From the NCBI RefSeq assembly GCF_037392515.1, contig NC_090280.1, positions 23,007,118-23,071,117 on the forward strand: a stretch of DNA of 64,000 bases. Direction: 5' to 3'. The position numbers and the translations under genes were made by a program. The stretch comes from Haliotis asinina. Taxonomy: Eukaryota > Mollusca > Gastropoda > Lepetellida > Haliotidae. A model generated the notes under the pieces. That model did no database searches. It was not told the DNA's origin and worked only from the letters and a program-made list of their open reading frames with translations. Shown here one piece after another: positions 1-64,000 of the stretch (positions within the stretch are counted from its first letter, which is position 1; every line of letters starts with the position of its first letter).

Positions 1-610
1 CAGATTCCCTAACTCTCGTGTTTTAATATTAAGGATATTACACAGATTTATGCCAATTCTTCAAGATACTTGACCACTAAAATTATTCATATTCAATGCA
101 TGGGTCTGAGGTTTGCTGTGTTAGATAGCGTAACAAATATACAAACCATTCACATCTTTGTATGTATATGCTTTCTTGGAGACGTCGACACCAACCTGCA
201 TAGTATTGGGTAAATGTGGCAGAAATCCATTATATATTTTTACGTTTAAATGTGCCATGAAATATTGAATCAGATTATTATGTATGTCTAATGTAAGATA
301 ACCAAAGGAATGTTTTAGAATGCTTTTACAAGCAGGTAATAATGGCAAAAAAACTATTGGATGTAAAGGCCGAATTTGTTGTTTCGTCTTGGATTCGACT
401 ATTATGGGATTCACAAACCGTGAGTAAAGAATCCTTCATGGCGGGACACATGGCATGATTAAAATGTTCGGATGAACAGGACTGACACTTCTCTCTCTTC
501 AACAGTTCTAAAACTAGAAATTATGCCTCCTATAAGGTGCCTTTGGAATTATGCCTCAAACGATTAACAACTGCAAAAATCCGCGTGGCCATGGCATAGT
601 TTCGTTGCAG
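1..610. repeat. Direct-repeat copy of 44015..44530
   Basis: Roughly the first 530-600 bases align by eye, in the same orientation, with 44015..44530. Shared landmarks include the 'agcgtaacaaatatacaaac' stretch and 'gattaaaatgttcg'. An open frame of 97 codons on the minus strand (414..121) is not preserved in the other copy, so I treat the segment as non-coding. It lies just 5' of the first exon of locus A. Ends are approximate. Confidence 0.6.
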
Positions 611-774
611 TTCCAATGGTCTCAAAATAGCAACAGGAAGATACAAATAAGAGTAAATGCATTATTTCGGAAAACAAGGATATGACTCATTTGACTGGGA
701 ATATTGTCAACTGAAAGGATAGAGCGACGCAGGAATCGCAAAGCAGTCAGCATCAGTCCATCAAGCCTGTGACC

Positions 775-817
775 ATGTTTCTGTTATACGTTGTTACCGG
801 AGGGCTATATGTGGGTG
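775..817 (+). CDS. Locus A signal-peptide exon
   Basis: ATG at 775 opens 14 codons plus one base (MFLLYVVTGGLYVG) before a GTAAGT donor at 818. Gene B has a signal exon of exactly the same 43-nt length (56044..56002, MFLGVTASVALYGF), which decides this start. The exon ends in phase 1, matching the next exon. The hydrophobic stretch is short, so secretion signalling is probable, not certain. Confidence 0.65.
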
Positions 818-3800
818 GTAAGTATCTTGTAGTTGGCATTTTACGTTATGTCCTTTCAATTCGTAACATTCTATCAATTGTAAACCGCACATGACGTTTT
901 GATGATGAGCATATTGCTTTGCATACAGGTTTTGTCTACATGACAGCTGGATACGAACACACTGTTGCGCGCGTAGGCGACGATGTCGGCGTAACCATGA
1001 GCCCAACGAATGTCAGCTTCCCATGTTACGCATGGGTGAATGGTTCGGTTGCTGTGAGACTGTTACAGGTCGTGCCCAGAATGCATCGTTTATTAGTACT
1101 CATTAGTGTTCACTCCGGCTACAGGATCACGTACGGAGTGACGGACTCACTGTCACGGCTGAGGTTTACCATCAGCAATGTTACTGTGCAAGACGCTGGT
1201 ACCTACTACTGTCAAGGAACCGACGGACACAGTGCTGCAGGATGTACACAGCTCCTCGTCGTAGCGCGTATGTAGTAACGTGGAATTAACAGAATAATAT
1301 TTTAAGGGGTTCAACGCTTTAACCGTTTAACATTTGATGGATAATAGTGATAAATAGTATATACATTTACAAAAGTATAAAGGATTTATTAAAATCTTGA
1401 CACTCGTGTTAAGGTCTCGGTGAATTTCACATTTTACACAGAGAAGCCAACCACACCTACCACCACCGGACCTGCCTCGCCTGTATCAGATGAGAATGTC
1501 ACCCTCACATGCTCCTCCTCCTCTCGGAGTCTACCCCAGGACCATCACCCACTGACCATGACCTACATCTGGAGGAGGGACAGGACCATGCTAGAATCTG
1601 GTGATGAGTCTCCTACAGGTGGAGATGACCTGACAATAACCCACGTCAGCAGAGAGAACCAAGGAGACATCTACAGGTGCCAGGCTGTGGAGGAGGGGCT
1701 GGAGTCTGACTGGAGTCACGGACATGTACTGGATGTCCTCTGTGAGTAAGAACCTACCTTCTTTCGATATAGTTGAGTTGAGCTGCACTTTACGCTACAT
1801 CGGCGTTATTGCAGCCATATAGGAACCTCCTGGATGTAATATGTGCAACTGTGCGACAGTTTTGTAAGAACTGTTTCTGGTTTTGTTTGAAAAACAACAT
1901 TTCTCTCCTAAAAATCAAAGCCTTTTTGCTGGAATAAATCTATAATCTTAATAGTCTTGTCAAAGTTTCAACTACATAGAACTTTTAGTTTTAGAAGCCA
2001 AGTCTGAATGCATGCATGATCACTAGTCACTAAAAACAGTTCCATGTCGCTGTAGCTCACGTGGACATGTTTTACAAATTTTAAAGGGGGTGAGTGAGCG
2101 AGTTACGGGAGCTTTTAGCGGTGTTCCATATCAGTTGCCCATATAATATTTCTTAGCAATAAATACGAAGGATCATTCACTCACACTAATGATGACGGTA
2201 TATGACGTCATAATAACAAGTACTTCCCTAGATTTATATTCCTCGGGTGAAGGTGGTGTACCCTGTTGGATAAAGCGTTCGCTCTTGGCACCAAAGATCT
2301 GGGTTCCGTTTTCCACACGGCCTCATCGTGTGAAGGCCATTTCTGGTGCTCCCCGTCGTGATTCTGATGGAATATTGCTAAGTGTTGTAAGGTCTTCAGG
2401 CCCACATAACACAACGCAGATACGAGGGGCTGTCAATAAGTTTTGAGCCTTGAGCATTTTTCATACCTAGGTGTCACAACCTATGGTACGACATTGAACC
2501 TTGGGGTGTAGCTGATGTGATATATAAGTTTTGGTATCCTACTCTCAGAAGTTATTGAACAGCTCTCATTGACAGAAAGAGACCCCCCTCACGGCAGTGA
2601 AAATGATTAAAATTGAGTATAGAGCAGTAATTAAGATTTTAGTTCTTGAAGGAAACTCGGCGAAGAACAGTGAAAAAAGGCTTTCAGCAGTTTATGGGAA
2701 GTCTTCTCCTTCATCTGCTACCATCAAACGATGGGTCAATGAATTTAAGCATGGTATAGAGAGTCTTGAAGATGACTCCCGTCCAGATCGCCCAACAACA
2801 AGCAGTAGTCAGGAAAACTTTGTCAGAGTGCATAGACATGTGCTGGAAAATCGTCGAATCACACTCCACGAGTTAGAGGAGACCACAGGCATTTCACATG
2901 GATCCATCGAGACAATTCTTCATGAACATCTCGTCATGTCTAAGGTGTGCGCAAGATGGGTGCCAAGAATGCTTATAGATGAAATGAAGCAAACAAGGGT
3001 CACCATGAGCAACTCCATGCTAACCAGATACGACAAGAATCCAGAAGATTTTCACTTTAGGCTAGTAACCTGTGATGAAACCTGGATCCACCACTATGAT
3101 CCTGAGAGCAAACAAGAATCCATGGAATGGAAACATGTCACTTATCCCAGGAGCAAACAGTTCAAAGATCAGTGCAGAAGGTAATGGCGACAGTCTTCTG
3201 GGATAGCAAAGGCGTCACCCACATAGATTACTTACCAAAAGGAAGAACAATGAATGGGGAATATTACGCTAACTTGTTGAGGCAAGTGCAACAGTCAATC
3301 AAGGAGAAGCGCCGGGGCAAGATCAGACGTGGTATTCTTCTACATCAAGACAATGCGCCAGTACACACCTCTCGCGTTGCAACTGCTGCTGTCCAGGAAT
3401 GCGGGTACGAAATCTTGCTGCATCCCCGCTACTCTCCAGACCTGGCACCAAGTGATTACCATCTGTTCCCAGATCTCAAGAAACACTTGCGTGGTCGTAG
3501 ATTTCAGGATGATAATGAGCTTATTGCTGCTACTGAGGCTTGGTTTGAGGACCAAAATGGCGCCTTCTACAGAGATGGCATCAGCGCCTGGCAGAAAAGA
3601 TGGAACAAGTGTCTTGGCTCACAAGGGGACTATGCTGAAAAATAAATGTGGTTCATACCAATATTTTGTGTTTTTCTATGCAAGGCTGAAAACTTATTGA
3701 CACAAGACGTTTACTGGACGAAGACAAAGACAAGACTGACAACAATCGAAAAACGATCTCGCATCACAGTTTATGAGTCCACGTGCAGGTGCACGCTGCT

Positions 3801-6800
3801 GTTGATCAATGTTGCGTTTGGGCGATGCTGTCCAATTACCGGGAACAACCTCACATCCCTCCCCTCTCAAGAAAGGTCTGGCACAACCTGATCAACACTT
3901 ACGACGACTGTTTTTCTCGATGAACGATTAGATGACTTGACTTGGATATAACAAATCCTGACTTGTTTCTTGAACTAGTGTCCTCCTAAGATTTTGACTG
4001 CAACACGATCACCAACAACGAACTTCCTTGACACTGTTTTCGTTGTCTGCTCTCGACGATGTAATTTAGCTGACGTATGGGATTCGACACACATATTCCA
4101 CACATCTACACAGCTGTCCATCTCCTCCCCCACAGAGGAAACATCGTATGACTTCAACTGATGAATCAGACTATTACGACCAAACATAACAAAATAGAGA
4201 GCAAAACCCGTTGTGCGATTTAACACCGAATTATGTGCTAACACAATATCAGGTAAAACTCTGTCCCACGTTTTGTCACACTCTGATCTTTTTACTAAAG
4301 ACGTTTTTAATGTTCTGTGAGCTCTTTCTACTGGATTAGCTTGTGGTCTAGTAACTGGAGTGTAACTGCACCTGATTCGCCACCTATAAGTAAATACAGA
4401 AAACTCTTCTGATGTAAAAACAGAACCATTATCCATATGTAAAACACAGGGCGGACCAAATATGGAAAACAGACGTTCAAGCACTGTTGTTGCACTAGAT
4501 GTCGTCGCCATACGAACCGAAAAGGCGAAAAACATCCTACTCAAATCATCTAAATATGTAAACATACACAAATAACCACAAGACGAACGTGGAAGTGGAC
4601 CAACAAAATCACAATGAAGAACCTCCCAAGGACGCAAAGCAGTAACAGTAACACCTAACGGAGACCTTGGTATACCATGTGGACCCTCTATACACACAGT
4701 ACATTTCTCCACAATTTCAGCTACCTCAGGTTGAGTAATTGAAAAATGTTCTTTTTACACCAAAGTGACCCAGTTTATGAGCCTTCAAAATAATATCCCG
4801 TCGTCTTCCCTGACCTCTAGTCACAGCTAATACTGGCAATTGATTGATGTCTTCAACAGACATACGACTGAAAACATCACTTGGAATGTTTTCATTCCCT
4901 GGAATGTGATCAGTGTCAAATGAGTACTCAGAAAGTTCTAAATTCCATCTGACTAATTTCTCTGATTTTGATGCCAAAATGTATGTCAGAGGTTTGTGAT
5001 CTGTTCTCAAACGAAAAGTCTTCCCAAATACATAAGGTCGAAATTTTCTGTACAGGAATGAGTGAGTGAGTGAGTGAGTTTAGTTTTGCGCCGCTCTCAG
5101 CAATATTCCAGCTATATGGCGGTGGTCTGTAAATAATCGAGTCTGGACCAGACAATCCAGTGATCAACAAAATGAGCATCGGTCTGCGCAATTGGGAACC
5201 GATGACATGTGTCAACCAAGTCAGCGAGCCTGACCACCCGATCCCGTTAGTCGCCTCTTACGACAAGCTGGTTGCTGAGGGCCTATTCTACCCCGGGACC
5301 TTCACGGATTGTACAGGAATTAACTAACACATCATCCAAATGCACCAAAACGTGATCACGAGTTAAACCACCTAGTACTACATGCATCATACGTTGAAAA
5401 GGCTAATGGCGCAGCCTTTAACCCGAAACACATTCGTGTGAACTGGTAAACACCCGAGCCTGTCTGAAATGCAGTGAAAGGACGAGATTGCTCAGCAAGA
5501 TTTATCTGATTGTAAGCAGCATTCATGTCAAGTGAGCTAAAGTATTTGGAATTCTTAAGTCTCACAAGGGCTTCATTTGGAGACATTAATGGAAAATGTT
5601 CATCTTTTGTCTGCTTGTTTATAGCACGTAGATCAAGACAAAATCTCAGTGATGAATCAGATTTGCGTACCAGAACTATTGGTGATAACACAGTAGAGGT
5701 ACTTGGTTCAACGATGTCCTGTTCAATCATAGAGTGTGTCTGTTTGTCGACAATGTCATCGATATGAGGACTGAAATGACGTCGACCATGTGGCACTTGA
5801 CTGAGATCAGCATCATCCTTAAGATTCAGTTCATAGGTAAAGTCTTTCACAAAACCTAATCCACGAAAGATGCTTTTCTCATATTGCTTCAACAAACTGT
5901 ATAATTGTCACTTGTGTTCACTGTCAATGGGAGCTATATTCCAATATGTGGAACCAGATTCCAAAGACACACAGATTCATTCACAGATTGATTTCCGACA
6001 ATGTTAGACGCCTGTCCTACTGTCGGACACCTATAAACCCGTTTGCTGACAACGTCGGGATTCATGACAGTCACATAAGCACCATTAGTTCCCGAAACAG
6101 ATCTACCAACTATCAACCTAGTCCTAGATTCAAACTCAGAATGTTTTTCTAGCATCACATTTTCGGCCACACTATGAGACTGACCAATAGCTACTCTCAA
6201 GATTATTTGACTTCTTGTTGGAATAGTAGTACTTTCAGCAATATGAACTGTGTGTACACTGCCATCAGTAACTAAATTTCTAAATTCCGCCGACTTTTCC
6301 TTTGGCTTTATGACTACTTCCTCGAACCTACACATAAAGTCCCATCCTAGCAACAAATGGTCATCACGAACATCCAACACATGGAATCTACAATCACGGA
6401 CTTCACCACTGATGTTTGTAGTTGTATCGAACACACCGATAACACACAAAGAACCCGACAGATCAGTTAATTTAGATTTTGTCTCTTCAAGACAAACACC
6501 ATTTGGAAAAGCTCTCTTAAGCAAAGACACACTTATACACGAGACGCTAGCTCCACTATGACTGCAGTGAAAGACTCGCTACCAAGACGGATTTGTGTGG
6601 TTGGTGAGTTTTGAGAAATTGGAGGAAAGTTACTGTTGGTGTCTGACGAAACACAATGCACATGGGATTTATCTGGACATTTGGATGCAATATGCCGATA
6701 TTTCCGACAGTTATAACACCGAATGTTCCTGAACTTTGACATATCACTTGACTCTGCATCACGACCATCAGCAGCTGACTTTGAAGAACAAAACTTGCCA

Positions 6801-9800
6801 CGAATATTTGATGAACCTATATCTCGTTTCTTCTTGTAACACTGTCTCTTTATGACCTTGCAATAATTACACTTGATAAGAAACACAGACTTATCACTGT
6901 CCTCACACAGAACCAACAAAACGTCTTGCCATCTCTACAAGAGCATCACATTTTGGAGATTTAGATTGTTGACAAATGGCAATGTTCAGTTGTTCTCTTA
7001 ATTTCTTACTTGACAAACCATCAAAACATTTTTAGCACAAAGTTCATTTTTGTTAGCTTTTGCGAATGAGGGATATGTTTCATCAACCTTGACCTGAAGA
7101 CGGTGTGCGAAATTATCGATCGATTCATAGGGTTTTTGACACATGTCTCTGAAGTCCCTAGCAGCAATTTGAGTACGCTCTTGGGTTCTATCAAGTTCTT
7201 TAATCAAAGCGGCTTTCAGAGTTGCATAGTCAGTCATCAGAAATATCGTTGAATACTCGTGAGCAAAACCCTGCAGGAAGTACTAAAGCTAACCCTCGTA
7301 ACTTCTTATCAGAGTTCCAGTTTAGGCCCCACGCTTTCACTTCATACACATTTTCAATAAAGTTCGCAAAAGTTGACCGTTTGGGGGTCAAACATAGGTA
7401 TTTTGAAATGCTTGATATCGCCAGAATGTTCTTGACATGTACCACCTTCAGCCATGATGAAATGAAACATATTCTTGCTTAAATGTTCAATGTCAATCAC
7501 ACAGAAGAAACAGTTCAACCACAAGGTCAAAATGGCAAAATGGAACAAACTCACGTTACAGTTCGACGAAGAGCACATTCCTTGTAATTCTCCATAAAGT
7601 TGCAATTCGTAAGTTCTTCTCGGCCACCGTTGCCACCATTGTAAGGTCTTCAGGCCCACATAACACAACACAGATATAACATAAGATGTTTACTGGAAGA
7701 AGACAAAGACAAGACGGACAACAATCGAAAAACGATCTCGCATCACAGTTTATGAGTCCACGTGTAGGCGCCCGTTACTGTTGATCATTGTTGCGTTTGG
7801 GCGATGCTGTCCAGTTACCGGGAACAACCTCACATCGTGGCGTAAAACCCAGCTAACTCACTCATATTCCCCAGACTGGGTATTTTGGAGATTACCATTA
7901 AGCAGAATTACCATTTTGTACATCTGGGTATTCGCGCATGTACGTCACAGAAACAAACTGCACATATATATCTCGGTACTCATACATATACGTCACTGAT
8001 ATGATCTGTACATACACCTCGGTATTCACACATATACATCTCTAAACAATCTGTACATACACCTCGGTATTCACAGTCAGTATTCACGGGATCTTTATAT
8101 CAAACGTTAGACGCCACGACTTATCAAAAACAGCTACTTGCACAATTTCACGCCAAAATCATGGATCACCCGAGACAGCGAAACGTAAATTCGTTAATTA
8201 ATTTCAGTCAAGGCCATCTATGGCCGACAAGTCGGTACGATTTTGGAAATGATATATATGATGTTGCAAAAGGTTTTTAGACCCGTGGAATGCTGCTGGC
8301 GATCGATTCTAACCCTACACAGGTGCTGTCAACGTGGCTTGTATTAATAAACGACTTTGAAAGGTGAATTTTGGCTGTCTTGGGAGATCCAAGACCACTA
8401 TAGAATAATTGCTCATATTGTGACCAGTCATCTACCTCCAGTTGCTGGAGATCTATAGCATATCCCTATGTTCTAATGTCCTACTTGGTATACAATTTTC
8501 AGCTACATGATAGTTTTTAATGCCTTACCATGATATACTAGTTGTGTTCTTGCCGTTTGGTGACAGTTTTTAATGAAATAAATTTATATAGCATTAACTG
8601 TTTTAGTCACGAGATGGTTGAAATATTGCCAAAGTGGCTTTAAAACTTTAACTCACTCTATCACTATAATCACTCTATCACTTTCTTCTGACTTCCAGCA
8701 CATTCTGACTACAGGTACTTTTGACCTGAGATAACAGTCACTTCTGTCATCACAACGTTTACTTTTACCAACGCGTTTAGTAGACGGGTGCTTCGGACAT
8801 AACATAACTGATACACAAATGTATTGATCTTCACCTGTAGCATGATGTACATTTTAAAAACATGCCCAATGTGGACCATAAAGACGGCAGTGGGTTCAAC
8901 ATTTTGCAAACCGATTAATGAAGTCCACTCTCAGTTTTAGGTTCTTGTATCTCTACAGTCCATGTGTCTGTAATAGTGTCTCCCGTCCTTCTGTGCTGTG
9001 GCAACATTCATCCTAATCCTGGGCAGAATTATTCAGACCCTTTGAAATAATACATATTGGAAGACAAACTTTATTTCCCTGTCACAGAATTTTGACTTCT
9101 GACTTTAAATGTCTTACAGAAACAATGTTGCACGCAGACATCCGCAGTGTTGATGTAGCAATACCTGGACACCACCTGCCATTCGGGAAATATAAGCAAA
9201 CTCGCGGTGGTGATTTGGCGATCTAATAGTATGTCAGCAGGGTTTACTCCTTCTGTGACCACCTTTTTATATACGCTGTGACAGTGTTATAACAACATAT
9301 CAACCTATCTGGAAACACCAGTTCATGAGAGACGCAATCAAGGTATTGCGGAACAGAATTTCTTCCATGGTGGAGAAAATCCTTCAGAGTTAGGAAATTT
9401 ACTGTTTACGTCTCAATACCTCTTCTTTGATGGACACAGCTTGCCGTAGTTCTGCAGATGAAGGATGGTTCTTATTTAAGTCATTCATCCATAGTCGCTC
9501 GGCAGTCTTTGACACAGCATCTCCAGTAGTCTATTATTCTTTCTGTTCTTAATCCTAAACTTACAGCTGTCATATATCAGATTTTGTCCACCACGTGCGT
9601 AGCTACAATAATATAGAAGCTCACTGATATGCTGTATTTTTTTAAAATGTGCCAAAAGAGGTGAGACTCTAACAAATAATTGTCTGTCCAGAATAAAAAT
9701 CCCCGGGCTTACAATTGATTGTTACTAAAAAAGGCTGTACAAGCCTTCAATACTATCTAAAAATGAAGTTTTGTAACCTATCGGGCTAACACCAAAAAGA

Positions 9801-12800
9801 AATGGCTTACAACACGTCTGTCCACCTTGTGGATTTATGACGTACTGGACGCCTACTTGGGCATTAGCCATGATGGTGAATGATGAACTGGGGGATCGTT
9901 TTATCATTCATATTCATGGCTGTGACATTTGTTAGTGTTCACAGAGAGAAAAGAGAGAAAATTTGTATTTATGTGTCACGTGTTATGAATACATAAAATA
10001 TACATACATAATTTAAAACACTGACAAAATATAACATCCGGCCATATGGCCTACGAGACACAAGACACTACAGAACGTATAGTGCTTGAAGTGAATAATC
10101 TATCACAGTATATAAGCACCATTAATAAAAGAAAACGTTATAGTGAATAATGTATCGCCAGTCCCATGTTCACCAGTAAAGGGTTGTATGTGTAGTCACA
10201 GGATTACAATATGCGTTTACGTCTATTAAACATTTCAGTAACCATTGCAGCTAGAGGTTTAATTATCTTAGCATTAGAAAGTATGAATGCGGCGTGGTCG
10301 GTAGGTGACAGGAGAGGGGAAAAAGATTAGTGTTTAGTACATATTCCTATAAGTCATATCGTAAGTCCGAATATAACGGACATTTGTTCTGAAATGTGCT
10401 TACCAATTTAGTAGGACTTGTGGTCACGGTGTCACCAGACATACCTTGAAACAGACTATGTAACTAATCCCCCTGTTGTTCTATGGGTGACTGCATTTTG
10501 CTGTTTTAAGAAATTTGGGCATAGTGGGGATACACCGTCAAAAGTATCGGTGTCAGGCATATGCCAGATCATACCTACCTGATGCAATACAACTGTGGAA
10601 TTCCCTAAGTTCTGAAATTCAATTACTAGTATTTATACTTTATCCCGATTAAAAAACTCGATATTAAAACCAAATAACTCCCCATGTTTGACCTAAACTG
10701 GGGAGTAAGAAGCTTCCATTGTAGTGATTTGAATGCTGATAGGTTTGATAGACACATCGTCGACAGTCCCTCGTGCTCATGTTGTCATCCAGTCAAAATG
10801 TTGTGCATTATTTCTTCACATGCAATAAATACACGGAGATAAGACGAAAATCGTATTATTAATTAAAGACGTTTAATATCAACTTGGCACTATGGAGATG
10901 TGCATCCCTCACAAGCACCAATGTACATGTGTATGCCATGTGTATGAACCAAGAGAATCAAAATACTTGCCAACTCATTAAGATATTACATTGTTGTATG
11001 GTTTCTTCATGTACTGTATCGTTATAACCATGCGTTGTAAACTCAACCATCTGTATACAATGCTTTGTATACATGTGTAAATGTACGTACATTTTGTATA
11101 TGTATGTGATAAGGGCTTGTGGCCTATAGACGATAACAAACTTGACTTGAAACTAAAATATTTCATCTTTAATTACCTTAATTGTTTGATCTTTGTTAGA
11201 TATATCAAAGAGCCCGACCTATTCAGTTACTGTATTCATAAGAAACAACTCCTATTCACTTAGGCCTAAACTCAGCCTACTGTTTATGTCATCACGACGC
11301 TAACGCTACACTAGACGCTGTCTTTAACGTCAGTACCGGTTGCGACCTTCGCTCGCTTGGAGCACTGTTTGGCATCTCCTGGACATAGAATAACTGTTAA
11401 GATCCCAGCCCTGGGTATTCTAGGTCATTCATTATGCAATGCTTGTCGTAGTTGTTGAAGCGTCTGGACTCGTGGAAGACGTTGTCGGAGCCGTCGATCG
11501 AGATAATCCCAAAGGTGATTGATTGGGTTTTAATGTGTGGCTTTAAAAGGCCATGGAAGCACTGGTTTCTGGTTGGCGAAGAAGTTCATTGTTTTCTGAA
11601 CTGATTTAGTCGACAGTAATAAATGAATTTCTCTTGATATAGCAAGGCGTAGTCGGTTAGAACATACATGATGGCGATTCAACATTGGTGCTAACTTTAA
11701 CCACACCAATTATTTGACCGGCATTCGAAACGCTGAGGAATCAATAACGAACAAAGTTAGATTGTACCCTTGGTTTGAACGAAGCCTATGCAGGTGGTCC
11801 CAGAGTTCCTTTGTCAGAAGTCGACCCAGACATCACCTAGGTGAGTGGTACAATGGGCCCGGGTCTATCAACCGGCTGGTCATACAAGGTTCTGTGCTAT
11901 TACGATATGTTACACAAAAGTGATAACGAATGACAACAGGAATTTTTCAGCATTGACCAAATGATTTGTATCTAGGAATGTCAAAAGCATACTGTCAGTT
12001 TTAATATTTGCCAAGACGGTGTGGCTCAAGGGCAATCATGATAAAAAAATAATCTTTCAGTTTTTCTGCTGGAGTATATAATCTGAGTACCTTTCCAATT
12101 GGTACCTTTCAGTTTCTAGCATCTTCTTTGTGATACTCTGTGGTGGGCGGGCAGCTCGGATGATGAAACGTAAACACTGAAACTGGCTTGAAAAACTAAA
12201 ACCTAAAGAAGACACACCATTCACATGACAATGATCCTGATGATAATAAACATGGTTGCCTGGATGTTCAACGTCACACTCAGCAATAGTGCAGCTATAT
12301 GGCGGTGGTGTATAAATAATCGAGTCTGGACCAGATAAACCTGTGAGCAACAGCATGACCACCGATCTACACAATTAGGATTCGATGACGTGTCAGCCAA
12401 ATCAGCGAGCCTGCCCACCCGATCCCATTAGTCGCCTTGATTGCCAGTATATCCAAGGACACACAAGGGCGTGCAACAACGAGAACGTATGAGTAATGCA
12501 ACAGGTCCTCCTGTGTTTCTCACTGGTTACAACACGGTGTCTATATGCAGTTTTCGCTCCCCATTTCCTCCACATATTAAAACGTTTTAATAGCGCCACG
12601 ATGACCCTTAATAACACGGAAATACTTCATCACAGTCCTGGCTAACAAATAGTTATATGAATCATCTGAAGTGCTTTGTGGTAGTCAACGCACTGGAAGA
12701 AAACACACCTATTATGATTTTTCATTTTTTTTGTCTGAAAACTGTGATCTTCTTTGGATGCACACTGGAATTTGCTGGTAAGCGTTTATCTTTACTTTTT

Positions 12801-15800
12801 ATCATTCCAGTTAGGTATAAGGTGTGTTCTAAGTTTGTCATATTTTGGCAGAAACGTTTGAACTTTTTTGGTGTTTTGTTTTTCGTACCATTCGACAGAA
12901 CTCTAACTGAAGTAATCATCAACGATTAATACGATGTGCAAGGTCGGTGTTGCTGGGCAACAAGCCATTGTCTGTCCACTCCATATTACTCGCCTCCTTC
13001 CACAATATGAGGTAAAATGTGTTATATCTTACACGAGGTCAGAAAGAAGGCCCAGGAAGCTGGGTCAGAATGCGGTCCTTTGTGAACATAACTGTTATCA
13101 TAACTATTTTCTAGTAATTCATTCACACATGCTCTTGGCCGAAATCTGAAACCGGGACACCAAGCTCCCAACTGAGAACCATACTTTTATATCGTGGTCA
13201 GTGTTGATTGAGTTTGGTTTTACGCCCCTCTAATTGGCAATATTCCAGCAATATCACAGCAAGGGAGACGGAAAATGAACTTCACACAATGAACCCATGT
13301 AGAAAATCGAACCCGAGTGTTCGGTGGGGCCAGTGAAAGTTTTAGCCACTAGGCTGCCCCGCCGCCATTTCTGTATGATAAAGAAGTCTTGTGAGGACAT
13401 GTAACTAGATAAAGACATATCAGATCACAAAATCTTTAAAACGTCCTAAAGGACATGGTAGCGGTTGGTTTTATGATGTACATTCGTCTAGAATGGAAGA
13501 TAATGAGATCGTATTTTATATTAAAGAAACTGTTTATACTGTACGAATGGAACATTTCCATCAAAATACGATAGTCAGGCGTTCGTAAATCCAAACGAAT
13601 GTTTTAAACGTTCGTGGCATGTTTACGGTACTTCAGAAAACTGCCATTAAAATTAGAAGCGGCTTGTGGCAATCATGTGCTGCTACAAATATCAGTGATA
13701 ACGAAAGTCAACGTCTGTTATACATTTGTTGACTTCATGAAATTGGTGAAAAGACGAAATAGATGCCAATCGCAACATCCCATTACGAAGTCTCGAAGCT
13801 GGAACGTACCAGACCGGATTTGCAAATCCCATCAACGTACACAAGAACACCATATCTCGTTAAATTAACCACCTCAAAGCAATCATGAATGTGGGGTAGC
13901 CTTGTGGGTAAGGCCTTCCATGTGGGTTCGATTCCCAACATGGGTACAATGTGTGAAGCCAATTTCAAATGTTCTCAGCTATTGCTGGAATATTGCGAAA
14001 AGAGGCGCAAAACTAAACTACTTACTCACTCACTCACTCACTCACTCACTCACTCGTCTCTAGTATTGTGATCAACCTTCAGCTGTCGGTGTATAGCCCA
14101 TCTATAGCCCATTCTTCTGTCTCTAGTGATAGTCTGTATGATAGCGTACTAGTTTCAAATTAAGAGACGTGATAATCTAATATTTTACTGTCCAGTGATG
14201 ACAGCTTTACGTTAAAATTATATTGATTTTAATATTGATATAAATGAAATAGTTCTCGTCACGATATTGCTGCGATATAACTTGCAAAACATCGCAACAA
14301 TCGTGTCTTTTATCAACCTCACTGCCATATACTACTAACGATACTGCTGGACATGTGTATTCTATGTGCTGTTGATCGACCAAACAACATGAAATTAGAC
14401 ACCAAAGTATTTGTTCCTTTGTTGAGTAGGGAGTGAGTAAGGTGAGTGAGCTAAGTTTTACGCCGCACTCTACAATATTCCAGCTCTATGTGGCGGTCTG
14501 TAAATAATCGAGTCTGGACCAGACAATCCAGTGACCAACACCATGAGCATCGGTCTATGCAACTGGGAACCGATGACATGTGTCAACCAAGTCAGCGAGC
14601 CTGACCACACGATCCCGCCTTTGTTGAGAAGTCTGCACCGACGACGCCGACGTGCAGCATGGAGCAACACCTTGCATGTGTGGAGAAAATGGCGTTGTGT
14701 CAGGAGCAATGATGATTCGTGAATTCTCCCTCAATGCTGAAATTGTTGGTAGCCTGTCGTCTGACGTCAAATGAAGGATTGAGCACTTTAAGACAGGTCG
14801 ACAGGTTTGGTGTCGAAAGTGTGAAAGCGTGGGGAATCATATCCTTGGGAAGATCTACAGGGTGGCGGTTCAGGGAACTGGTGCAGGGACCATATTTTTC
14901 AAACGGCAGACATCGTAGGATCTTAATCCGATACAGCATCTTAGTGTTTGCATTGAGGTCAACATCAGACTGAAACACGTTTACAATGCATTGCGGGAAG
15001 AATGGCAGAGAAATCCACATAACATAGTACAGAGAAGTGATGATCGACAGCTCACTGAGTGGGCATCTTACGACAGGGCAGTTAGCATTGCCATTATGTG
15101 ATTATCACCATAATGTCATCTTTGTATCAATCAAAATGGATCAAATATGCAATTACGCGTATTTATTTTTCAAAGTTGGCCTTTATGTTTCTTTTCTGTA
15201 TCGTGTACTAATTATGCTGACATGTTTCAGCTTCTTATACCAACACTGTGGCCCGTGTCGGACAAAATGTCAACATGACCTGGAGTGTCAGTCAGTCAGT
15301 TCAGGATTTTAAGATAACATCTATCACATACAAACAACAGACACCCAACAGAAATGATTCCACTGTCCTGTTCATTGTGGATGAACATAAGCTTCAGTCT
15401 ACAAGTGTCAACACACACACAGAGAACGGGACGAGGATTCAGTTGAATGTCAGTACATCTATGGAGGGGAGGAAGCAAGTCATTCTCACATTCCACAGTG
15501 TTGACGTACAAGACGCCGGAGTCCCAAATATAAATATAAATTCCGCATCAAAAGCGTGTGTTTTTGAGACACATTGATAGAAATTTGACGGTCACAGGCA
15601 GATAATCTGCGAAATAATAATCCATACTTACACAGGAACTTTTATCATTATAGCATTATAGTTTAATGTCGTTTACACAGACGTCATTGCAAGAACTAAT
15701 TACGTTAGCGATGAAGCTATAAAGCTTCATCCTGTAAAAGAATCCAGATGAAATATATCTTATTATTGTTGAAGGGTAAACTATGACACTGGCCAATCTT

Positions 15801-18800
15801 CTTCCATGGCACTTTCATGAAGGTGTTGCTTGTGTTTTATGACACCTGACCTTCCTTTCTCCTTACAGATGTTTTGTAACACCTGACTTTCCCCTCTCAC
15901 TACAGACGCTTTATAACACCTGACCTTCTCTCCGTGCAGACGCTTTATAACACCTGACCTTCCTCTCTCCCTACAGACGTTTTATGGACAGTACCACGGA
16001 TGTGGTCAGCGATTCTGCCTCACTACATTCATTATCCATCTGTTATTGCTTCCTTGGGAATGCATAGAAGTTATGTCGGGAATGACGTTCACTAAGATCA
16101 ATTCATATATACTCTCCGTTCAAACGACATTCTGGCATATGATGACTTAATGTCACTGAATCTATCGTACAAATTCATATATCATTCATAATTAATAAGA
16201 ATAAGGACAAGATTACAACCATTTCCATTCATCTTTTCACAGAGAAACCATCAAAACCAAACATCATCACGACTGTCGCTGACCCTGTATCCGGTGATCC
16301 TGTCAACCTGACCTGTTCCACAACCTTCCGGAGTCTTCCTGCAGACCAGTCTCTGTACCGATATACTCTGAACACGTCCTACACCTGGAGGAGAAACAAC
16401 AGCAGTGTAGACAGCAGGGTAGACAACAGAGTGCACGTGGACGGACAATTCCTGACCATAGACTACGTCACCAAGGAGGACAAGGGAGTGTACTCTTGTC
16501 AATCTGGAGAAGAAGGACTACTGTCAGACTGGAGTCGGGGATACACACTCAGTGTTTTATGTGAGTTCAGTTTGAGTAATGTTGAAACAATAACTAGAAG
16601 CTAGATGTTTCTTCATATATAATCCTCAAAAAATCTTATTCTACTTCATGTGTTGTCACTATCAACGTTTGATGCCTAACTTCAAGTGAACATGAAGCTT
16701 GCCCATTCGATTATACACAGAAAGTACAAACTTCCTGAAACGGATTATTTATGGAAAGACCCGAGCTATTGTGTCTCGAGATATCGCCAGAGAAATTCCG
16801 ATCCGATTCATCATCACACCTTATCATATTGCAATTGCTCAGCCATTCTGCACATATACACATAAATAGAGATTATCACCTTCGCCTCTACTGATATCAA
16901 TTATATAAACAGAGTCTATATATTGATAGAGTTACAAAGGCGTTCCCAGGATATCTTTATTTTTATCCACGTGTGTGATATCAGTAGACTCGAGGTTGGG
17001 ATTCGAGTTATAATCAAATATCATTCTTCAATCTTGAATCCCTTTGGAAGACAGCCACACTAGATATATGGTGGCATGGTTATGACAGAAGAAAATTTCA
17101 AATTATTATTTCTGACCATCTCACATGCATTCCAGATGGACCTGACCAGATACACTTTGACGGCACAAGGGACAAGCTGCAGATAGAGGAAGGGAAACAT
17201 GTAACAGTGAGATGTTCTGCTGACTGTAACCCTGCCTGTTCTGTAACCTGGATGGAGATATCCAGACAGGTGGTGATTACAGGACACAGGGAGGCTGTGT
17301 TGTCTATAGCAGCTGTAGATGTGTCTCTGTCTGGACAGTACACGTGTCACGTCAACAACACCCATGGGAGTGCATCACGCAACCTGAAACTGGAGGTCCT
17401 CAGTAAGACCTGCACACATTCTTTAGTAACATAATATGTAACATTTAAAGTTGTATTTGGACAAAACCTGTAATGACACTATTCACAATTAGTAAACATT
17501 TCAACCCGTAGTACTCATTAAGAATTCAATTTTGACCATTATGCAATAGAAACATTACGCCAAGGTTCTCAGTTATCAGCTACAATCCCAGGAGCGTTGA
17601 CTCGTCACGCTTATAACCTAGGTTCGAATCTCCACATGGGTACAATATATGAGGCCCATTTTTGGTGGACCCCTTTGTGATGTTGCCAGAATATTGCTGA
17701 AAGCGGCGTGAAAAAAAAAGAAGTCAGACAGTCAGTCCAACAATCTCAAATGTTTCTGTTTGTCCTATAAACTGAAAATATACTATGAAAAGAAAACGTG
17801 CAACGTGACAAAAGGAAATATTATTATAGATGTCGTTTGGAAGTGCCACCGTATACCCTTTGTAATATTACGTATTGTGGAATACTGAGAGACATCCAAA
17901 GAAAGAACGTGCCATGCACACGTACAGAAAGTGGATACGGTATTGCCGATATAGTAGATCAGGTATTGCATATTTGCATTCAAAACAGGATTAGACACAT
18001 ACTAAACTTCATGGTACATATTAAATGTTTCAGTACGTGAGCTTAATGAATCTGGTGTCGTTTCCATGGTCCGCGTGGCTGCTATCTGCTCCGTCCTGAT
18101 CGTGGTCATCGTCGTTGTCGTCATAGTCGTTGTTTGTAGAAAACACAGACTCGGGGGTAATACGTGTGATGTGAGAGTGAATGAGAAGTGTTCCACGGCG
18201 GTATTTTAGAATCTTGCGTTCGTGTTTGTCTGTACGTGGTATTATTAAATTTATGTTATGCCATGATTCAGCTTGACTTTATAACCAAGGAATGCATACG
18301 TTCAAAAGCACTTCTTTCGCACTTCCAATTGCAAGTAGGGGCGGTGGGGAAGCCTAGTGGTTACAGTGTTTGCTCATCACGCCAAACACCTGGGTTCGAT
18401 TTCCGACATAGCCACATAGGAAAAATATGTGAAACCCATTACTGCTGTCCTGTCCTATTGCTGAAATGTTGCTAAAACTAAACTCAGTCACTTAGTTGCA
18501 AAATTTAGTACTTTAAGGTGTGTTGCGATTATTCCCTGCATGTGTTATTCTCTGCAATCTTAATAGCACGGTGTTCAGGCATTGATGTTAACAAGAAAGG
18601 AAGAAAGTCGCCTCTTTGTGGCGAAAAGGAACCTGAGTAAAGCCTTTAATGCAGTGTTTATACCCTTTAAGAGACACGATTATTGAGTGACATAAACTCA
18701 TCCGAGAAGTCATGTGAAATAAACGCCACCTGTGTTGTATCTACTTGATATTTTGCTCCGTTTCCTGACCTAACAATTGTGTAAAGAGTCTAGAATTGTT

Positions 18801-21800
18801 CTGCAAAATTAAATTTGGTATTTATGAATCGCCTGCGTGCAACTACACCAATAATTCGTTGATCGTATATTTGTCGTGTAACATTTTGCACGTGTAATTG
18901 TCTACTCCCTTTCAGGGAGGGGATGCATTCTTAATCGGTGAGTATAATGGCTTTGACATTTTCTGACACAGTCTTAATTGATAGTATGTCACAGATCAGG
19001 CTGCTGGTGGCTGGGAATAAATACGTACTGAGTTTTCATCTCTATTGACGTTTATGTATGCACAAGTATATTAATCCAGTACAACCACTTTTTTACTTGA
19101 TAAGTACGAAGCACGACCAGTCTTGTCTACACACACAAACGTGAACGTCAACATCGACTGGAAGTATGGTTCCTATCAGTGCGTCACCGACTGGGTTGTG
19201 ACGCATTTCTCAAATCATGGTTGTGGTTACTGCTGCTAGACACATATTAGATGATCCTGCGCACTAAACGCATTTGTGACAAGAGAGGTGGTACAACGAA
19301 TTGGGCGAGTACACTCGGCTGCTACAGGTAGCTTGACGATTATGCACGTGCAATACATGCTAACCGTGACATGAAATCAACACCGCTGCTGATTAACACC
19401 TGTCTCGCTACTGTGTAACACCTGTCTCGCTACTGTTTTACACCTGTCTCAATACTGTTAAACAGATTTAAACATATCAAAAAGTTAAATGAAACACAAT
19501 TAACTATATATAGTTATTATCTCTTTAATATTTAGCAGACGAAAAGTCAACTTTACCCATTAAAACAACACCGCATATTCCTTCGAATGATAAGACTGCA
19601 ATTTCAGGCATAAGATACTGATATTCCACGCTAACCTTTAGTTAAGACGAAGACATATAGATGATTGGGGCATTGACAACCATTTTAGATATTCAACAAT
19701 TTTGTTTAAAAAACCCCAAGGAAAATGTCATTTGCTTCGTGAAATGGATCGGTGGTCCTAAACATATTTGCTCAGTATATTTTGTTGATTCAATTCTTTG
19801 GGATTGTACCTGTTCCCAAATCGAGTGTGCTATAACAATTCATGCGTGAAACGCACGAGGAAAATGAACTTCTCGATATTGATCAGACAACCTGTCTCCC
19901 TCTTGTTTCAAGTGGATCGTTCTGTGGGGCGTTCCCAAGTATGCAAATTGGGGTCATTTGTCAGGTCGTGGATCATCTTATATGTGTTTACCAGTAGACG
20001 AATCACCACTAGCGACCACAGGTGACTTGAAACGCTTCACAGTACATTATGTCTAGATATAATGCACTGTGAAGAGTTTCAAGTCGTGGGTCATCTCAAA
20101 TTTTCATATTTAAAATAATCTGTAATCCTCGCAATGACACGAGTGCCTGTGCTAGAGACCACATTAGTACCTAGATGGCTGTCTCATGGCTAACATCCCT
20201 CAGTCTCCCAATAAATGGGAATCAAGTCCCGAATCAACTACCATTCATTTTATAGAGCTAATCGAAAGACTTTCGATTTGATTGATATCGTCAAATCATG
20301 GCTTACAAAATGTGGCACGACAACGGTATACTTCCTGTTGATAACGTCGATCGGTGACTGTTCTTCAGAACCGCAGCTACAATCTCATTCTAATGGTACT
20401 GGATAGAAACCCGTGAAATCTGAGTGAGTCAACCCATGTCTGTTAGAGGCGACTAACGGGATCGGGTGGACATGCTCGCTTATTTGGTTAACACATGCCA
20501 TTGTATCTCAGTTGCAAAGATCGATACTCATACTGTTCATCACTTGATTGTCTGGTCCAGACTCGATAATATAGATGAAATAGTGCTGTGTGCAACATTG
20601 AGAAAAACAAGTAAGCAAACAAAACTAGTGGAGAGTCGGACTCGCCAGTCTTTATTACTGACAGAGTACTTCTGTCTGTGTCATGGTATTACATGTTTCC
20701 AGACGAAACAGGACTCGATCATCAAGGCCATTGGTCTTTCTTGGTCTTTACTTTCCCAGTGGTCACTTACTTCCTCACTAGTCGACTAAAACAATTTTGG
20801 TGAATGTACAAGTTAGCACCGAGTCAACAACAGGACATTTCATGTTTTCTGCAAGTCTGTCTTGCCGGTGTAAAAACATTTCCCGTTATATCACTGTCGT
20901 TAGGAAACTACAGTTATGAAATTTTCAGCACGTTTACATGTATGTAATAGATTTTGTGAATCAATTACATTCCAGTGTGTTTGACTGTCTGTTTGGACAA
21001 ACTTAAACCTTTGTAAAATTCTGTCCGCAGCATTGTCACATACACCCGGGACTCAGGAGCAGACGGGGGCTACCAGGAGATAGTAGGTTGGTGTCATAAG
21101 TCATTTCTAACATATTAAATGAAATATGTAATACATCAGAAGACCTTTCTATAAAGGTTAAAAGGTTACCCATGAATCATTAAATACTTAATGTACCACG
21201 TATGAGTAACTATTCCTGTTTTTTCTTTATTCATTCTGAACATTTGAAAATTCACGACAAATGGTGGTTACCTATTTGAGCGCAGTTTCTTTTCCACTTG
21301 TAATTTCTGAAACGTGTTTAAAGAGTACCAAAGTCGCATATCGACGTGCAGTAATAAAGTCCTTAAGGGTTGACAAAGAACCATCTCTTTGAGTTCATCA
21401 TTAACCACAGAATATTGTAACTTTCAGAGACAGGATACGCTGATTATCGGTGAGTTTCAAATGAAATGAATAAACAGTTCATCGCCTCGAATAGCTGCCA
21501 AATTAATGCAGCATGAAGCAATACTCATTCATTTATTCTCCACAAAACGGTGTGACCTTGAACGACTTCAGAGTGAAACTACACAAAATCCACATCATAA
21601 TGTAATATTTTGTGTCAGTGACTTTGTGTGGACCTAATTATCTTTATAATGTCCTCATCATGTTTAATATTCATTTCCTCACATTTTCCTCGTGTTCAAT
21701 AATCACGTTCATCAGTCTGGTATCGTATCACAGGGAAGATGAAAATGACGGCAGCTACCAGGAAATAGAAGGTTGGTGTCTGAAGGTTAACTACGAGCAT

Positions 21801-24092
21801 GCTTAAGGATTGTGTGAACTGTGTCAATTCGGAGCCAAGAAATGTTGCCATATGAGTCTTATTAGTTATTACAATTTTATTATTTTTAATTCCTGTTATA
21901 AATTAAGTCACGAAACATAACCAGGGTCCAGTGATAACAGATCCACTAGCCTGGACAGATGCAACGGTTATACTTCCCGTCGTGCCTCACGGATAATTCT
22001 TCCTTCTTCATTAATTGCTTGCATCCTTTTCCCGTTATGCGATGTAGACAGGACTCTCCTATCTTATACATAATCGTAGTTTCTTTGACAAGTTGGTCCT
22101 AGAACAAATACCGTTTTCTTATGTTAAAAAAATCTTAGCTGGCCATTATTGATGTCCGAAATATATTCAGCGTTTAGTACGAACAAGGTAATATTTCATA
22201 CCTCACGGATGAATCTTTTTCCATTGTCCATCTCTCGCTTCAGTTGATGTTTTGTGATGAAGACAGGGCTCTGTTAGTTTGTTATGAATTGTAGTATCTT
22301 TGAAAAAATAGCTACAAAAAGCATTTCTGCCAAATATACTGTAATCAGTATCTGTGATTTGAAAGTAAATAGAGGATACTAAACGACCTTCCGTGTAATA
22401 CCATTTTTATTAAACGAGTTAATGGTTTGGCATCAGACGAGTGAAAGTGAGTTTGATACTAAATCTTTAACGAGTTTGATGAAAATGGTATTTCACGGAA
22501 GCGAGTTTAGTATTCTGTTTATTACTCGCCAGCATAAATTGACAGAAACTGCGGCGAAATTGCCTACAGTGTGAGGACTCTCAGCTTTCAAGTCAAACAA
22601 GGTCTAGTAAAATCGCGACATCAACATTAGCATTGTGACGTCACAACTGTGAACCGTTTTGACGTCATACGTCAAGTGATATTACACTAGTGTATTACTG
22701 TATTAGTGTATTATTGAAGCGAAAATATTACACTGCAGTATCTTCAACGGGCGAGTAATAATAAGGAATATTAACGACGGATCTCATATGTGTCCAATAC
22801 TAAATACATGTGTTATATTAGGAGGTGATGTCAACGTAGACGACATCGTCCCCATCGTAGCTGTCTACTCCGTTATGCTGACTGTTGTGGCAGTTGTGGT
22901 GGCAGCAGTCACTGTTCTTGTCTGCAAGGACGTGAAAGGTACAGTGAATGTATGAATCCTTTCCATCAAATGAATCAAATGCATTGAGTCATCAGTTCAC
23001 TCCCCTCCACAAACCAACACACCTGAAGCAGCACGCCCTTACCCCAAAGTGAACTGGTCTTCAACAACCCACTGGTATGCTCGTCATAACAGGCGAGTAA
23101 CGCTATCTGATTTCTTCAGCGATTTCAGTATAATTTACCAATCAGTGAAGGGGTACCCGGTAGGATGAGATGATAATGACTGTAAACCATATACTGTCTT
23201 ACAGTACACATTGGAGATTCGGTTTAGAATTGATCCTGTGCAACTTATGCTTGTCACAAATGCAAATGTCTCTTTTATTCGTTGTTCTTTGGATTCAGTA
23301 AAGGTCAGTGCTGTAGCATTATGGCTAAAGCGATCATTCGCCACGTGTGAAGCCCATTTCTGGTGTTCGCGACATGATATTGCTGGAGTATTGCCAAAGG
23401 TGACATAAAACTACACTTAGTCTCTCAGTCTGGCGTTCTAATCCGTGATATTTTATGAATATTGTCATAAGCAGAGAAAAACAATACTCACTCACTTACT
23501 CGTGTTCAGTAAGTGGTAATGTAGACGATTAATTCATTTTAAGTGTTCCCTTTGTTTCGTTTTCAGAGGATCAGGGAAGAAGGTAGATATATATACTTTT
23601 GTATCTTAAATCCTGGAGTAGTATGGAGGAAAATCTTTATATACTTGTCCAGTTACAGTCTTAAGTCTATGTAAAGACTATTTACTCGACTTATATCAGA
23701 AGCCTAAGGTCATATTTAAACAAACAACCCAATTGCGTAGACCGATGCTTATGCTATTGATAACTGGATTGTCTGGTCCACACTCGATTATTTACAGACA
23801 GCTGCCATACACCTGAAATATTGCTGAGTGTGGCGTTAAATAACGTACAACCAAACAACAGCCATCAGGATCATCTAGATAGATATAAATGTAATGTTGT
23901 AATTACAGATGTGGTGACTACCTTACTGTGATGGCAGAGAGATTATCCCATGACTTCAGCGATGTACCTCGTGCTTCGAACAACGATGTCTTACCCCTAC
24001 ATGATTACGAGAGACTCCTGAGGGAACAGTTCCACATCTACACGTGTCTCCACCCCCAATCTTTCTCAACAGAGGACCACAGTACCATGTGA
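775..24092 (+). CDS. Ig-domain transmembrane receptor locus A (multi-exon)
   Basis: Spliced model from visible AG/GT sites: 775-817, 929-1267, 1442-1741, 16243-16560, 17136-17402, 18034-18156, 18916-18937, 21031-21086, 21428-21449, 21734-21771, 22822-22938, 23567-23582, 23909-24092. The sum is 1845 nt, one open frame of 614 residues. Predicted order: short signal peptide (1-14), V-like Ig (15-127), C2-like Ig (128-227), second C2-like Ig (228-333), I-set-like Ig (334-422), transmembrane helix (423-463), two tyrosine cassettes (464-509), second hydrophobic helix (510-548), tail with YLTV and YERL (549-614). A decayed V exon lies at 15231. The 14.5-kb intron after 1741 holds a nested transposon block and a second candidate signal exon (12714-12777), so this may be two tandem genes, the upstream one lacking its 3' half. 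It resembles cell-surface immune or adhesion receptors. I recognise no named gene, and fibrinogen or lectin domains are absent. Exons are well supported; their joining is inferred. Confidence 0.7.
929..1267 (+). CDS. Locus A V-like Ig exon
   Basis: The acceptor 'cag' ends at 928 and the GTATGT donor begins at 1268; the 339-nt exon is phase 1-1. It encodes a V-like fold ending DAGTYYCQGTDG, the DxGxYxC signature of Ig strand F. A second cysteine lies 11 residues further on, at the end of a GC pair. The usual strand-B cysteine is missing: the B strand reads VGVTM. The strand-C tryptophan is present (YAW). The same pattern recurs in copies B, C and D, so it is a family trait. Confidence 0.8.
1442..1741 (+). 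CDS. Locus A first C2-like Ig exon
   Basis: 300 nt, phase 1-1, between 'acacag' and GTGAGT. It encodes a proline/threonine-rich linker (KPTTPTTTGPASP) followed by an Ig domain with strand B VTLTC, strand C YIWRRD and strand F YRCQ. It ends DWSHGHVLDVL. Gene B has an exon of the same length and near-identical sequence at 54520..54221. Copy C has a frameshifted version. Confidence 0.85.
1742..2251. other. Intron sequence, no feature seen
   Basis: AT-rich intron following the C2 exon of locus A. The first bases after the donor resemble the equivalent intron of copy C (minus strand from 34826). I see no exon or repeat boundary before the SINE that begins near 2252. Confidence 0.5.
2423..3702 (+). 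mobile_element. Mariner (DD34D) DNA transposon
   Basis: The left inverted repeat 'ctgtcaataagttttgagcc' (about 2430-2449) mirrors 'ggctgaaaacttattgaca' at 3684-3702. A TA precedes the left end. The right end lacks the outermost bases found on the left, so it appears clipped. The empty site is visible in the sister LTR near 7672-7690. The length of about 1.28 kb is usual for mariners. Confidence 0.85.
2597..3645 (+). pseudogene. Mariner transposase, one frameshift
   Basis: The first frame (2597-3184) gives the N-terminal helix-turn-helix region, a WVPRML motif (family WVPHEL) and the first catalytic Asp in TCDETWIHHYDP. The second frame (about 3150-3645) gives HQDNAPVHTS with the second Asp and YSPDLAPSDYHLF with the third, 34 residues apart, hence DD34D. 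The two frames overlap around 3160-3180, where one indel shifts the reading. All three catalytic Asp residues and a stop at 3643-3645 remain. As it stands it cannot encode a full transposase of about 345 residues. Confidence 0.85.
5053..5313 (-). mobile_element. Abalone-type SINE 2 inside the Ty3 pol region
   Basis: A near full-length copy of the window's commonest repeat. It has a GAGT tail, then 'gtaaataatcgagtctggac', and ends 'ccccgggaccttcacgg'. Taking the CACT tail as the 3' end, it lies on the minus strand. It interrupts the Ty3 sequence between the RNase H and RT regions and is therefore younger than the Ty3 insertion. Confidence 0.8.
7640..7834 (-). repeat. 5' LTR of the Ty3 fossil
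   Basis: Plus-strand sequence runs from TGTAAGG to CCTCACA, about 195 bases. It matches both halves of the mariner-split LTR at 2386-3855, with about a dozen differences. Confidence 0.75.
7873..8700. repeat. Short tandem repeat, then unassigned DNA
   Basis: About 7945-8085 carries three to four degenerate copies of a unit of about 50 bases containing 'tacatacacctcggtattca'. The rest, to 8700, is AT-rich and I see no gene in it. Confidence 0.5.
8701..9560 (-). mobile_element. Possible old BEL/Pao-type retroelement fossil
   Basis: Minus-strand frames carry EGVNPADILLDR (near 9250), like the NPADL motif seen after RNase H in BEL/Pao elements, and ERLWMNDL (near 9500), also reminiscent of that group. 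The sequence is heavily decayed and broken, no LTRs were seen, and the family is uncertain. Confidence 0.25.
9561..12280. other. Unassigned non-coding DNA
   Basis: AT-rich sequence with only short chance frames. I recognise no repeat family, exon signature or RNA gene. If locus A is one gene this is intron; if it is two, it is intergenic. Confidence 0.5.
12284..12440 (-). mobile_element. SINE 2, partial
   Basis: Carries 'aataatcgagtctggaccag' and 'cccacccgatcccattagtcgcc' but lacks the GAGT tail and the outer end. Diverged from the 5053 copy. Confidence 0.65.
12714..12777 (+). CDS. Candidate second signal-peptide exon
   Basis: ATG at 12714 opens 21 codons plus one base (MIFHFFCLKTVIFFGCTLEF then A) before GTAAGC at 12778. 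The peptide is strongly hydrophobic and the exon ends in phase 1, as every Ig-exon acceptor of this family requires. It lies upstream of the decayed V exon (15231) and the C2 exon (16243). It could therefore be the first exon of a separate gene running to 24092. Chance occurrence is possible, and no paralogous copy was found in the window. Confidence 0.4.
12778..13209. other. Unassigned non-coding DNA
   Basis: Intron-like sequence, nothing recognised. Confidence 0.4.
13210..13366 (-). mobile_element. tRNA-type SINE 1
   Basis: On the minus strand the head is 'gcagcctagtggctaaaac', a tRNA-like A-box region, with a B box 'gggttcgatt'. On the plus strand the tail reads 'gagtttggttttacgcccc'. Related copies are at 2252, 13891, 17590, 18338, 23305, 29371 and 47770. 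Confidence 0.65.
13891..14056 (+). mobile_element. tRNA-type SINE 1 with CACT tail
   Basis: Complete-looking copy with head 'gtggggtagccttgtgggta', B box 'gggttcgattccc', body 'tacaatgtgtgaagcc', and tail 'ggcgcaaaactaaact' followed by a pure (CACT)n run at about 14023-14055. Confidence 0.75.
14428..14620 (-). mobile_element. SINE 2, partial
   Basis: GAGTGAG tail at the left, 'gcactctacaatattccagc', then 'taaataatcgagtctggacc'. It stops at 'ccacacgatcccg', so its 5' part is missing. The Tc1 relic at 14620 follows directly. Confidence 0.7.
14620..15070 (+). mobile_element. Decayed Tc1-like transposase relic
   Basis: In shifting frames of the plus strand I see a Tc1-type C-terminal block: DLNPIQHL (14918-14941, family PDLNPIEHLWD) followed by an ALREEW.R.P segment. 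Upstream is a stretch like the HVWRKW block. There are several stops and frame changes and no inverted repeats were found. It is a dead fragment older than the Tc1 copy at 24.4 kb. Confidence 0.55.
15231..15516 (+). pseudogene. Locus A second V-like exon, apparently decayed
   Basis: After acceptor 'tgtttcag' the frame (phase 1) gives a V-like segment: NTVARVGQNVNMTW, a variable middle, then VDVQDAG at about 15501-15521. The expected strand-F YYC and strand-G residues are absent. The reading runs into an unrelated tail and stops at 15577 with no good donor. Because intact V exons of the family are phase 1-1, skipping this one leaves the frame open. It pairs with the C2 exon at 16243, suggesting an ancestral V+C2 duplication. 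Confidence 0.6.
15835..15985 (+). repeat. Intronic tandem repeat containing splice-acceptor-like units
   Basis: About four copies of a unit of 40-48 bases built on 'ataacacctgacctt', each followed by a pyrimidine-rich run and 'acag'. Every unit thus carries a 3' splice-site-like element, just upstream of the C2 exon at 16243. Confidence 0.65.
16243..16560 (+). CDS. Locus A second C2-like Ig exon
   Basis: 318 nt, phase 1-1, between 'tcacag' and GTGAGT. It encodes a linker KPSKPNIITT, strand B VNLTC, strand C YTWRRN, strand F VYSCQSG and an ending SDWSRGYTLSVL. It is clearly paralogous to the exon at 1442-1741 but has its own middle and two NSS/NTS sequons. No equivalent exists in gene B. Confidence 0.85.
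17136..17402 (+). CDS. Locus A I-set-like Ig exon
   Basis: 267 nt, phase 1-1. It encodes YGPDQIHFDG, then strand B VTVRC with extra cysteines (SADCNPAC), strand C VTWME and strand F SGQYTCHVNNTHG, the classical DxSGxYxC signature. It is the membrane-proximal domain. Gene B (53140..52874) and copy C (32779..32513) have exons of exactly the same length. Confidence 0.9.
17590..17722 (+). mobile_element. tRNA-type SINE 1, diverged
   Basis: Head much decayed, B box 'aggttcgaat', body 'gggtacaatatatgaggccc', tail 'agcggcgtgaaaaaaaa'. It lies in the intron before the first transmembrane exon. Confidence 0.55.
18034..18156 (+). CDS. Locus A first transmembrane exon
   Basis: 123 nt, phase 1-1. It encodes a short stalk (RELNESGVVS), a helix of about 22 residues rich in Val/Ile and a basic stop-transfer CRKHR. 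Gene B has the same-length exon at 52293..52171. The orientation predicted is outside N-terminus, inside C-terminus. Confidence 0.9.
18338..18493 (+). mobile_element. tRNA-type SINE 1
   Basis: Head 'ggggaagcctagtggttaca', B box 'gggttcgatt', body 'aatatgtgaaaccc', tail 'ctaaaactaaactcagtcac'. Intronic. Confidence 0.65.
18916..18937 (+). CDS. Locus A micro-exon 1 (22 nt)
   Basis: Flanked by 'ccctttcag' and GTGAGT; enters in phase 1, leaves in phase 2; encodes roughly GRGCILNR across its borders. The equivalent in gene B is 50124..50103, also 22 nt. Confidence 0.7.
18938..21030. other. Intron with a short tandem repeat and a SINE
   Basis: Intron between micro-exon 1 and the first tyrosine exon. 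About 19387-19450 holds three copies of a unit of roughly 27 bases ('cacctgtctcgctactgt'). A short inverted repeat around 20027-20085 ('acttgaaacgcttcacagt' against its complement) can form a hairpin. A SINE 2 copy lies near 20432-20590. Nothing else seen. Confidence 0.5.
20432..20590 (+). mobile_element. SINE 2, partial
   Basis: Carries 'agaggcgactaacgggatcg', 'cacttgattgtctggtccag' and 'actcgataatatag'; the CACT tail is missing. Confidence 0.6.
21031..21086 (+). CDS. Locus A tyrosine exon 1 (YQEI)
   Basis: 56 nt from 'ccgcag' to GTTGGT; phase 2-1. It encodes IVTYTRDSGADGGYQEIV. The YQEI motif resembles the pYEEI class bound by Src-family SH2 domains. Gene B at 49725..49670 carries YEEI in the same place. 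Confidence 0.8.
21428..21449 (+). CDS. Locus A micro-exon 2 (22 nt)
   Basis: Flanked by 'actttcag' and GTGAGT, phase 1-2, encoding about ETGYADYR. Same length and similar sequence to micro-exon 1, so the micro-exon/tyrosine-exon pair was duplicated. Gene B equivalent: 49333..49312. Confidence 0.7.
21734..21771 (+). CDS. Locus A tyrosine exon 2 (YQEI)
   Basis: 38 nt from 'atcacag' to GTTGGT, phase 2-1, encoding REDENDGSYQEIE. Nearly identical in gene B (48957..48920). Confidence 0.8.
22385..22500. repeat. Foldback element, copy 1
   Basis: Imperfect palindrome: 'cgtgtaataccatttttatt' on the left pairs with 'aaaatggtatttcacgg' on the right. A related palindrome lies at 46395-46510. Confidence 0.6.
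22515..22762. repeat. MITE-like element with ATTACTCGCC inverted ends
   Basis: Begins 'tttattactcgcc' and ends 'gggcgagtaataa', an inverted terminal repeat. Inside are TGACGTCA-like sites and a 'gtgtattactgtattagtgt' run. A second copy lies at about 46527-46796 in the same orientation. It adjoins the foldback at 22385; the two may be one composite element. Confidence 0.55.
22822..22938 (+). CDS. Locus A second transmembrane exon
   Basis: 117 nt, phase 1-1. It encodes DVNVDDIVPIVAVYS, a hydrophobic stretch of about 26 residues, then CKDVK. It aligns with the first transmembrane exon, most clearly in gene B, where the two begin IVPVTAVCSIL and IVPIVAVYSIM, so it is a duplicated exon. With both present, the C-terminal tail would return outside. 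I infer alternative use of the two. Confidence 0.85.
23305..23425 (+). mobile_element. tRNA-type SINE 1, internally deleted
   Basis: Head 'agcattatggctaaagcgat', then directly 'cacgtgtgaagcccatttct', tail 'aaggtgacataaaactacac'. Intronic. Confidence 0.55.
23567..23582 (+). CDS. Locus A micro-exon 3 (16 nt)
   Basis: Flanked by 'gttttcag' and GTAGAT; phase 1-2; encodes about EDQGR. Gene B has a 16-nt counterpart at 47670..47655. Confidence 0.65.
23735..23855 (+). mobile_element. SINE 2, partial
   Basis: Contains 'ggattgtctggtccacactc' and 'tgctgagtgtggcgttaaat'; the 5' part and CACT tail are missing. Confidence 0.6.
23909..24092 (+). CDS. Locus A terminal exon
   Basis: 184 nt from 'aattacag' to TGA at 24090-24092; enters in phase 2. 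It encodes CGDYLTVMAERLSHDF, a middle DVPRASNNDVLPL, then HDYERLLREQFHIYTC and a serine/threonine-rich end. Two YxxPhi motifs (YLTV, YERL). Gene B has a 184-nt equivalent with a few changes. The last third is part of a tandem repeat that continues into the 3' UTR. Confidence 0.85.
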
Positions 24093-24352
24093 AGTCCGAA
24101 CTGACTGTACAGCTCCCCATCTACACGTTTCTCCACCCTTCATCTTCCTCAACAGAGGACCACAGTACCAGATGGTAGTGGTACCAGTACCTAAACTGAT
24201 GGTAGAGTTCCACTTCTACACGTGTCTGCACCCTTCATACTCCTCAGCAGAAGACCACGGTACCATGTGAAGTCTGAACTGACTGTACAGCTCCCCATCT
24301 ACACGTTTCTCCACCCTTCATCTTCATCTTCCACAGTACCAGGTGAAGCCTA
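24030..24352 (+). repeat. Tandem repeat spanning the locus A stop codon
   Basis: About four diverged units, each with a 'ccatctacacgtttctccac' type core, 'ctcaacagaggaccacagta' and a GTGAAG-type end. The first unit lies in the coding end of the terminal exon. The matching array in gene B has a clean 83-base period. Confidence 0.65.
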
Positions 24353-25846
24353 TATATACTCGTCCCAAAAAGAAAGTGTGCATTGAAGAAATTGATCAAA
24401 CTAAAAAAGAAAACAATTTCGTAAGTGTAAAAAATGTTAACCTGTTCATGAATAAGTTATATTGAACACAAAAACGGTTTTCCCCGTTACAATGACGTTA
24501 AATGACGTGCTGCACGTTTGTGAAAAGGCATGTTTTACACCTGGAGAGTGTGAAAATTCAGGCAGTAGTGTGAAACCTTGGGTATTTAAACACAAAAGAA
24601 AGGCCTTCCTATCATTCACATTTTAACTTGCGCTGCTGTTGAAACGACTCCAATTTAGCATGTCAAGATTGACAATAAATCAACATCTCCTTGCCCTGGG
24701 TATGATTAGAGCTGGCAGAACACACAGAGAGGTTGCCCAGCATTTCAACTGCCACTGTAAGACTGTAGACAGGCTAGTCCATCGACATGCACATCATGCT
24801 GACGTTCGAGACCGACCCCGCTCCCGGAGACCCCGAGTTACCACCCCTGCACAAGATCGGTATACCCGTGTCACCCATCTCCGGAACCGGCAAAAAACGG
24901 CAACGACGACAGCCAGGAACACCCCTGACCTGAGACGGATACATCCTCAAACAGTAATCAACCGGCTGAGAGAATACGGCTTACGTCCTCGAAGACCGTC
25001 CGATTTTGACGTTACGTCATCGACGTGCTCGTCTGCAGTGGTGGCGACGTGTTTTATTCACAAATGAAAGTCGTTTCCATCTTTCATCATCAGATGGCCG
25101 CCAGAGAGTGTACAGATTTTGAAACGAACGCTACGCAGATCCATTTGTCGTGGAGCGAAACCGTTATGGAGGAGGGTCTCTCATGGTGTGGGGTGGCATC
25201 ATTGCCCGTAACAGAACTGCGCTGGTCATTATTGATGGCAACCTCAATGCAGCCAGATATCGTGATAAAGTGCTTGCACCTGTTGATGTACCGTTTCTGC
25301 AACATCACGGCCCCGGCGTCATTCTACAGCAGGAGAACGCCCGGCCCCAAGCAGCTCGTGTTGTTCAACAGTATATGCAGCAACAACAAGTGGATGTTCT
25401 TCTCTGGCCCGCAAATTCGCCCGATATCTCACCCACTGAGCACGTATGGGACGAAACGAAACGCCAGCTACTCCGGCTTCCCCATGCACCGTCAACGCTT
25501 GTGGAACTCCAAAGACTGCGAATCAGAATATGGAACAACATCCCACAACACTCCCATGCTAACCTGTTCGCTTCCATGAGGCGTAGTAGATGCACAGCAT
25601 TAGTCGATGCAGACGGAGGTCATACTAGATACTGAGTGTGTGACTTTTGTGTTAAACCCCTAGTGTCTGACTCTCCATGGCCCCAAGAGTATTCGTCGTA
25701 GCGTAATGAAATTTCTCGTGTTGATCACAAATTGATTGATCTGTGATGTTATGAAATTTCCATGAAATAAAATTATATATCATAGAAATTTGTGGTATTT
25801 CTGTTATTTCTTAGCATGCACACTTTCTGTTTTTGGGAGAGTATAG
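24353..25846 (+). mobile_element. Tc1-like DNA transposon in the locus A 3' UTR
   Basis: Inverted ends: 'tactcgtcccaaaaagaaag' at the left and the complement of 'ctttctgtttttgggagagt' at the right, with TATA at both edges. Length about 1.49 kb. It lies between the stop codon (24092) and the AATAAA at 26190 and is missing from the corresponding region of gene B. It carries its own AATAAA near 25765. Confidence 0.85.
24660..25635 (+). pseudogene. Tc1-like transposase, inactive
   Basis: The N-terminal frame (to about 25010) has a helix-turn-helix (HREVAQHFNCHCKTVDRL) and an RDRPRSRRPRVTTPAQDRYT linker typical of Tc1. After a frame change the core shows FTNES, where FTDES is expected near 25055. 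Then come GGGSLMVWGGI, QQENARPQAARV where QQDNARP is expected, and SPDISPTEHVWDE, ending at a stop at 25633-25635. The first two catalytic aspartates are therefore Asn and Glu. At least two frame changes separate the blocks. Confidence 0.85.
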
Positions 25847-25926
25847 TTCAACATCTACAAATCCTTACAATTTCAAATTCTTCAAAGGCATTTAGAAGTT
25901 GGTGAGGTAATACAAGACAATATTAT

Positions 25927-25994
25927 GGATGACAACTTCTTTAATTCTTTTAACACTACGTTTCAAGGCTAATTCGTGCCCCTTCGTCAGGTGG
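25927..25994 (-). ncRNA. Hammerhead-like motif, Penelope-type
   Basis: On the minus strand: CTGACGA (25990..25984), a short stem AAGG/CCTT, then GAAAC and 'gtagtgttaaaagaatt'. The order CUGANGA, stem II, GAAA matches the hammerhead ribozyme core found at the ends of Penelope-like elements. Similar copies at 38531 and 57889. Stem III is weak here, so activity is doubtful. Confidence 0.4.
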
Positions 25995-26150
25995 GTAATG
26001 AACATAGGTAACATTGCAGAATATATACAGGTATACTTGAAGCCAGAGAGGTAAGATGTATATAGAAGCACATAAATGTAATTAGGTATGTACAATCACA
26101 AGCGGACGCTTGTAAGGAAAAGTTTTGAGCTTTACCCACAGTATATATAG

Positions 26151-27045
26151 TACATCAACAACACTGATTTAGCAACATTTTTTTCAGTCAATAAAACCTT
26201 AACCTCTAAAACATATTTTAAATCAATATAGCTTTAACCTGTTTTATCAAAAACATTTAACTGTTTTGTTTCCATGACCCAGCAGGTACAGGTCGGTTTC
26301 CGATTGTGATATTCTGATTGTCAGCACCTCAAACAAAACTCCAGATGAATAGAACACCCATTTCAAAATAAACACTTGCGTGCTAACACACATGCACACA
26401 CACACACGCTCAAACACGATTCAAATACATAGTTAAAGAATTGTTTTACATATCTCCCTCAAATGCTTTCAAAGCTTTACTTTAGTTTTATATGCTGTAA
26501 GCTTGATCAAACTATTTATTGCATACACAAGGCATGACACACGTTCCTTATTGTACAGGAATGCGCAGAATTCACAGTACTGCTACCCTACTTCTGTATT
26601 GGTGCCACCCTGCCAAGAATGTATCCCTCATGAAGTATTTGTCTTAGGACTGACGTATCGTGATCTGTAGCTGGACACCAGCTGACATTTGAACAACTGT
26701 TCACAACCCGTTTCCTGCAGATATCAGTGAACCATACTTTCTCGTGTAAAGAAATGCTGAAGGTGTCATACGGATGGAATGTGAAATATTCCTCTTGAAA
26801 ATAATACAGCAGAGTATTTCTGTACTGTAGGGCCGTAAACAACCTTAACTGTACATGGTTTCAGATCGGACAAAGGCACGAGACAGTTTTCAGTGGAGCT
26901 GGGTGTAATAGATCGTTAATGACCAGGAAGGAACACGTCATTACATACTGGTTCTTAAAATATGTATTCCAACTACTTCATGTTTCCACTTATTTACAGT
27001 CTGTCATTAACATGCCCAACCACCAATGTCATGCCGTTCTAGCCA
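26151..27045. repeat. Inverted-duplicate flank, A side
   Basis: Matches the reverse complement of parts of 44545-47000. Landmarks are 'caacaacactgatttagca' (26158), 'cggtttccgattgtgat' (26293) and 'tggtttcagatcggacaaag' (26857). No coding content recognised; short frames here are chance. Boundary near 27045. Confidence 0.65.
26190..26195 (+). promoter_or_regulatory. Candidate poly(A) signal of locus A
   Basis: AATAAA in a segment matching the equivalent part of gene B, where AATAAA occurs on the minus strand at 46941..46936. Conservation in both copies supports it. Confidence 0.35.
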
Positions 27046-27104
27046 AACGTGACTGAGAACAGTAGAAATACGTACTTAACACCTAATACGTCAGCACAAT
27101 TGCC

Positions 27105-27315
27105 ACAATATATATTCTAGAAAGCACACAGTTGATCTCCGTAACGGGTTATAATAGTCGGTATGGTCAAGTACGTTTACAGTGTCAATGCCACTGTCTA
27201 TATTCTAGAGGCCTCAAATGGTCTGTAGTCACGTCAACCGCCCTCGCATGGGTAATGAGAATCAGTATGGTCTTACTTACAATGTCAGTGTCACTGTCTA
27301 TATTCTAGAAAGTCA
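27105..27315. repeat. Two- to three-copy tandem repeat of about 100 bases
   Basis: Units share 'cagtgtcaatgccactgtct' and 'tatattctaga' at about 27115, 27200 and 27300. Confidence 0.55.
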
Positions 27316-27594
27316 TCCACACTGGCATGGGTTCTGATGAGTATAGCCTTGTAGAAGTCGGTTCTACTCAAATTACTTGATTAAATTAGGTTATCATGTC
27401 ATTTAATTACAATGGCCATTTGACATATTGGCTTTGACACAGACACACTATGAAATTCCTCATACGACACGAATAGTTTATTATTACATGTCATCCAAGG
27501 GTTGAGTATAACTTGTGTGAACGAGCTGGTCTGCTAGCTTTTAACAATGTATTATTATTATTTATTATCCGTGAATATGCGGGTTACAATGAAT

Positions 27595-27808
27595 CTTCAT
27601 CACCCCATGCTTGTCGTAAGAGGCGACTGACAGGATCAGGTGGTCAAGGTCTCTGACTAACACGTCATCGTATCCCAGTTGCGTAGATCGACGTTCATGC
27701 TGTTGATCACTTGATTGTCTGGTCCAGGCTCGCTTATCCACAGACCACTGCCATACAGGTGAAATATTGCTGAGTGCGGTGAAAAACTAAACTCACTCAC
27801 TCCATCCA
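27595..27808 (+). mobile_element. SINE 2 copy with CACT tail
   Basis: Starts 'tcaccccatgcttgtcgtaa', continues 'cttgattgtctggtccaggc' and ends 'aactaaactcactcactcc'. Nearly full length. Confidence 0.7.
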
Positions 27809-30800
27809 CCCATCCCTTGTTTAAGTTTTGTCTCGTTTCTATATATCAAAAATGAATTCTTATTCCTAAAATTGGTCTTGCATGGCTGCTTCCACATCTC
27901 ACTCATATGCAGAATTTGAACTGAATTTCAAGGATTTCACTTGAGACATATTCAATGGCTATGATATTTTCTAGCAGATCTTGTATAGAAAGAGTGGAAT
28001 GTGTTGAAATCAAGAGTTTGAATGCATTACAAATCATTTTGCAATAAGCCGTAGGGAGTATATTGGTACTGTTATTGCGAATTGCCTTAAGAGCATCGGC
28101 TGACAGTCAGAACATAGCACGCAATCCTTAACAAACCTCTGGCACCTAGCGATGTAACGGGCTATGTTTGGGGCGGTACTGAGCCTACTAATACTTTTCC
28201 CGATCGCGAGTAAATGTCTCTGGCGTATGAAGTCTCTATACTCGGTTCATGGGAATCCAAAATTGTCCACAGATCCGTTCCAATCCGTAGTCCAATGCAC
28301 CGTGTTCACCTGTGTCTGTCTGTTCATCAGTCTGTGTAGCTGTGTGTCTTTTTCTCGGTTCAGATGTGTCATATTCCCAAGTCTGCAGATTGAATCACTC
28401 AACGATGTTTCGGGGTTCTCAGTCCGAGGAAGATTGTTTGGCCTCACGTAGGTTTGTTTGTTTATTTGAACCACATCATGAACCACGGCCTGACAAATGA
28501 CCCCAATTTGCATATAATGAAAAGGCCCTCCAGAACATTCCACTTGCAAAGTGAGTGAAACGGGGTTGTCGCCTACAATTTAACTAATTTCCTCGTGCGA
28601 ATCGTGTCTGCGGGACACGTGTTAAACAGAAGCGGCATTGAGTTCACGCCACAGTCAGCGTGTATTGCACGTGCTTACTACCCGATCTACCTCATGTACC
28701 TGCAGCAATCAAATGTATTTGTCTACATTCCCGCCCCGCCTACTTGTCACACACGTGTTTACTGCGCAGGCTCATCGCATTCGTGTCAAGCAGTAGTATT
28801 ATGCAAAGATATGTGTCACGATAACCTAACCACAGGTTGATTTTTTCGTACCATCAGTTCGCAGAAAAAAACGAACTTCATTGTGCCAACCATGCACCTG
28901 TCCAGCATCAAGAAGGGGTTTTGCAGTTCACTGTATACCTGGATATTTCAATCCATAAACATTGGTAAACTTTTCATGCGAGGTTTATTTTTCAGACCAT
29001 AAAATCTTGCCTCCTTGAGAAGTAAAGTAGGGCTATAGCATCATGTCAACCTACACACTGCGGTCAAGACGTGCGCTCTCACATTGTAATGCCACGCCCA
29101 CTTGATGCCACAGCTGTCATTTCAATCTTGCCTGCCCACGAATACACAGTGGATTGTTCACTACTTACTTGGAATCCTCCATAGTCATCTTTCTAAGCCT
29201 AAACATTTTGACAATGTGCATCTTTGACTATTTTCAAGACCCTTGTCTGGACTATGTGGTTTATGTTCACTCATCATTCATCCATTTACCCATAGGGGCA
29301 CAGTGGTAGAAAATAATCTTTGTGTCTTTACTGTGATATTGCTGGGAGCAGTGTAAACACTGTGAAGACAGTGAGGGAGGGAGTGAGTTCAGTTTTGTGC
29401 TACTCGTTGCACTTTTCCAGTAATATTTCTGCAAGTGACACCAGAAATGAGCTTCACACATTGTGCCCACGACAGGAATTAAACCCAGGTGTTCAGTGTG
29501 CCTTAACCACTAGACTACCCTGTCGCCTCATATTTGAATGGAAGTGATTATACTTTTTTTCAACATCCGTCAAATTTCCAAGATACTTTAACATTTGCAG
29601 CAAATAAAAAAAAACTGCTAAATGGACAAAACATTCAAAAGCTAAGCATATAGAGCAGTTTATTGGAGTCAACTCACAGTGGATACAAATACATAAGAAA
29701 CTGGTTTCCTCTCTTATGTACATATTTCAACAACAGCGCCGGGAGTGACAGACTTCCAGGTGTATTTACAAAAGAATGACATATACAAGACACATTGATA
29801 GTTTTATTTACCTACAGTCATCATTACCATAAATAAGCACTTTGGAGATTAAATGCATTAGCATGTTAACTATTAACCCAAGTAACGCAACTGAGAAAAA
29901 CAGATACTATTGTTATAGTAAATATATTCTGAGGATTACTCAGAAAATACTATATACCGTTAAAGGGCATCACAGAAGTTATTTATTTTTTAAAAATAAC
30001 AATAGAGCACTGACGCAATGTAGGACACAAGGAATGGGCACTGACCATGCAAGGCATTGAACAAGTCCCTGTGGCATAAGTGATCACTACCCCACCTCAA
30101 AAACACCTGGACACAAATGTCTGGAACAGACCTCATTAGAAGCTAGGGTGATGTTCCTATTATTAAAAATGGATCAGTCTTGTCTCAAAATAGGTATCAT
30201 TTACTGCAGCTGCCTGGAGATCAAAGGAATCAGTTCTACACGATGGGTTCATGCAGAAAACAATGTTTCCTCAGCCAGAAAAACATCAGCCATTTTAAAT
30301 ATTACAGGTATTTGGGTTTGAGACCCCTACTATCTCTAAATAATAAACATAAAGGTAACAAAAATATGGAAAGACCATTGTATTCGTTCTCAGTTTTGAA
30401 TTATGAAAGATTGTATACTTAATGACAACTGGACTACATCTTGATAATCTATTGGTTGGTGACTTGCTTTTCCCCCACCTGATCTTACAACCTTGTTTGC
30501 CAGGCATCACGTATTGTCCTGCCATCTTACAAATGATACGCCCTCATTGGCTGCATGAATGTATCTACAATGCATCTTAATGATTCATTAAAAACACTGA
30601 CAGATGTGTCATACGTATTTCATTTTTAGATGCTTCCATGGACACACCTTGGACCTTCAACAGAACATCTTTTGAGTTGATCGTGAATGATAAGCTGTCT
30701 GCCCTTGCTTTGATCCGCAAACTATCTATCTACCAATTAAGTTCCTGCTTGCTGTCATACTCCAACAATGGTCTTGTCAGTGATCATATTAAGTTAGCCA

Positions 30801-31642
30801 GTAATGTTTCTGTACCAGTTTCCAGGGGTTGACCACCAGTTTCAGTTGTGCTTCCCCAGTAAACTCTCATGACAAATATTTAGCATGCATGATTACTTAC
30901 TCTTATGGCAACGTACTGAAATGTGTGAAAAAGTTGACAGATATGAGATACTTTATGTTTTATGTACAAAGAGGCTGAAAACATGGCCCACGTTTCCCCA
31001 CACAGAATATATACAAGAACATTCATCGCTTTCTCTCCCACATGATAGAAGAAAACTTGGCTGCTGACTGTCAGACAGTGGAATTATGACATTCATCACA
31101 CATCTCGAAACTCTTAATCAAGAATATTCTGTTCACTTCCGATGGGATGTCACACCAGTTTGTTATCATGTATGGATGATTCTCAAAGATACATCTTGAT
31201 GTTACGTGATGTTTCACACAGATACACCATGATGTTTCATGAATTTTTCACGCATGCCAACCGTGATGTTACACAAATGTTACACAAGTGACTTCTTCCC
31301 CAAGGTGTGTGGATGTTCTTCACCAAATGAATGACAACTATACTGATCTTCAATCCAATGCCTGCTAGTGATCGTATATCAGCCGTATTCAACCCTAACT
31401 TTACTTCGTACACCTGCTTAACATTCACGTGACACACAAGTTGATATAACTGTATTATAAATATGACATTCTAGCTTCTCTTGTTGATGTGTGTTACATA
31501 ATGTAACATCCCTGTTACCTCTTGATGTTGCTCCATGCATGGCTTCCAAGCTATCATTTCTCTCTCTCAAGTCCACAGCCTTAATATGTCTTCATAACAG
31601 AGTTTAAGTTAACAAGTGTCATATTCCATGGGTACACTGCTA
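27809..31642. other. Mostly unassigned DNA
   Basis: No transposon except the SINE at 29371-29527 and no convincing exon until 31643. Short frames show no recognisable domain. If the orphan exon at 31643 is real, part of this could be its 3' UTR on the minus strand; minus-strand AATAAA occurs near 29813-29808. Confidence 0.4.
29371..29527 (-). mobile_element. tRNA-type SINE 1
   Basis: Plus strand shows 'gtgagggagggagtgagttc' at the tail, 'tgacaccagaaatgagcttc' in the body and 'aaccactagactaccctgtc' at the tRNA-like head. Confidence 0.65.
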
Positions 31643-31732
31643 TTACACTAACTCATACTTGTCCACGTAGAAGAGAACTTCGTCGGAGTACTTGACTGAT
31701 TGGTCATCTTCGACTGACCTCACATCCTTGAT
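31643..31732 (-). CDS. Possible orphan terminal exon, unknown gene
   Basis: After a good acceptor on the minus strand (pyrimidine-rich, 'cttacttcag') the frame in phase 0 reads IKDVRSVEDDQSVKYSDEVL, then FYVDKYELV and TAA (31645..31643). The acidic/aromatic composition looks protein-like, but I recognise no family. It is out of phase with the Ig exons of copy C above it, unless read in phase 1, which gives only about ten residues before a stop. Confidence 0.35.
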   Translation of the reverse strand: MKDVRSVEDDQSVKYSDEVLFYVDKYELV

Positions 31733-32512
31733 CTGAAGTAAGAGAAATCAATCAGTGCTGCAGTTCTCTGTGTCGGAGAAATGGATGGAATGTATGTACA
31801 GGATTTACTGGCCTTCATGCCAAGCCAAGCAACGAAACAAGAATTAATTTCTTTCAACAAATACATCTACACATTAAAATTAAGAGTGTTCCTAATACAA
31901 AAACTAATGTTACATCTTGGATAAACCAGCATTGTATCTTTAAAAAATGCAGGTATTGTTCAACTCTCAAAGGCCAGTAGAAATGGGAAATTGCCTCACC
32001 TGAATATCACAATAAGATTTCCAGATATGTTGCTTTATTTAAGGTACATGATGTGATTACAAAATACCAGAGATATAATTTATACCAGGATTACAAATAT
32101 AACCAGGGCCACCCCGAATCTGCGAATCTGAGTGGGTGGGTATGGGTGAGGGTGTGCGCGGGTAAATTGGTGGGTATGAGTGAGTGAGTAAATGAGTGGA
32201 GTTTCATATCACTTATAACCCAGGAACATCACCCCTCTTAAGAAGATTTTAATTAGGTTCATGACTTGACCCTTGCGATGTTCATCAGAAATAACACTTT
32301 CCAACTGCAATGCAACCAGTTGCGTTCACGATACAGCACCCATCGATCCATTTCATAGCGGGATCCAATAATAACGGTCAAGTTGGCAGTGCTACTGTCA
32401 TTGCATCCATTTGAAGGGAGTAAAAACTTTATTACATATCTCATTCAAATATAATCTTGAATTTTACATATTCTGTCACAAAGCATGTTTCCGGAATCTG
32501 TGGAGGCCTTAC

Positions 32513-32779
32513 TGAAGATCTCTAGAGTCAGGCTGCGTGATGCATTCCCATGGCTGTTGTTGACGTGACACGTGTACTGTCCAGACACAGACATATCTAC
32601 AGCTGGTACAGACAACACAGCCTTCCTGTGTCCTGTAATCGCCATCTGTCTGGATGTGTCCCACCAGGTTACAGTGCAGGCAGGGTTACAGTCAGCAGAA
32701 CATCTCACTGTCACAGGTTTCACTTCTTCTACCTCCAGCTTGTCCTTTGTGTCGTCAAACTGTATCTGCCAAGGTCCAT
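32513..32779 (-). CDS. Copy C I-set-like Ig exon
   Basis: Open, phase 1-1, with VTVRC, VTWWD and SGQYTCHVNNSHG. Reading through its donor stays open for about 22 more codons to a stop near 32447; in gene B the same read-through is much longer. Confidence 0.75.
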
Positions 32780-33486
32780 CTGCAAAGCAGGTGAGATAAT
32801 CAGAAATAAGAATTTGTTATAATAACTTGATATTTTCTTCTATCATACCAATACCACTGTATATCAATTTCACTGGAATTATTTTTTCATCAACTCTCGG
32901 TTTAGACTTTTGAAGTTGGTTAGGTTTTATTTTTTACTCATGCCAATTCTACTTTTAGTGTTGATCACATCTACATCTGCTAGCCTTGTCGAGTCTAGGC
33001 TCACCAATATAATACTCCAAGTTTCAAAGATCTTACTGTTTCATTCAAATGCAAACGACGACACATGGCGCACATTCTGCTTTTGTTCCTCTAAGTCATA
33101 TATACGTGTACGTATCAGTCAGGTATTCCGACTGGATGGTCGACCGCGACCGCAGCAGGGAAAACGTCCAATGTTTTGTTTGTTCGAGCTGGATAGCCGC
33201 TCAACTGTGATTTTGTTAACAACTGGAATCTACAGTCAACTGTATTTTGTGTGTACACGTCCGATATTGTCATTTGTATGCTCCGCCTGACCAACGTTGA
33301 CAATTCGATTCATATATTACCTTGACGTTCATGTACATCTCATCTGATACCCTTACGATTATATCTCTAAAGATCAGTGCCTGTACCAGATATCGTCAAC
33401 GTTTCATGCATTTTACCGTATTCTTAATTGTAAACCCAATATTGTCACTATTTTAAAAAGAAGCGCCTTTGAGGACAAAAGCCCCA

Positions 33487-33770
33487 TGAGTGAGTGAGTG
33501 AGTGAATAAGTTAAGTTTTACGCCGTACTCAGCAATATTTCAGCTATATAACAGCGGTCTGTAAATAATCGAGCCTGGAGCAGACAATCCAGTGATCAAT
33601 AACATGAGCATCGATCTGCGCAAATGGGAACCGATGACATGTGTCAACCAAGCCTGACCACCCCATTCCGTTAGTCGCCTCTTACGACAAGCATAGTCGC
33701 CTTTTATGGCAAGCATGGGTTGCTGAAGGCCTATTCTACCCCGGGACCTTTACGGGTACTCAGGCAGGTC
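33487..33770 (-). mobile_element. SINE 2 copy
   Basis: GAGTGAGT tail at 33487, 'gtctgtaaataatcgagcct', and 'ccccgggacctttacgggta' at the outer end. The same insertion is present at 53853-54123, so it predates the segmental duplication. Confidence 0.75.
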
Positions 33771-33865
33771 TTTAAATCACTGTAGACTATTTTTTCCGAT
33801 AATTTTCTTGCATCTGTGCATGATCAGGGTTTTCAGGGTCAAATCACACACTACTGACTGAAAAT

Positions 33866-34805
33866 TGTAAACCTGAAATTTTCATGACATACTTCAATCA
33901 CCTAACAAGGGGGTTAACTCAACGAACAACTTTGTTTTGAATGAAATCCATGTGGTGATGCATTCTCAAAACATCCATTATTATTGTATCAACAATGATT
34001 CAATCCCATATATCTCCCAATTTCGACAATCGTACATTGAAGGTACAGTTCCCCTACTTTTTGGAAGAGTATATATGAAATCATCATGTTGAAACACGAT
34101 CAAGGCTGAAATATCAGTTATAAGGTAACCAGTTAAAACCCCCTTCGTTTAGTGAACGCCCACCTCTCAGCAATGTTTGCTTGAAATGTCGTGAACTTTT
34201 AGCCCCGTGGTTGGTATTGAGTCTCCTGTCTTCCGTATTTTCCTGATGTTTTGCATAACCTTGTTTTGACCTTTGTCACCGTGCATCTACATTCTCTGAA
34301 ATCTGCATATTTACCGCTACTTTAAATATGCAAGCCTGATGAACATAAATTGACACTTTCATCTGATTCAGTACATATTATGTATTGTTGGTTTTGTGTT
34401 GATCTTTTGTATTTCAGCTGAGTGGTCCGTGCCCGTTTTTTGCTCATTTAAAATATATGTCCAGGTGAGAAACAATGACATTACATAATTTTAAAGTGTT
34501 CGTGTATATTGGACATAACACCTGACACCGCTTGCCTTTGAAGCTGAAAGCCTTCACCACAGATTCTGGCTGTGTTCTCTTCCGAAAGTTCTATATCAAC
34601 GGACACCAGTAATGCCTTTTTGTTAGCGCTATGAGTATACCTGGTGTGGAGTTTGGAGCTGTATAAATGGACACATTAGTATGTAGCTGTCATTAAGTCC
34701 TATCAGAACCACAAAGGTACTATCATAATAATAATTCAGGACAAAACGGTTCTATGTAAGTTGTATGCTAAGTTGCATAGATATGCGAGGTTCCTGTACC
34801 GTAAA
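33866..34805. other. 0.94 kb present in copy C, absent from gene B
   Basis: Intron sequence between the C2 and I-set exons. The bases next to the C2 donor resemble those of locus A, so the shorter gene B intron probably arose by deletion. No feature recognised inside. Confidence 0.5.
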
Positions 34806-34826
34806 CAAAGGTAGGTTCTTACTCAC

Positions 34827-35124
34827 AAAGGACATCCAGTACATGTCCGTGACTCCAGTCAGACTCCAGCCCCTCCTCCACAGCCTGGCAACTGTAGGTG
34901 TCTCCCTGGTTCTCTCTGCTGACGTGGGTTATTGTCAGGTCATCTCCACCTGTAGGAGACTCATCACCAGATTCTAGAAGGGTCATGTCCCTCCTCCAGA
35001 TGTAGGTCATGGTCAGTGGGGGATGGTCCGGGGGTAGACTCCGGGAGGAGGAGCATTCTGAGGGTGACATTCTCACCTGATACAGGTGAGGTAGGGCCGG
35101 TGATAGTAGGTGTGGCTGGCTTCT
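34827..35124 (-). pseudogene. Copy C C2-like exon, frameshifted
   Basis: Same borders as gene B's 54520..54221 (CAG acceptor, GTGAGT donor) but 298 nt. The deletion falls in the run of TCC codons at strand B. Confidence 0.8.
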
Positions 35125-35379
35125 CTGTGAAAAATGTAACAGATGATCCGAGACTTTAACACCAGTGCCAATAAACATGGTTTTACTAAATGTGTGGTTG
35201 GCCTCTCTGTAAAAAATGTTTTACAATATGAATCCACTGAGACATAATAAACTGAATAAAGTAAATGCTCTGACACTTTTATTTATTAAGTATTCGCCTT
35301 TATTGTCAATTAAATAAACTCCATCGACACGTTAATACTCCTAACCGGTTTGTTGATTAAAAGTACATGTACGACACAA

Positions 35380-35770
35380 CTACTTCCCCCCCCCGGTCAA
35401 ATGAATAAATCTTTTGCCCGGAGAGAGGGGGTTGGCTGGATTGATCCCAAGGTGCGTCGCAAAAATGACGTTAGATATGCTGGGTGCTGTTACAGACAGA
35501 TAGTTTATTTGACATATCACAGGATCTGAAAGTATAAAACTAGCACGCTCCTGGCGTTCAGAGAAGTTGTCTAGTGTATCACAGCGTTCCATTAGCTCAC
35601 GTCTGATATCATCATATAGTGGACATCTTAAAACAACATGACATTCGTCTTCGATGTCATCTGTACAAATAGAGCATGTTACACTGAATGGCGCTCGGGA
35701 TTAATAAGACAGGTGGATTCGGATATACTGCGAGTAAGTGGTTGGTTGGACTGTTGTTTTAACACTGCAC
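35380..35770 (-). mobile_element. LINE ORF2 C-terminal fragment
   Basis: Minus-strand frames resemble those at 55120-54753: a CxxC...H...C zinc-knuckle-like segment (CSICTDEDEDECHVLLRCPL in the better copy), then ERQERASFILSDPVICQIN. Such knuckles close the ORF2 of many LINEs. Fragment only; this copy has extra indels. Confidence 0.5.
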
Positions 35771-35975
35771 TTAACAACCTTCCATATATATGGCGGCGGT
35801 CTGTAAATAATCGAGTCTGGACCAGACAACCCGGTGATCAACATCATGAGCATACATCTATGCAATTGGGATACGATGACATGCGTCAACCAAGTCAGCG
35901 GATCTGACTACCCAATCCCGTTAGTCGCCTCTTACGACAAGCAAGGGGTAATGAAGATCAATTCTACCCCGGATC
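35770..35975 (-). mobile_element. SINE 2 copy lacking its tail
   Basis: 'ggcggcggtctgtaaataat' through 'gtagtcgcctcttacgacaa'-type sequence. Directly downstream of the V exon in copies B, C and D, so inserted before those duplications. Confidence 0.65.
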
Positions 35976-35999
35976 TGTGAGTAGGCTTGCAAGCGCACG

Positions 36000-36040
36000 C
36001 ATGCACACGCACGCACGCACGCACGCACACACGCACGTCT
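36000..36040. repeat. (CACG)n microsatellite
   Basis: 'cacgcacgcacgcacgcac' run; a shorter version sits at 55385-55420. Confidence 0.8.
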
Positions 36041-36120
36041 TTATATATCCTTAATTACGTTTTAATGTAGGCGTATCCTTTTACTTATATACCGTTCTGT
36101 TAACTCCACTCAGTACTCAC

Positions 36121-36456
36121 GTGCTACAACGAGGGCCTGTCTACATCCAGTAACATCCTGTCCATTGCTTCCCTGACAGTAGTAAGTACCAGCGTCCTGT
36201 ACAATAACATTGTAGATGGTAAACCTCAGCTGTCCGGCCTGTGATGGTGAGTCCTCCCCGGTGTATCTGATCCTGGTCCTGCTGAGTACCACTACACGGT
36301 GTGACAAGGGGTAAACCAGTAACAGTCTCACAGATACCGAACCATTCACCCATACATAATACACAAAGCTGACATTCTGTGGGTTCATGGTCATGGTAAC
36401 ATCTTCATCAACGCGTGTAACAGTGCGTGGGTATCCAGTTGTCATGGAGACTAGAG
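36121..36456 (-). CDS. Copy C V-like Ig exon
   Basis: 336 nt, phase 1-1, fully open. Contains VSMTTGYPRTVTRV, no strand-B cysteine, VIVQDAGTYYCQGSNG and the second cysteine 11 residues on. Confidence 0.75.
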
Positions 36457-36817
36457 CTGTCTACGAAAAGGTAATTAGAATCAGAACTTAGTGATTCTAC
36501 ATACGTTGACACGTTAGACGTTGCGAAACATTAAACTGAAAAGCAGCTTAAATAAGAGATTCAATATATTTTTCACTTTTTGAAGACACATACATACCAA
36601 ACCCATATAGTGCTACGGACACAATGAAACCCAGAAACAATGTCACTACTACGGTGAGCAGAAACTGACAGATGCAGTTTCTGATATAATGCGTCACATG
36701 ATGTAGTTTCACTGGACAATATTTCCCTATAAACATTTCCCAGTGAACCTTACGTTGTGCTACAATATTGCTCTGTGAATAATATATGTTTTTTTGTGAA
36801 TATGTCCTCCATCAACG

Positions 36818-37190
36818 CCCACATGGATACAATGTGTGAAGCCCATTTCTGGTGATCACCCACTCATTCAACCACTGACTGACTGGTTCACTCATTCAAT
36901 CATCCACACACCATTCAACTACTCACGCACCAACAGATTCATCCACGCACTCATCCACCTATTCACTCACTCACCCACTCATTTACTCAACACCCACTCA
37001 CTCACTCATTCACCCAAACACCCAGTCACTCACCGACTTACCTATTTGCACCCTTCTTCGCTCACTGATTTACCCGCCCACTCACTCGCTCACCGACTCA
37101 CCAACGTTTTTCACACACTCACTCACCCACTGATTCAGCCTTTCAAAAATTAATTCACAAATTCACCCACTGATTCACCAATCACCTATC
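36818..37190 (+). repeat. SINE 1 body fused to a long CACTCA minisatellite
   Basis: 'gatacaatgtgtgaagccca' followed by about 330 bases of degenerate CACTCACTCATTCACC units. This gives a long artificial open frame rich in His, Ser and Thr. The same structure is at 56218-56575. Confidence 0.7.
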
Positions 37191-37639
37191 ACTTTCACTG
37201 CTTGTGCTGAAAAGTACTGTGTTTGACTCGGGCTATCGCTACAAGTGATACCTATTTAAAACATTGATGATCTGTCTACAAATCTGACATGACAAACAAA
37301 TGAGTATTAAATGCTAAAATCTCAGTGCTTACAAAAACATTTTCGCCTCCTCCACAGCATGACTGCTTAATTTGAATACACCTCTCTACCCAAACACCAC
37401 TGCAACCCAACCACTCACGCCGAGATTCACCCTCTCGTGAACTGTCAAGAGTAATATTCCCTCTATCAAACATTTACTATTTGACCAGTTACGTCTTTCT
37501 CCTCTCTCACGTAGACACATACAAAATATAATGCAGTACGAATATGGCAGGTGGCGTTTTGATGTGAAGAATGAAACACCACTCCGAAATTTTGATAGCA
37601 AGTGAAAACCAGCGGGGGAGGGAAAATCCCAGGGATATA

Positions 37640-38035
37640 GAAACGAGTTCCGTACCTCCGTAAACTTTGTGCGAAGCAGATCTCCTGAACTATTTGTGAT
37701 AGTTTGGTACACATGTCAAACATGATCCCAAGTTTTTTCGGGGTTAGACCCAGATATGGTTTCATATTTCCCCGTTTGGAAATGACTTAGCCTGTAATTA
37801 AGGGGATGTCAACTTGTTCAGAGCAGATCTCCTACACTATAAATGCTAGCTTCGTAGAACTTGTTACACACGCCAAGCATAATTGATCCCTTTCGGGGAT
37901 TAGACCTGGACATGAATCTTTCTAGGTTTCCATGTTCTTTGCAGATCACCCAAACGTTTGCTTTATCAAACGTGGTACACATGTTCGCTATGTTCAACAT
38001 GATTCCTAGATGTGCCTTTCGGGTGTTGCACCAGT
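37640..38035. repeat. Three degenerate repeats of about 130-150 bases
   Basis: Units start at 'gcagatctcc' (37676, 37823) and 'gcagatcacc' (37941), each containing 'acacatgt' or 'acacacgc' and 'catgatcc'-like sequence. Gene B's flank has two of them (57174 and 57293). Confidence 0.5.
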
Positions 38036-38530
38036 GTGTGAAATTTGTTTGTTATTTTTTCTTTGTTTGTTTGGTTGGTTGGCTGGGTTTTTTTTCTTTG
38101 TTTCCATGACAAGATGTTTGACACTGAAATTGGAACAGAACCTTAAAACTGTTCACTATTACTTCACCAAACTTGGCATATGGATAGACCTGGTGGTATA
38201 GTGATGCCTTCTTTTAGGTTTGGATTTCTGAATAAAATATTTATGACGTTTAGATGGCAACAACTTCGACCTCGGCTGACTTTGGTGATAGTGTTCTTTC
38301 TAGGAGCAAAACTGTAAAACCTTACAAGCCTTCCACTCTGCCGTATGCACACCAAAACACTGACATACAGTTGCGGGCGATATTGATGACTTTTGTCTTA
38401 ATGGTTCGTTCCTATTGACAGCAGGGAAATTATTTAGAGAGATATTCAATCTACACAACTCAAGGAATATACAAATATTCCTTATAAACCTCGATGCAAA
38501 ATGCCTGCGATACTTGTGATCATATTCTGT

Positions 38531-38602
38531 CCTTCACCTGATGAAGGGGAAGGAAGTAGCCCAGAAACGTCGTGTTGTAAATAATAAAGACGTTGTAAAT
38601 CC
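38531..38602 (+). ncRNA. Hammerhead-ribozyme-like motif
   Basis: CTGATGA (38538-38544), stem II region 'aggggaaggaagtagccca', GAAA (38564-38567), then ACGTC...GACGT that can form stem III around a loop, followed by GTT at the expected cleavage position. Stem I pairs only partly (upstream 'ccttcac' with 'gtaaatcc'). Typical of Penelope-like element termini. Confidence 0.5.
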
Positions 38603-39945
38603 ATACACGATGCAGTGGTTTCTCAGAAAGCTTCTCCCCAGTGACCGACTCTTGGTAGACTTGGTGAAGGATTTCACTTGATGTACATCACTGTACTGTC
38701 GAGCAGTACATCACCATCAACAAAACCTTCCAACTTCAAACCTTGGCACACAGAGCATAGCTGTGGAATTCCTTGTTTTCGTTATGAGTCTTGACATGCA
38801 TCATCAGAGGATCATCACATAAATAAATATGTGCAAAAGTACACAATAAGATTCTACCATGAAGAGCCTCCACATTAATCAAAACCCGGCCTACCGAATT
38901 GATTGGCATACACAAAGGATTAAGAGATTTAGAAGCGTTAGAATGGAAAATTCTAAAACAGTGAATCACCATGTTTGAAAGGTATTTTTGACTAATAAGA
39001 ATAAAGGAAACAGCTGTATGTGCTGCACTGCAACATGACCGTTACAGACAATAACATCGGTGATTTATGGATTAAGCACGAGCCAAAATGAGTCAATGTG
39101 TTGCAATATGGACAGAACTAGATGACATTGAAAACTCTGTATCTGAAAAAGTTAATACAGCGTCTACAAGTACAGTTACGTTCTGTCTGAAGTGTTGCCA
39201 AAACCTTGGTGAAAAGACACTTTGAAATGAAAAGTCAAGGGCTGTTTGAGTATAGGTAGGTTCGATTCTCCTCCTATGAAAACTTGCTGAAGTATGTTGC
39301 ATTTTTGGCATTCATGCCATAAATGGTACATTATGTGACCAGTTTATATGCTTTGCTTATAATAGTCTCAGTGCTGTAGCCTTTGTTAGGTTCTTCCTCC
39401 CTTTTTCCCTTCATCATACAATTTAACTCATGTCACTTGCTCGTCTCATGCACAGTCAAGCTCCCCACATCGCTCTTTGAAACACATTCTAACAGCAATA
39501 CACATGATGATAAACCGGACAAATGGACAAAATACATGTGGCACGAGAGTGAAAATAGTGAATTCTTTACAAACGTTAGGGTACACTTTCACACTGGTAA
39601 CTCTTTTTCCGAAAGCAGCTGATCACACAAAAACATACATGATGGTAGATTTGCTTTAACAAATGAGAACACAAACGCTGTGGTGGGATTAGGAATTCAA
39701 AATATAAAGCATGAGAAATATGCGGCACTCTGAGCTCAAGGAGATCACAATGAAGAAAGACAGTTACGAACACTCTTCAAATATACTTTCGAATCAAAAA
39801 CAAATTAACAAGCTCTAATCCTTAATTATTTTGGGAAACATTTTCAACTAATATCACAATTGTTACAGTTGATAAATTGCCATTAAAATAGGTATAAGAA
39901 ATATCCATCGAAATATCAAAATATTACACAGACAAGTCTAAAATA
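38603..39945. other. Non-coding flank, duplicated to 39372
   Basis: Same as 57961-58737 up to 39372. A 78-codon minus-strand frame (38972..38736) is broken by a 1-base difference in the other copy, so I do not call it a gene. After 39372 the sequence is single copy and nothing was recognised. Confidence 0.5.
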
Positions 39946-39947
39946 CT

Positions 39948-40165
39948 GCGAGTGAGTAGTTGGTTGCATTGCTGTTAACACTTATATATGGCGGCGATCT
40001 GTAAATAATCGAGTCTGGACCAGACGATCCGATGATCAGCACCATGAGCATACATATACGCAATTGGGATACGATGACATGTGTCAACAAAGTCAGAGAG
40101 CCTGAGTACCCGATCCCCTTAGTCGTCTTTTACGACAAGCAATGGGTAATGAAGACCAATTCCCG
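39948..40165 (-). mobile_element. SINE 2 copy beside V exon D
   Basis: 'ggcggcgatctgtaaataat' to 'tagtcgtcttttacgacaag', lacking the tail, in the same position relative to the V exon as in copies B and C. Confidence 0.65.
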
Positions 40166-40299
40166 CCCTGATCTTCACATGTATACTTCCATCTTTAACT
40201 CCAAAAAAGCACACGCACGCATACACACACGTACGGTTAATTACGTTTTAGTTTAGGCTCATTCATTTACTTATATACTGTTCTGTTAACTCCACTCAC

Positions 40300-40648
40300 G
40301 CGCTACAACGAGGACATGTCTACATCCAGTAACTTCCTGTCCATTGTTTCCCTGACAGTAGTAAGTACCATCGTCCTGTACAATAACATTGTAGATGGTA
40401 AACCTCAGTTGTCAGGTCTGTGATGGTGAGTCCTCCTCGGTGTATCTGATCCTGGTCCTGTAGCCGACTACTGTTGAGTACATCTACACGGTGTGACTTG
40501 GACTGGACCAGTAACAGTCTCTTAGATACCGAACCATTCACCCATGCATAATATAAGAAGCTGACATTGTTTGGGTTCATGGCCATGGTAACATCTTCAC
40601 CAACACGTGTAACAGTGTATGGGTATCCAGGTGTCATGGAGACTAGAG
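40300..40648 (-). pseudogene. Copy D V-like Ig exon, frameshifted
   Basis: Begins after CAG with the family start (LVSMTPGYPYTVTRV) and ends at a GTGAGT donor, but is 349 nt instead of a multiple of three. An indel around 40462-40478 shifts the frame. In the original frame a TGA replaces the Gly codon before the QLRFTIY segment (near 40415). No other exon of the family lies nearby: an isolated dead exon. Confidence 0.75.
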
Positions 40649-43600
40649 CTGCACTCAAAACAAATATTACTCATGAAAACAAGGCTGACATAAATATTCA
40701 AGCACATTATTTAAGCCCTCTCAATATATTACAAGTTGACAGATACATGGCACCTATACAGGCAAGCAAACGATATGTAAACCAGAAATTAAGGCGTCAA
40801 ACTATCTAATTTCTCTGAATAATGTTTTATTAGAGAAAACTGGTCACTTATAAAAAGTCATGTAAAGCTCATGTAATTCAACTAATGTTCTTTTAAGCTG
40901 ACAGGTACATGCCGCATGCACGTAAGCCCCAAAACAGAATGCAAGCCAAAGACCTACCTACAAGCGTGGTAAATTCATACTGACACATCACGCACTTTAA
41001 CAATTGTTTTCAAGAGATGAAATATTTAGTTTCGCTGGATAATATTCCCCTAGAAAAAACGGTAACTTCCGGTTGAAATTTAACACATGCCTACGAGGTC
41101 TTAACCTTTAATTAGGTGTTTACATTCATATGGACAGACAAGTAACGTTGATGACAGATTATTCACAAAACTGCTTTTGGTAGGTAATATTGCAGCTATA
41201 TCGCAGAGCTCTGTATATAATCGAGCCTGGACCAGACAATCTAGTGATCAATAGCATGAGCATCAACCTGCTCAATCGGAATACCATGGTATTTCTCAAC
41301 TAGGTCAGCGAGTCACCAGATTTCGTTAGTCAGACAGATTGTTTTATTCATTATGCCGGCCTGTTTGCCTATAATACAGTTTACAAATACAGTTTACAAG
41401 TTTGAAGATATTGTGAGGGAATAAAGCGGTTATTTGGAATATTCGACTGGAATAGTTAGTTGGCTATTATAAACATTTTGTAGCAGTGAAAACTATTCAT
41501 GCCGTATGTGCTGTTTCTTCTGACAAATGTGAAACATGAGGTTTTCAGTTTGAGTTTTAGGCCGACCAAAATTCTGTTATTGGTAAGAGCCGTGAGACTT
41601 TCATCACCTCACAGAAATTAGGCAAGGAGCACTTCAGTATACTCTGCTTTTTCTTTCCTGCCTTTATTGTATTTTCTCAAACCGGCATGGAATGGCTCGA
41701 TAACGTCCCAAGTGCTAAAACTGCCACATGTTAAGACATTAACTCGCAAGGTTCACCCGAAGAAGGAAGAAGTTCACTGACTGAAATGAGAAATTAAAGG
41801 GATTCCACAGGAGGACAGAGGGGGACTACAGAGGTCTACAGGTCCGACGATAAAAGTACAGTTTTAGTTGTTCTGTCGCCTCAAATGCCGCCTTATACCA
41901 AGACGTCTCTTTCCTTGAAGACCCTACGATACATCGAAAAGACCAGCCGCCGTTTCTGAACAGACCGATCCAACATTCATCAGAAGACAGCACTCTCTAC
42001 CAATCACGTCGCTGCCACCCACTTCCAGCTGCAGTCGGCGTTAGCGGTGTAGACGGGGGATAAAAGGCATTGCACGGAAGGAACGTGCCAGCCATACCAA
42101 GTCGTGGAAAGACTGTTCGTGTGCTGATGGCGTGTCCTAGTATTATAGCTGCCGTCCATAGTAAGGTCACGAATCTACAGACTTTCAGTTTGTGTCGTGA
42201 CTCTTTCCGATCTCATAATTTCAAGCATCTTTAGAAAAAAATAGGTATCTATTTAGAAAAAACGTCGTACATTTTGGACAATTGCCTAAGACAAACCCGT
42301 GGAATTAAAGGCCGGATTTTGATGAGAGATAGTGTACATTGACATGCATATTTATTCCCGTGATTTCACGGTTTGTATAAAAAAGTGGGAAGTTTATGCT
42401 CTAATTGTAGATTTGATCAACCATGAATGATTTTGGGAAGGATAGGAGTTTCTTCAAAAATGTTAAATGGCGTACAAGCTATATACACTCGAGAACCTTC
42501 ATGTGTTAAGCCTTGATTTGACGACAGGGTTATATATCCTTAGCCATATATCTATTCTCTTTCTAAATAGCATGTGAACTGAATACACATGTAAACCTAA
42601 TATCTAGTTTCGTCCGGAGATGATTGAACCGTTTTCATTATGGTTTGCCGAAAGGGATACGCATTTTAAATGGGATAAAACTGAAGTGGCTGTTTTAAAA
42701 CATGGTGGTATTCCCGTGAGAAGTGGCAGTTGGTATAATTGGTAAAAAAATCTCTCGAGTGCGTGCCATTGTATACGTATCTGGTTATTAATTGCTTCTA
42801 ATATATCATCGTGGAATAAGCATATTTGATGTGTTATTGAAAACTGGAGATATTAAAACTAACTGACCATGCTTCTCAGTCTTAACCATGTCAAAGTTCA
42901 CACTGGTAACGAATATCCGGGCCCAGTATCTCTAAAGCTAAGAGAACCAAGGCGTTGTGCGTTTTTCTGTATTGAGTGTATATGGCCCAGGGCCAAATCC
43001 CCTACCACATATGCCTTCGTGGAATACTTGCGACTGGCCATCGATGCTTCGTCCCAACTACATGACATAATCTCAATTTCACAACAAAACAACGCCATCG
43101 TAAGTTGTTTTTTTTTGTCTGTTAACGCGATTATCTGTGATAGCTAGAATAGAATAGAATATGGACTACAGTCACAAATCAGGGAGTCTAGTAAATTCAG
43201 TCAAGTATAGAACGTTACTGTCTTCTAGTCCGAGAAGTCTTTACTGTTGCTATTCTATGTTAACTTTAATCAAATGAACATATCTTTACTGTTTGTTTCC
43301 CTTTACACTAACTTCAGGTTGATGTGCAACGGTTCAGCCTTTATCGTATGGTTCATGTATTCTGCGCATTAATGTTTAAATTTGTTTATATAAGACTCTT
43401 AACACTACGTTGTTTTGTGAAAATGTAGATTCTGTGAACGTCCACAGTGGTGACGTGTAGAGTATTAATTGAACAATTATCCTGACCATTCTAGTATCTG
43501 TAACAAATCTACATGTCATGTGTAGGTCCTTTAATGGCTGATTGCTCTGTGAACATGTTGTAATAATTAATTGTAAAAGATTTTGTTAACGCTTAACCAA

Positions 43601-44014
43601 CACACCGTTTCTTCAATGACCTCACTGGTAACGTCAAAATGGTGGCCAGATCTTGACTCATCTGTCAAGGACATATAATCGGTTGAAAAATTCCTTTTTA
43701 CATCTCACAACAGAATCATAAGATGGACTATTTCCAGATTTCATTTCCTCTTAATTCTGTCGGGAGGTGCAACCATTCAATTGCAAAAAGTTGATGCATA
43801 ATTCAGTCTTCTGGAAACATGGGGTTACTCAAATACCAGAAGAATGAATAAAGTGAAGCAAATAGTTTCTGGTCCATTAACTAGGTAAGGATTACTCATA
43901 TTGCCTCATCAGTTTCAACATAATATGCAATAAATTCATGGTGATAATTAGAACATTCTTATTTCCCTTTACTAATATGTTGTGTATGGATTTGGTATGG
44001 TCAGACCTCTTACC
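40649..44014. other. Unassigned DNA with one SINE
   Basis: A decayed SINE 2 (minus) at about 41190-41335. Otherwise AT-rich DNA. A 92-codon plus frame (42869-43147) has no recognisable domain and no conserved copy. Short GAATA run at 43147-43160. Confidence 0.45.
41190..41335 (-). mobile_element. SINE 2, partial
   Basis: 'ataatcgagcctggaccag' and 'ggtcagcgagtcaccagat'; both ends missing. Confidence 0.6.
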
Positions 44015-44530
44015 AAGCGAACTGATTCCCTAACTCTCTCGCACTGTACTATGACAGATATTACATAGATTTATACCAATTCCGTTTCAATTATTCAAGA
44101 TATTTGACACTAAAATTATTCCTATTTTACTTCATGAATCTGATGTTTGCTGAGTTAGAGAGCGTAACAAATATACAAACCATTCACAACTTTGTATGTA
44201 GAAGCTTTCTTGGAGTGAAGACATCGACACCAACCTACACAGTATTGGGTATATGTGGCAGAAATCCTTTGTATATTCTTACATATAAATGTTCCATGAA
44301 ATTTTAAATTAGAGTATCATATATGCACAATGAATCATAGCATATTTAGTGCAGGACATGCGGCAAGATTAAAATGTTCGCTTGTACAGGACTGGCACTC
44401 CCATCGCTTCTGCAGTTCTAAATCTAGAAGTTATACTTTCTGAAAGGGTACTTTTGGCAGCATACCGCAAGTAGCTAACAATTGCAAAACCCCCGAGGAA
44501 GAGAAGTGTCAAACAGGAATTAAAGACAAG
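44015..44530. repeat. Direct-repeat copy of window bases 1-530
   Basis: See the entry at 1-610. It lies exactly at the outer edge of the inverted duplication on the B side (which starts about 44545). Confidence 0.6.
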
Positions 44531-44844
44531 AAACAGAAAGCAATGGTATTGCTAGAAGAGCATGTCTTTGATGACTGAACGTGTAATGACAGACTGGTAA
44601 ATAAGTGGAAACATGAAGTAGTTGGAATAGATATTTTAAGAACCAGTATGTACTGACGTCTTCCTTCCTGGTCATTAACGATCTATTACGCACAGCTCGA
44701 CTGAAAACTGTCTCGTGCCCTTGTCCGATCTGAAACCACGTACAGTTAAAATCGTTTTCTGTGCCACAGTACAGAAATACACGGCTGTATCATTTTCGAA
44801 GGGTGTTATTTTACATTCCATTTGTAACTTCAGCATTTATCATC

Positions 44845-45430
44845 CAAAACTGTGTACCGCAGGAGATATGGATTGTGTCAGATCAGACGACATCTAAGAC
44901 ATATCGTTTTGACAGTAGATTTTCCACAAAGTCCTGACAATTATATGACGTCATGAACTCGATAACGTCACAATGTTATGACATCGATGCACTGGAAGTC
45001 TGATGGCAGTGCTGTCTTCAGATATGTACAGTTTTCACTGAAAACTAATCAAGAATGATTTTGGATGATAAACAGAATCTCACTCTCGTGTTTCCTGATA
45101 TCAATTATATCAATACCCGTTGGTAAAGGTAAAAATATCCTTGCCAAGCCTCGGATATTTGTTACTTCATCAACTTGTGTTGATATATTTGATATCAGGA
45201 AACACGAGAGTAAGATTCTCTATTTTTTTACACGAGTGGTTGACTGATATCTGCATGAAACGGGTTGTTAACAGTTGTTCAAATGTCAGCTGGTGTTAAG
45301 CTACTGCTCACGATACGTCACTCCTATGACAAATACTTCCTGAGGAATACATTCTAGGCAGAGTGATACCAATACGGAAGTAGGATAGCAGTACTGTGAA
45401 TTCTGCGCATTCCTGTACAATGTTCGACAT
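44845..45430 (+). repeat. Tandem duplication, unit 1 (about 587 bases)
   Basis: 'aggagatatgg' at 44861 recurs at 45448. The two units align along their lengths with a few percent differences. Both contain a foldback. The A-side equivalent (26.5-26.9 kb) has only part of this, so the tandem duplication is specific to this side. Confidence 0.8.
45074..45219. repeat. Foldback element in tandem unit 1
   Basis: Arms: 'agaatctcactctcgtgttt' at 45074 and its near-perfect complement ending 45219. A second short inverted pair 'aaatatcc'/'ggatattt' lies inside. Counterpart at 45664-45809. Confidence 0.75.
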
Positions 45431-46015
45431 CGAAAACTGTGAACAACAGGAGATATGGATTGTGTCAGATCAGACAACATCTCGTAGGAGATATCATTTT
45501 AACAGTAGATTTTGCACAAAGCCCTCACAATGCTATGACGTCATGAACTCGATAACGTCACAATGTTATGACATCGATGCACCGGAAATCTGATGGCAGT
45601 GCTGTCTTCAGACATGTACAGTTTTCACTGAAAACTAATCAAGAATGATTTTGGATGATAAACAGAATCTCACTCTCGTGTTTACTGATATCAATTATAT
45701 CAATACCCGTTGGTAAAGGTGAAAATATCCTTGTCAAGCCTCGGATATTTGTTACTTCATCAACTTGTGTTGATATACTTGATATCAGTAGACATTTCGA
45801 TGAGATTCTCTATTTCTTTACACGAGTGGTTGACTGATATCTGCAGGAAACGGGTTGTTAACAGTTGTTCAAATGTCAGCTGGTGTTAAGCTACAGATCA
45901 CGATACGTCAGTCCTAAGACAAATACCTCCTGAGGAATACATTCTAGGCAGAGTGATACCAATCCGGAAGTAGGATAGCAGTAATGTGAATTCCTGTATA
46001 ATGTGGGACATCTGT
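45431..46015 (+). repeat. Tandem duplication, unit 2
   Basis: Second unit of the 587-base tandem. Its foldback (45664-45809) has a decayed right arm outside the core. Confidence 0.8.
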
Positions 46016-46394
46016 TTGAAGTAATCTGGTTGATCAAATTTGCAGCATTTAAAACTAAAGTAAAACTTTTAAAGCATTTATAGAAGACATATAAACAACG
46101 ATTTAACGATTTTTAACGATTCTTATTGGATCGTGTGTGAGAGTGTTAGTCCGTGCGTGCGTGCGTGTGTGTCCGTGCACGCGTGTCCATGTATGTTGAA
46201 AATGGGTGTTATATTTATTTGAGGTGCTGACAATCAAAAGATCACAATCGGAAACCGATCTGTTACTGATGACTTATGGAATTAAGAAATTGTGGAGCCT
46301 TGGCCGACAAGCCCATCCATTTAGCTCATGTGCAAATTACCATGTGCAATCCTATTATGTGTTTAGTGTTTGATATACAGAGAAAACTAAACTA

Positions 46395-46510
46395 TGTCCC
46401 ATGTAATACCTTATTTATCAAACGAGTGAATGGTTTGGTATCTAAATCGCTTTCGCTCGTTAGATACCGATGCCATTCACGAGTTTCATAAATATGGTGT
46501 TACACGGGAC
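46395..46510. repeat. Foldback element, copy 2
   Basis: 'catgtaataccttatttatc' pairs with 'ataaatatggtgttacacgg'. Related to the palindrome at 22385. Confidence 0.6.
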
Positions 46511-46526
46511 ACAGTTTCGTATTTTA

Positions 46527-46796
46527 TTTATTACTCACCCAGCATTAGCAAAATAATATCGAGCAAAGCACTTGTTTACTAGGAATTCAACGAGTGTGAT
46601 GACACTAAACTTTCCCAGAGTCAAGCAAGGTCTAATGCTATTGTGACCGAGGTATTAGCATTTTGACGTCATAACAATAAAACACTTTGACGTCATACGT
46701 ACGCCATCACGTGATTTTATTACACAATGTGTAATAACTTTCTAAAATTACCTAACAGTGATATCTACAACGGATGAGTAATAAAATGTTGATCGG
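46527..46796. repeat. MITE-like element, second copy
   Basis: 'tttattactcacc' and 'ggatgagtaataaa' ends, TGACGTCA-like sites inside. Same strand as the copy at 22515 although the flanks are inverted, so the two inserted independently. Confidence 0.5.
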
Positions 46797-46935
46797 TGTG
46801 TTGAGAAAGCATAAGAGTTACATGTTTCTGATAAAACAGGTTAAAACTATTTTGATTGGAAAATTGTGTTTTCACATAATCGCTGTTCATGAAATATAAC
46901 ATAAGTTTCATAAAACGAAAATAAAAGGTTTTAAC

Positions 46936-46941
46936 TTTATT
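46936..46941 (-). promoter_or_regulatory. Candidate poly(A) signal of gene B
   Basis: AATAAA on the minus strand 185 bases beyond the gene B stop codon, in sequence matching the A-side signal at 26190. Confidence 0.4.
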
Positions 46942-47004
46942 ACTTGAATAAGAATGTTGATGCTAAATCAGTGTTGTTAATATACTTTGATATACATCAT
47001 GAAA

Positions 47005-47195
47005 AGACGTGTAGACGTGGAACTGTACCGTCAGTTTAGGTTTCACCTGGTACTGTGGTCCTGTGTTGAGGAAGATGAAGGATGGAGAGACGTGTAGACG
47101 TGGAACTGTACCGTCAGTTTAGGTTTCACCTGGTACTGTGGTCCTCTGTTGAGGAAGATGAAGGATGGAGAGACGTGTAGATGTGGAACTGATCC
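47005..47195 (-). repeat. 83-base tandem repeat across the gene B stop codon
   Basis: 'gtagacgtgg' recurs at 47011 and 47094 and 'gtagatgtgg' at 47177, a period of exactly 83. The coding end (FHIYTSLHPSSSSTEDHSTR and TGA) lies in the first unit as transcribed; the others are 3' UTR. Confidence 0.8.
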
Positions 47196-47309
47196 CCCAG
47201 GAGTCGTTCGTAATCGTATAGGGGTAAGACATCGTTGTTGGAAGCACGAGGTACATCACTGAAGTCATGGGATAATCTCTCTGCCATCACAGTGAGATAT
47301 TCACCAAAT
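47126..47309 (-). CDS. Gene B terminal exon
   Basis: 184 nt. FGEYLTVMAERLSHDFSDV at the start, YDYERLLGDQFHIYTS later, TGA at 47128..47126. Closely similar to the locus A terminal exon. Confidence 0.85.
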
Positions 47310-50300
47310 CTGTAATCACAACATTACACTTATGTTACACTTGCCCATAGGTGCATGTATTTTTCTTTCAAGCAGTGTGCAACGGAAATCACCTCCTATA
47401 AACCACTTCAACTATGGTCATAGATTTCCAACACTTTTTTTTAGCAAATTGTGCATCAGTTACATAGATACATTTGCTACTTTCTCTGTCATTTCCACAG
47501 GTAATCGATGCCGGCGTTTATCTAAGATTTCTAAAGGTACGTTGACTAAATGGTGTTTGACACAGAAGACAGCAACCGTTGATATGAAGATTTGTTCACT
47601 AGTTATTACGATGACTGACTCCAGCACTTAAAATAAAAACATGAAAACGTGTACCTGTTGTCCTGGTTCTCTGCAAGTAAAACAAAAGACAGAGCAACAG
47701 TAAAGAATTAGTCGCTCTCAGACTAGTCCATCAACATCACCAAAACTAGAACACCATAAATATGGCTTCATTATGCTCATATGGGGAATCGAACCTGCGT
47801 CTGTGGCGTGAACACCCTATCCACTGGCCTACCGACCGCTCCATTACTGAATAAAGGAATCAAAACAACTTCACAAACTAAAATGAGAAGAAAATATTGC
47901 AGCACGTCAAGGTGAACCACGGATATGCCCGTATACTGTTCGACGCTGCATTCAACAATATCCCAGCTAGACTACGCTTGTCTGATACACGCCAGACTTG
48001 CCGAGAACACCCAGTGGTTGATATAAAGAGCGTCGATTTACGCAACTGGGATACGTCGGAAAAACATGCATGAGCATAATCAACCAGCGTTTCTCACCTG
48101 TTGTAACAAGCATGGTTGTTGAAGTTCTGACCAGGCCCTCACGTTGGGGTAAATTTTTGTTGGTTGTGGTGTGTTGGGGATTGGAGGGGTGGGGGTTGAA
48201 ACTTACATTGCATGCAAAAATATTCATGCATTCGTTGTACCTTTCACGTCCCTGCAAACAAGAACAGTGACTGCTGCCACCACAACTGCCACAGCAGTCA
48301 GCATAATGGAGTAGACAGCTACGATGGGGACGATGTCGTCTACGTTTGCATCACCTTCTGATACAAGACAAAGATGACACATATCTGTATTAAGTATGAT
48401 AATTCATGTGACAATATAGCGACGTATTTCACCATGGTGTATTTTCTAGTTCCTGTTACAGCACTAAATAACTTTATGACATAAATAATGTCAACTGACA
48501 AAACAGTATTTTGCTCTACAAGAACTATGACACAATAAAGTAAGCAAGCGATGAATAAGGAAGAATCATTCACCGGGATGACCATTACAGCTCTCCAGAC
48601 TAGTGGATCCTTTTCCCCAACACGGCCTATCACCAATATCTGGTAGTGCTTTATGAACACTGAGAAATGTCCTAAGTATTCGGACATCTAGAATATCCGA
48701 CTCTATTTACAATGTTATAGCTATTTTATTATGGCTATTCCAGACTAAATAATCGGGGGTTTTGGTATCCTTGGTTGGTTTGAGACACGAGTCCTGTTCC
48801 AGGCTTTAGACACTAGCCAGTTCGTGCTACGTTTACTCGACATATCAGTACCCTATACGGCAGTTCGAGTTTCACAGTCGTTACACATCATGCTAGTTGT
48901 TAACCTTCAAACACCAACCTTCTATTTCCTGGTAGCTCCCATCGTTTTCGTCTTCCCTGTGATACGACACCACACTGCTAAAAGGGAACATTGAACGTGA
49001 GCATAATGAGAGGAAATTATTAAGCTGTGACACGCTATCAGTTCATATCGCGCTCCTAGTCGTGTATAGTTTTGTCTGGTTGGTTTGTTCTTTAACGCCA
49101 CACTCAGCAATATGACAACTATATGTTGACGATCTATAAATAAATGGTCTTGGATCACATAATCCAGTGTTCAACAGCATAAGCATCGATCCCGTTCGTC
49201 AGCTTTTACGACAAGTATGGGTTGATGGAAATCACTTTACCACGGGTAATTACACCAATGTGGTGATGAAATATTTATTCATCTTACTTGAAGATTGATG
49301 AACATACTCACCGATGACGAGCACATCCTCTCTCTGAAAGTTTAAAGTGTGTGGGAACAATTATGCATACAAACTTAAAGTATATATTTATTTCTTGCAC
49401 ACTGATTTTACCATTTTTTCTCCATTTAGAAGTTTAAGAGTTTAAGAGATACTGTACATCATACGGTATGAGTTTCAGTAGAAGGTCAATCAGTGCTAAT
49501 AGTTGTCAGAATTATAAAATGTTAATAGACCTGTAGTTTTGGTTGCAAACGGTTCCGGACTGTTTTTCAGACATTCTACATAACACTACCCCTTAAATAA
49601 TTCGAATGACCTGTTTAACGTCATCTGAATCAACCGATGTGACGTACTAGAATGACGTCCAGCACCAACCTACTATCTCCTCGTAGCCTCCGCCTGTGTC
49701 TGCGTCACGGGTGTAAGTGACAACGCTGGGGGAAGGAAATGTAGAAAGTGGTTGGAATCAAGAATATTTACAAAAAACAATCAGCTGTCCTCAGACACAA
49801 AGTTTTGCAAAAGGACAAAATAGTTGTTACAGTTATATGTATGAATGTGTTCACAAAATGGGTAAGCAAGTTATCAGTATTTGAAGCTCTTCTAACGTTT
49901 GCCTGAAAGAACGAAATCTTTTTGACACCAACAGCTCATTAGCGATGTGCCATTAATTCTGCTTGGGCTTATGCCTCACATATACTGCTACTGATAAGTG
50001 AAATAGAGCTAATCAAATCACTGTATTTGTGATTAAGTGTTTCCACAATAGCAGCTACTACATAAATTTAAGTCAGCTGTTTACACATTTGGCCTTACTC
50101 ACCGATTATATGTGCATCCTCTACCTGAAACAAATAATTTTGTGTAAATAATGACATATCCACAATGTTAGATGCAAAATAGAAGATAAACGAATTTCCG
50201 GTATAATTATACATCTTTGAAGTGGAAATAAATATCTTGCTATTTGTAGAACGACATGTTTATAGAACGACATGTTTGTACAACGACATGTTTGTAGAAC

Positions 50301-53300
50301 AAACGCAACCTGAGTAACACCAGTGTCTTGAAGCATGAATGTCGATTAAAACTAGTGTCCTGGAGCCAATGTAAACATAAACTTGGAAACTGAAGTCCAT
50401 TAAACATGTAAATTTGTGCACACTGCTGATATATATCCTCTTCAAGCATCATCTTGAAGGTTCCATACAGAATTACTTTAGAAACGCGAGTATCATATTA
50501 TCATTCATTATGGAGGATGCAAAACGAACAGAAACTGTGCTCAAATTAATCTGACTTTCACAGATGAACTTGACGCATACCAAGAACTGCCCACGTGACC
50601 CACCATTTGCTGGAAATCAACTTTTCACCTGCAAAATCCGTGAAAATGCGTAAACGTGGCGTTTTCACAACACATTGTCAGATCAGTCAACTGTGTACCA
50701 AAATCACACCGAAATTTTGAACTTCACCAAATTGCTGACTTGGGCACAACATGTGATCGAGCACATCTTTGCCAACCATGTGTCCAGCCCGAGATCGCCG
50801 CATACAAGTTCAAGCCAGCCTCCAGAACAGATATTACCATTCATGGAAGAAGGGATATCGTCAGTCTCCAGACGGTACGATAGCGATTACGTCAGCAAGG
50901 GCTGCGTGCGCATAAGTATTCTATTCACTGACGAGTCCTGATTTCATCTCAGTCATGCGTATACAAGGATCAGAGTGACATGGACAGCGTAACGGTGATT
51001 GTTGAGTTCAGCAGCGTTGAGGGAAGCGTATTACTAATGATTTGTTGAGAGACTGATAGTCATGACAGGACACGTGTGGACGTCTGCCGTAGTCGAGTTA
51101 CAGCTCAAAATGATACTTACTGAGAACAAGAGTCGTTCCTGCTCCCAGCATGGCGCCAGATCAACGTCTTCACATTTTGCAGGAGGATTATGCAAATGAC
51201 GGTCATAACCGTTACTGACATTGGCTCTGTGAAAGTTTTGAGCGCGTTTGGAAATAAATTTGATCCCTTCAACGTTATCGTTAATTCAACTTTGCACTGA
51301 CTACTTTTGTTTTTTCTTGTGTTTCAACCCTAAATGACAATTTCAGTGTCAAGAGGGACAAGTTCTTTTCTTCGTTTAAAACGGAGATTCAACGTCTTAT
51401 CCCAATGGTGCGTTTCTAAAGTAGTTCAGTATACTTCACAGTCTCCTCTCACAATCTGTCCTCTTTCAAACTCTTCCTTAAAGACGGTCTCAGATTCCAT
51501 TTCCCCACAAGAGACTTGGTTTTCTTCCTTGATGAATATTCACCATCAAGGACACTTTTACATTTAATCAAGATACACCACAGACACGTCACAAATCACA
51601 CCTAGAGAGAATCACTTAATATAGGTAGGACAAAAATCATCATTTCCTTGAAAATGTATCACATGTCAGTAGGAAGTGAAATAATTATCAGCTAGCTTTC
51701 TACTGAGTATGGGTGGAAATAGACATCAGACTCTACATACCAAAGTATCTTTACATGTTTTGCAGACAAAGAAGAGGCATCAAATCAGTCCTTATTAGTA
51801 TTGTTTAACATTTCTATAGGTGCATAGATGTACATGAGTTGTGGGGTAAAACGTTTTAAAGTACTACTCTGGTAACTATCTGATCCCCCATCCCCACCTT
51901 CCTAACCAGCGCGTCGTTTTCCCAGACTGTCATACATTATTCACTACATATAAGAAGTGCAAAGGGATAACTTACTGACGATGCACTGAACACATACACA
52001 CGCACACACGCACACACGCACACACGCACACACGCACACACGCACACACGCACTCACGCACACGCACAAGCATCCACTCAACACGCTATTAAGTGAGATC
52101 GGTATATGTAATTACTGAACCAAAGTGTTTGTGAGTTCTAGTCATTCACTGTCACATCACACCGTTTTACCTCCACGTCTCTGTTTTCTACCAACAACAA
52201 CCATGACGACGACAGTGATGATCACGATCAGGATGGAGCAGACAGCAGTCACTGGGACGATGGAAACGACACCAGATTCATGAAGTTCACGTGCTGAAAC
52301 ATTTAATATGGACAATATTCAGTTCAGCATTTTATAATCACGTTTGCTTTTTCCAAAAATAACATCCAAGATATGTTGCTTTATTTAAGGTACATGATCT
52401 GATTACAAAATACCAGAGATATAATTTATACCAGGATTACAGATATAACCAGTGCTGCCCCGTATCTGCGAATTTGAGTGGGTGGGTGAGGGAGTGAGGG
52501 GGTGAGCGGGTAAATTGGTGGGTATGAGTGAGTGAGTAAATGAGTGGAGTTTTATATCACTTATAACCCAGAAACATCACCCCTCTTAAGAAGATTTTAA
52601 TTAGGTTCATGGCATGTCAACTGGGTTGACCCTTCCGATGTTCATCTAAAATGACACTTTCCAACTCCAATACAACCAGTTGCGTTCTCGATACAACACC
52701 CATCGATCCATCTTCATAGCGGGATCCAATAATAATGGTCAAGTTGCCAGTGCTACTGTCATTGCATCCATTTGAAGGGAGTAAAAACTTTATTACATAT
52801 CTCATGCAAATATAATCTTGAATTTTACATATTCTGTCACAAAGCATGTTTCCGGAATCTGTGGAGGCCTTACTGAAGACCTCTAGTGTCAGGTTGCGTG
52901 ATGCACTCCCATGGCTGTTGTTGACGTGACACGTGTAATGTCCAGACACAGACACATCTACAGCTGGTATCGACAACACAACCTTCCTGTGTCCTGTAAT
53001 CACCATCTCTCTGGATGTGTCCCACCAGGTTACAGTGCAGGCAGGGTTACAGTCAGCAGAACATCTCACTGTTACAGGTTTCCCTTCTTCTACCTCCAGA
53101 TTGTCCCTTGTGCCGTGAAACTGTATCTGGTCAGGTCCATCTGCAAAGCATGTGATATAATCAGAAATAATAATTTGATAACTTGATATTTTCTTCTATT
53201 ATACCAATACCATTGTATATCAATTTCACTTGAATTAATATTTCATCAACTTTCGGTTTAGACTTTTGAAGTTGGTTAGGTTTTATTTTTTGCTCAATGC

Positions 53301-56044
53301 CTATTCCACTTTTAGTGTTGATCACATCTACATCTGCTAGCCTTGTCGAGTCTAGGCTCACCAATATAAGACTCCCAGTTTCAAAGATCTTACTGTTGTC
53401 ACGAAAATATTACATTCAAATGCAAACGACGACACATTACACACATTCTGTTTTTGTTCCTCTAAGTCATACGTGTACGTATCAGTCAGGTATTCCGACT
53501 GGATGGTCGACCGAGACCGCAGCAGGGCAAACGTCAAATGTTTTCTTTCTACGAGCTGGATAGCCGCTCAACTGTGATTTTGTTAACAGTGGGAATCTAC
53601 AGTCAACTGTATTTTGCATGTACACGTCCGATATTGTCATTTGTATGCTCCGCCTGACCAACGTTGACAGTTCGAGTCATGTATTATCTTGACGTTCCTG
53701 TATATCTCATCTCATGCCCTTACGATTATATCTCTAATGATCAGTGCCTGTACCAGATATTGTCAACGTTTCATGCATTTTACCGTATTCTTAATTGTAA
53801 ACCCAATGTTGTCACGATTTTAAAAAGAAGCGTTTTTGAGGACAAAAGCCCCATGAGTGAGTGGGTTGAGTTTTACGCCGCACTCAGCAATATTCCAGCT
53901 ATATAGCAGCGGCCTATAAATAATCGAGTCTGGACCAGACAATCCAGTGATCAATAACATGACCATCGATCTGCGCAAATGGGAACCGATGACATGTGTC
54001 AACCAAGTCAGCGAGCCTGACCACCCCATTCCGTTAGTCGCGTCCTACGACAAGCAGAGTCGCCTTTTATGGCAAGCATAGGTTGCTGAAGGCCTATTCT
54101 ACCCCGGGACCTTTACGGGTACTCGTCGATAAATCACTGTAGATTATTTTTCCCATAATTTTCCCATAGTTTTCAGGGTCAAATCACACACTCCTGACAC
54201 ACACACCCGTTCTTACTCACAGAGGACATCCAGTATATGTCCGTGACTCCAGTCAGACACCAGACCCTCCTCCACAGCCCGGCAAATGTAGGTGTCTCCC
54301 TGGCTCGCTCTGCTGACGTGGGGTATTGTCAGGTCATCTCCACCTGTAGGAGACTCATCACCAGATTCTAGCAGGGTCATGTCCCTCCTCCAGATGTAGG
54401 TCATGGTCAGTGGGGGATGGTCCGGGGGTAGACTCCGGGAGGAGGAGGAACATGTGAGGGTGACATTCTCACCTGATACAGGTGAGGCATGTCCGGTGAT
54501 AGTAGGTGTGGCTGGCTTCTCTGTGAAAAATGTAACAGATGATCCGAGACTTTAACACCAGAGCCAATAAACATGGTTTTACTAAATGTGTGGTTGGCCT
54601 CTCTGTGAAAAACGTTTTAAAATATGAATCCAATGAGACATGATAAACTGAATGAACTAAATGCTCTGACACTTTTATTTATTAAGTATTCGCCTTTATT
54701 GTCAATTAAATAAGCGCCAGCGACTCCCTAATACTCCTAACCGGTTTGTTGATTAAAAGTACATGTACGACACAACTACATTCCCCTTGGTCAAATGAAT
54801 AAATCTTTTGCCCGGAGAGAGGGGGTTGGCTGGATTGACCCCAAGGTGCGTCGCAAAAATCACGTTAGATATGCTGGATGTTGTTACAGACAGATAGTTT
54901 ATTTGACATATCACAGGATCTGAAAGTATAAAACTAGCACGCTCCTGGCGTTCAGAGAAGTTGTCTAGTCCATCACAGCGTTCCATCAGCTCACGTCTGA
55001 TATCATCACATAGTGGACATCTTAAAAGGACATGACATTCGTCTTCGTCTTCATCTGTACAAATAGAGCATGTTACACTTTCGGGATTCGGATTAGACAG
55101 GTGGATTCGGATATACTGCGAGTAAGTTGTTGGTTGGACTGTTGTTTTAACACCGCACTTAACAACATTCCATATATATGTCGGCGATCTGTAAATAATC
55201 GAGTCTAGACCAGACACCCCGGTGATCAACATCATGAGCATACATCTATTCAATTGGGATACGATGACATGTGTCAACCAAGTCAGCGGATCTGAGTACC
55301 CGATCCCGTTAGTCGCCTCTTACGACAAGCAAGGGGTAATGAAGATCAATTCTACCCCGGATCTGTGAGTAGGCTTGCAAGCGCACGCATGCACACGCAT
55401 GCACGCACGCACACACGCACGTCTTTATATATCCTTAATTACGTTTTAATGTAGGCGCATCCTTTTACTTATATACCGTAATTCTGTTAACTCCACTCAG
55501 TACTCACGTGCTACAACGAGGACCTGTCTACATCCAGTAACTTCCTCTCCATTGGTTCCCTGACAGTAGTAAGTACCAGCTTCCTGTACAGTAACATTGT
55601 AGATGGTAAACCTCAGCTGTCCGGTCTGTGATGGTGAGTCCTCCCCGGTGTATCTGATCCTGGTCCTGTAATCGGTGTGACTGTTACTGAATACCATTAC
55701 ACGGTGTGCCTTGGGTTTGACCACTAACAGTCTCTTAGATACCGAACCATCCACCCATACACAATATATAAAGCTGACATTCTCTGGGTTCATGGCCATG
55801 GTAGCGTCTTCACCAACGCGTGTAACAGTGTATGGGTATCCAGTTGTCATGGAGACTAGAGCTGTATACGAAAAGGTAATTAGAATCAGAACTCAGTAAC
55901 AGTAGATACGTTGACACGTTAGACGTTGCGAAAGATTAAACTGAAAAGCAACTTAATCAGAGATTCAATATATATTTCAGTTTTCGAAGACAGATACATA
56001 CCAAACCCATATAGAGCTACGGACGCAGTGACACCCAGAAACAT
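47126..56044 (-). CDS. Ig-domain transmembrane receptor gene B (complete)
   Basis: Minus-strand exons: 56044-56002, 55861-55508, 54520-54221, 53140-52874, 52293-52171, 50124-50103, 49725-49670, 49333-49312, 48957-48920, 48357-48241, 47670-47655, 47309-47126. They sum to 1542 nt, a continuous frame of 513 residues. Order: signal peptide 1-14, V-like Ig 15-132, C2-like Ig 133-232, I-set-like Ig 233-321, transmembrane 322-362, tyrosine cassettes 363-408 (YEEI, YQEI), second transmembrane 409-447, tail 448-513 (YLTV, YERL). Every junction has AG/GT, and lengths equal those of locus A except in the V exon. It is convergent with locus A. The likely role is a cell-surface receptor recruiting SH2-domain proteins. 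Skipping either transmembrane exon keeps the frame. No named orthologue recognised. Confidence 0.8.
47655..47670 (-). CDS. Gene B micro-exon 3 (16 nt)
   Basis: Between 'ttacttgcag' and GTACAC on the minus strand; encodes about ENQDNR across its borders. Confidence 0.65.
47770..47845 (-). mobile_element. tRNA-type SINE 1 head
   Basis: Minus strand: 'ggtaggccagtggatagggt' and B box 'caggttcgattcccc'. Only the tRNA-like head is clear. Confidence 0.5.
47945..48110 (-). mobile_element. SINE 2, strongly decayed
   Basis: 'tcaacaatatcccagct' and 'gtcgatttacgcaactggga' match the family; the middle is scrambled. Confidence 0.45.
48241..48357 (-). CDS. Gene B second transmembrane exon
   Basis: 117 nt, phase 1-1. 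DANVDDIVPIVAVYSIM, a Val/Ala-rich helix, then CRDVK. See the locus A counterpart. Confidence 0.85.
48920..48957 (-). CDS. Gene B tyrosine exon 2 (YQEI)
   Basis: 38 nt encoding REDENDGSYQEIE, identical in protein to locus A. Confidence 0.85.
49092..49232 (-). mobile_element. SINE 2, decayed
   Basis: 'gccacactcagcaatatgac' and 'agcttttacgacaagtatgg'; intronic. Confidence 0.5.
49312..49333 (-). CDS. Gene B micro-exon 2 (22 nt)
   Basis: After 'actttcag' on the minus strand, ending at GTGAGT; encodes about ERGCARHR. It differs from locus A (ETGYADYR) and resembles micro-exon 1 instead. Confidence 0.65.
49670..49725 (-). CDS. Gene B tyrosine exon 1 (YEEI)
   Basis: 56 nt, phase 2-1, encoding VVTYTRDADTGGGYEEIV. 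YEEI is the textbook optimal ligand of Src-family SH2 domains when phosphorylated. Confidence 0.85.
50103..50124 (-). CDS. Gene B micro-exon 1 (22 nt)
   Basis: Between 'gtttcag' and GTGAGT; encodes about GRGCTYNR. Confidence 0.65.
50247..50303. repeat. 18-base tandem repeat, three copies
   Basis: 'gtagaacgacatgttt' units with small changes, in an intron of gene B. Confidence 0.7.
50640..51250 (+). mobile_element. Decayed Tc1-like relic
   Basis: A plus frame shows ILFTDES, a stop, then FHL at about 50918-50950 (family LFTDESRFHL). Upstream and downstream blocks look like other parts of a Tc1 transposase in shifted frames. Many breaks, no inverted repeats seen. It lies in a gene B intron; locus A has no equivalent insertion. 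Confidence 0.45.
51990..52075. repeat. (CACACG)n microsatellite
   Basis: Long run of 'cacacgcacacacgcacaca' type, next to the first transmembrane exon of gene B. Confidence 0.85.
52171..52293 (-). CDS. Gene B first transmembrane exon
   Basis: 123 nt, phase 1-1. Stalk RELHESGVVSIVPVTAVCS, Ile/Val-rich helix, then GRKQRRG. Confidence 0.9.
52617..52873 (-). other. Intron read-through frame after the gene B I-set exon
   Basis: Unspliced reading from the 52874 donor stays open for 84-85 codons to a stop at 52617. Intron retention would therefore give a soluble receptor with a long novel tail. In copy C the same frame stops after about 22 codons. The length may be chance. Confidence 0.3.
52874..53140 (-). 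CDS. Gene B I-set-like Ig exon
   Basis: 267 nt, phase 1-1: YGPDQIQFHG, VTVRCSADCNPAC, VTWWD, SGHYTCHVNNSHG. Ends GTAAGG. Confidence 0.9.
53853..54123 (-). mobile_element. SINE 2 copy
   Basis: Same insertion as 33487-33770: 'gagtgagtgggttgagtttt' tail to 'ccccgggacctttacgggta'. Confidence 0.75.
54221..54520 (-). CDS. Gene B C2-like Ig exon
   Basis: 300 nt, phase 1-1. KPATPTITGHASP linker, VTLTC, YIWRRD, YICRAVEEG, ending SDWSHGHILDVL. Confidence 0.9.
54753..55130 (-). mobile_element. LINE ORF2 C-terminal fragment (better copy)
   Basis: Open minus frame with CSICTDEDEDECHVLLRCPL, DDIRRELMERC and ERQERASFILSDP. A zinc-knuckle-type end of a LINE reverse-transcriptase protein. Present in both duplicates, so older than the duplication. 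It lies in the intron between the V and C2 exons. Confidence 0.5.
55145..55355 (-). mobile_element. SINE 2 copy beside V exon B
   Basis: 'tgtcggcgatctgtaaataa' to 'gttagtcgcctcttacgaca'. Equivalent to 35770-35975. Confidence 0.65.
55508..55861 (-). CDS. Gene B V-like Ig exon
   Basis: 354 nt, phase 1-1. VSMTTGYPYTVTRVGED, MAMNPENVSF, YCVWVDGS, a six-residue longer middle than copy C (NSHTDY), then VQEAGTYYCQGTNGEEVTGC. No strand-B cysteine. Confidence 0.85.
56002..56044 (-). CDS. Gene B signal-peptide exon
   Basis: 43 nt from ATG at 56044 to the GTATGT donor: MFLGVTASVALYGF. An upstream in-frame ATG (56137) would add 31 residues (start MTIRKYCPVK). The 43-nt length shared with locus A favours the downstream start. 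Confidence 0.7.
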
Positions 56045-56217
56045 AGTCACTGCTGTGAGCAGAAACTGACAGATGCAGTGTCTGATATAATGCGTCGCAT
56101 AATGTAGTTTCACTGGACAATATTTCCTTATAGTCATTTCCCGATGAACCTTACGTTGTGCCAAGATATTGCCCTGTGAATAATATATGTTTTTTGTGAA
56201 CATGTCCTCCATCAACG

Positions 56218-56575
56218 CCCATATGGGTGCAATGTGTGAAGCCCATTTCTGGTGATCCCCCACTCATTCAGTCACTGACTGACCGGTTCACTCATTCACC
56301 CACTCACTCACCATTCAACTACTCACGCACCAACGGATTCATCCACTACCTCATCCACCTATTCACTCACTCACCCACTCATTTACTCAACACCCACTCA
56401 CTCATTCACTCACCCACTCAGTCACTCACCGACGTACCTATTCGCATCCTTCTTCGCCCACTGATTTACCCGCCCACTCACTCGCTCACCGACTCACCAA
56501 CTTTTTTTGACACACTCACTCACCCACTGATTCAGCCTTTCAAAAATTAATTCACAAATTCACCCACTGATTCCC
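56218..56575 (+). repeat. SINE 1 body with CACTCA minisatellite
   Basis: As at 36818-37190, slightly different unit number. Confidence 0.7.
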
Positions 56576-57414
56576 CAATCACCTTTCACTTTCACTGCTT
56601 GTGCTGAAAAGTACTGTGTTTGACTCGGGCTATTGCTACAAGTGATACCTATTTAAAACATTGATAATCTGTCCACAAATCTGACATGACGTGAAAACGC
56701 AAACAAATGAGTATTAAATGCTAAAATCTCAGTGTTTACAAAAACATATTTTCGCCTCCTCCACAGCAAGACTGCTTAATTTGAATACTCCCCTCTACCC
56801 AAACACCACTGGAACCCAACCACGCACACCGAGATTCACGCTCTCGTGAACTCTCAAGTGTAATATTCCCTCTATCAAACATTTACTGTTTGACCAGCCA
56901 CGTCTTTCTCCTCTCTCACGGACACACATACAAAATATAATGCAGTACGAATATGGCAGGTGACATTTTGATGTAAAGGATGAAACACCACTCCGAGGTT
57001 TTGGTAGCAGGTGTAAACCAGCGGAGGAGGGAAATCCCAGGGGTAGAAGGCCGGGGCGATTTTACCAACTCCAAGGGTGGCCACGATGACAATGGTTAAG
57101 CTGCGTTAATTATTCCACGTTTTCCGTGGAAATATGACTTAGTCTGTGATTAAGGGGATATCATCTTGTCCAGAGCAGATCTCCTACACTATAAATGCTA
57201 GCTTCATAGAACTTGGTACACATGCCAAGCATGATTGATCCCTTTCGGGGATTAGACCCGGACATGACGTTTTTGAGGTTCCCATGTCCTTAGCAGATCA
57301 ACCAAACGTTTGCTTTATCAAACGTGGTACACATGTTCGCTATGTTCACCATGATTCCTAGATGTGTCTTTCGGGTGTTGCACCAGTGTGTGAAATTTGT
57401 TTGTGATTTTTGGT

Positions 57415-57465
57415 TTGTTTGTTTGTTTGGTTGGTTGGTTGGTTGGTTGGTTGGTTGGTCGTTTT
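57415..57465. repeat. (GGTT)n/(GTTT)n microsatellite
   Basis: 'ggttggttggttggttggtt' run, longer than in the sister copy near 38065-38090. Confidence 0.85.
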
Positions 57466-57888
57466 TTTTCTTTGTTTCCATGACAAGACGTTTGACATTG
57501 AAATTGGAACAGAAGCTTAAAACTGTTCACTATTACTTCACCAACCTTGGCATATGGATAGGCCTGGTGGTATAGTGACACCTTCTTTTAGGTTTGGATT
57601 TCTGAATAAAATATTTTTGGCGTTTAGATGGCAACAACTTCGACCTCGACTGACTTTGGTGGTAGTGTTCTTTAAACCTTACAAGCCTCCCACTCTGCCA
57701 TATGCACAGCAAAACACTGGCCTACAGTTGCAGGGGATATTGATGACTTTTGTCTTAATGGTTCGTTCCTATTGATAGCAGGGTAATTATTTAGAGAGAG
57801 ATTCAATCTACACACCTCAAAGAATATACAAATATTCCTTTTAAACCTCGTTGCAAAATGCCTGCGATACTTGTGATCAAATTCCGTC

Positions 57889-57960
57889 CTTCACTTGATG
57901 AAGTGGAAGGAAGTAGTCCAGAAACGTCATGTTGTAAATAACAAAGACGTTGTAAATCCA
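57889..57960 (+). ncRNA. Decayed hammerhead-like motif
   Basis: Duplicate of 38531-38602 with TTGATGA instead of CTGATGA, so the core is damaged. GAAA and stem III (ACGTC replaced by ACGTCAT...GACGT) remain. Confidence 0.4.
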
Positions 57961-58737
57961 TACACGATGGAGTGGTTTCTCAGAAAGCTTCTCCACAGTG
58001 ACCGACTCTTGGTAGACTTGGTGAAGGACTTCACTTGATGTACATCACATCACTGTACTGTCGAGCAGTACATCACCATCAACAAAACCTTCCAACTTCA
58101 AACCTTGGCACACAGAGCATAGCTGTGGAATTCCTTGTTTTCGTTATGAGTCTTGACATGCATCATCAGAGGATCATCACATAAATAAATATGTGAAAAG
58201 TACACAATAAGATTCTACCATGAAGAGCCTCCACATTAATCAAAACCCGGCCTACCGAATTGATTGGCATACACAAAGGATTAAGAGATTTAGAAGCGTT
58301 AGAATGGAAAATTCTAAAACAGTGAATCACCATGTTTGAAAGGTATTTTTGACTAATAAGAATGAAGGAAACAGCTATTTGAGCTGCATTGCAACATAGC
58401 CGTTACAGACAATAAAATCGGTGATTTATGGATTAAGCATGAGCCAAAGTGAATCAATGTGTTGCAATATGGAAAGAACTAGATGACATTGAAAACTCTG
58501 TATCTGAAACAGTTAATACAGCTTCTACAGGTACAGTTACGTTCTATCTGAAGTGTTCCCAAAACGTTAGTGAAAAGACACTGAGAGAGCTTTGAAATGA
58601 AAAGTCAAGGGCTGTTTGAGTATAGGTAGGTTCGATTCTCCTTCTATGAAAACTTGCTGAAGTATGTTGCATTTTTGGCATTCATGCCATAAATGGTACA
58701 TTATGTGACCAGTTTATATGCTTTGCTTATAATAGTC

Positions 58738-59546
58738 GCGCCCCCACAGGGTGTCATACCTCTTCGTGGTGTGGGGGAGGCAATGCCTTCGGTAGCGAAA
58801 TGACACCATTCCTGCTCTTCCTCTTTTCCAGCTTTCCTGTCTCCTTTCCCATGCTTTACCTTGAACTGTTCCTCTGATCCAGTCTTTTGTCCTGCTTTGC
58901 TGTCACTTATGCTTTTGGCTATTCTATCCTATCGCTTTCCTTACCAACCCGTGGGGTCCCCGGGTTTAGAATTGGTCCCCAGTATCCTTATGCTGGTCGT
59001 AGAAGGCGACTGAAATGAGGCGGCCTGTTGGCCGTGGGCTGCAGCCTACTGTCGGGGGAGGATGGTTGTCTGGTGGTTGAGGGGTCAGGCCATTGGCAAT
59101 TATATGACCTGACCTCAACACACCACTTTGACCCGGACTTCCCCTAGAGGGGCGGCCAAGTGGGCTCGTCTTGGTCAATCGGCTGGTCACGCCATGCCCT
59201 AGGAAGTCATACTTTATTGTGGCCAACATATAGTGATTATTGATGTGTATTAAATGTACTAAAGCTCAGACGTTTCTTTGCCACCATCTTCCTAGAAGGC
59301 GGTGGCTCATGAGCCAAACTGTTGGTTTGAATTCGTTCAGTTTGAAGCTGAGAAAGGCTTGTTCTCTGATAGCGGGGAGGACTCTCCCTTTCTTCAGTGG
59401 ATGACTGGGCAGACCTTACTTAGCAGTGTATATCATCCCTGTATCCCTGGTGCCAGTCTGCTGGAGATCCGCAGACAGTGGCACCGCCCTTGTTGGTGCT
59501 CGGTGGCGGGTGGGGAGCAGGGATGACGAACTTACTAAATCTCACC
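58738..59546 (+). promoter_or_regulatory. 5' UTR of the LINE
   Basis: GC-richer than the surroundings, with no long sense ORF. Contains 'ctggtcgtagaaggcgactg' near 58994, resembling the 'cttgtcgtaagaggcgacta' block of SINE 2. It is expected to hold an internal promoter, but none can be pinpointed. Confidence 0.5.
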
Positions 59547-60704
59547 ATGTCTTCCAAAACAACCGCCAAGAAAAGACATTTGTATTCTAGCTCATCTGAC
59601 GAAGAAGTTGAAACAAATCCATTAAAGTCAAGTCACTGGTCCAAATTTATTGTCATTGAAGGTCAGGAATCTGCTGCAGTAAAACTCAACCCTTTTGCAG
59701 TAGAAAAGGCAGATATGAGTGAAGAGGAAATCGTTCATGCCCTCTCCCCACAAGGAGTATCCCATATTAAACGTTTCTCTCTGAAGAAACCAACTGGAAC
59801 CATTGTCACTAATACCTATTTGATTACTTTTGCATGTGCTCAACTTCCAAAGGAAATTCGAGCAGGCTATTGTAATATCAAAGTGGACACCTATATCCCA
59901 CCTCCACTACGGTGTTACAAATGCCAAAAGTTCGGCCATGGTGCGAACTCGTGCAGGAATTCAAAGGCTTGTTTTCGCTGTGGCTCATCAGAGCATGAAG
60001 GCTCAGAATGTAATGAGGAGGCACGTTGTGTCAATTGCTCGGGTCATCACCCAGCATTCTCAAAGCAGTGTCCAGTCTTCCAAAAAGAAAATGACATAGT
60101 AAAAATGAAAACACAAAGAAACATCACCTACTATGAAGCCAGAACTATCGTTGAAGGAAATCTGCCTAATATCAACCAATCTTACTCTGCAGCTGCTTCT
60201 CAATCAATTAGAAAGACCACTTGCTCAGCCTCTTGTCAAACTGACTTTACATGGCTTGAGGCAGAACAACCTAAACAAATCTCCCTTAAGTCAGCTCACT
60301 CTCAGACAGATAGCTCTTCTCAACCTTCTAATTCTACCAAATCTTTAGATTCTTCAACCTCTAAACAACAAAACCCTAAAAATTCTGGCCGAGTCTCCAA
60401 GGGAGAATTAGACCCCGTCCAACAATTCTACGAATTGCAATCATCCCCAAATAGCCAAAAAGCGCAGAAGCACGCTAAAACCAAATCCAACAAACAGATT
60501 GATTTACAACCAAAAACAGTTGAAACTAGGAATTCCTATGAAGTCTTTGAAAATATGGAACTTGGTCCTTCCTCTAGAACCCCCAGCCCATCACCTTCTC
60601 GTGATGAACATACGCCTCGGTCTAGAGGTGGCAACCGTTCTTATTCTTCCAGTAGAAGAAGAAGAGGGAGATCTCCAATTCTTCCTCCAAGTAAGCATCC
60701 TTAA
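59547..60704 (+). CDS. LINE ORF1, zinc-knuckle nucleic-acid-binding protein
   Basis: 385 residues from ATG 59547 (context ACCATGT, better than the in-frame ATGs at 59478 and 59523) to TAA 60702-60704. An N-terminal RRM-like region is followed by three CCHC knuckles at about residues 127-185: CYKCQKFGHGANSC, CFRCGSSEHEGSEC and CVNCSGHHPAFSKQC. Then comes a long Ser/Gln/Lys-rich low-complexity tail ending in an Arg-rich RRRRGR segment. It binds LINE RNA in the retrotransposition particle. The frame is intact. The stop is followed after two bases by the ORF2 ATG, suggesting termination-reinitiation. Confidence 0.85.
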   Translation: MSSKTTAKKRHLYSSSSDEEVETNPLKSSHWSKFIVIEGQESAAVKLNPFAVEKADMSEEEIVHALSPQGVSHIKRFSLKKPTGTIVTNTYLITFACAQLPKEIRAGYCNIKVDTYIPPPLRCYKCQKFGHGANSCRNSKACFRCGSSEHEGSECNEEARCVNCSGHHPAFSKQCPVFQKENDIVKMKTQRNITYYEARTIVEGNLPNINQSYSAAASQSIRKTTCSASCQTDFTWLEAEQPKQISLKSAHSQTDSSSQPSNSTKSLDSSTSKQQNPKNSGRVSKGELDPVQQFYELQSSPNSQKAQKHAKTKSNKQIDLQPKTVETRNSYEVFENMELGPSSRTPSPSPSRDEHTPRSRGGNRSYSSSRRRRGRSPILPPSKHP

Positions 60705-60706
60705 TT

Positions 60707-63700
60707 ATGGCCCCACACCTTATACAGTGGAACTGTAGAGGTCTTAGGAACAACCTTCCCGACTTGCAACTCTTGTCACAGGACTTCAATCCTGTGGCAT
60801 TTTGCCTCCAAGAGACGTATATGAAAGAGACTGATCATTTTGATTTTAGACGATATAGTGGATATCACTCATTTTCACCTGCTAATGCAGATAAAGCTAC
60901 AGGTGGCTCTTCTATATTGGTTAGGCAGGGCATCATTCATAGCCCTGTTCCATTAAAAACCTCAATGCAAGCAGTTGCTCTCAGAATAACATTACAAATT
61001 GTTTTTACATTGTGTTCTATTTATATCCCTCCTTCAGCTCATTGTACACAGTCTGAGCTGCAGGAGATATATGATCAGTTACCTCAACCATGCGTTATCA
61101 TGGGCGACCTCAATGGTCATAACCCTTTGTGGGGAATTAATGATTGTAATGGTCGTGGTAAGCTGCTTGAAAATTTCATTTTAAATAACGACCTGTGCAT
61201 TATGAATGACGGGTCACACACATATTTACATCCCTGCTCAGGGACATATTCAGCTCTAGATTTAACGCTATGTAGCCCTAGTTTATACAGTGATTTATCT
61301 TGGTCAGTTCATGATGATCTTTGTGGTTCTGACCACTTTCCCACTCTATTATCAGTCTCAGACACATGTAGTGATTCTACTTTGCCACAGTGGAATTTCA
61401 ACAAGGCAGACTGGCCTCGTTTCCAGCTGCTTTGTGAGGATGAAATTTCAAGTAAATCATTTGTTGATGCAAGAGATCCTATTCAAGCGTTCTCTGATAC
61501 ACTTTTAAATATAGCAAACAAGACCATTCCTAAGACCTCTGGTGTTCCACGTACTCGTAAACCTTGGTTTACGAGTGAATGCAAACAAGCTCGAAAAGTA
61601 AGGAAGAAGGCTGAAAAGTACTTCAGCCGACATCCTACCGGCCACAATCTAGGTCAACTCAAAATTAATGCTGCCAAGGCCCGTCGCTGCTATAAATCAT
61701 CAAAGCATGGGTCTTGGCATAAGTATGTTTCCAAGATTAATTCTCGGACCCCAATTTCAAAAGTTTGGAACATGATTGCCAAAATTAGAGGTAAAGGTTC
61801 TAAATCCTCTGTTCAACATTTAGTTGTTGGAAATGACACTTTAACTGATAAGTCTGATATCTCTAACAAATTGGCTGAAACTCTGGCAAAACATTCGTCT
61901 TCTGATAACTATGTGCCAGAGTTCCAGCGATATCAGAAAACTCAGGAAAAGTCCAAAATTGATTTCTCTTCAGACAATGGTGAAGAGTATAATGACAAAT
62001 TTTCTATATCCGAACTGCTTGCTGCTTTAAATAAAGCTCATGATACAGCACCGGGGCCTGATAACATACATTATCAGCTGTTGAAACACTTGCCCCAGTC
62101 ATCTCTAGAATCTTTACTTCACATTTTTGACAAAATTTGGACTTCTGGCAATTTTCCAACCTCTTGGCGTAATGCTACCATAGTTCCTGTAGCTAAACCA
62201 GGCCGAGATGCCACTGATCCGTCTAACTATAGACCGATCTCGCTGACTAGCTGTGTTTGTAAAACAATGGAACGAATGATCAATGACCGCTTGGTGTATT
62301 ATTTAGAATCCAACCATCTTATTTCTGATATTCAGTGTGGATTCAGAAAGAACCATAGCATCTCGTTCGATTGGAATCATATGTTAAGGATGCTTTCATT
62401 GCCGGTGACCATGTTGTGTCGATCTTCTTTGATCTTGAGAAAGCATACGACACAGCATGGAAACATGGTATTTTAAAAGATTTACATTCATTAGGCCTCC
62501 GTGGCCGATTACGAGAATTCATTTCTAAATTTCTGAGTAACAGACAGTTTAAGGTCCGTGTGGGCACCACTTCTTCTGATTATTTTCAGCAAGAGCAAGG
62601 TGTCCCACAGGGCAGTATCCTGTCTGTTACTCTTTTTAGCATTAAGATAAACAGTCTGTCAAAAGTTTTAAATAATAATACTGATAGTTCTCTTTTTGTT
62701 GATGATTTTAATGTATCATGTCGTGGCAAACATATGCAGACCATCGAGAGGCAGTTACAACTGTGCCTCAATAAAATCCACAGATGGTGCTTGGAAAATG
62801 GCTTTAAGTTTTCTATGACAAAGACCAATTGTATACATTTCTGCCGTAAAACAAGTTGCCACAAAGCACCAAATCTTTATTTGAATAAACATCCTATTAA
62901 AGTTGTGGATGAAGTCAAGTTTCTTGGTCTTATTTTTGACAGACGTCTCACTTTCAAACCTCACATTAAGCAACTGAAACTTAAGTGCTTGAAGGCATTA
63001 GATATCATTAAAGTTGTTTCTAACACTAAATGGGGTGGCGACCAAGCCACACTCCTCAATCTCTACCGTTCCTTAGTCCGTCCCAAGCTGGACTATGGTT
63101 CTATCGTTTATGGTGGGGCCACTAAGGCCACTTTAAAGCTACTGGACCCTGTCCACCACCAGGGTCTCAGACTCTGCATGGGGGCGTTTCGCACATCTCC
63201 GGTAGAATCTCTGTATGTGGAAGCTGCTGAGCTTCCACTGTCTCTAAGACGCATTATACTATCTTTGCAGTATATAACCAAATTAAAATCAAACCCTTCT
63301 AATCCTGCTTTTAACTGTGTTTTTAACCCAAAGTATTCTCACCGTTATGATAAAAAACCTAATGCTGTTCCACCCCTCGGCATCAGAATTAGAGAGCACA
63401 TATCTGCTGCTGACATTGATCTAAATCTTATTGCCGAATCCCGTCTTATATCTACATCACCATGGTGTATCGTTGAACCAGAGGTTGATGTATCACTTTC
63501 CAAGTTTAAAAATCAGAAACAAATGAATTGGTCTATCGGCAGGAATTTACTATCCTACAAGATAAGTATACTTCCTACTACCCTATTTTTACAGATGGAT
63601 CCAAGGATGGTGGTAAGGTTGCTTCTGCTGCCGTCTTTGGATCTGAAGCATTGTCTTTTCGGCTTCCAGACAATGCTTCTATATTTACAGCTGAGGCAAA

Positions 63701-64000
63701 TGCTTTGTTAACAGCTCTACAGTATATGAAACACAGCAATCTGCGTAAATTTGTTGTTTTCTCAGATTCATTGTCCTGCCTTCAAGCACTTAAGAATCGC
63801 TCTCCTTCTCATCCACTCATTATTAATATTCTGGAATCATACCAGTCGTTATGCATGAACTCGTACATCATCGTCTTTTGCTGGCTGCCCAGCCACATGG
63901 GCATTAGAGGCAATTCCAAGGCTGATGCAGAGGCCAAGGCAGCCTTGGACAAGGAAATCTCTCCTTTTAGTATCTCGTATAGAGATTTTAGGCCCTGTAT
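60707..64000 (+). pseudogene. LINE ORF2: endonuclease, reverse transcriptase, RNase H
   Basis: ATG at 60707. Residues 1-215 are an APE-type endonuclease (QWNCRGLRNN, QETYM, GDLNGHNPLWG, SDHFP). The RT begins about residue 430 with APGPDNIHYQLL and PSNYRPISL. Near 62350 a small deletion after GFRKNHS shifts the frame. The RT continues at about 62352-63560 with FFDLEKAYDTAW, QGVPQGSILS and the catalytic FVDDF. A second shift near 63550 leads to RNase H: FTDGSKDGG, FTAEANAL, FSDSLSCL, WLPSHMGIRGNSKAD, open to the window end. Catalytic motifs are intact, but the two frameshifts make this copy non-autonomous. Confidence 0.85.

Follow-up and report, generated by a model that had tools for sequence, protein, structure and literature searches.

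The 64,000-nucleotide stretch of DNA analyzed here (the window) lies inside a gene cluster whose sequence points to a germline family of activating-type immunoglobulin (Ig) receptors, probably comprising at least 55 paralogues clustered on a single chromosome in a gastropod-like mollusc. A preliminary description of the window had proposed four loci sharing one exon plan in a tail-to-tail arrangement. The arrangement is correct, because the plus-strand and minus-strand groups converge (Table 1). That all four share the plan was not confirmed: gene D is complete and gene B matches it in the lengths of its tail exons, but the remaining loci are fragmentary or damaged, and gene D is the only intact locus of the four. 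The preliminary description had overlooked two features, an ITAM-like motif at the C-terminus and, within the tail, a second transmembrane (TM) exon.

Table 1. Coordinates of the receptor exons and fragments in the window
Unit	Feature	Position	Strand	Remarks
Gene D	Exon 1, signal peptide	56002..56044	-	begins with ATG, hydrophobic; GT donor
Gene D	Exon 2, V-like Ig domain without B-strand Cys	55508..55861	-	V-set 22.8 bits alone; strand order V-like in AlphaFold (pLDDT 69)
Gene D	Exon 3, C2-like Ig domain	54221..54520	-	
Gene D	Exon 4, I-set Ig domain, extra Cys pair (CSADCNPAC)	52874..53140	-	I-set 8e-11
Gene D	Exon 5, transmembrane exon TM1	52171..52293	-	hydropathy 3.1
Gene D	Exon 6, 22-nt microexon m1	50103..50124	-	
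Gene D	Exon 7, 56-nt tyrosine cassette (YEEI)	49670..49725	-	
Gene D	Exon 8, 22-nt microexon m2	49312..49333	-	
Gene D	Exon 9, 56-nt tyrosine cassette (YQEI)	48919..48974	-	
Gene D	Exon 10, second transmembrane exon TM2, TM1 homologue	48241..48354	-	at least 54 genome copies
Gene D	Exon 11, 16-nt microexon m3	47655..47670	-	
Gene D	Exon 12, C-terminal exon, ITAM-like DYERLLx6YTSL and stop	47126..47309	-	
Gene B	Type-2 V exon that has lost its donor and 3' end	15231..15525	+	
Gene B	C2 exon	16243..16560	+	
Gene B	I-set exon	17136..17402	+	
Gene B	TM1 exon	18034..18156	+	
Gene B	Microexon m1	18916..18937	+	
Gene B	Tyrosine cassette 1 (YQEI)	21031..21086	+	
Gene B	Microexon m2	21428..21449	+	
Gene B	Tyrosine cassette 2 (YQEI)	21716..21771	+	
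Gene B	TM2 exon	22825..22938	+	
Gene B	Microexon m3	23567..23582	+	
Gene B	C-terminal ITAM-like exon	23909..24092	+	
Locus A	Fragment	775..1741	+	signal 775-817, V 929-1267, C2 1442-1741 only
Locus C	Fragment	32513..36640	-	signal-like 36640-36598, V 36456-36121, C2 35124-34827, I 32779-32513; ends by eye
Isolated V	V exon	40320..40670	-	frame changes midway

Gene D (minus strand, 56044..47126) consists of twelve exons of 43, 354, 300, 267, 123, 22, 56, 22, 56, 114, 16 and 184 nt, with AG at all 11 acceptors and GT at all 11 donors. Joined, they give one open frame; the continuous twelve-exon frame described earlier holds, at 518 rather than 513 codons. Pfam searches of the 518-aa model detected Ig_3 (9e-20), I-set (9e-14) and V-set (4e-9), and these families, together with Ig_2 and ig, exceeded the curated cut-offs, which places the protein in the Immunoglobulin superfamily. 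The C2 and I-set exons, each searched alone, also cleared the curated cut-off.

Four of the five units in the window are fragmentary or damaged. Gene B (plus strand, 15231-24092) retains its whole tail, and its V exon, of a second type, has lost the 3' end and donor relative to the 14 relatives read. Ungapped exact-length scans found no I, TM or tail exons resembling those of gene D after locus A up to 15,200 (best 28-50% identity), and no TM or tail exons for locus C down to 24,092 (best 31-50%). Locus C also carries TTG at the start-codon position and a C2 exon of 298 nt instead of 300, out of frame. A single gene joining locus A (775-1741) and 15231-24092 is rejected, as they are two units, the second with its own type-2 V exon. 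Nor is the type-2 V a decayed type-1 V, because 17 further full-length type-2 copies exist in the genome.

We searched the 1.14-Gb genome with individual exons. The last exon returned at least 57 near-full-length copies at E values from 9e-35 to 2e-21, which excludes a chance origin. At least 55 of these lie within a single 1.22-Mb cluster surrounding the window (contig C1, 22.348-23.573 Mb), at a median spacing of 20.5 kb. Upstream of the 57 copies, TM2 was found in 54 and I-set in 51, and the whole chain of V, C2, I-set and TM2 preceded the last exon in order in at least 40. No stop was present in 56 of the 57 last exons, and all 20 type-1 V exons fetched, which were picked from the better-scoring matches, were open with AG/GT ends. 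Stop-bearing V copies occur elsewhere in the genome, and near-identical blocks of up to 99.9% are present among the copies, some of which could be assembly duplicates. In a relative at 25.39 Mb (L104), neither a cassette nor the C-terminal exon was found within 3 kb past its TM exon.

These exon counts are lower bounds, because 150 candidates were scored out of 328 for the last exon and out of 234 and 158 (V) in two further searches. For the last exon, 57 of the 150 were kept and 93 partial matches to the exon end, many in an 83-bp repeat, were dropped. After removal of weak, partial or distant matches, we retained 54 of 54 for TM2, 72 of 117 for type-1 V, 19 of 47 for type-2 V, 86 of 133 for C2, and 96 of 121 in one further exon search.

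We further analyzed the tail. In all seven genes read through, the exons from TM1 to the last one came in order, with splice sites and an open frame; the two TM exons, which are homologous, share a single frame with two YEEI/YQEI-like cassettes. A DNA pattern for the tyrosine cassette, chosen after the cassettes had been seen, had four matches in the window, where 0.01 would be expected. ITAMs follow the consensus [DE]x(0-2)Yxx[LI]x(6-12)Yxx[LI], and ITIMs [SIVL]xYxx[ILV]. The last exon was read in 35 of the 57 copies (37 rows less two repeats; 30 of them the best-scoring), and every one of these distinct genes encoded Yxx[LIVMF]-x7-Yxx[LIVMF]. The strict ITAM pattern was present in 29 and missed in six, and occurred in 129 of 20,000 shuffles of the exon; the ITIM pattern was absent from the 518-aa model of gene D. 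Searched alone against the PDB, the tail, which is presumably cytoplasmic, gave one chance match only (E 0.5). The earlier proposal of a molluscan recognition receptor with an Ig ectodomain and an SH2-ligand-like tail is well supported at the level of sequence by the YEEI/YQEI cassettes and the ITAM-like pair, and its role may be immune.

The two TM exons are clearly related, with a similarity of 57 against 30 +/- 4.9 for shuffled sequences and none of 2000 shuffles as high. Each has phase 1-1 and a length that is a multiple of 3. Each is read as N-out/C-in because its N side is acidic or neutral and its C side basic. A simple type I model sits badly with two in-frame TM exons unless splicing separates them, and most likely they are alternatives, used one at a time.

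The V domain departs from the canonical form. The V exon alone scored 22.8 bits (type 1) and 21.6 bits (type 2) with the V-set profile, under the cut-off of 26. The canonical B-F disulfide was absent from 22 V rows, where the B-strand position, in a register read by eye, lacked Cys and was mostly Met, and the canonical Cys pair was absent from 14 type-2 V exons. The structure prediction suggested earlier for the Ig domains was run on V: the AlphaFold model (pLDDT 69, pTM 0.63) had nine strands in V-like order, and a model from 22 close sequences reached pLDDT 35. Foldseek with the former showed 50 matches, mostly antibody and TCR V domains, at TM 0.51-0.61. For C2 and I-set together, the best PDB match was CEA (6e-19), including the VLYGPD linker, and titin, Dscam, Robo and contactin were also matched. 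That the host is a mollusc is shown by 16 molluscan haemocyanin beta-sandwich domains in two arrays of eight; the best PDB match of the haemocyanin units was 3j32, which we take to be abalone haemocyanin, and our claim goes no further than a gastropod-like mollusc.

Rates of change differed along the gene. Mean dN/dS, computed on exon sets from different genes and mixed types, was 0.68 for V, 0.63 for TM1, 0.59 for I, 0.45 for TM2 and 0.31 for the last exon, and thus below 1 for every exon measured. These values used 19 of 22 V exons (two of other length and locus A of the window were excluded) and 163 of 253 last-exon pairs; C2, with a single distinct sequence, was dropped. The last exon changes more slowly in protein than the V and I-set exons. 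Windows with pN/pS above 1 occurred at V codons 31-60 and 91-115, but they are not special to V, because the I-set exon shows them too (codons 1-20 and 31-55). Strong positive selection on the V binding face was initially indicated by regions picked post hoc (p = 8e-5), but weakened when the face was taken from the AlphaFold model (N/S 107/35 inside vs 78/42 outside, p = 0.045), with variants at p = 0.063 (narrower set) and 0.37 (strands alone). The selection signal on V is modest.

Based on these features, a complete gene would encode a type I membrane protein with a V-like domain lacking the usual disulfide, a C2 and an I-set domain outside, and two YEEI/YQEI (Src-SH2-type) cassettes and the C-terminal ITAM-like pair predicted inside. 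The V face may bind a range of ligands, carried by microbes, by parasites or by other cells. Receptor clustering would then allow a Src-family kinase to phosphorylate the tail, and the phosphorylated tail could recruit a tandem-SH2 kinase of the Syk type, leading to haemocyte activation. Use of TM1 with TM2 skipped would give a 480-aa receptor with cassettes and ITAM, and use of TM2 with TM1 to the second cassette (Y2) skipped an ITAM-only receptor of 425 aa. We tentatively suggest, as a possibility somewhat short of even, an analogue of the leukocyte receptor complex: more than 50 germline Ig receptors in 1.2 Mb with mutually exclusive duplicated TM exons, in which splicing alone toggles between ITAM-only and ITAM plus two Src-SH2 (YEEI) cassettes.

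Other explanations deserve consideration. A clustered, fast-evolving Ig family with the same tail signalling might instead serve allorecognition or gamete and cell identity, that is, self recognition or egg-sperm interaction and not pathogen sensing. We know of no allorecognition in solitary gastropods, and we regard this reading as rather unlikely, although the sequence does not separate it from pathogen sensing. Its appeal lies in the allorecognition complex of Hydractinia, a cluster similar to ours for which the available text of two papers describes a 41-gene Ig family (Alr) with V- and I-set domains, and ITIM/ITAM-type motifs on candidate genes there and in Botryllus (PMC11999971, PMC12065747). 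Alternatively, the genes could be ordinary neural or epithelial adhesion receptors, expanded by tandem duplication under relaxed constraint, with tail tyrosines acting as trafficking (Yxx-phi) and adaptor sites. Yxx-phi motifs do double as endocytic signals, titin, Dscam, Robo and contactin are among the PDB matches of C2 and I-set, and mean dN/dS was below 1 for every exon measured. However, the copies number more than 50 in a single cluster, the last exon changes least, and the seven-residue gap between motifs is constant in all 35 genes read, which makes this distinctly unlikely.

The two TM exons could also both be present in every mRNA, giving a two-pass protein with the cassettes in a cytoplasmic loop and the C-terminus outside. 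The unbroken frame in the seven genes read speaks for this arrangement, which is compatible with an immune role. Yet the flanking charges orient both exons the same way, their homology, phase and lengths speak against it, and it is hard to see why an ITAM-like pair outside the cell would be conserved, so we consider the two-pass protein improbable. Equally improbable is that the cluster is mostly a graveyard, in which recent segmental and transposon-driven duplication left many copies with few expressed. The damaged units of the window, the stop-bearing V copies elsewhere and the near-identical blocks fit such a history, whereas the nearly stop-free tail exons, the open V exons fetched from the better-scoring matches and the low dN/dS of the last exon do not.

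If the activating-type receptors are expressed in haemocytes, the cluster would, as far as we know, rank with the largest clusters outside vertebrates of germline Ig-receptor genes whose products carry an ITAM-like tail of their own, and it could provide these animals with a large inherited sensor set. It would also be a natural case of signal choice through TM-exon splicing, if that model is true. While FREPs draw most attention in molluscs, the cluster lets Syk-type signalling coupled to a diversified Ig repertoire be tested. FREPs are secreted. In the available text of PMC11999971 they are described as carrying fibrinogen; fibrinogen and lectin families were absent from the 518-aa model of gene D (Pfam, E up to 0.01), which is therefore not FREP-like, as the preliminary description had held, and differs from VIgL too.

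That description had also called the family possibly undescribed in molluscs. Among the papers listed by our literature searches, none reported this architecture at this scale, but ITAM-type Ig receptors and clustered Ig TM genes are each already published for molluscs. The oyster receptor CgIgIT2 (Crassostrea gigas), also cited as an inhibitory receptor in the reference list of PMC11999971, is described there as membrane-bound, with Ig domains on the outside, a TM and an ITAM, much as predicted for the cluster receptors. By that description it is one receptor with five Ig domains, whereas the cluster comprises at least 55 genes and its plan has three Ig domains, two TM exons and YEEI/YQEI cassettes. 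Ig-domain genes of the pearl oyster also cluster, often have a C-terminal TM and vary in copy number between haplotypes, but often contain fibronectin III domains, and the word ITAM is absent from the main text (PMC9646362). Among gastropods, Biomphalaria has PTC1/PTC2, and in B. sudanica single-pass genes form hyperdiverse clusters in which Ig domains are the only domains of some members; many, however, carry C-type lectin, FN3 or TMEM154, and the words ITAM and ITIM are absent from the main text (PMC10875847).

Our best reading, by analogy, is that the receptors would work like CEACAM or Hydractinia Alr proteins. By description, Alr shares with the cluster a large clustered Ig family, V- and I-set domains and ITIM/ITAM-type motifs, and differs in being cnidarian and in serving allorecognition; we know of no duplicated TM exon in Alr. 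CEACAM proteins begin with a V domain that lacks the canonical disulfide, continue with C2-type domains and to our knowledge carry no YEEI cassettes. The CEACAM family (CEACAM1/3/5) is vertebrate, and we claim homology for the Ig fold only. According to the available text of PMC5112662, the tail of CEACAM1 bears an ITIM and that of CEACAM3 an ITAM-like motif. The likeness of the cluster to CEACAM, seen in a disulfide-less V, an ITAM-type tail and the clustering of the genes, is relevant to the origin of such receptors.

Gene D, on the minus strand, has consensus splice sites and a single 518-codon frame. Clear Ig profiles were found in its C2 and I exons, and the V-set profile scored slightly below the cut-off on the V exon alone. 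Gene B, on the plus strand, carries a tail whose exon lengths equal those of gene D; its V exon, of a second type, has suffered loss of the 3' end and donor in comparison with the 14 relatives read. The three other family sequences in the window are fragmentary or damaged. Three blocks match at 90-92% between 32023-39367 and 52369-58737, from which we infer that the two minus-strand loci arose by duplication.

Family loci and repeated elements in the window
Feature	Position	Strand	Remarks
Gene D	56044-47126	minus	twelve exons: signal, V, C2, I-set, TM1, 22-nt, 56-nt, 22-nt, 56-nt, TM2 (114 nt), 16-nt, last (184-nt)
Gene B	15231-24092	plus	
Locus A	775-1741	plus	fragment
Locus C	36640-32513	minus	
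Isolated V exon	40670-40320	minus	
Minisatellite, 83-bp	47005-47191		end of gene D last exon repeated into 3' flank; 2.3 copies
Mariner/Mos1-like transposase ORF	2573-3645		two overlapping frames; adjoins locus A
Gypsy-like retroelement pieces	3975-7282	minus	Pfam integrase core and reverse transcriptase; zinc knuckle by eye
Transposase-like ORFs	24627-25635		immediately 3' of gene B; helix-turn-helix matches weak, below cut-off; DDE-like by eye
LINE-type element	59424-63711		CCHC-bearing ORF (CCHC seen by eye, no Pfam match), then endonuclease and reverse transcriptase, the latter running on in second frame
Short interspersed repeat (examples)	14428-14617, 5053-5307, 33485-33755, 53854-54118		about a dozen in window; ~100-270 bp, roughly 73-90% identity

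The family is clustered on the chromosome that holds the window (C1, with the window at 23,007,118-23,071,117). Near-full-length copies of gene D's last exon number at least 57 in the 1.14-Gb genome (75-100% identity; a lower bound, with 150 of 328 candidates scored), and one of them contains a stop. Fifty-five of them fall in C1 22.348-23.573 Mb at a median spacing of 20.5 kb, and the remaining two at 28.06-28.09 Mb; the genes occupy both strands, arranged in blocks. Upstream of these 57 copies we found TM2 in 54 (commonest distance ~1.1 kb), the I-set exon in 51 (mostly ~6 kb off), C2 in 50, V in 42 and a complete chain in 40, the V exon being sought within 6 kb of C2. Matches to the 83-bp minisatellite, which was not found after gene B, also occur 3' of many other tail exons (e.g. 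C1:22386449-22397331); because many of them show minisatellite-type spacing there, the sequence suggests a long array at C1:22.386-22.397 Mb.

Of the matches retained, 39 I-set and 26 V exons fall in a second array at C1 24.2-27.3 Mb, where no copy of the tail exon was found. In one gene of this array, L104, reading by eye gave V, C2, I and a TM1-like exon; the following 3 kb held no recognisable tail exon. Remote relatives lie at about 2.94-3.03 Mb. Many further C2-like exons (34-52% identity) occur at C1 about 7.8-19.3 Mb, and C1 may thus carry a broader landscape of Ig receptors. The genome also encodes haemocyanin in two arrays of eight units each, the host being a mollusc.

In each of the seven genes read, two of them from the window and five fetched, the tail exons from TM1 to the last followed one another in sequence, had splice sites and kept the frame open; the I exon was present in six, namely all whose stretch reached that far. 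Tail exon lengths were equal except for the last exons of two fetched genes, L109 and L110, whose stop lies past the compared 184 nt; copies elsewhere end at 184-196 nt. The first 56-nt cassette encodes YEEI in four genes, YQEI in two and YQQI in one, and the second encodes YQEI in all seven. The last exon encodes DYER[LV], seven residues and YxxL/F. Motifs were classed by the ITAM and YEEI-SH2 consensus patterns. Thirty-five distinct genes were compared, drawn from the 57 copies and including the 30 best-scoring (37 sequences, of which two were repeats); all 35 contained Yxx-phi-x7-Yxx-phi and 29 the strict ITAM pattern. The gene D model had no match to the ITIM pattern.

TM1 and TM2 are each strongly hydrophobic and of phase 1-1, and their likeness exceeds that expected from composition (score 57, reached by 0 of 2000 shuffles). 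Basic residues follow both, so that each is predicted to be oriented N-out/C-in. In the gene D model, skipping TM2 (480 aa) or TM1 to the second cassette (425 aa) keeps the frame. Given this homology, shared phase and orientation, and frame-keeping skips, alternative use of the two exons is the likeliest reading.

All 20 fetched type-1 V exons, a non-random sample of better-scoring genome matches, were open with AG/GT ends, and 14 of 15 fetched type-2 exons were recovered intact. The B-strand Cys was absent from all 22 aligned V sequences; a Cys pair spanning the F-G hairpin was kept in 20. AlphaFold, run on a mixed alignment, gave a model with the V strand order (pLDDT 69; an earlier first model failed), and this predicted fold is similar to antibody and TCR V domains. 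At three sites (locus A, C1:23422164 and C1:23267711; one a mere piece), a type-1-like V head on the plus strand precedes a type-2 V exon by 13.8-14.4 kb; these heads may serve as alternatives or may just be fragments that were co-duplicated.

Mean dN/dS, from differing, mixed gene sets per exon, was 0.68 for V, 0.63 for TM1, 0.59 for I, 0.45 for TM2 and 0.31 for the last exon. Windows above 1 occurred in V (codons 31-60 and 91-115, maximum 4.1) and in I-set (codons 1-20 and 31-55, up to 1.45). Tree-counted changes were 96/20 versus 89/57 for V regions picked post hoc (p = 8e-5) and 107/35 versus 78/42 for the V face of the AlphaFold model (p = 0.045); a narrower face gave p = 0.063 and strands alone p = 0.37. 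The selection signal on the V domain is suggestive only.

The best PDB match of C2 plus I, summed over three repeats, was CEA, and the layout is like that of CEACAM. It is also like that of fish NITR receptors. Fish NILT receptors (PMC3022915) and Hydractinia Alr (PMC11999971, PMC12065747) are described with a similar layout, and the nearest functional report in molluscs is oyster CgIgIT2, with Ig domains and an ITAM (PMC11999971); that review assigns it ERK signalling, and a title in its references calls it inhibitory. Other molluscan reports are of clustered Ig genes varying in copy number by haplotype in pearl oyster (PMC9646362) and of hyperdiverse clusters of single-pass genes, some of these with only Ig domains, in Biomphalaria sudanica (PMC10875847). 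Among the best matches listed in searches of open-licence literature, none described the present family. Because the known systems were compared by description rather than by sequence, we claim likeness and not membership: by analogy, the family may resemble CEACAM, NITR/NILT, Alr, CgIgIT2 and the mollusc clusters in the way it works.
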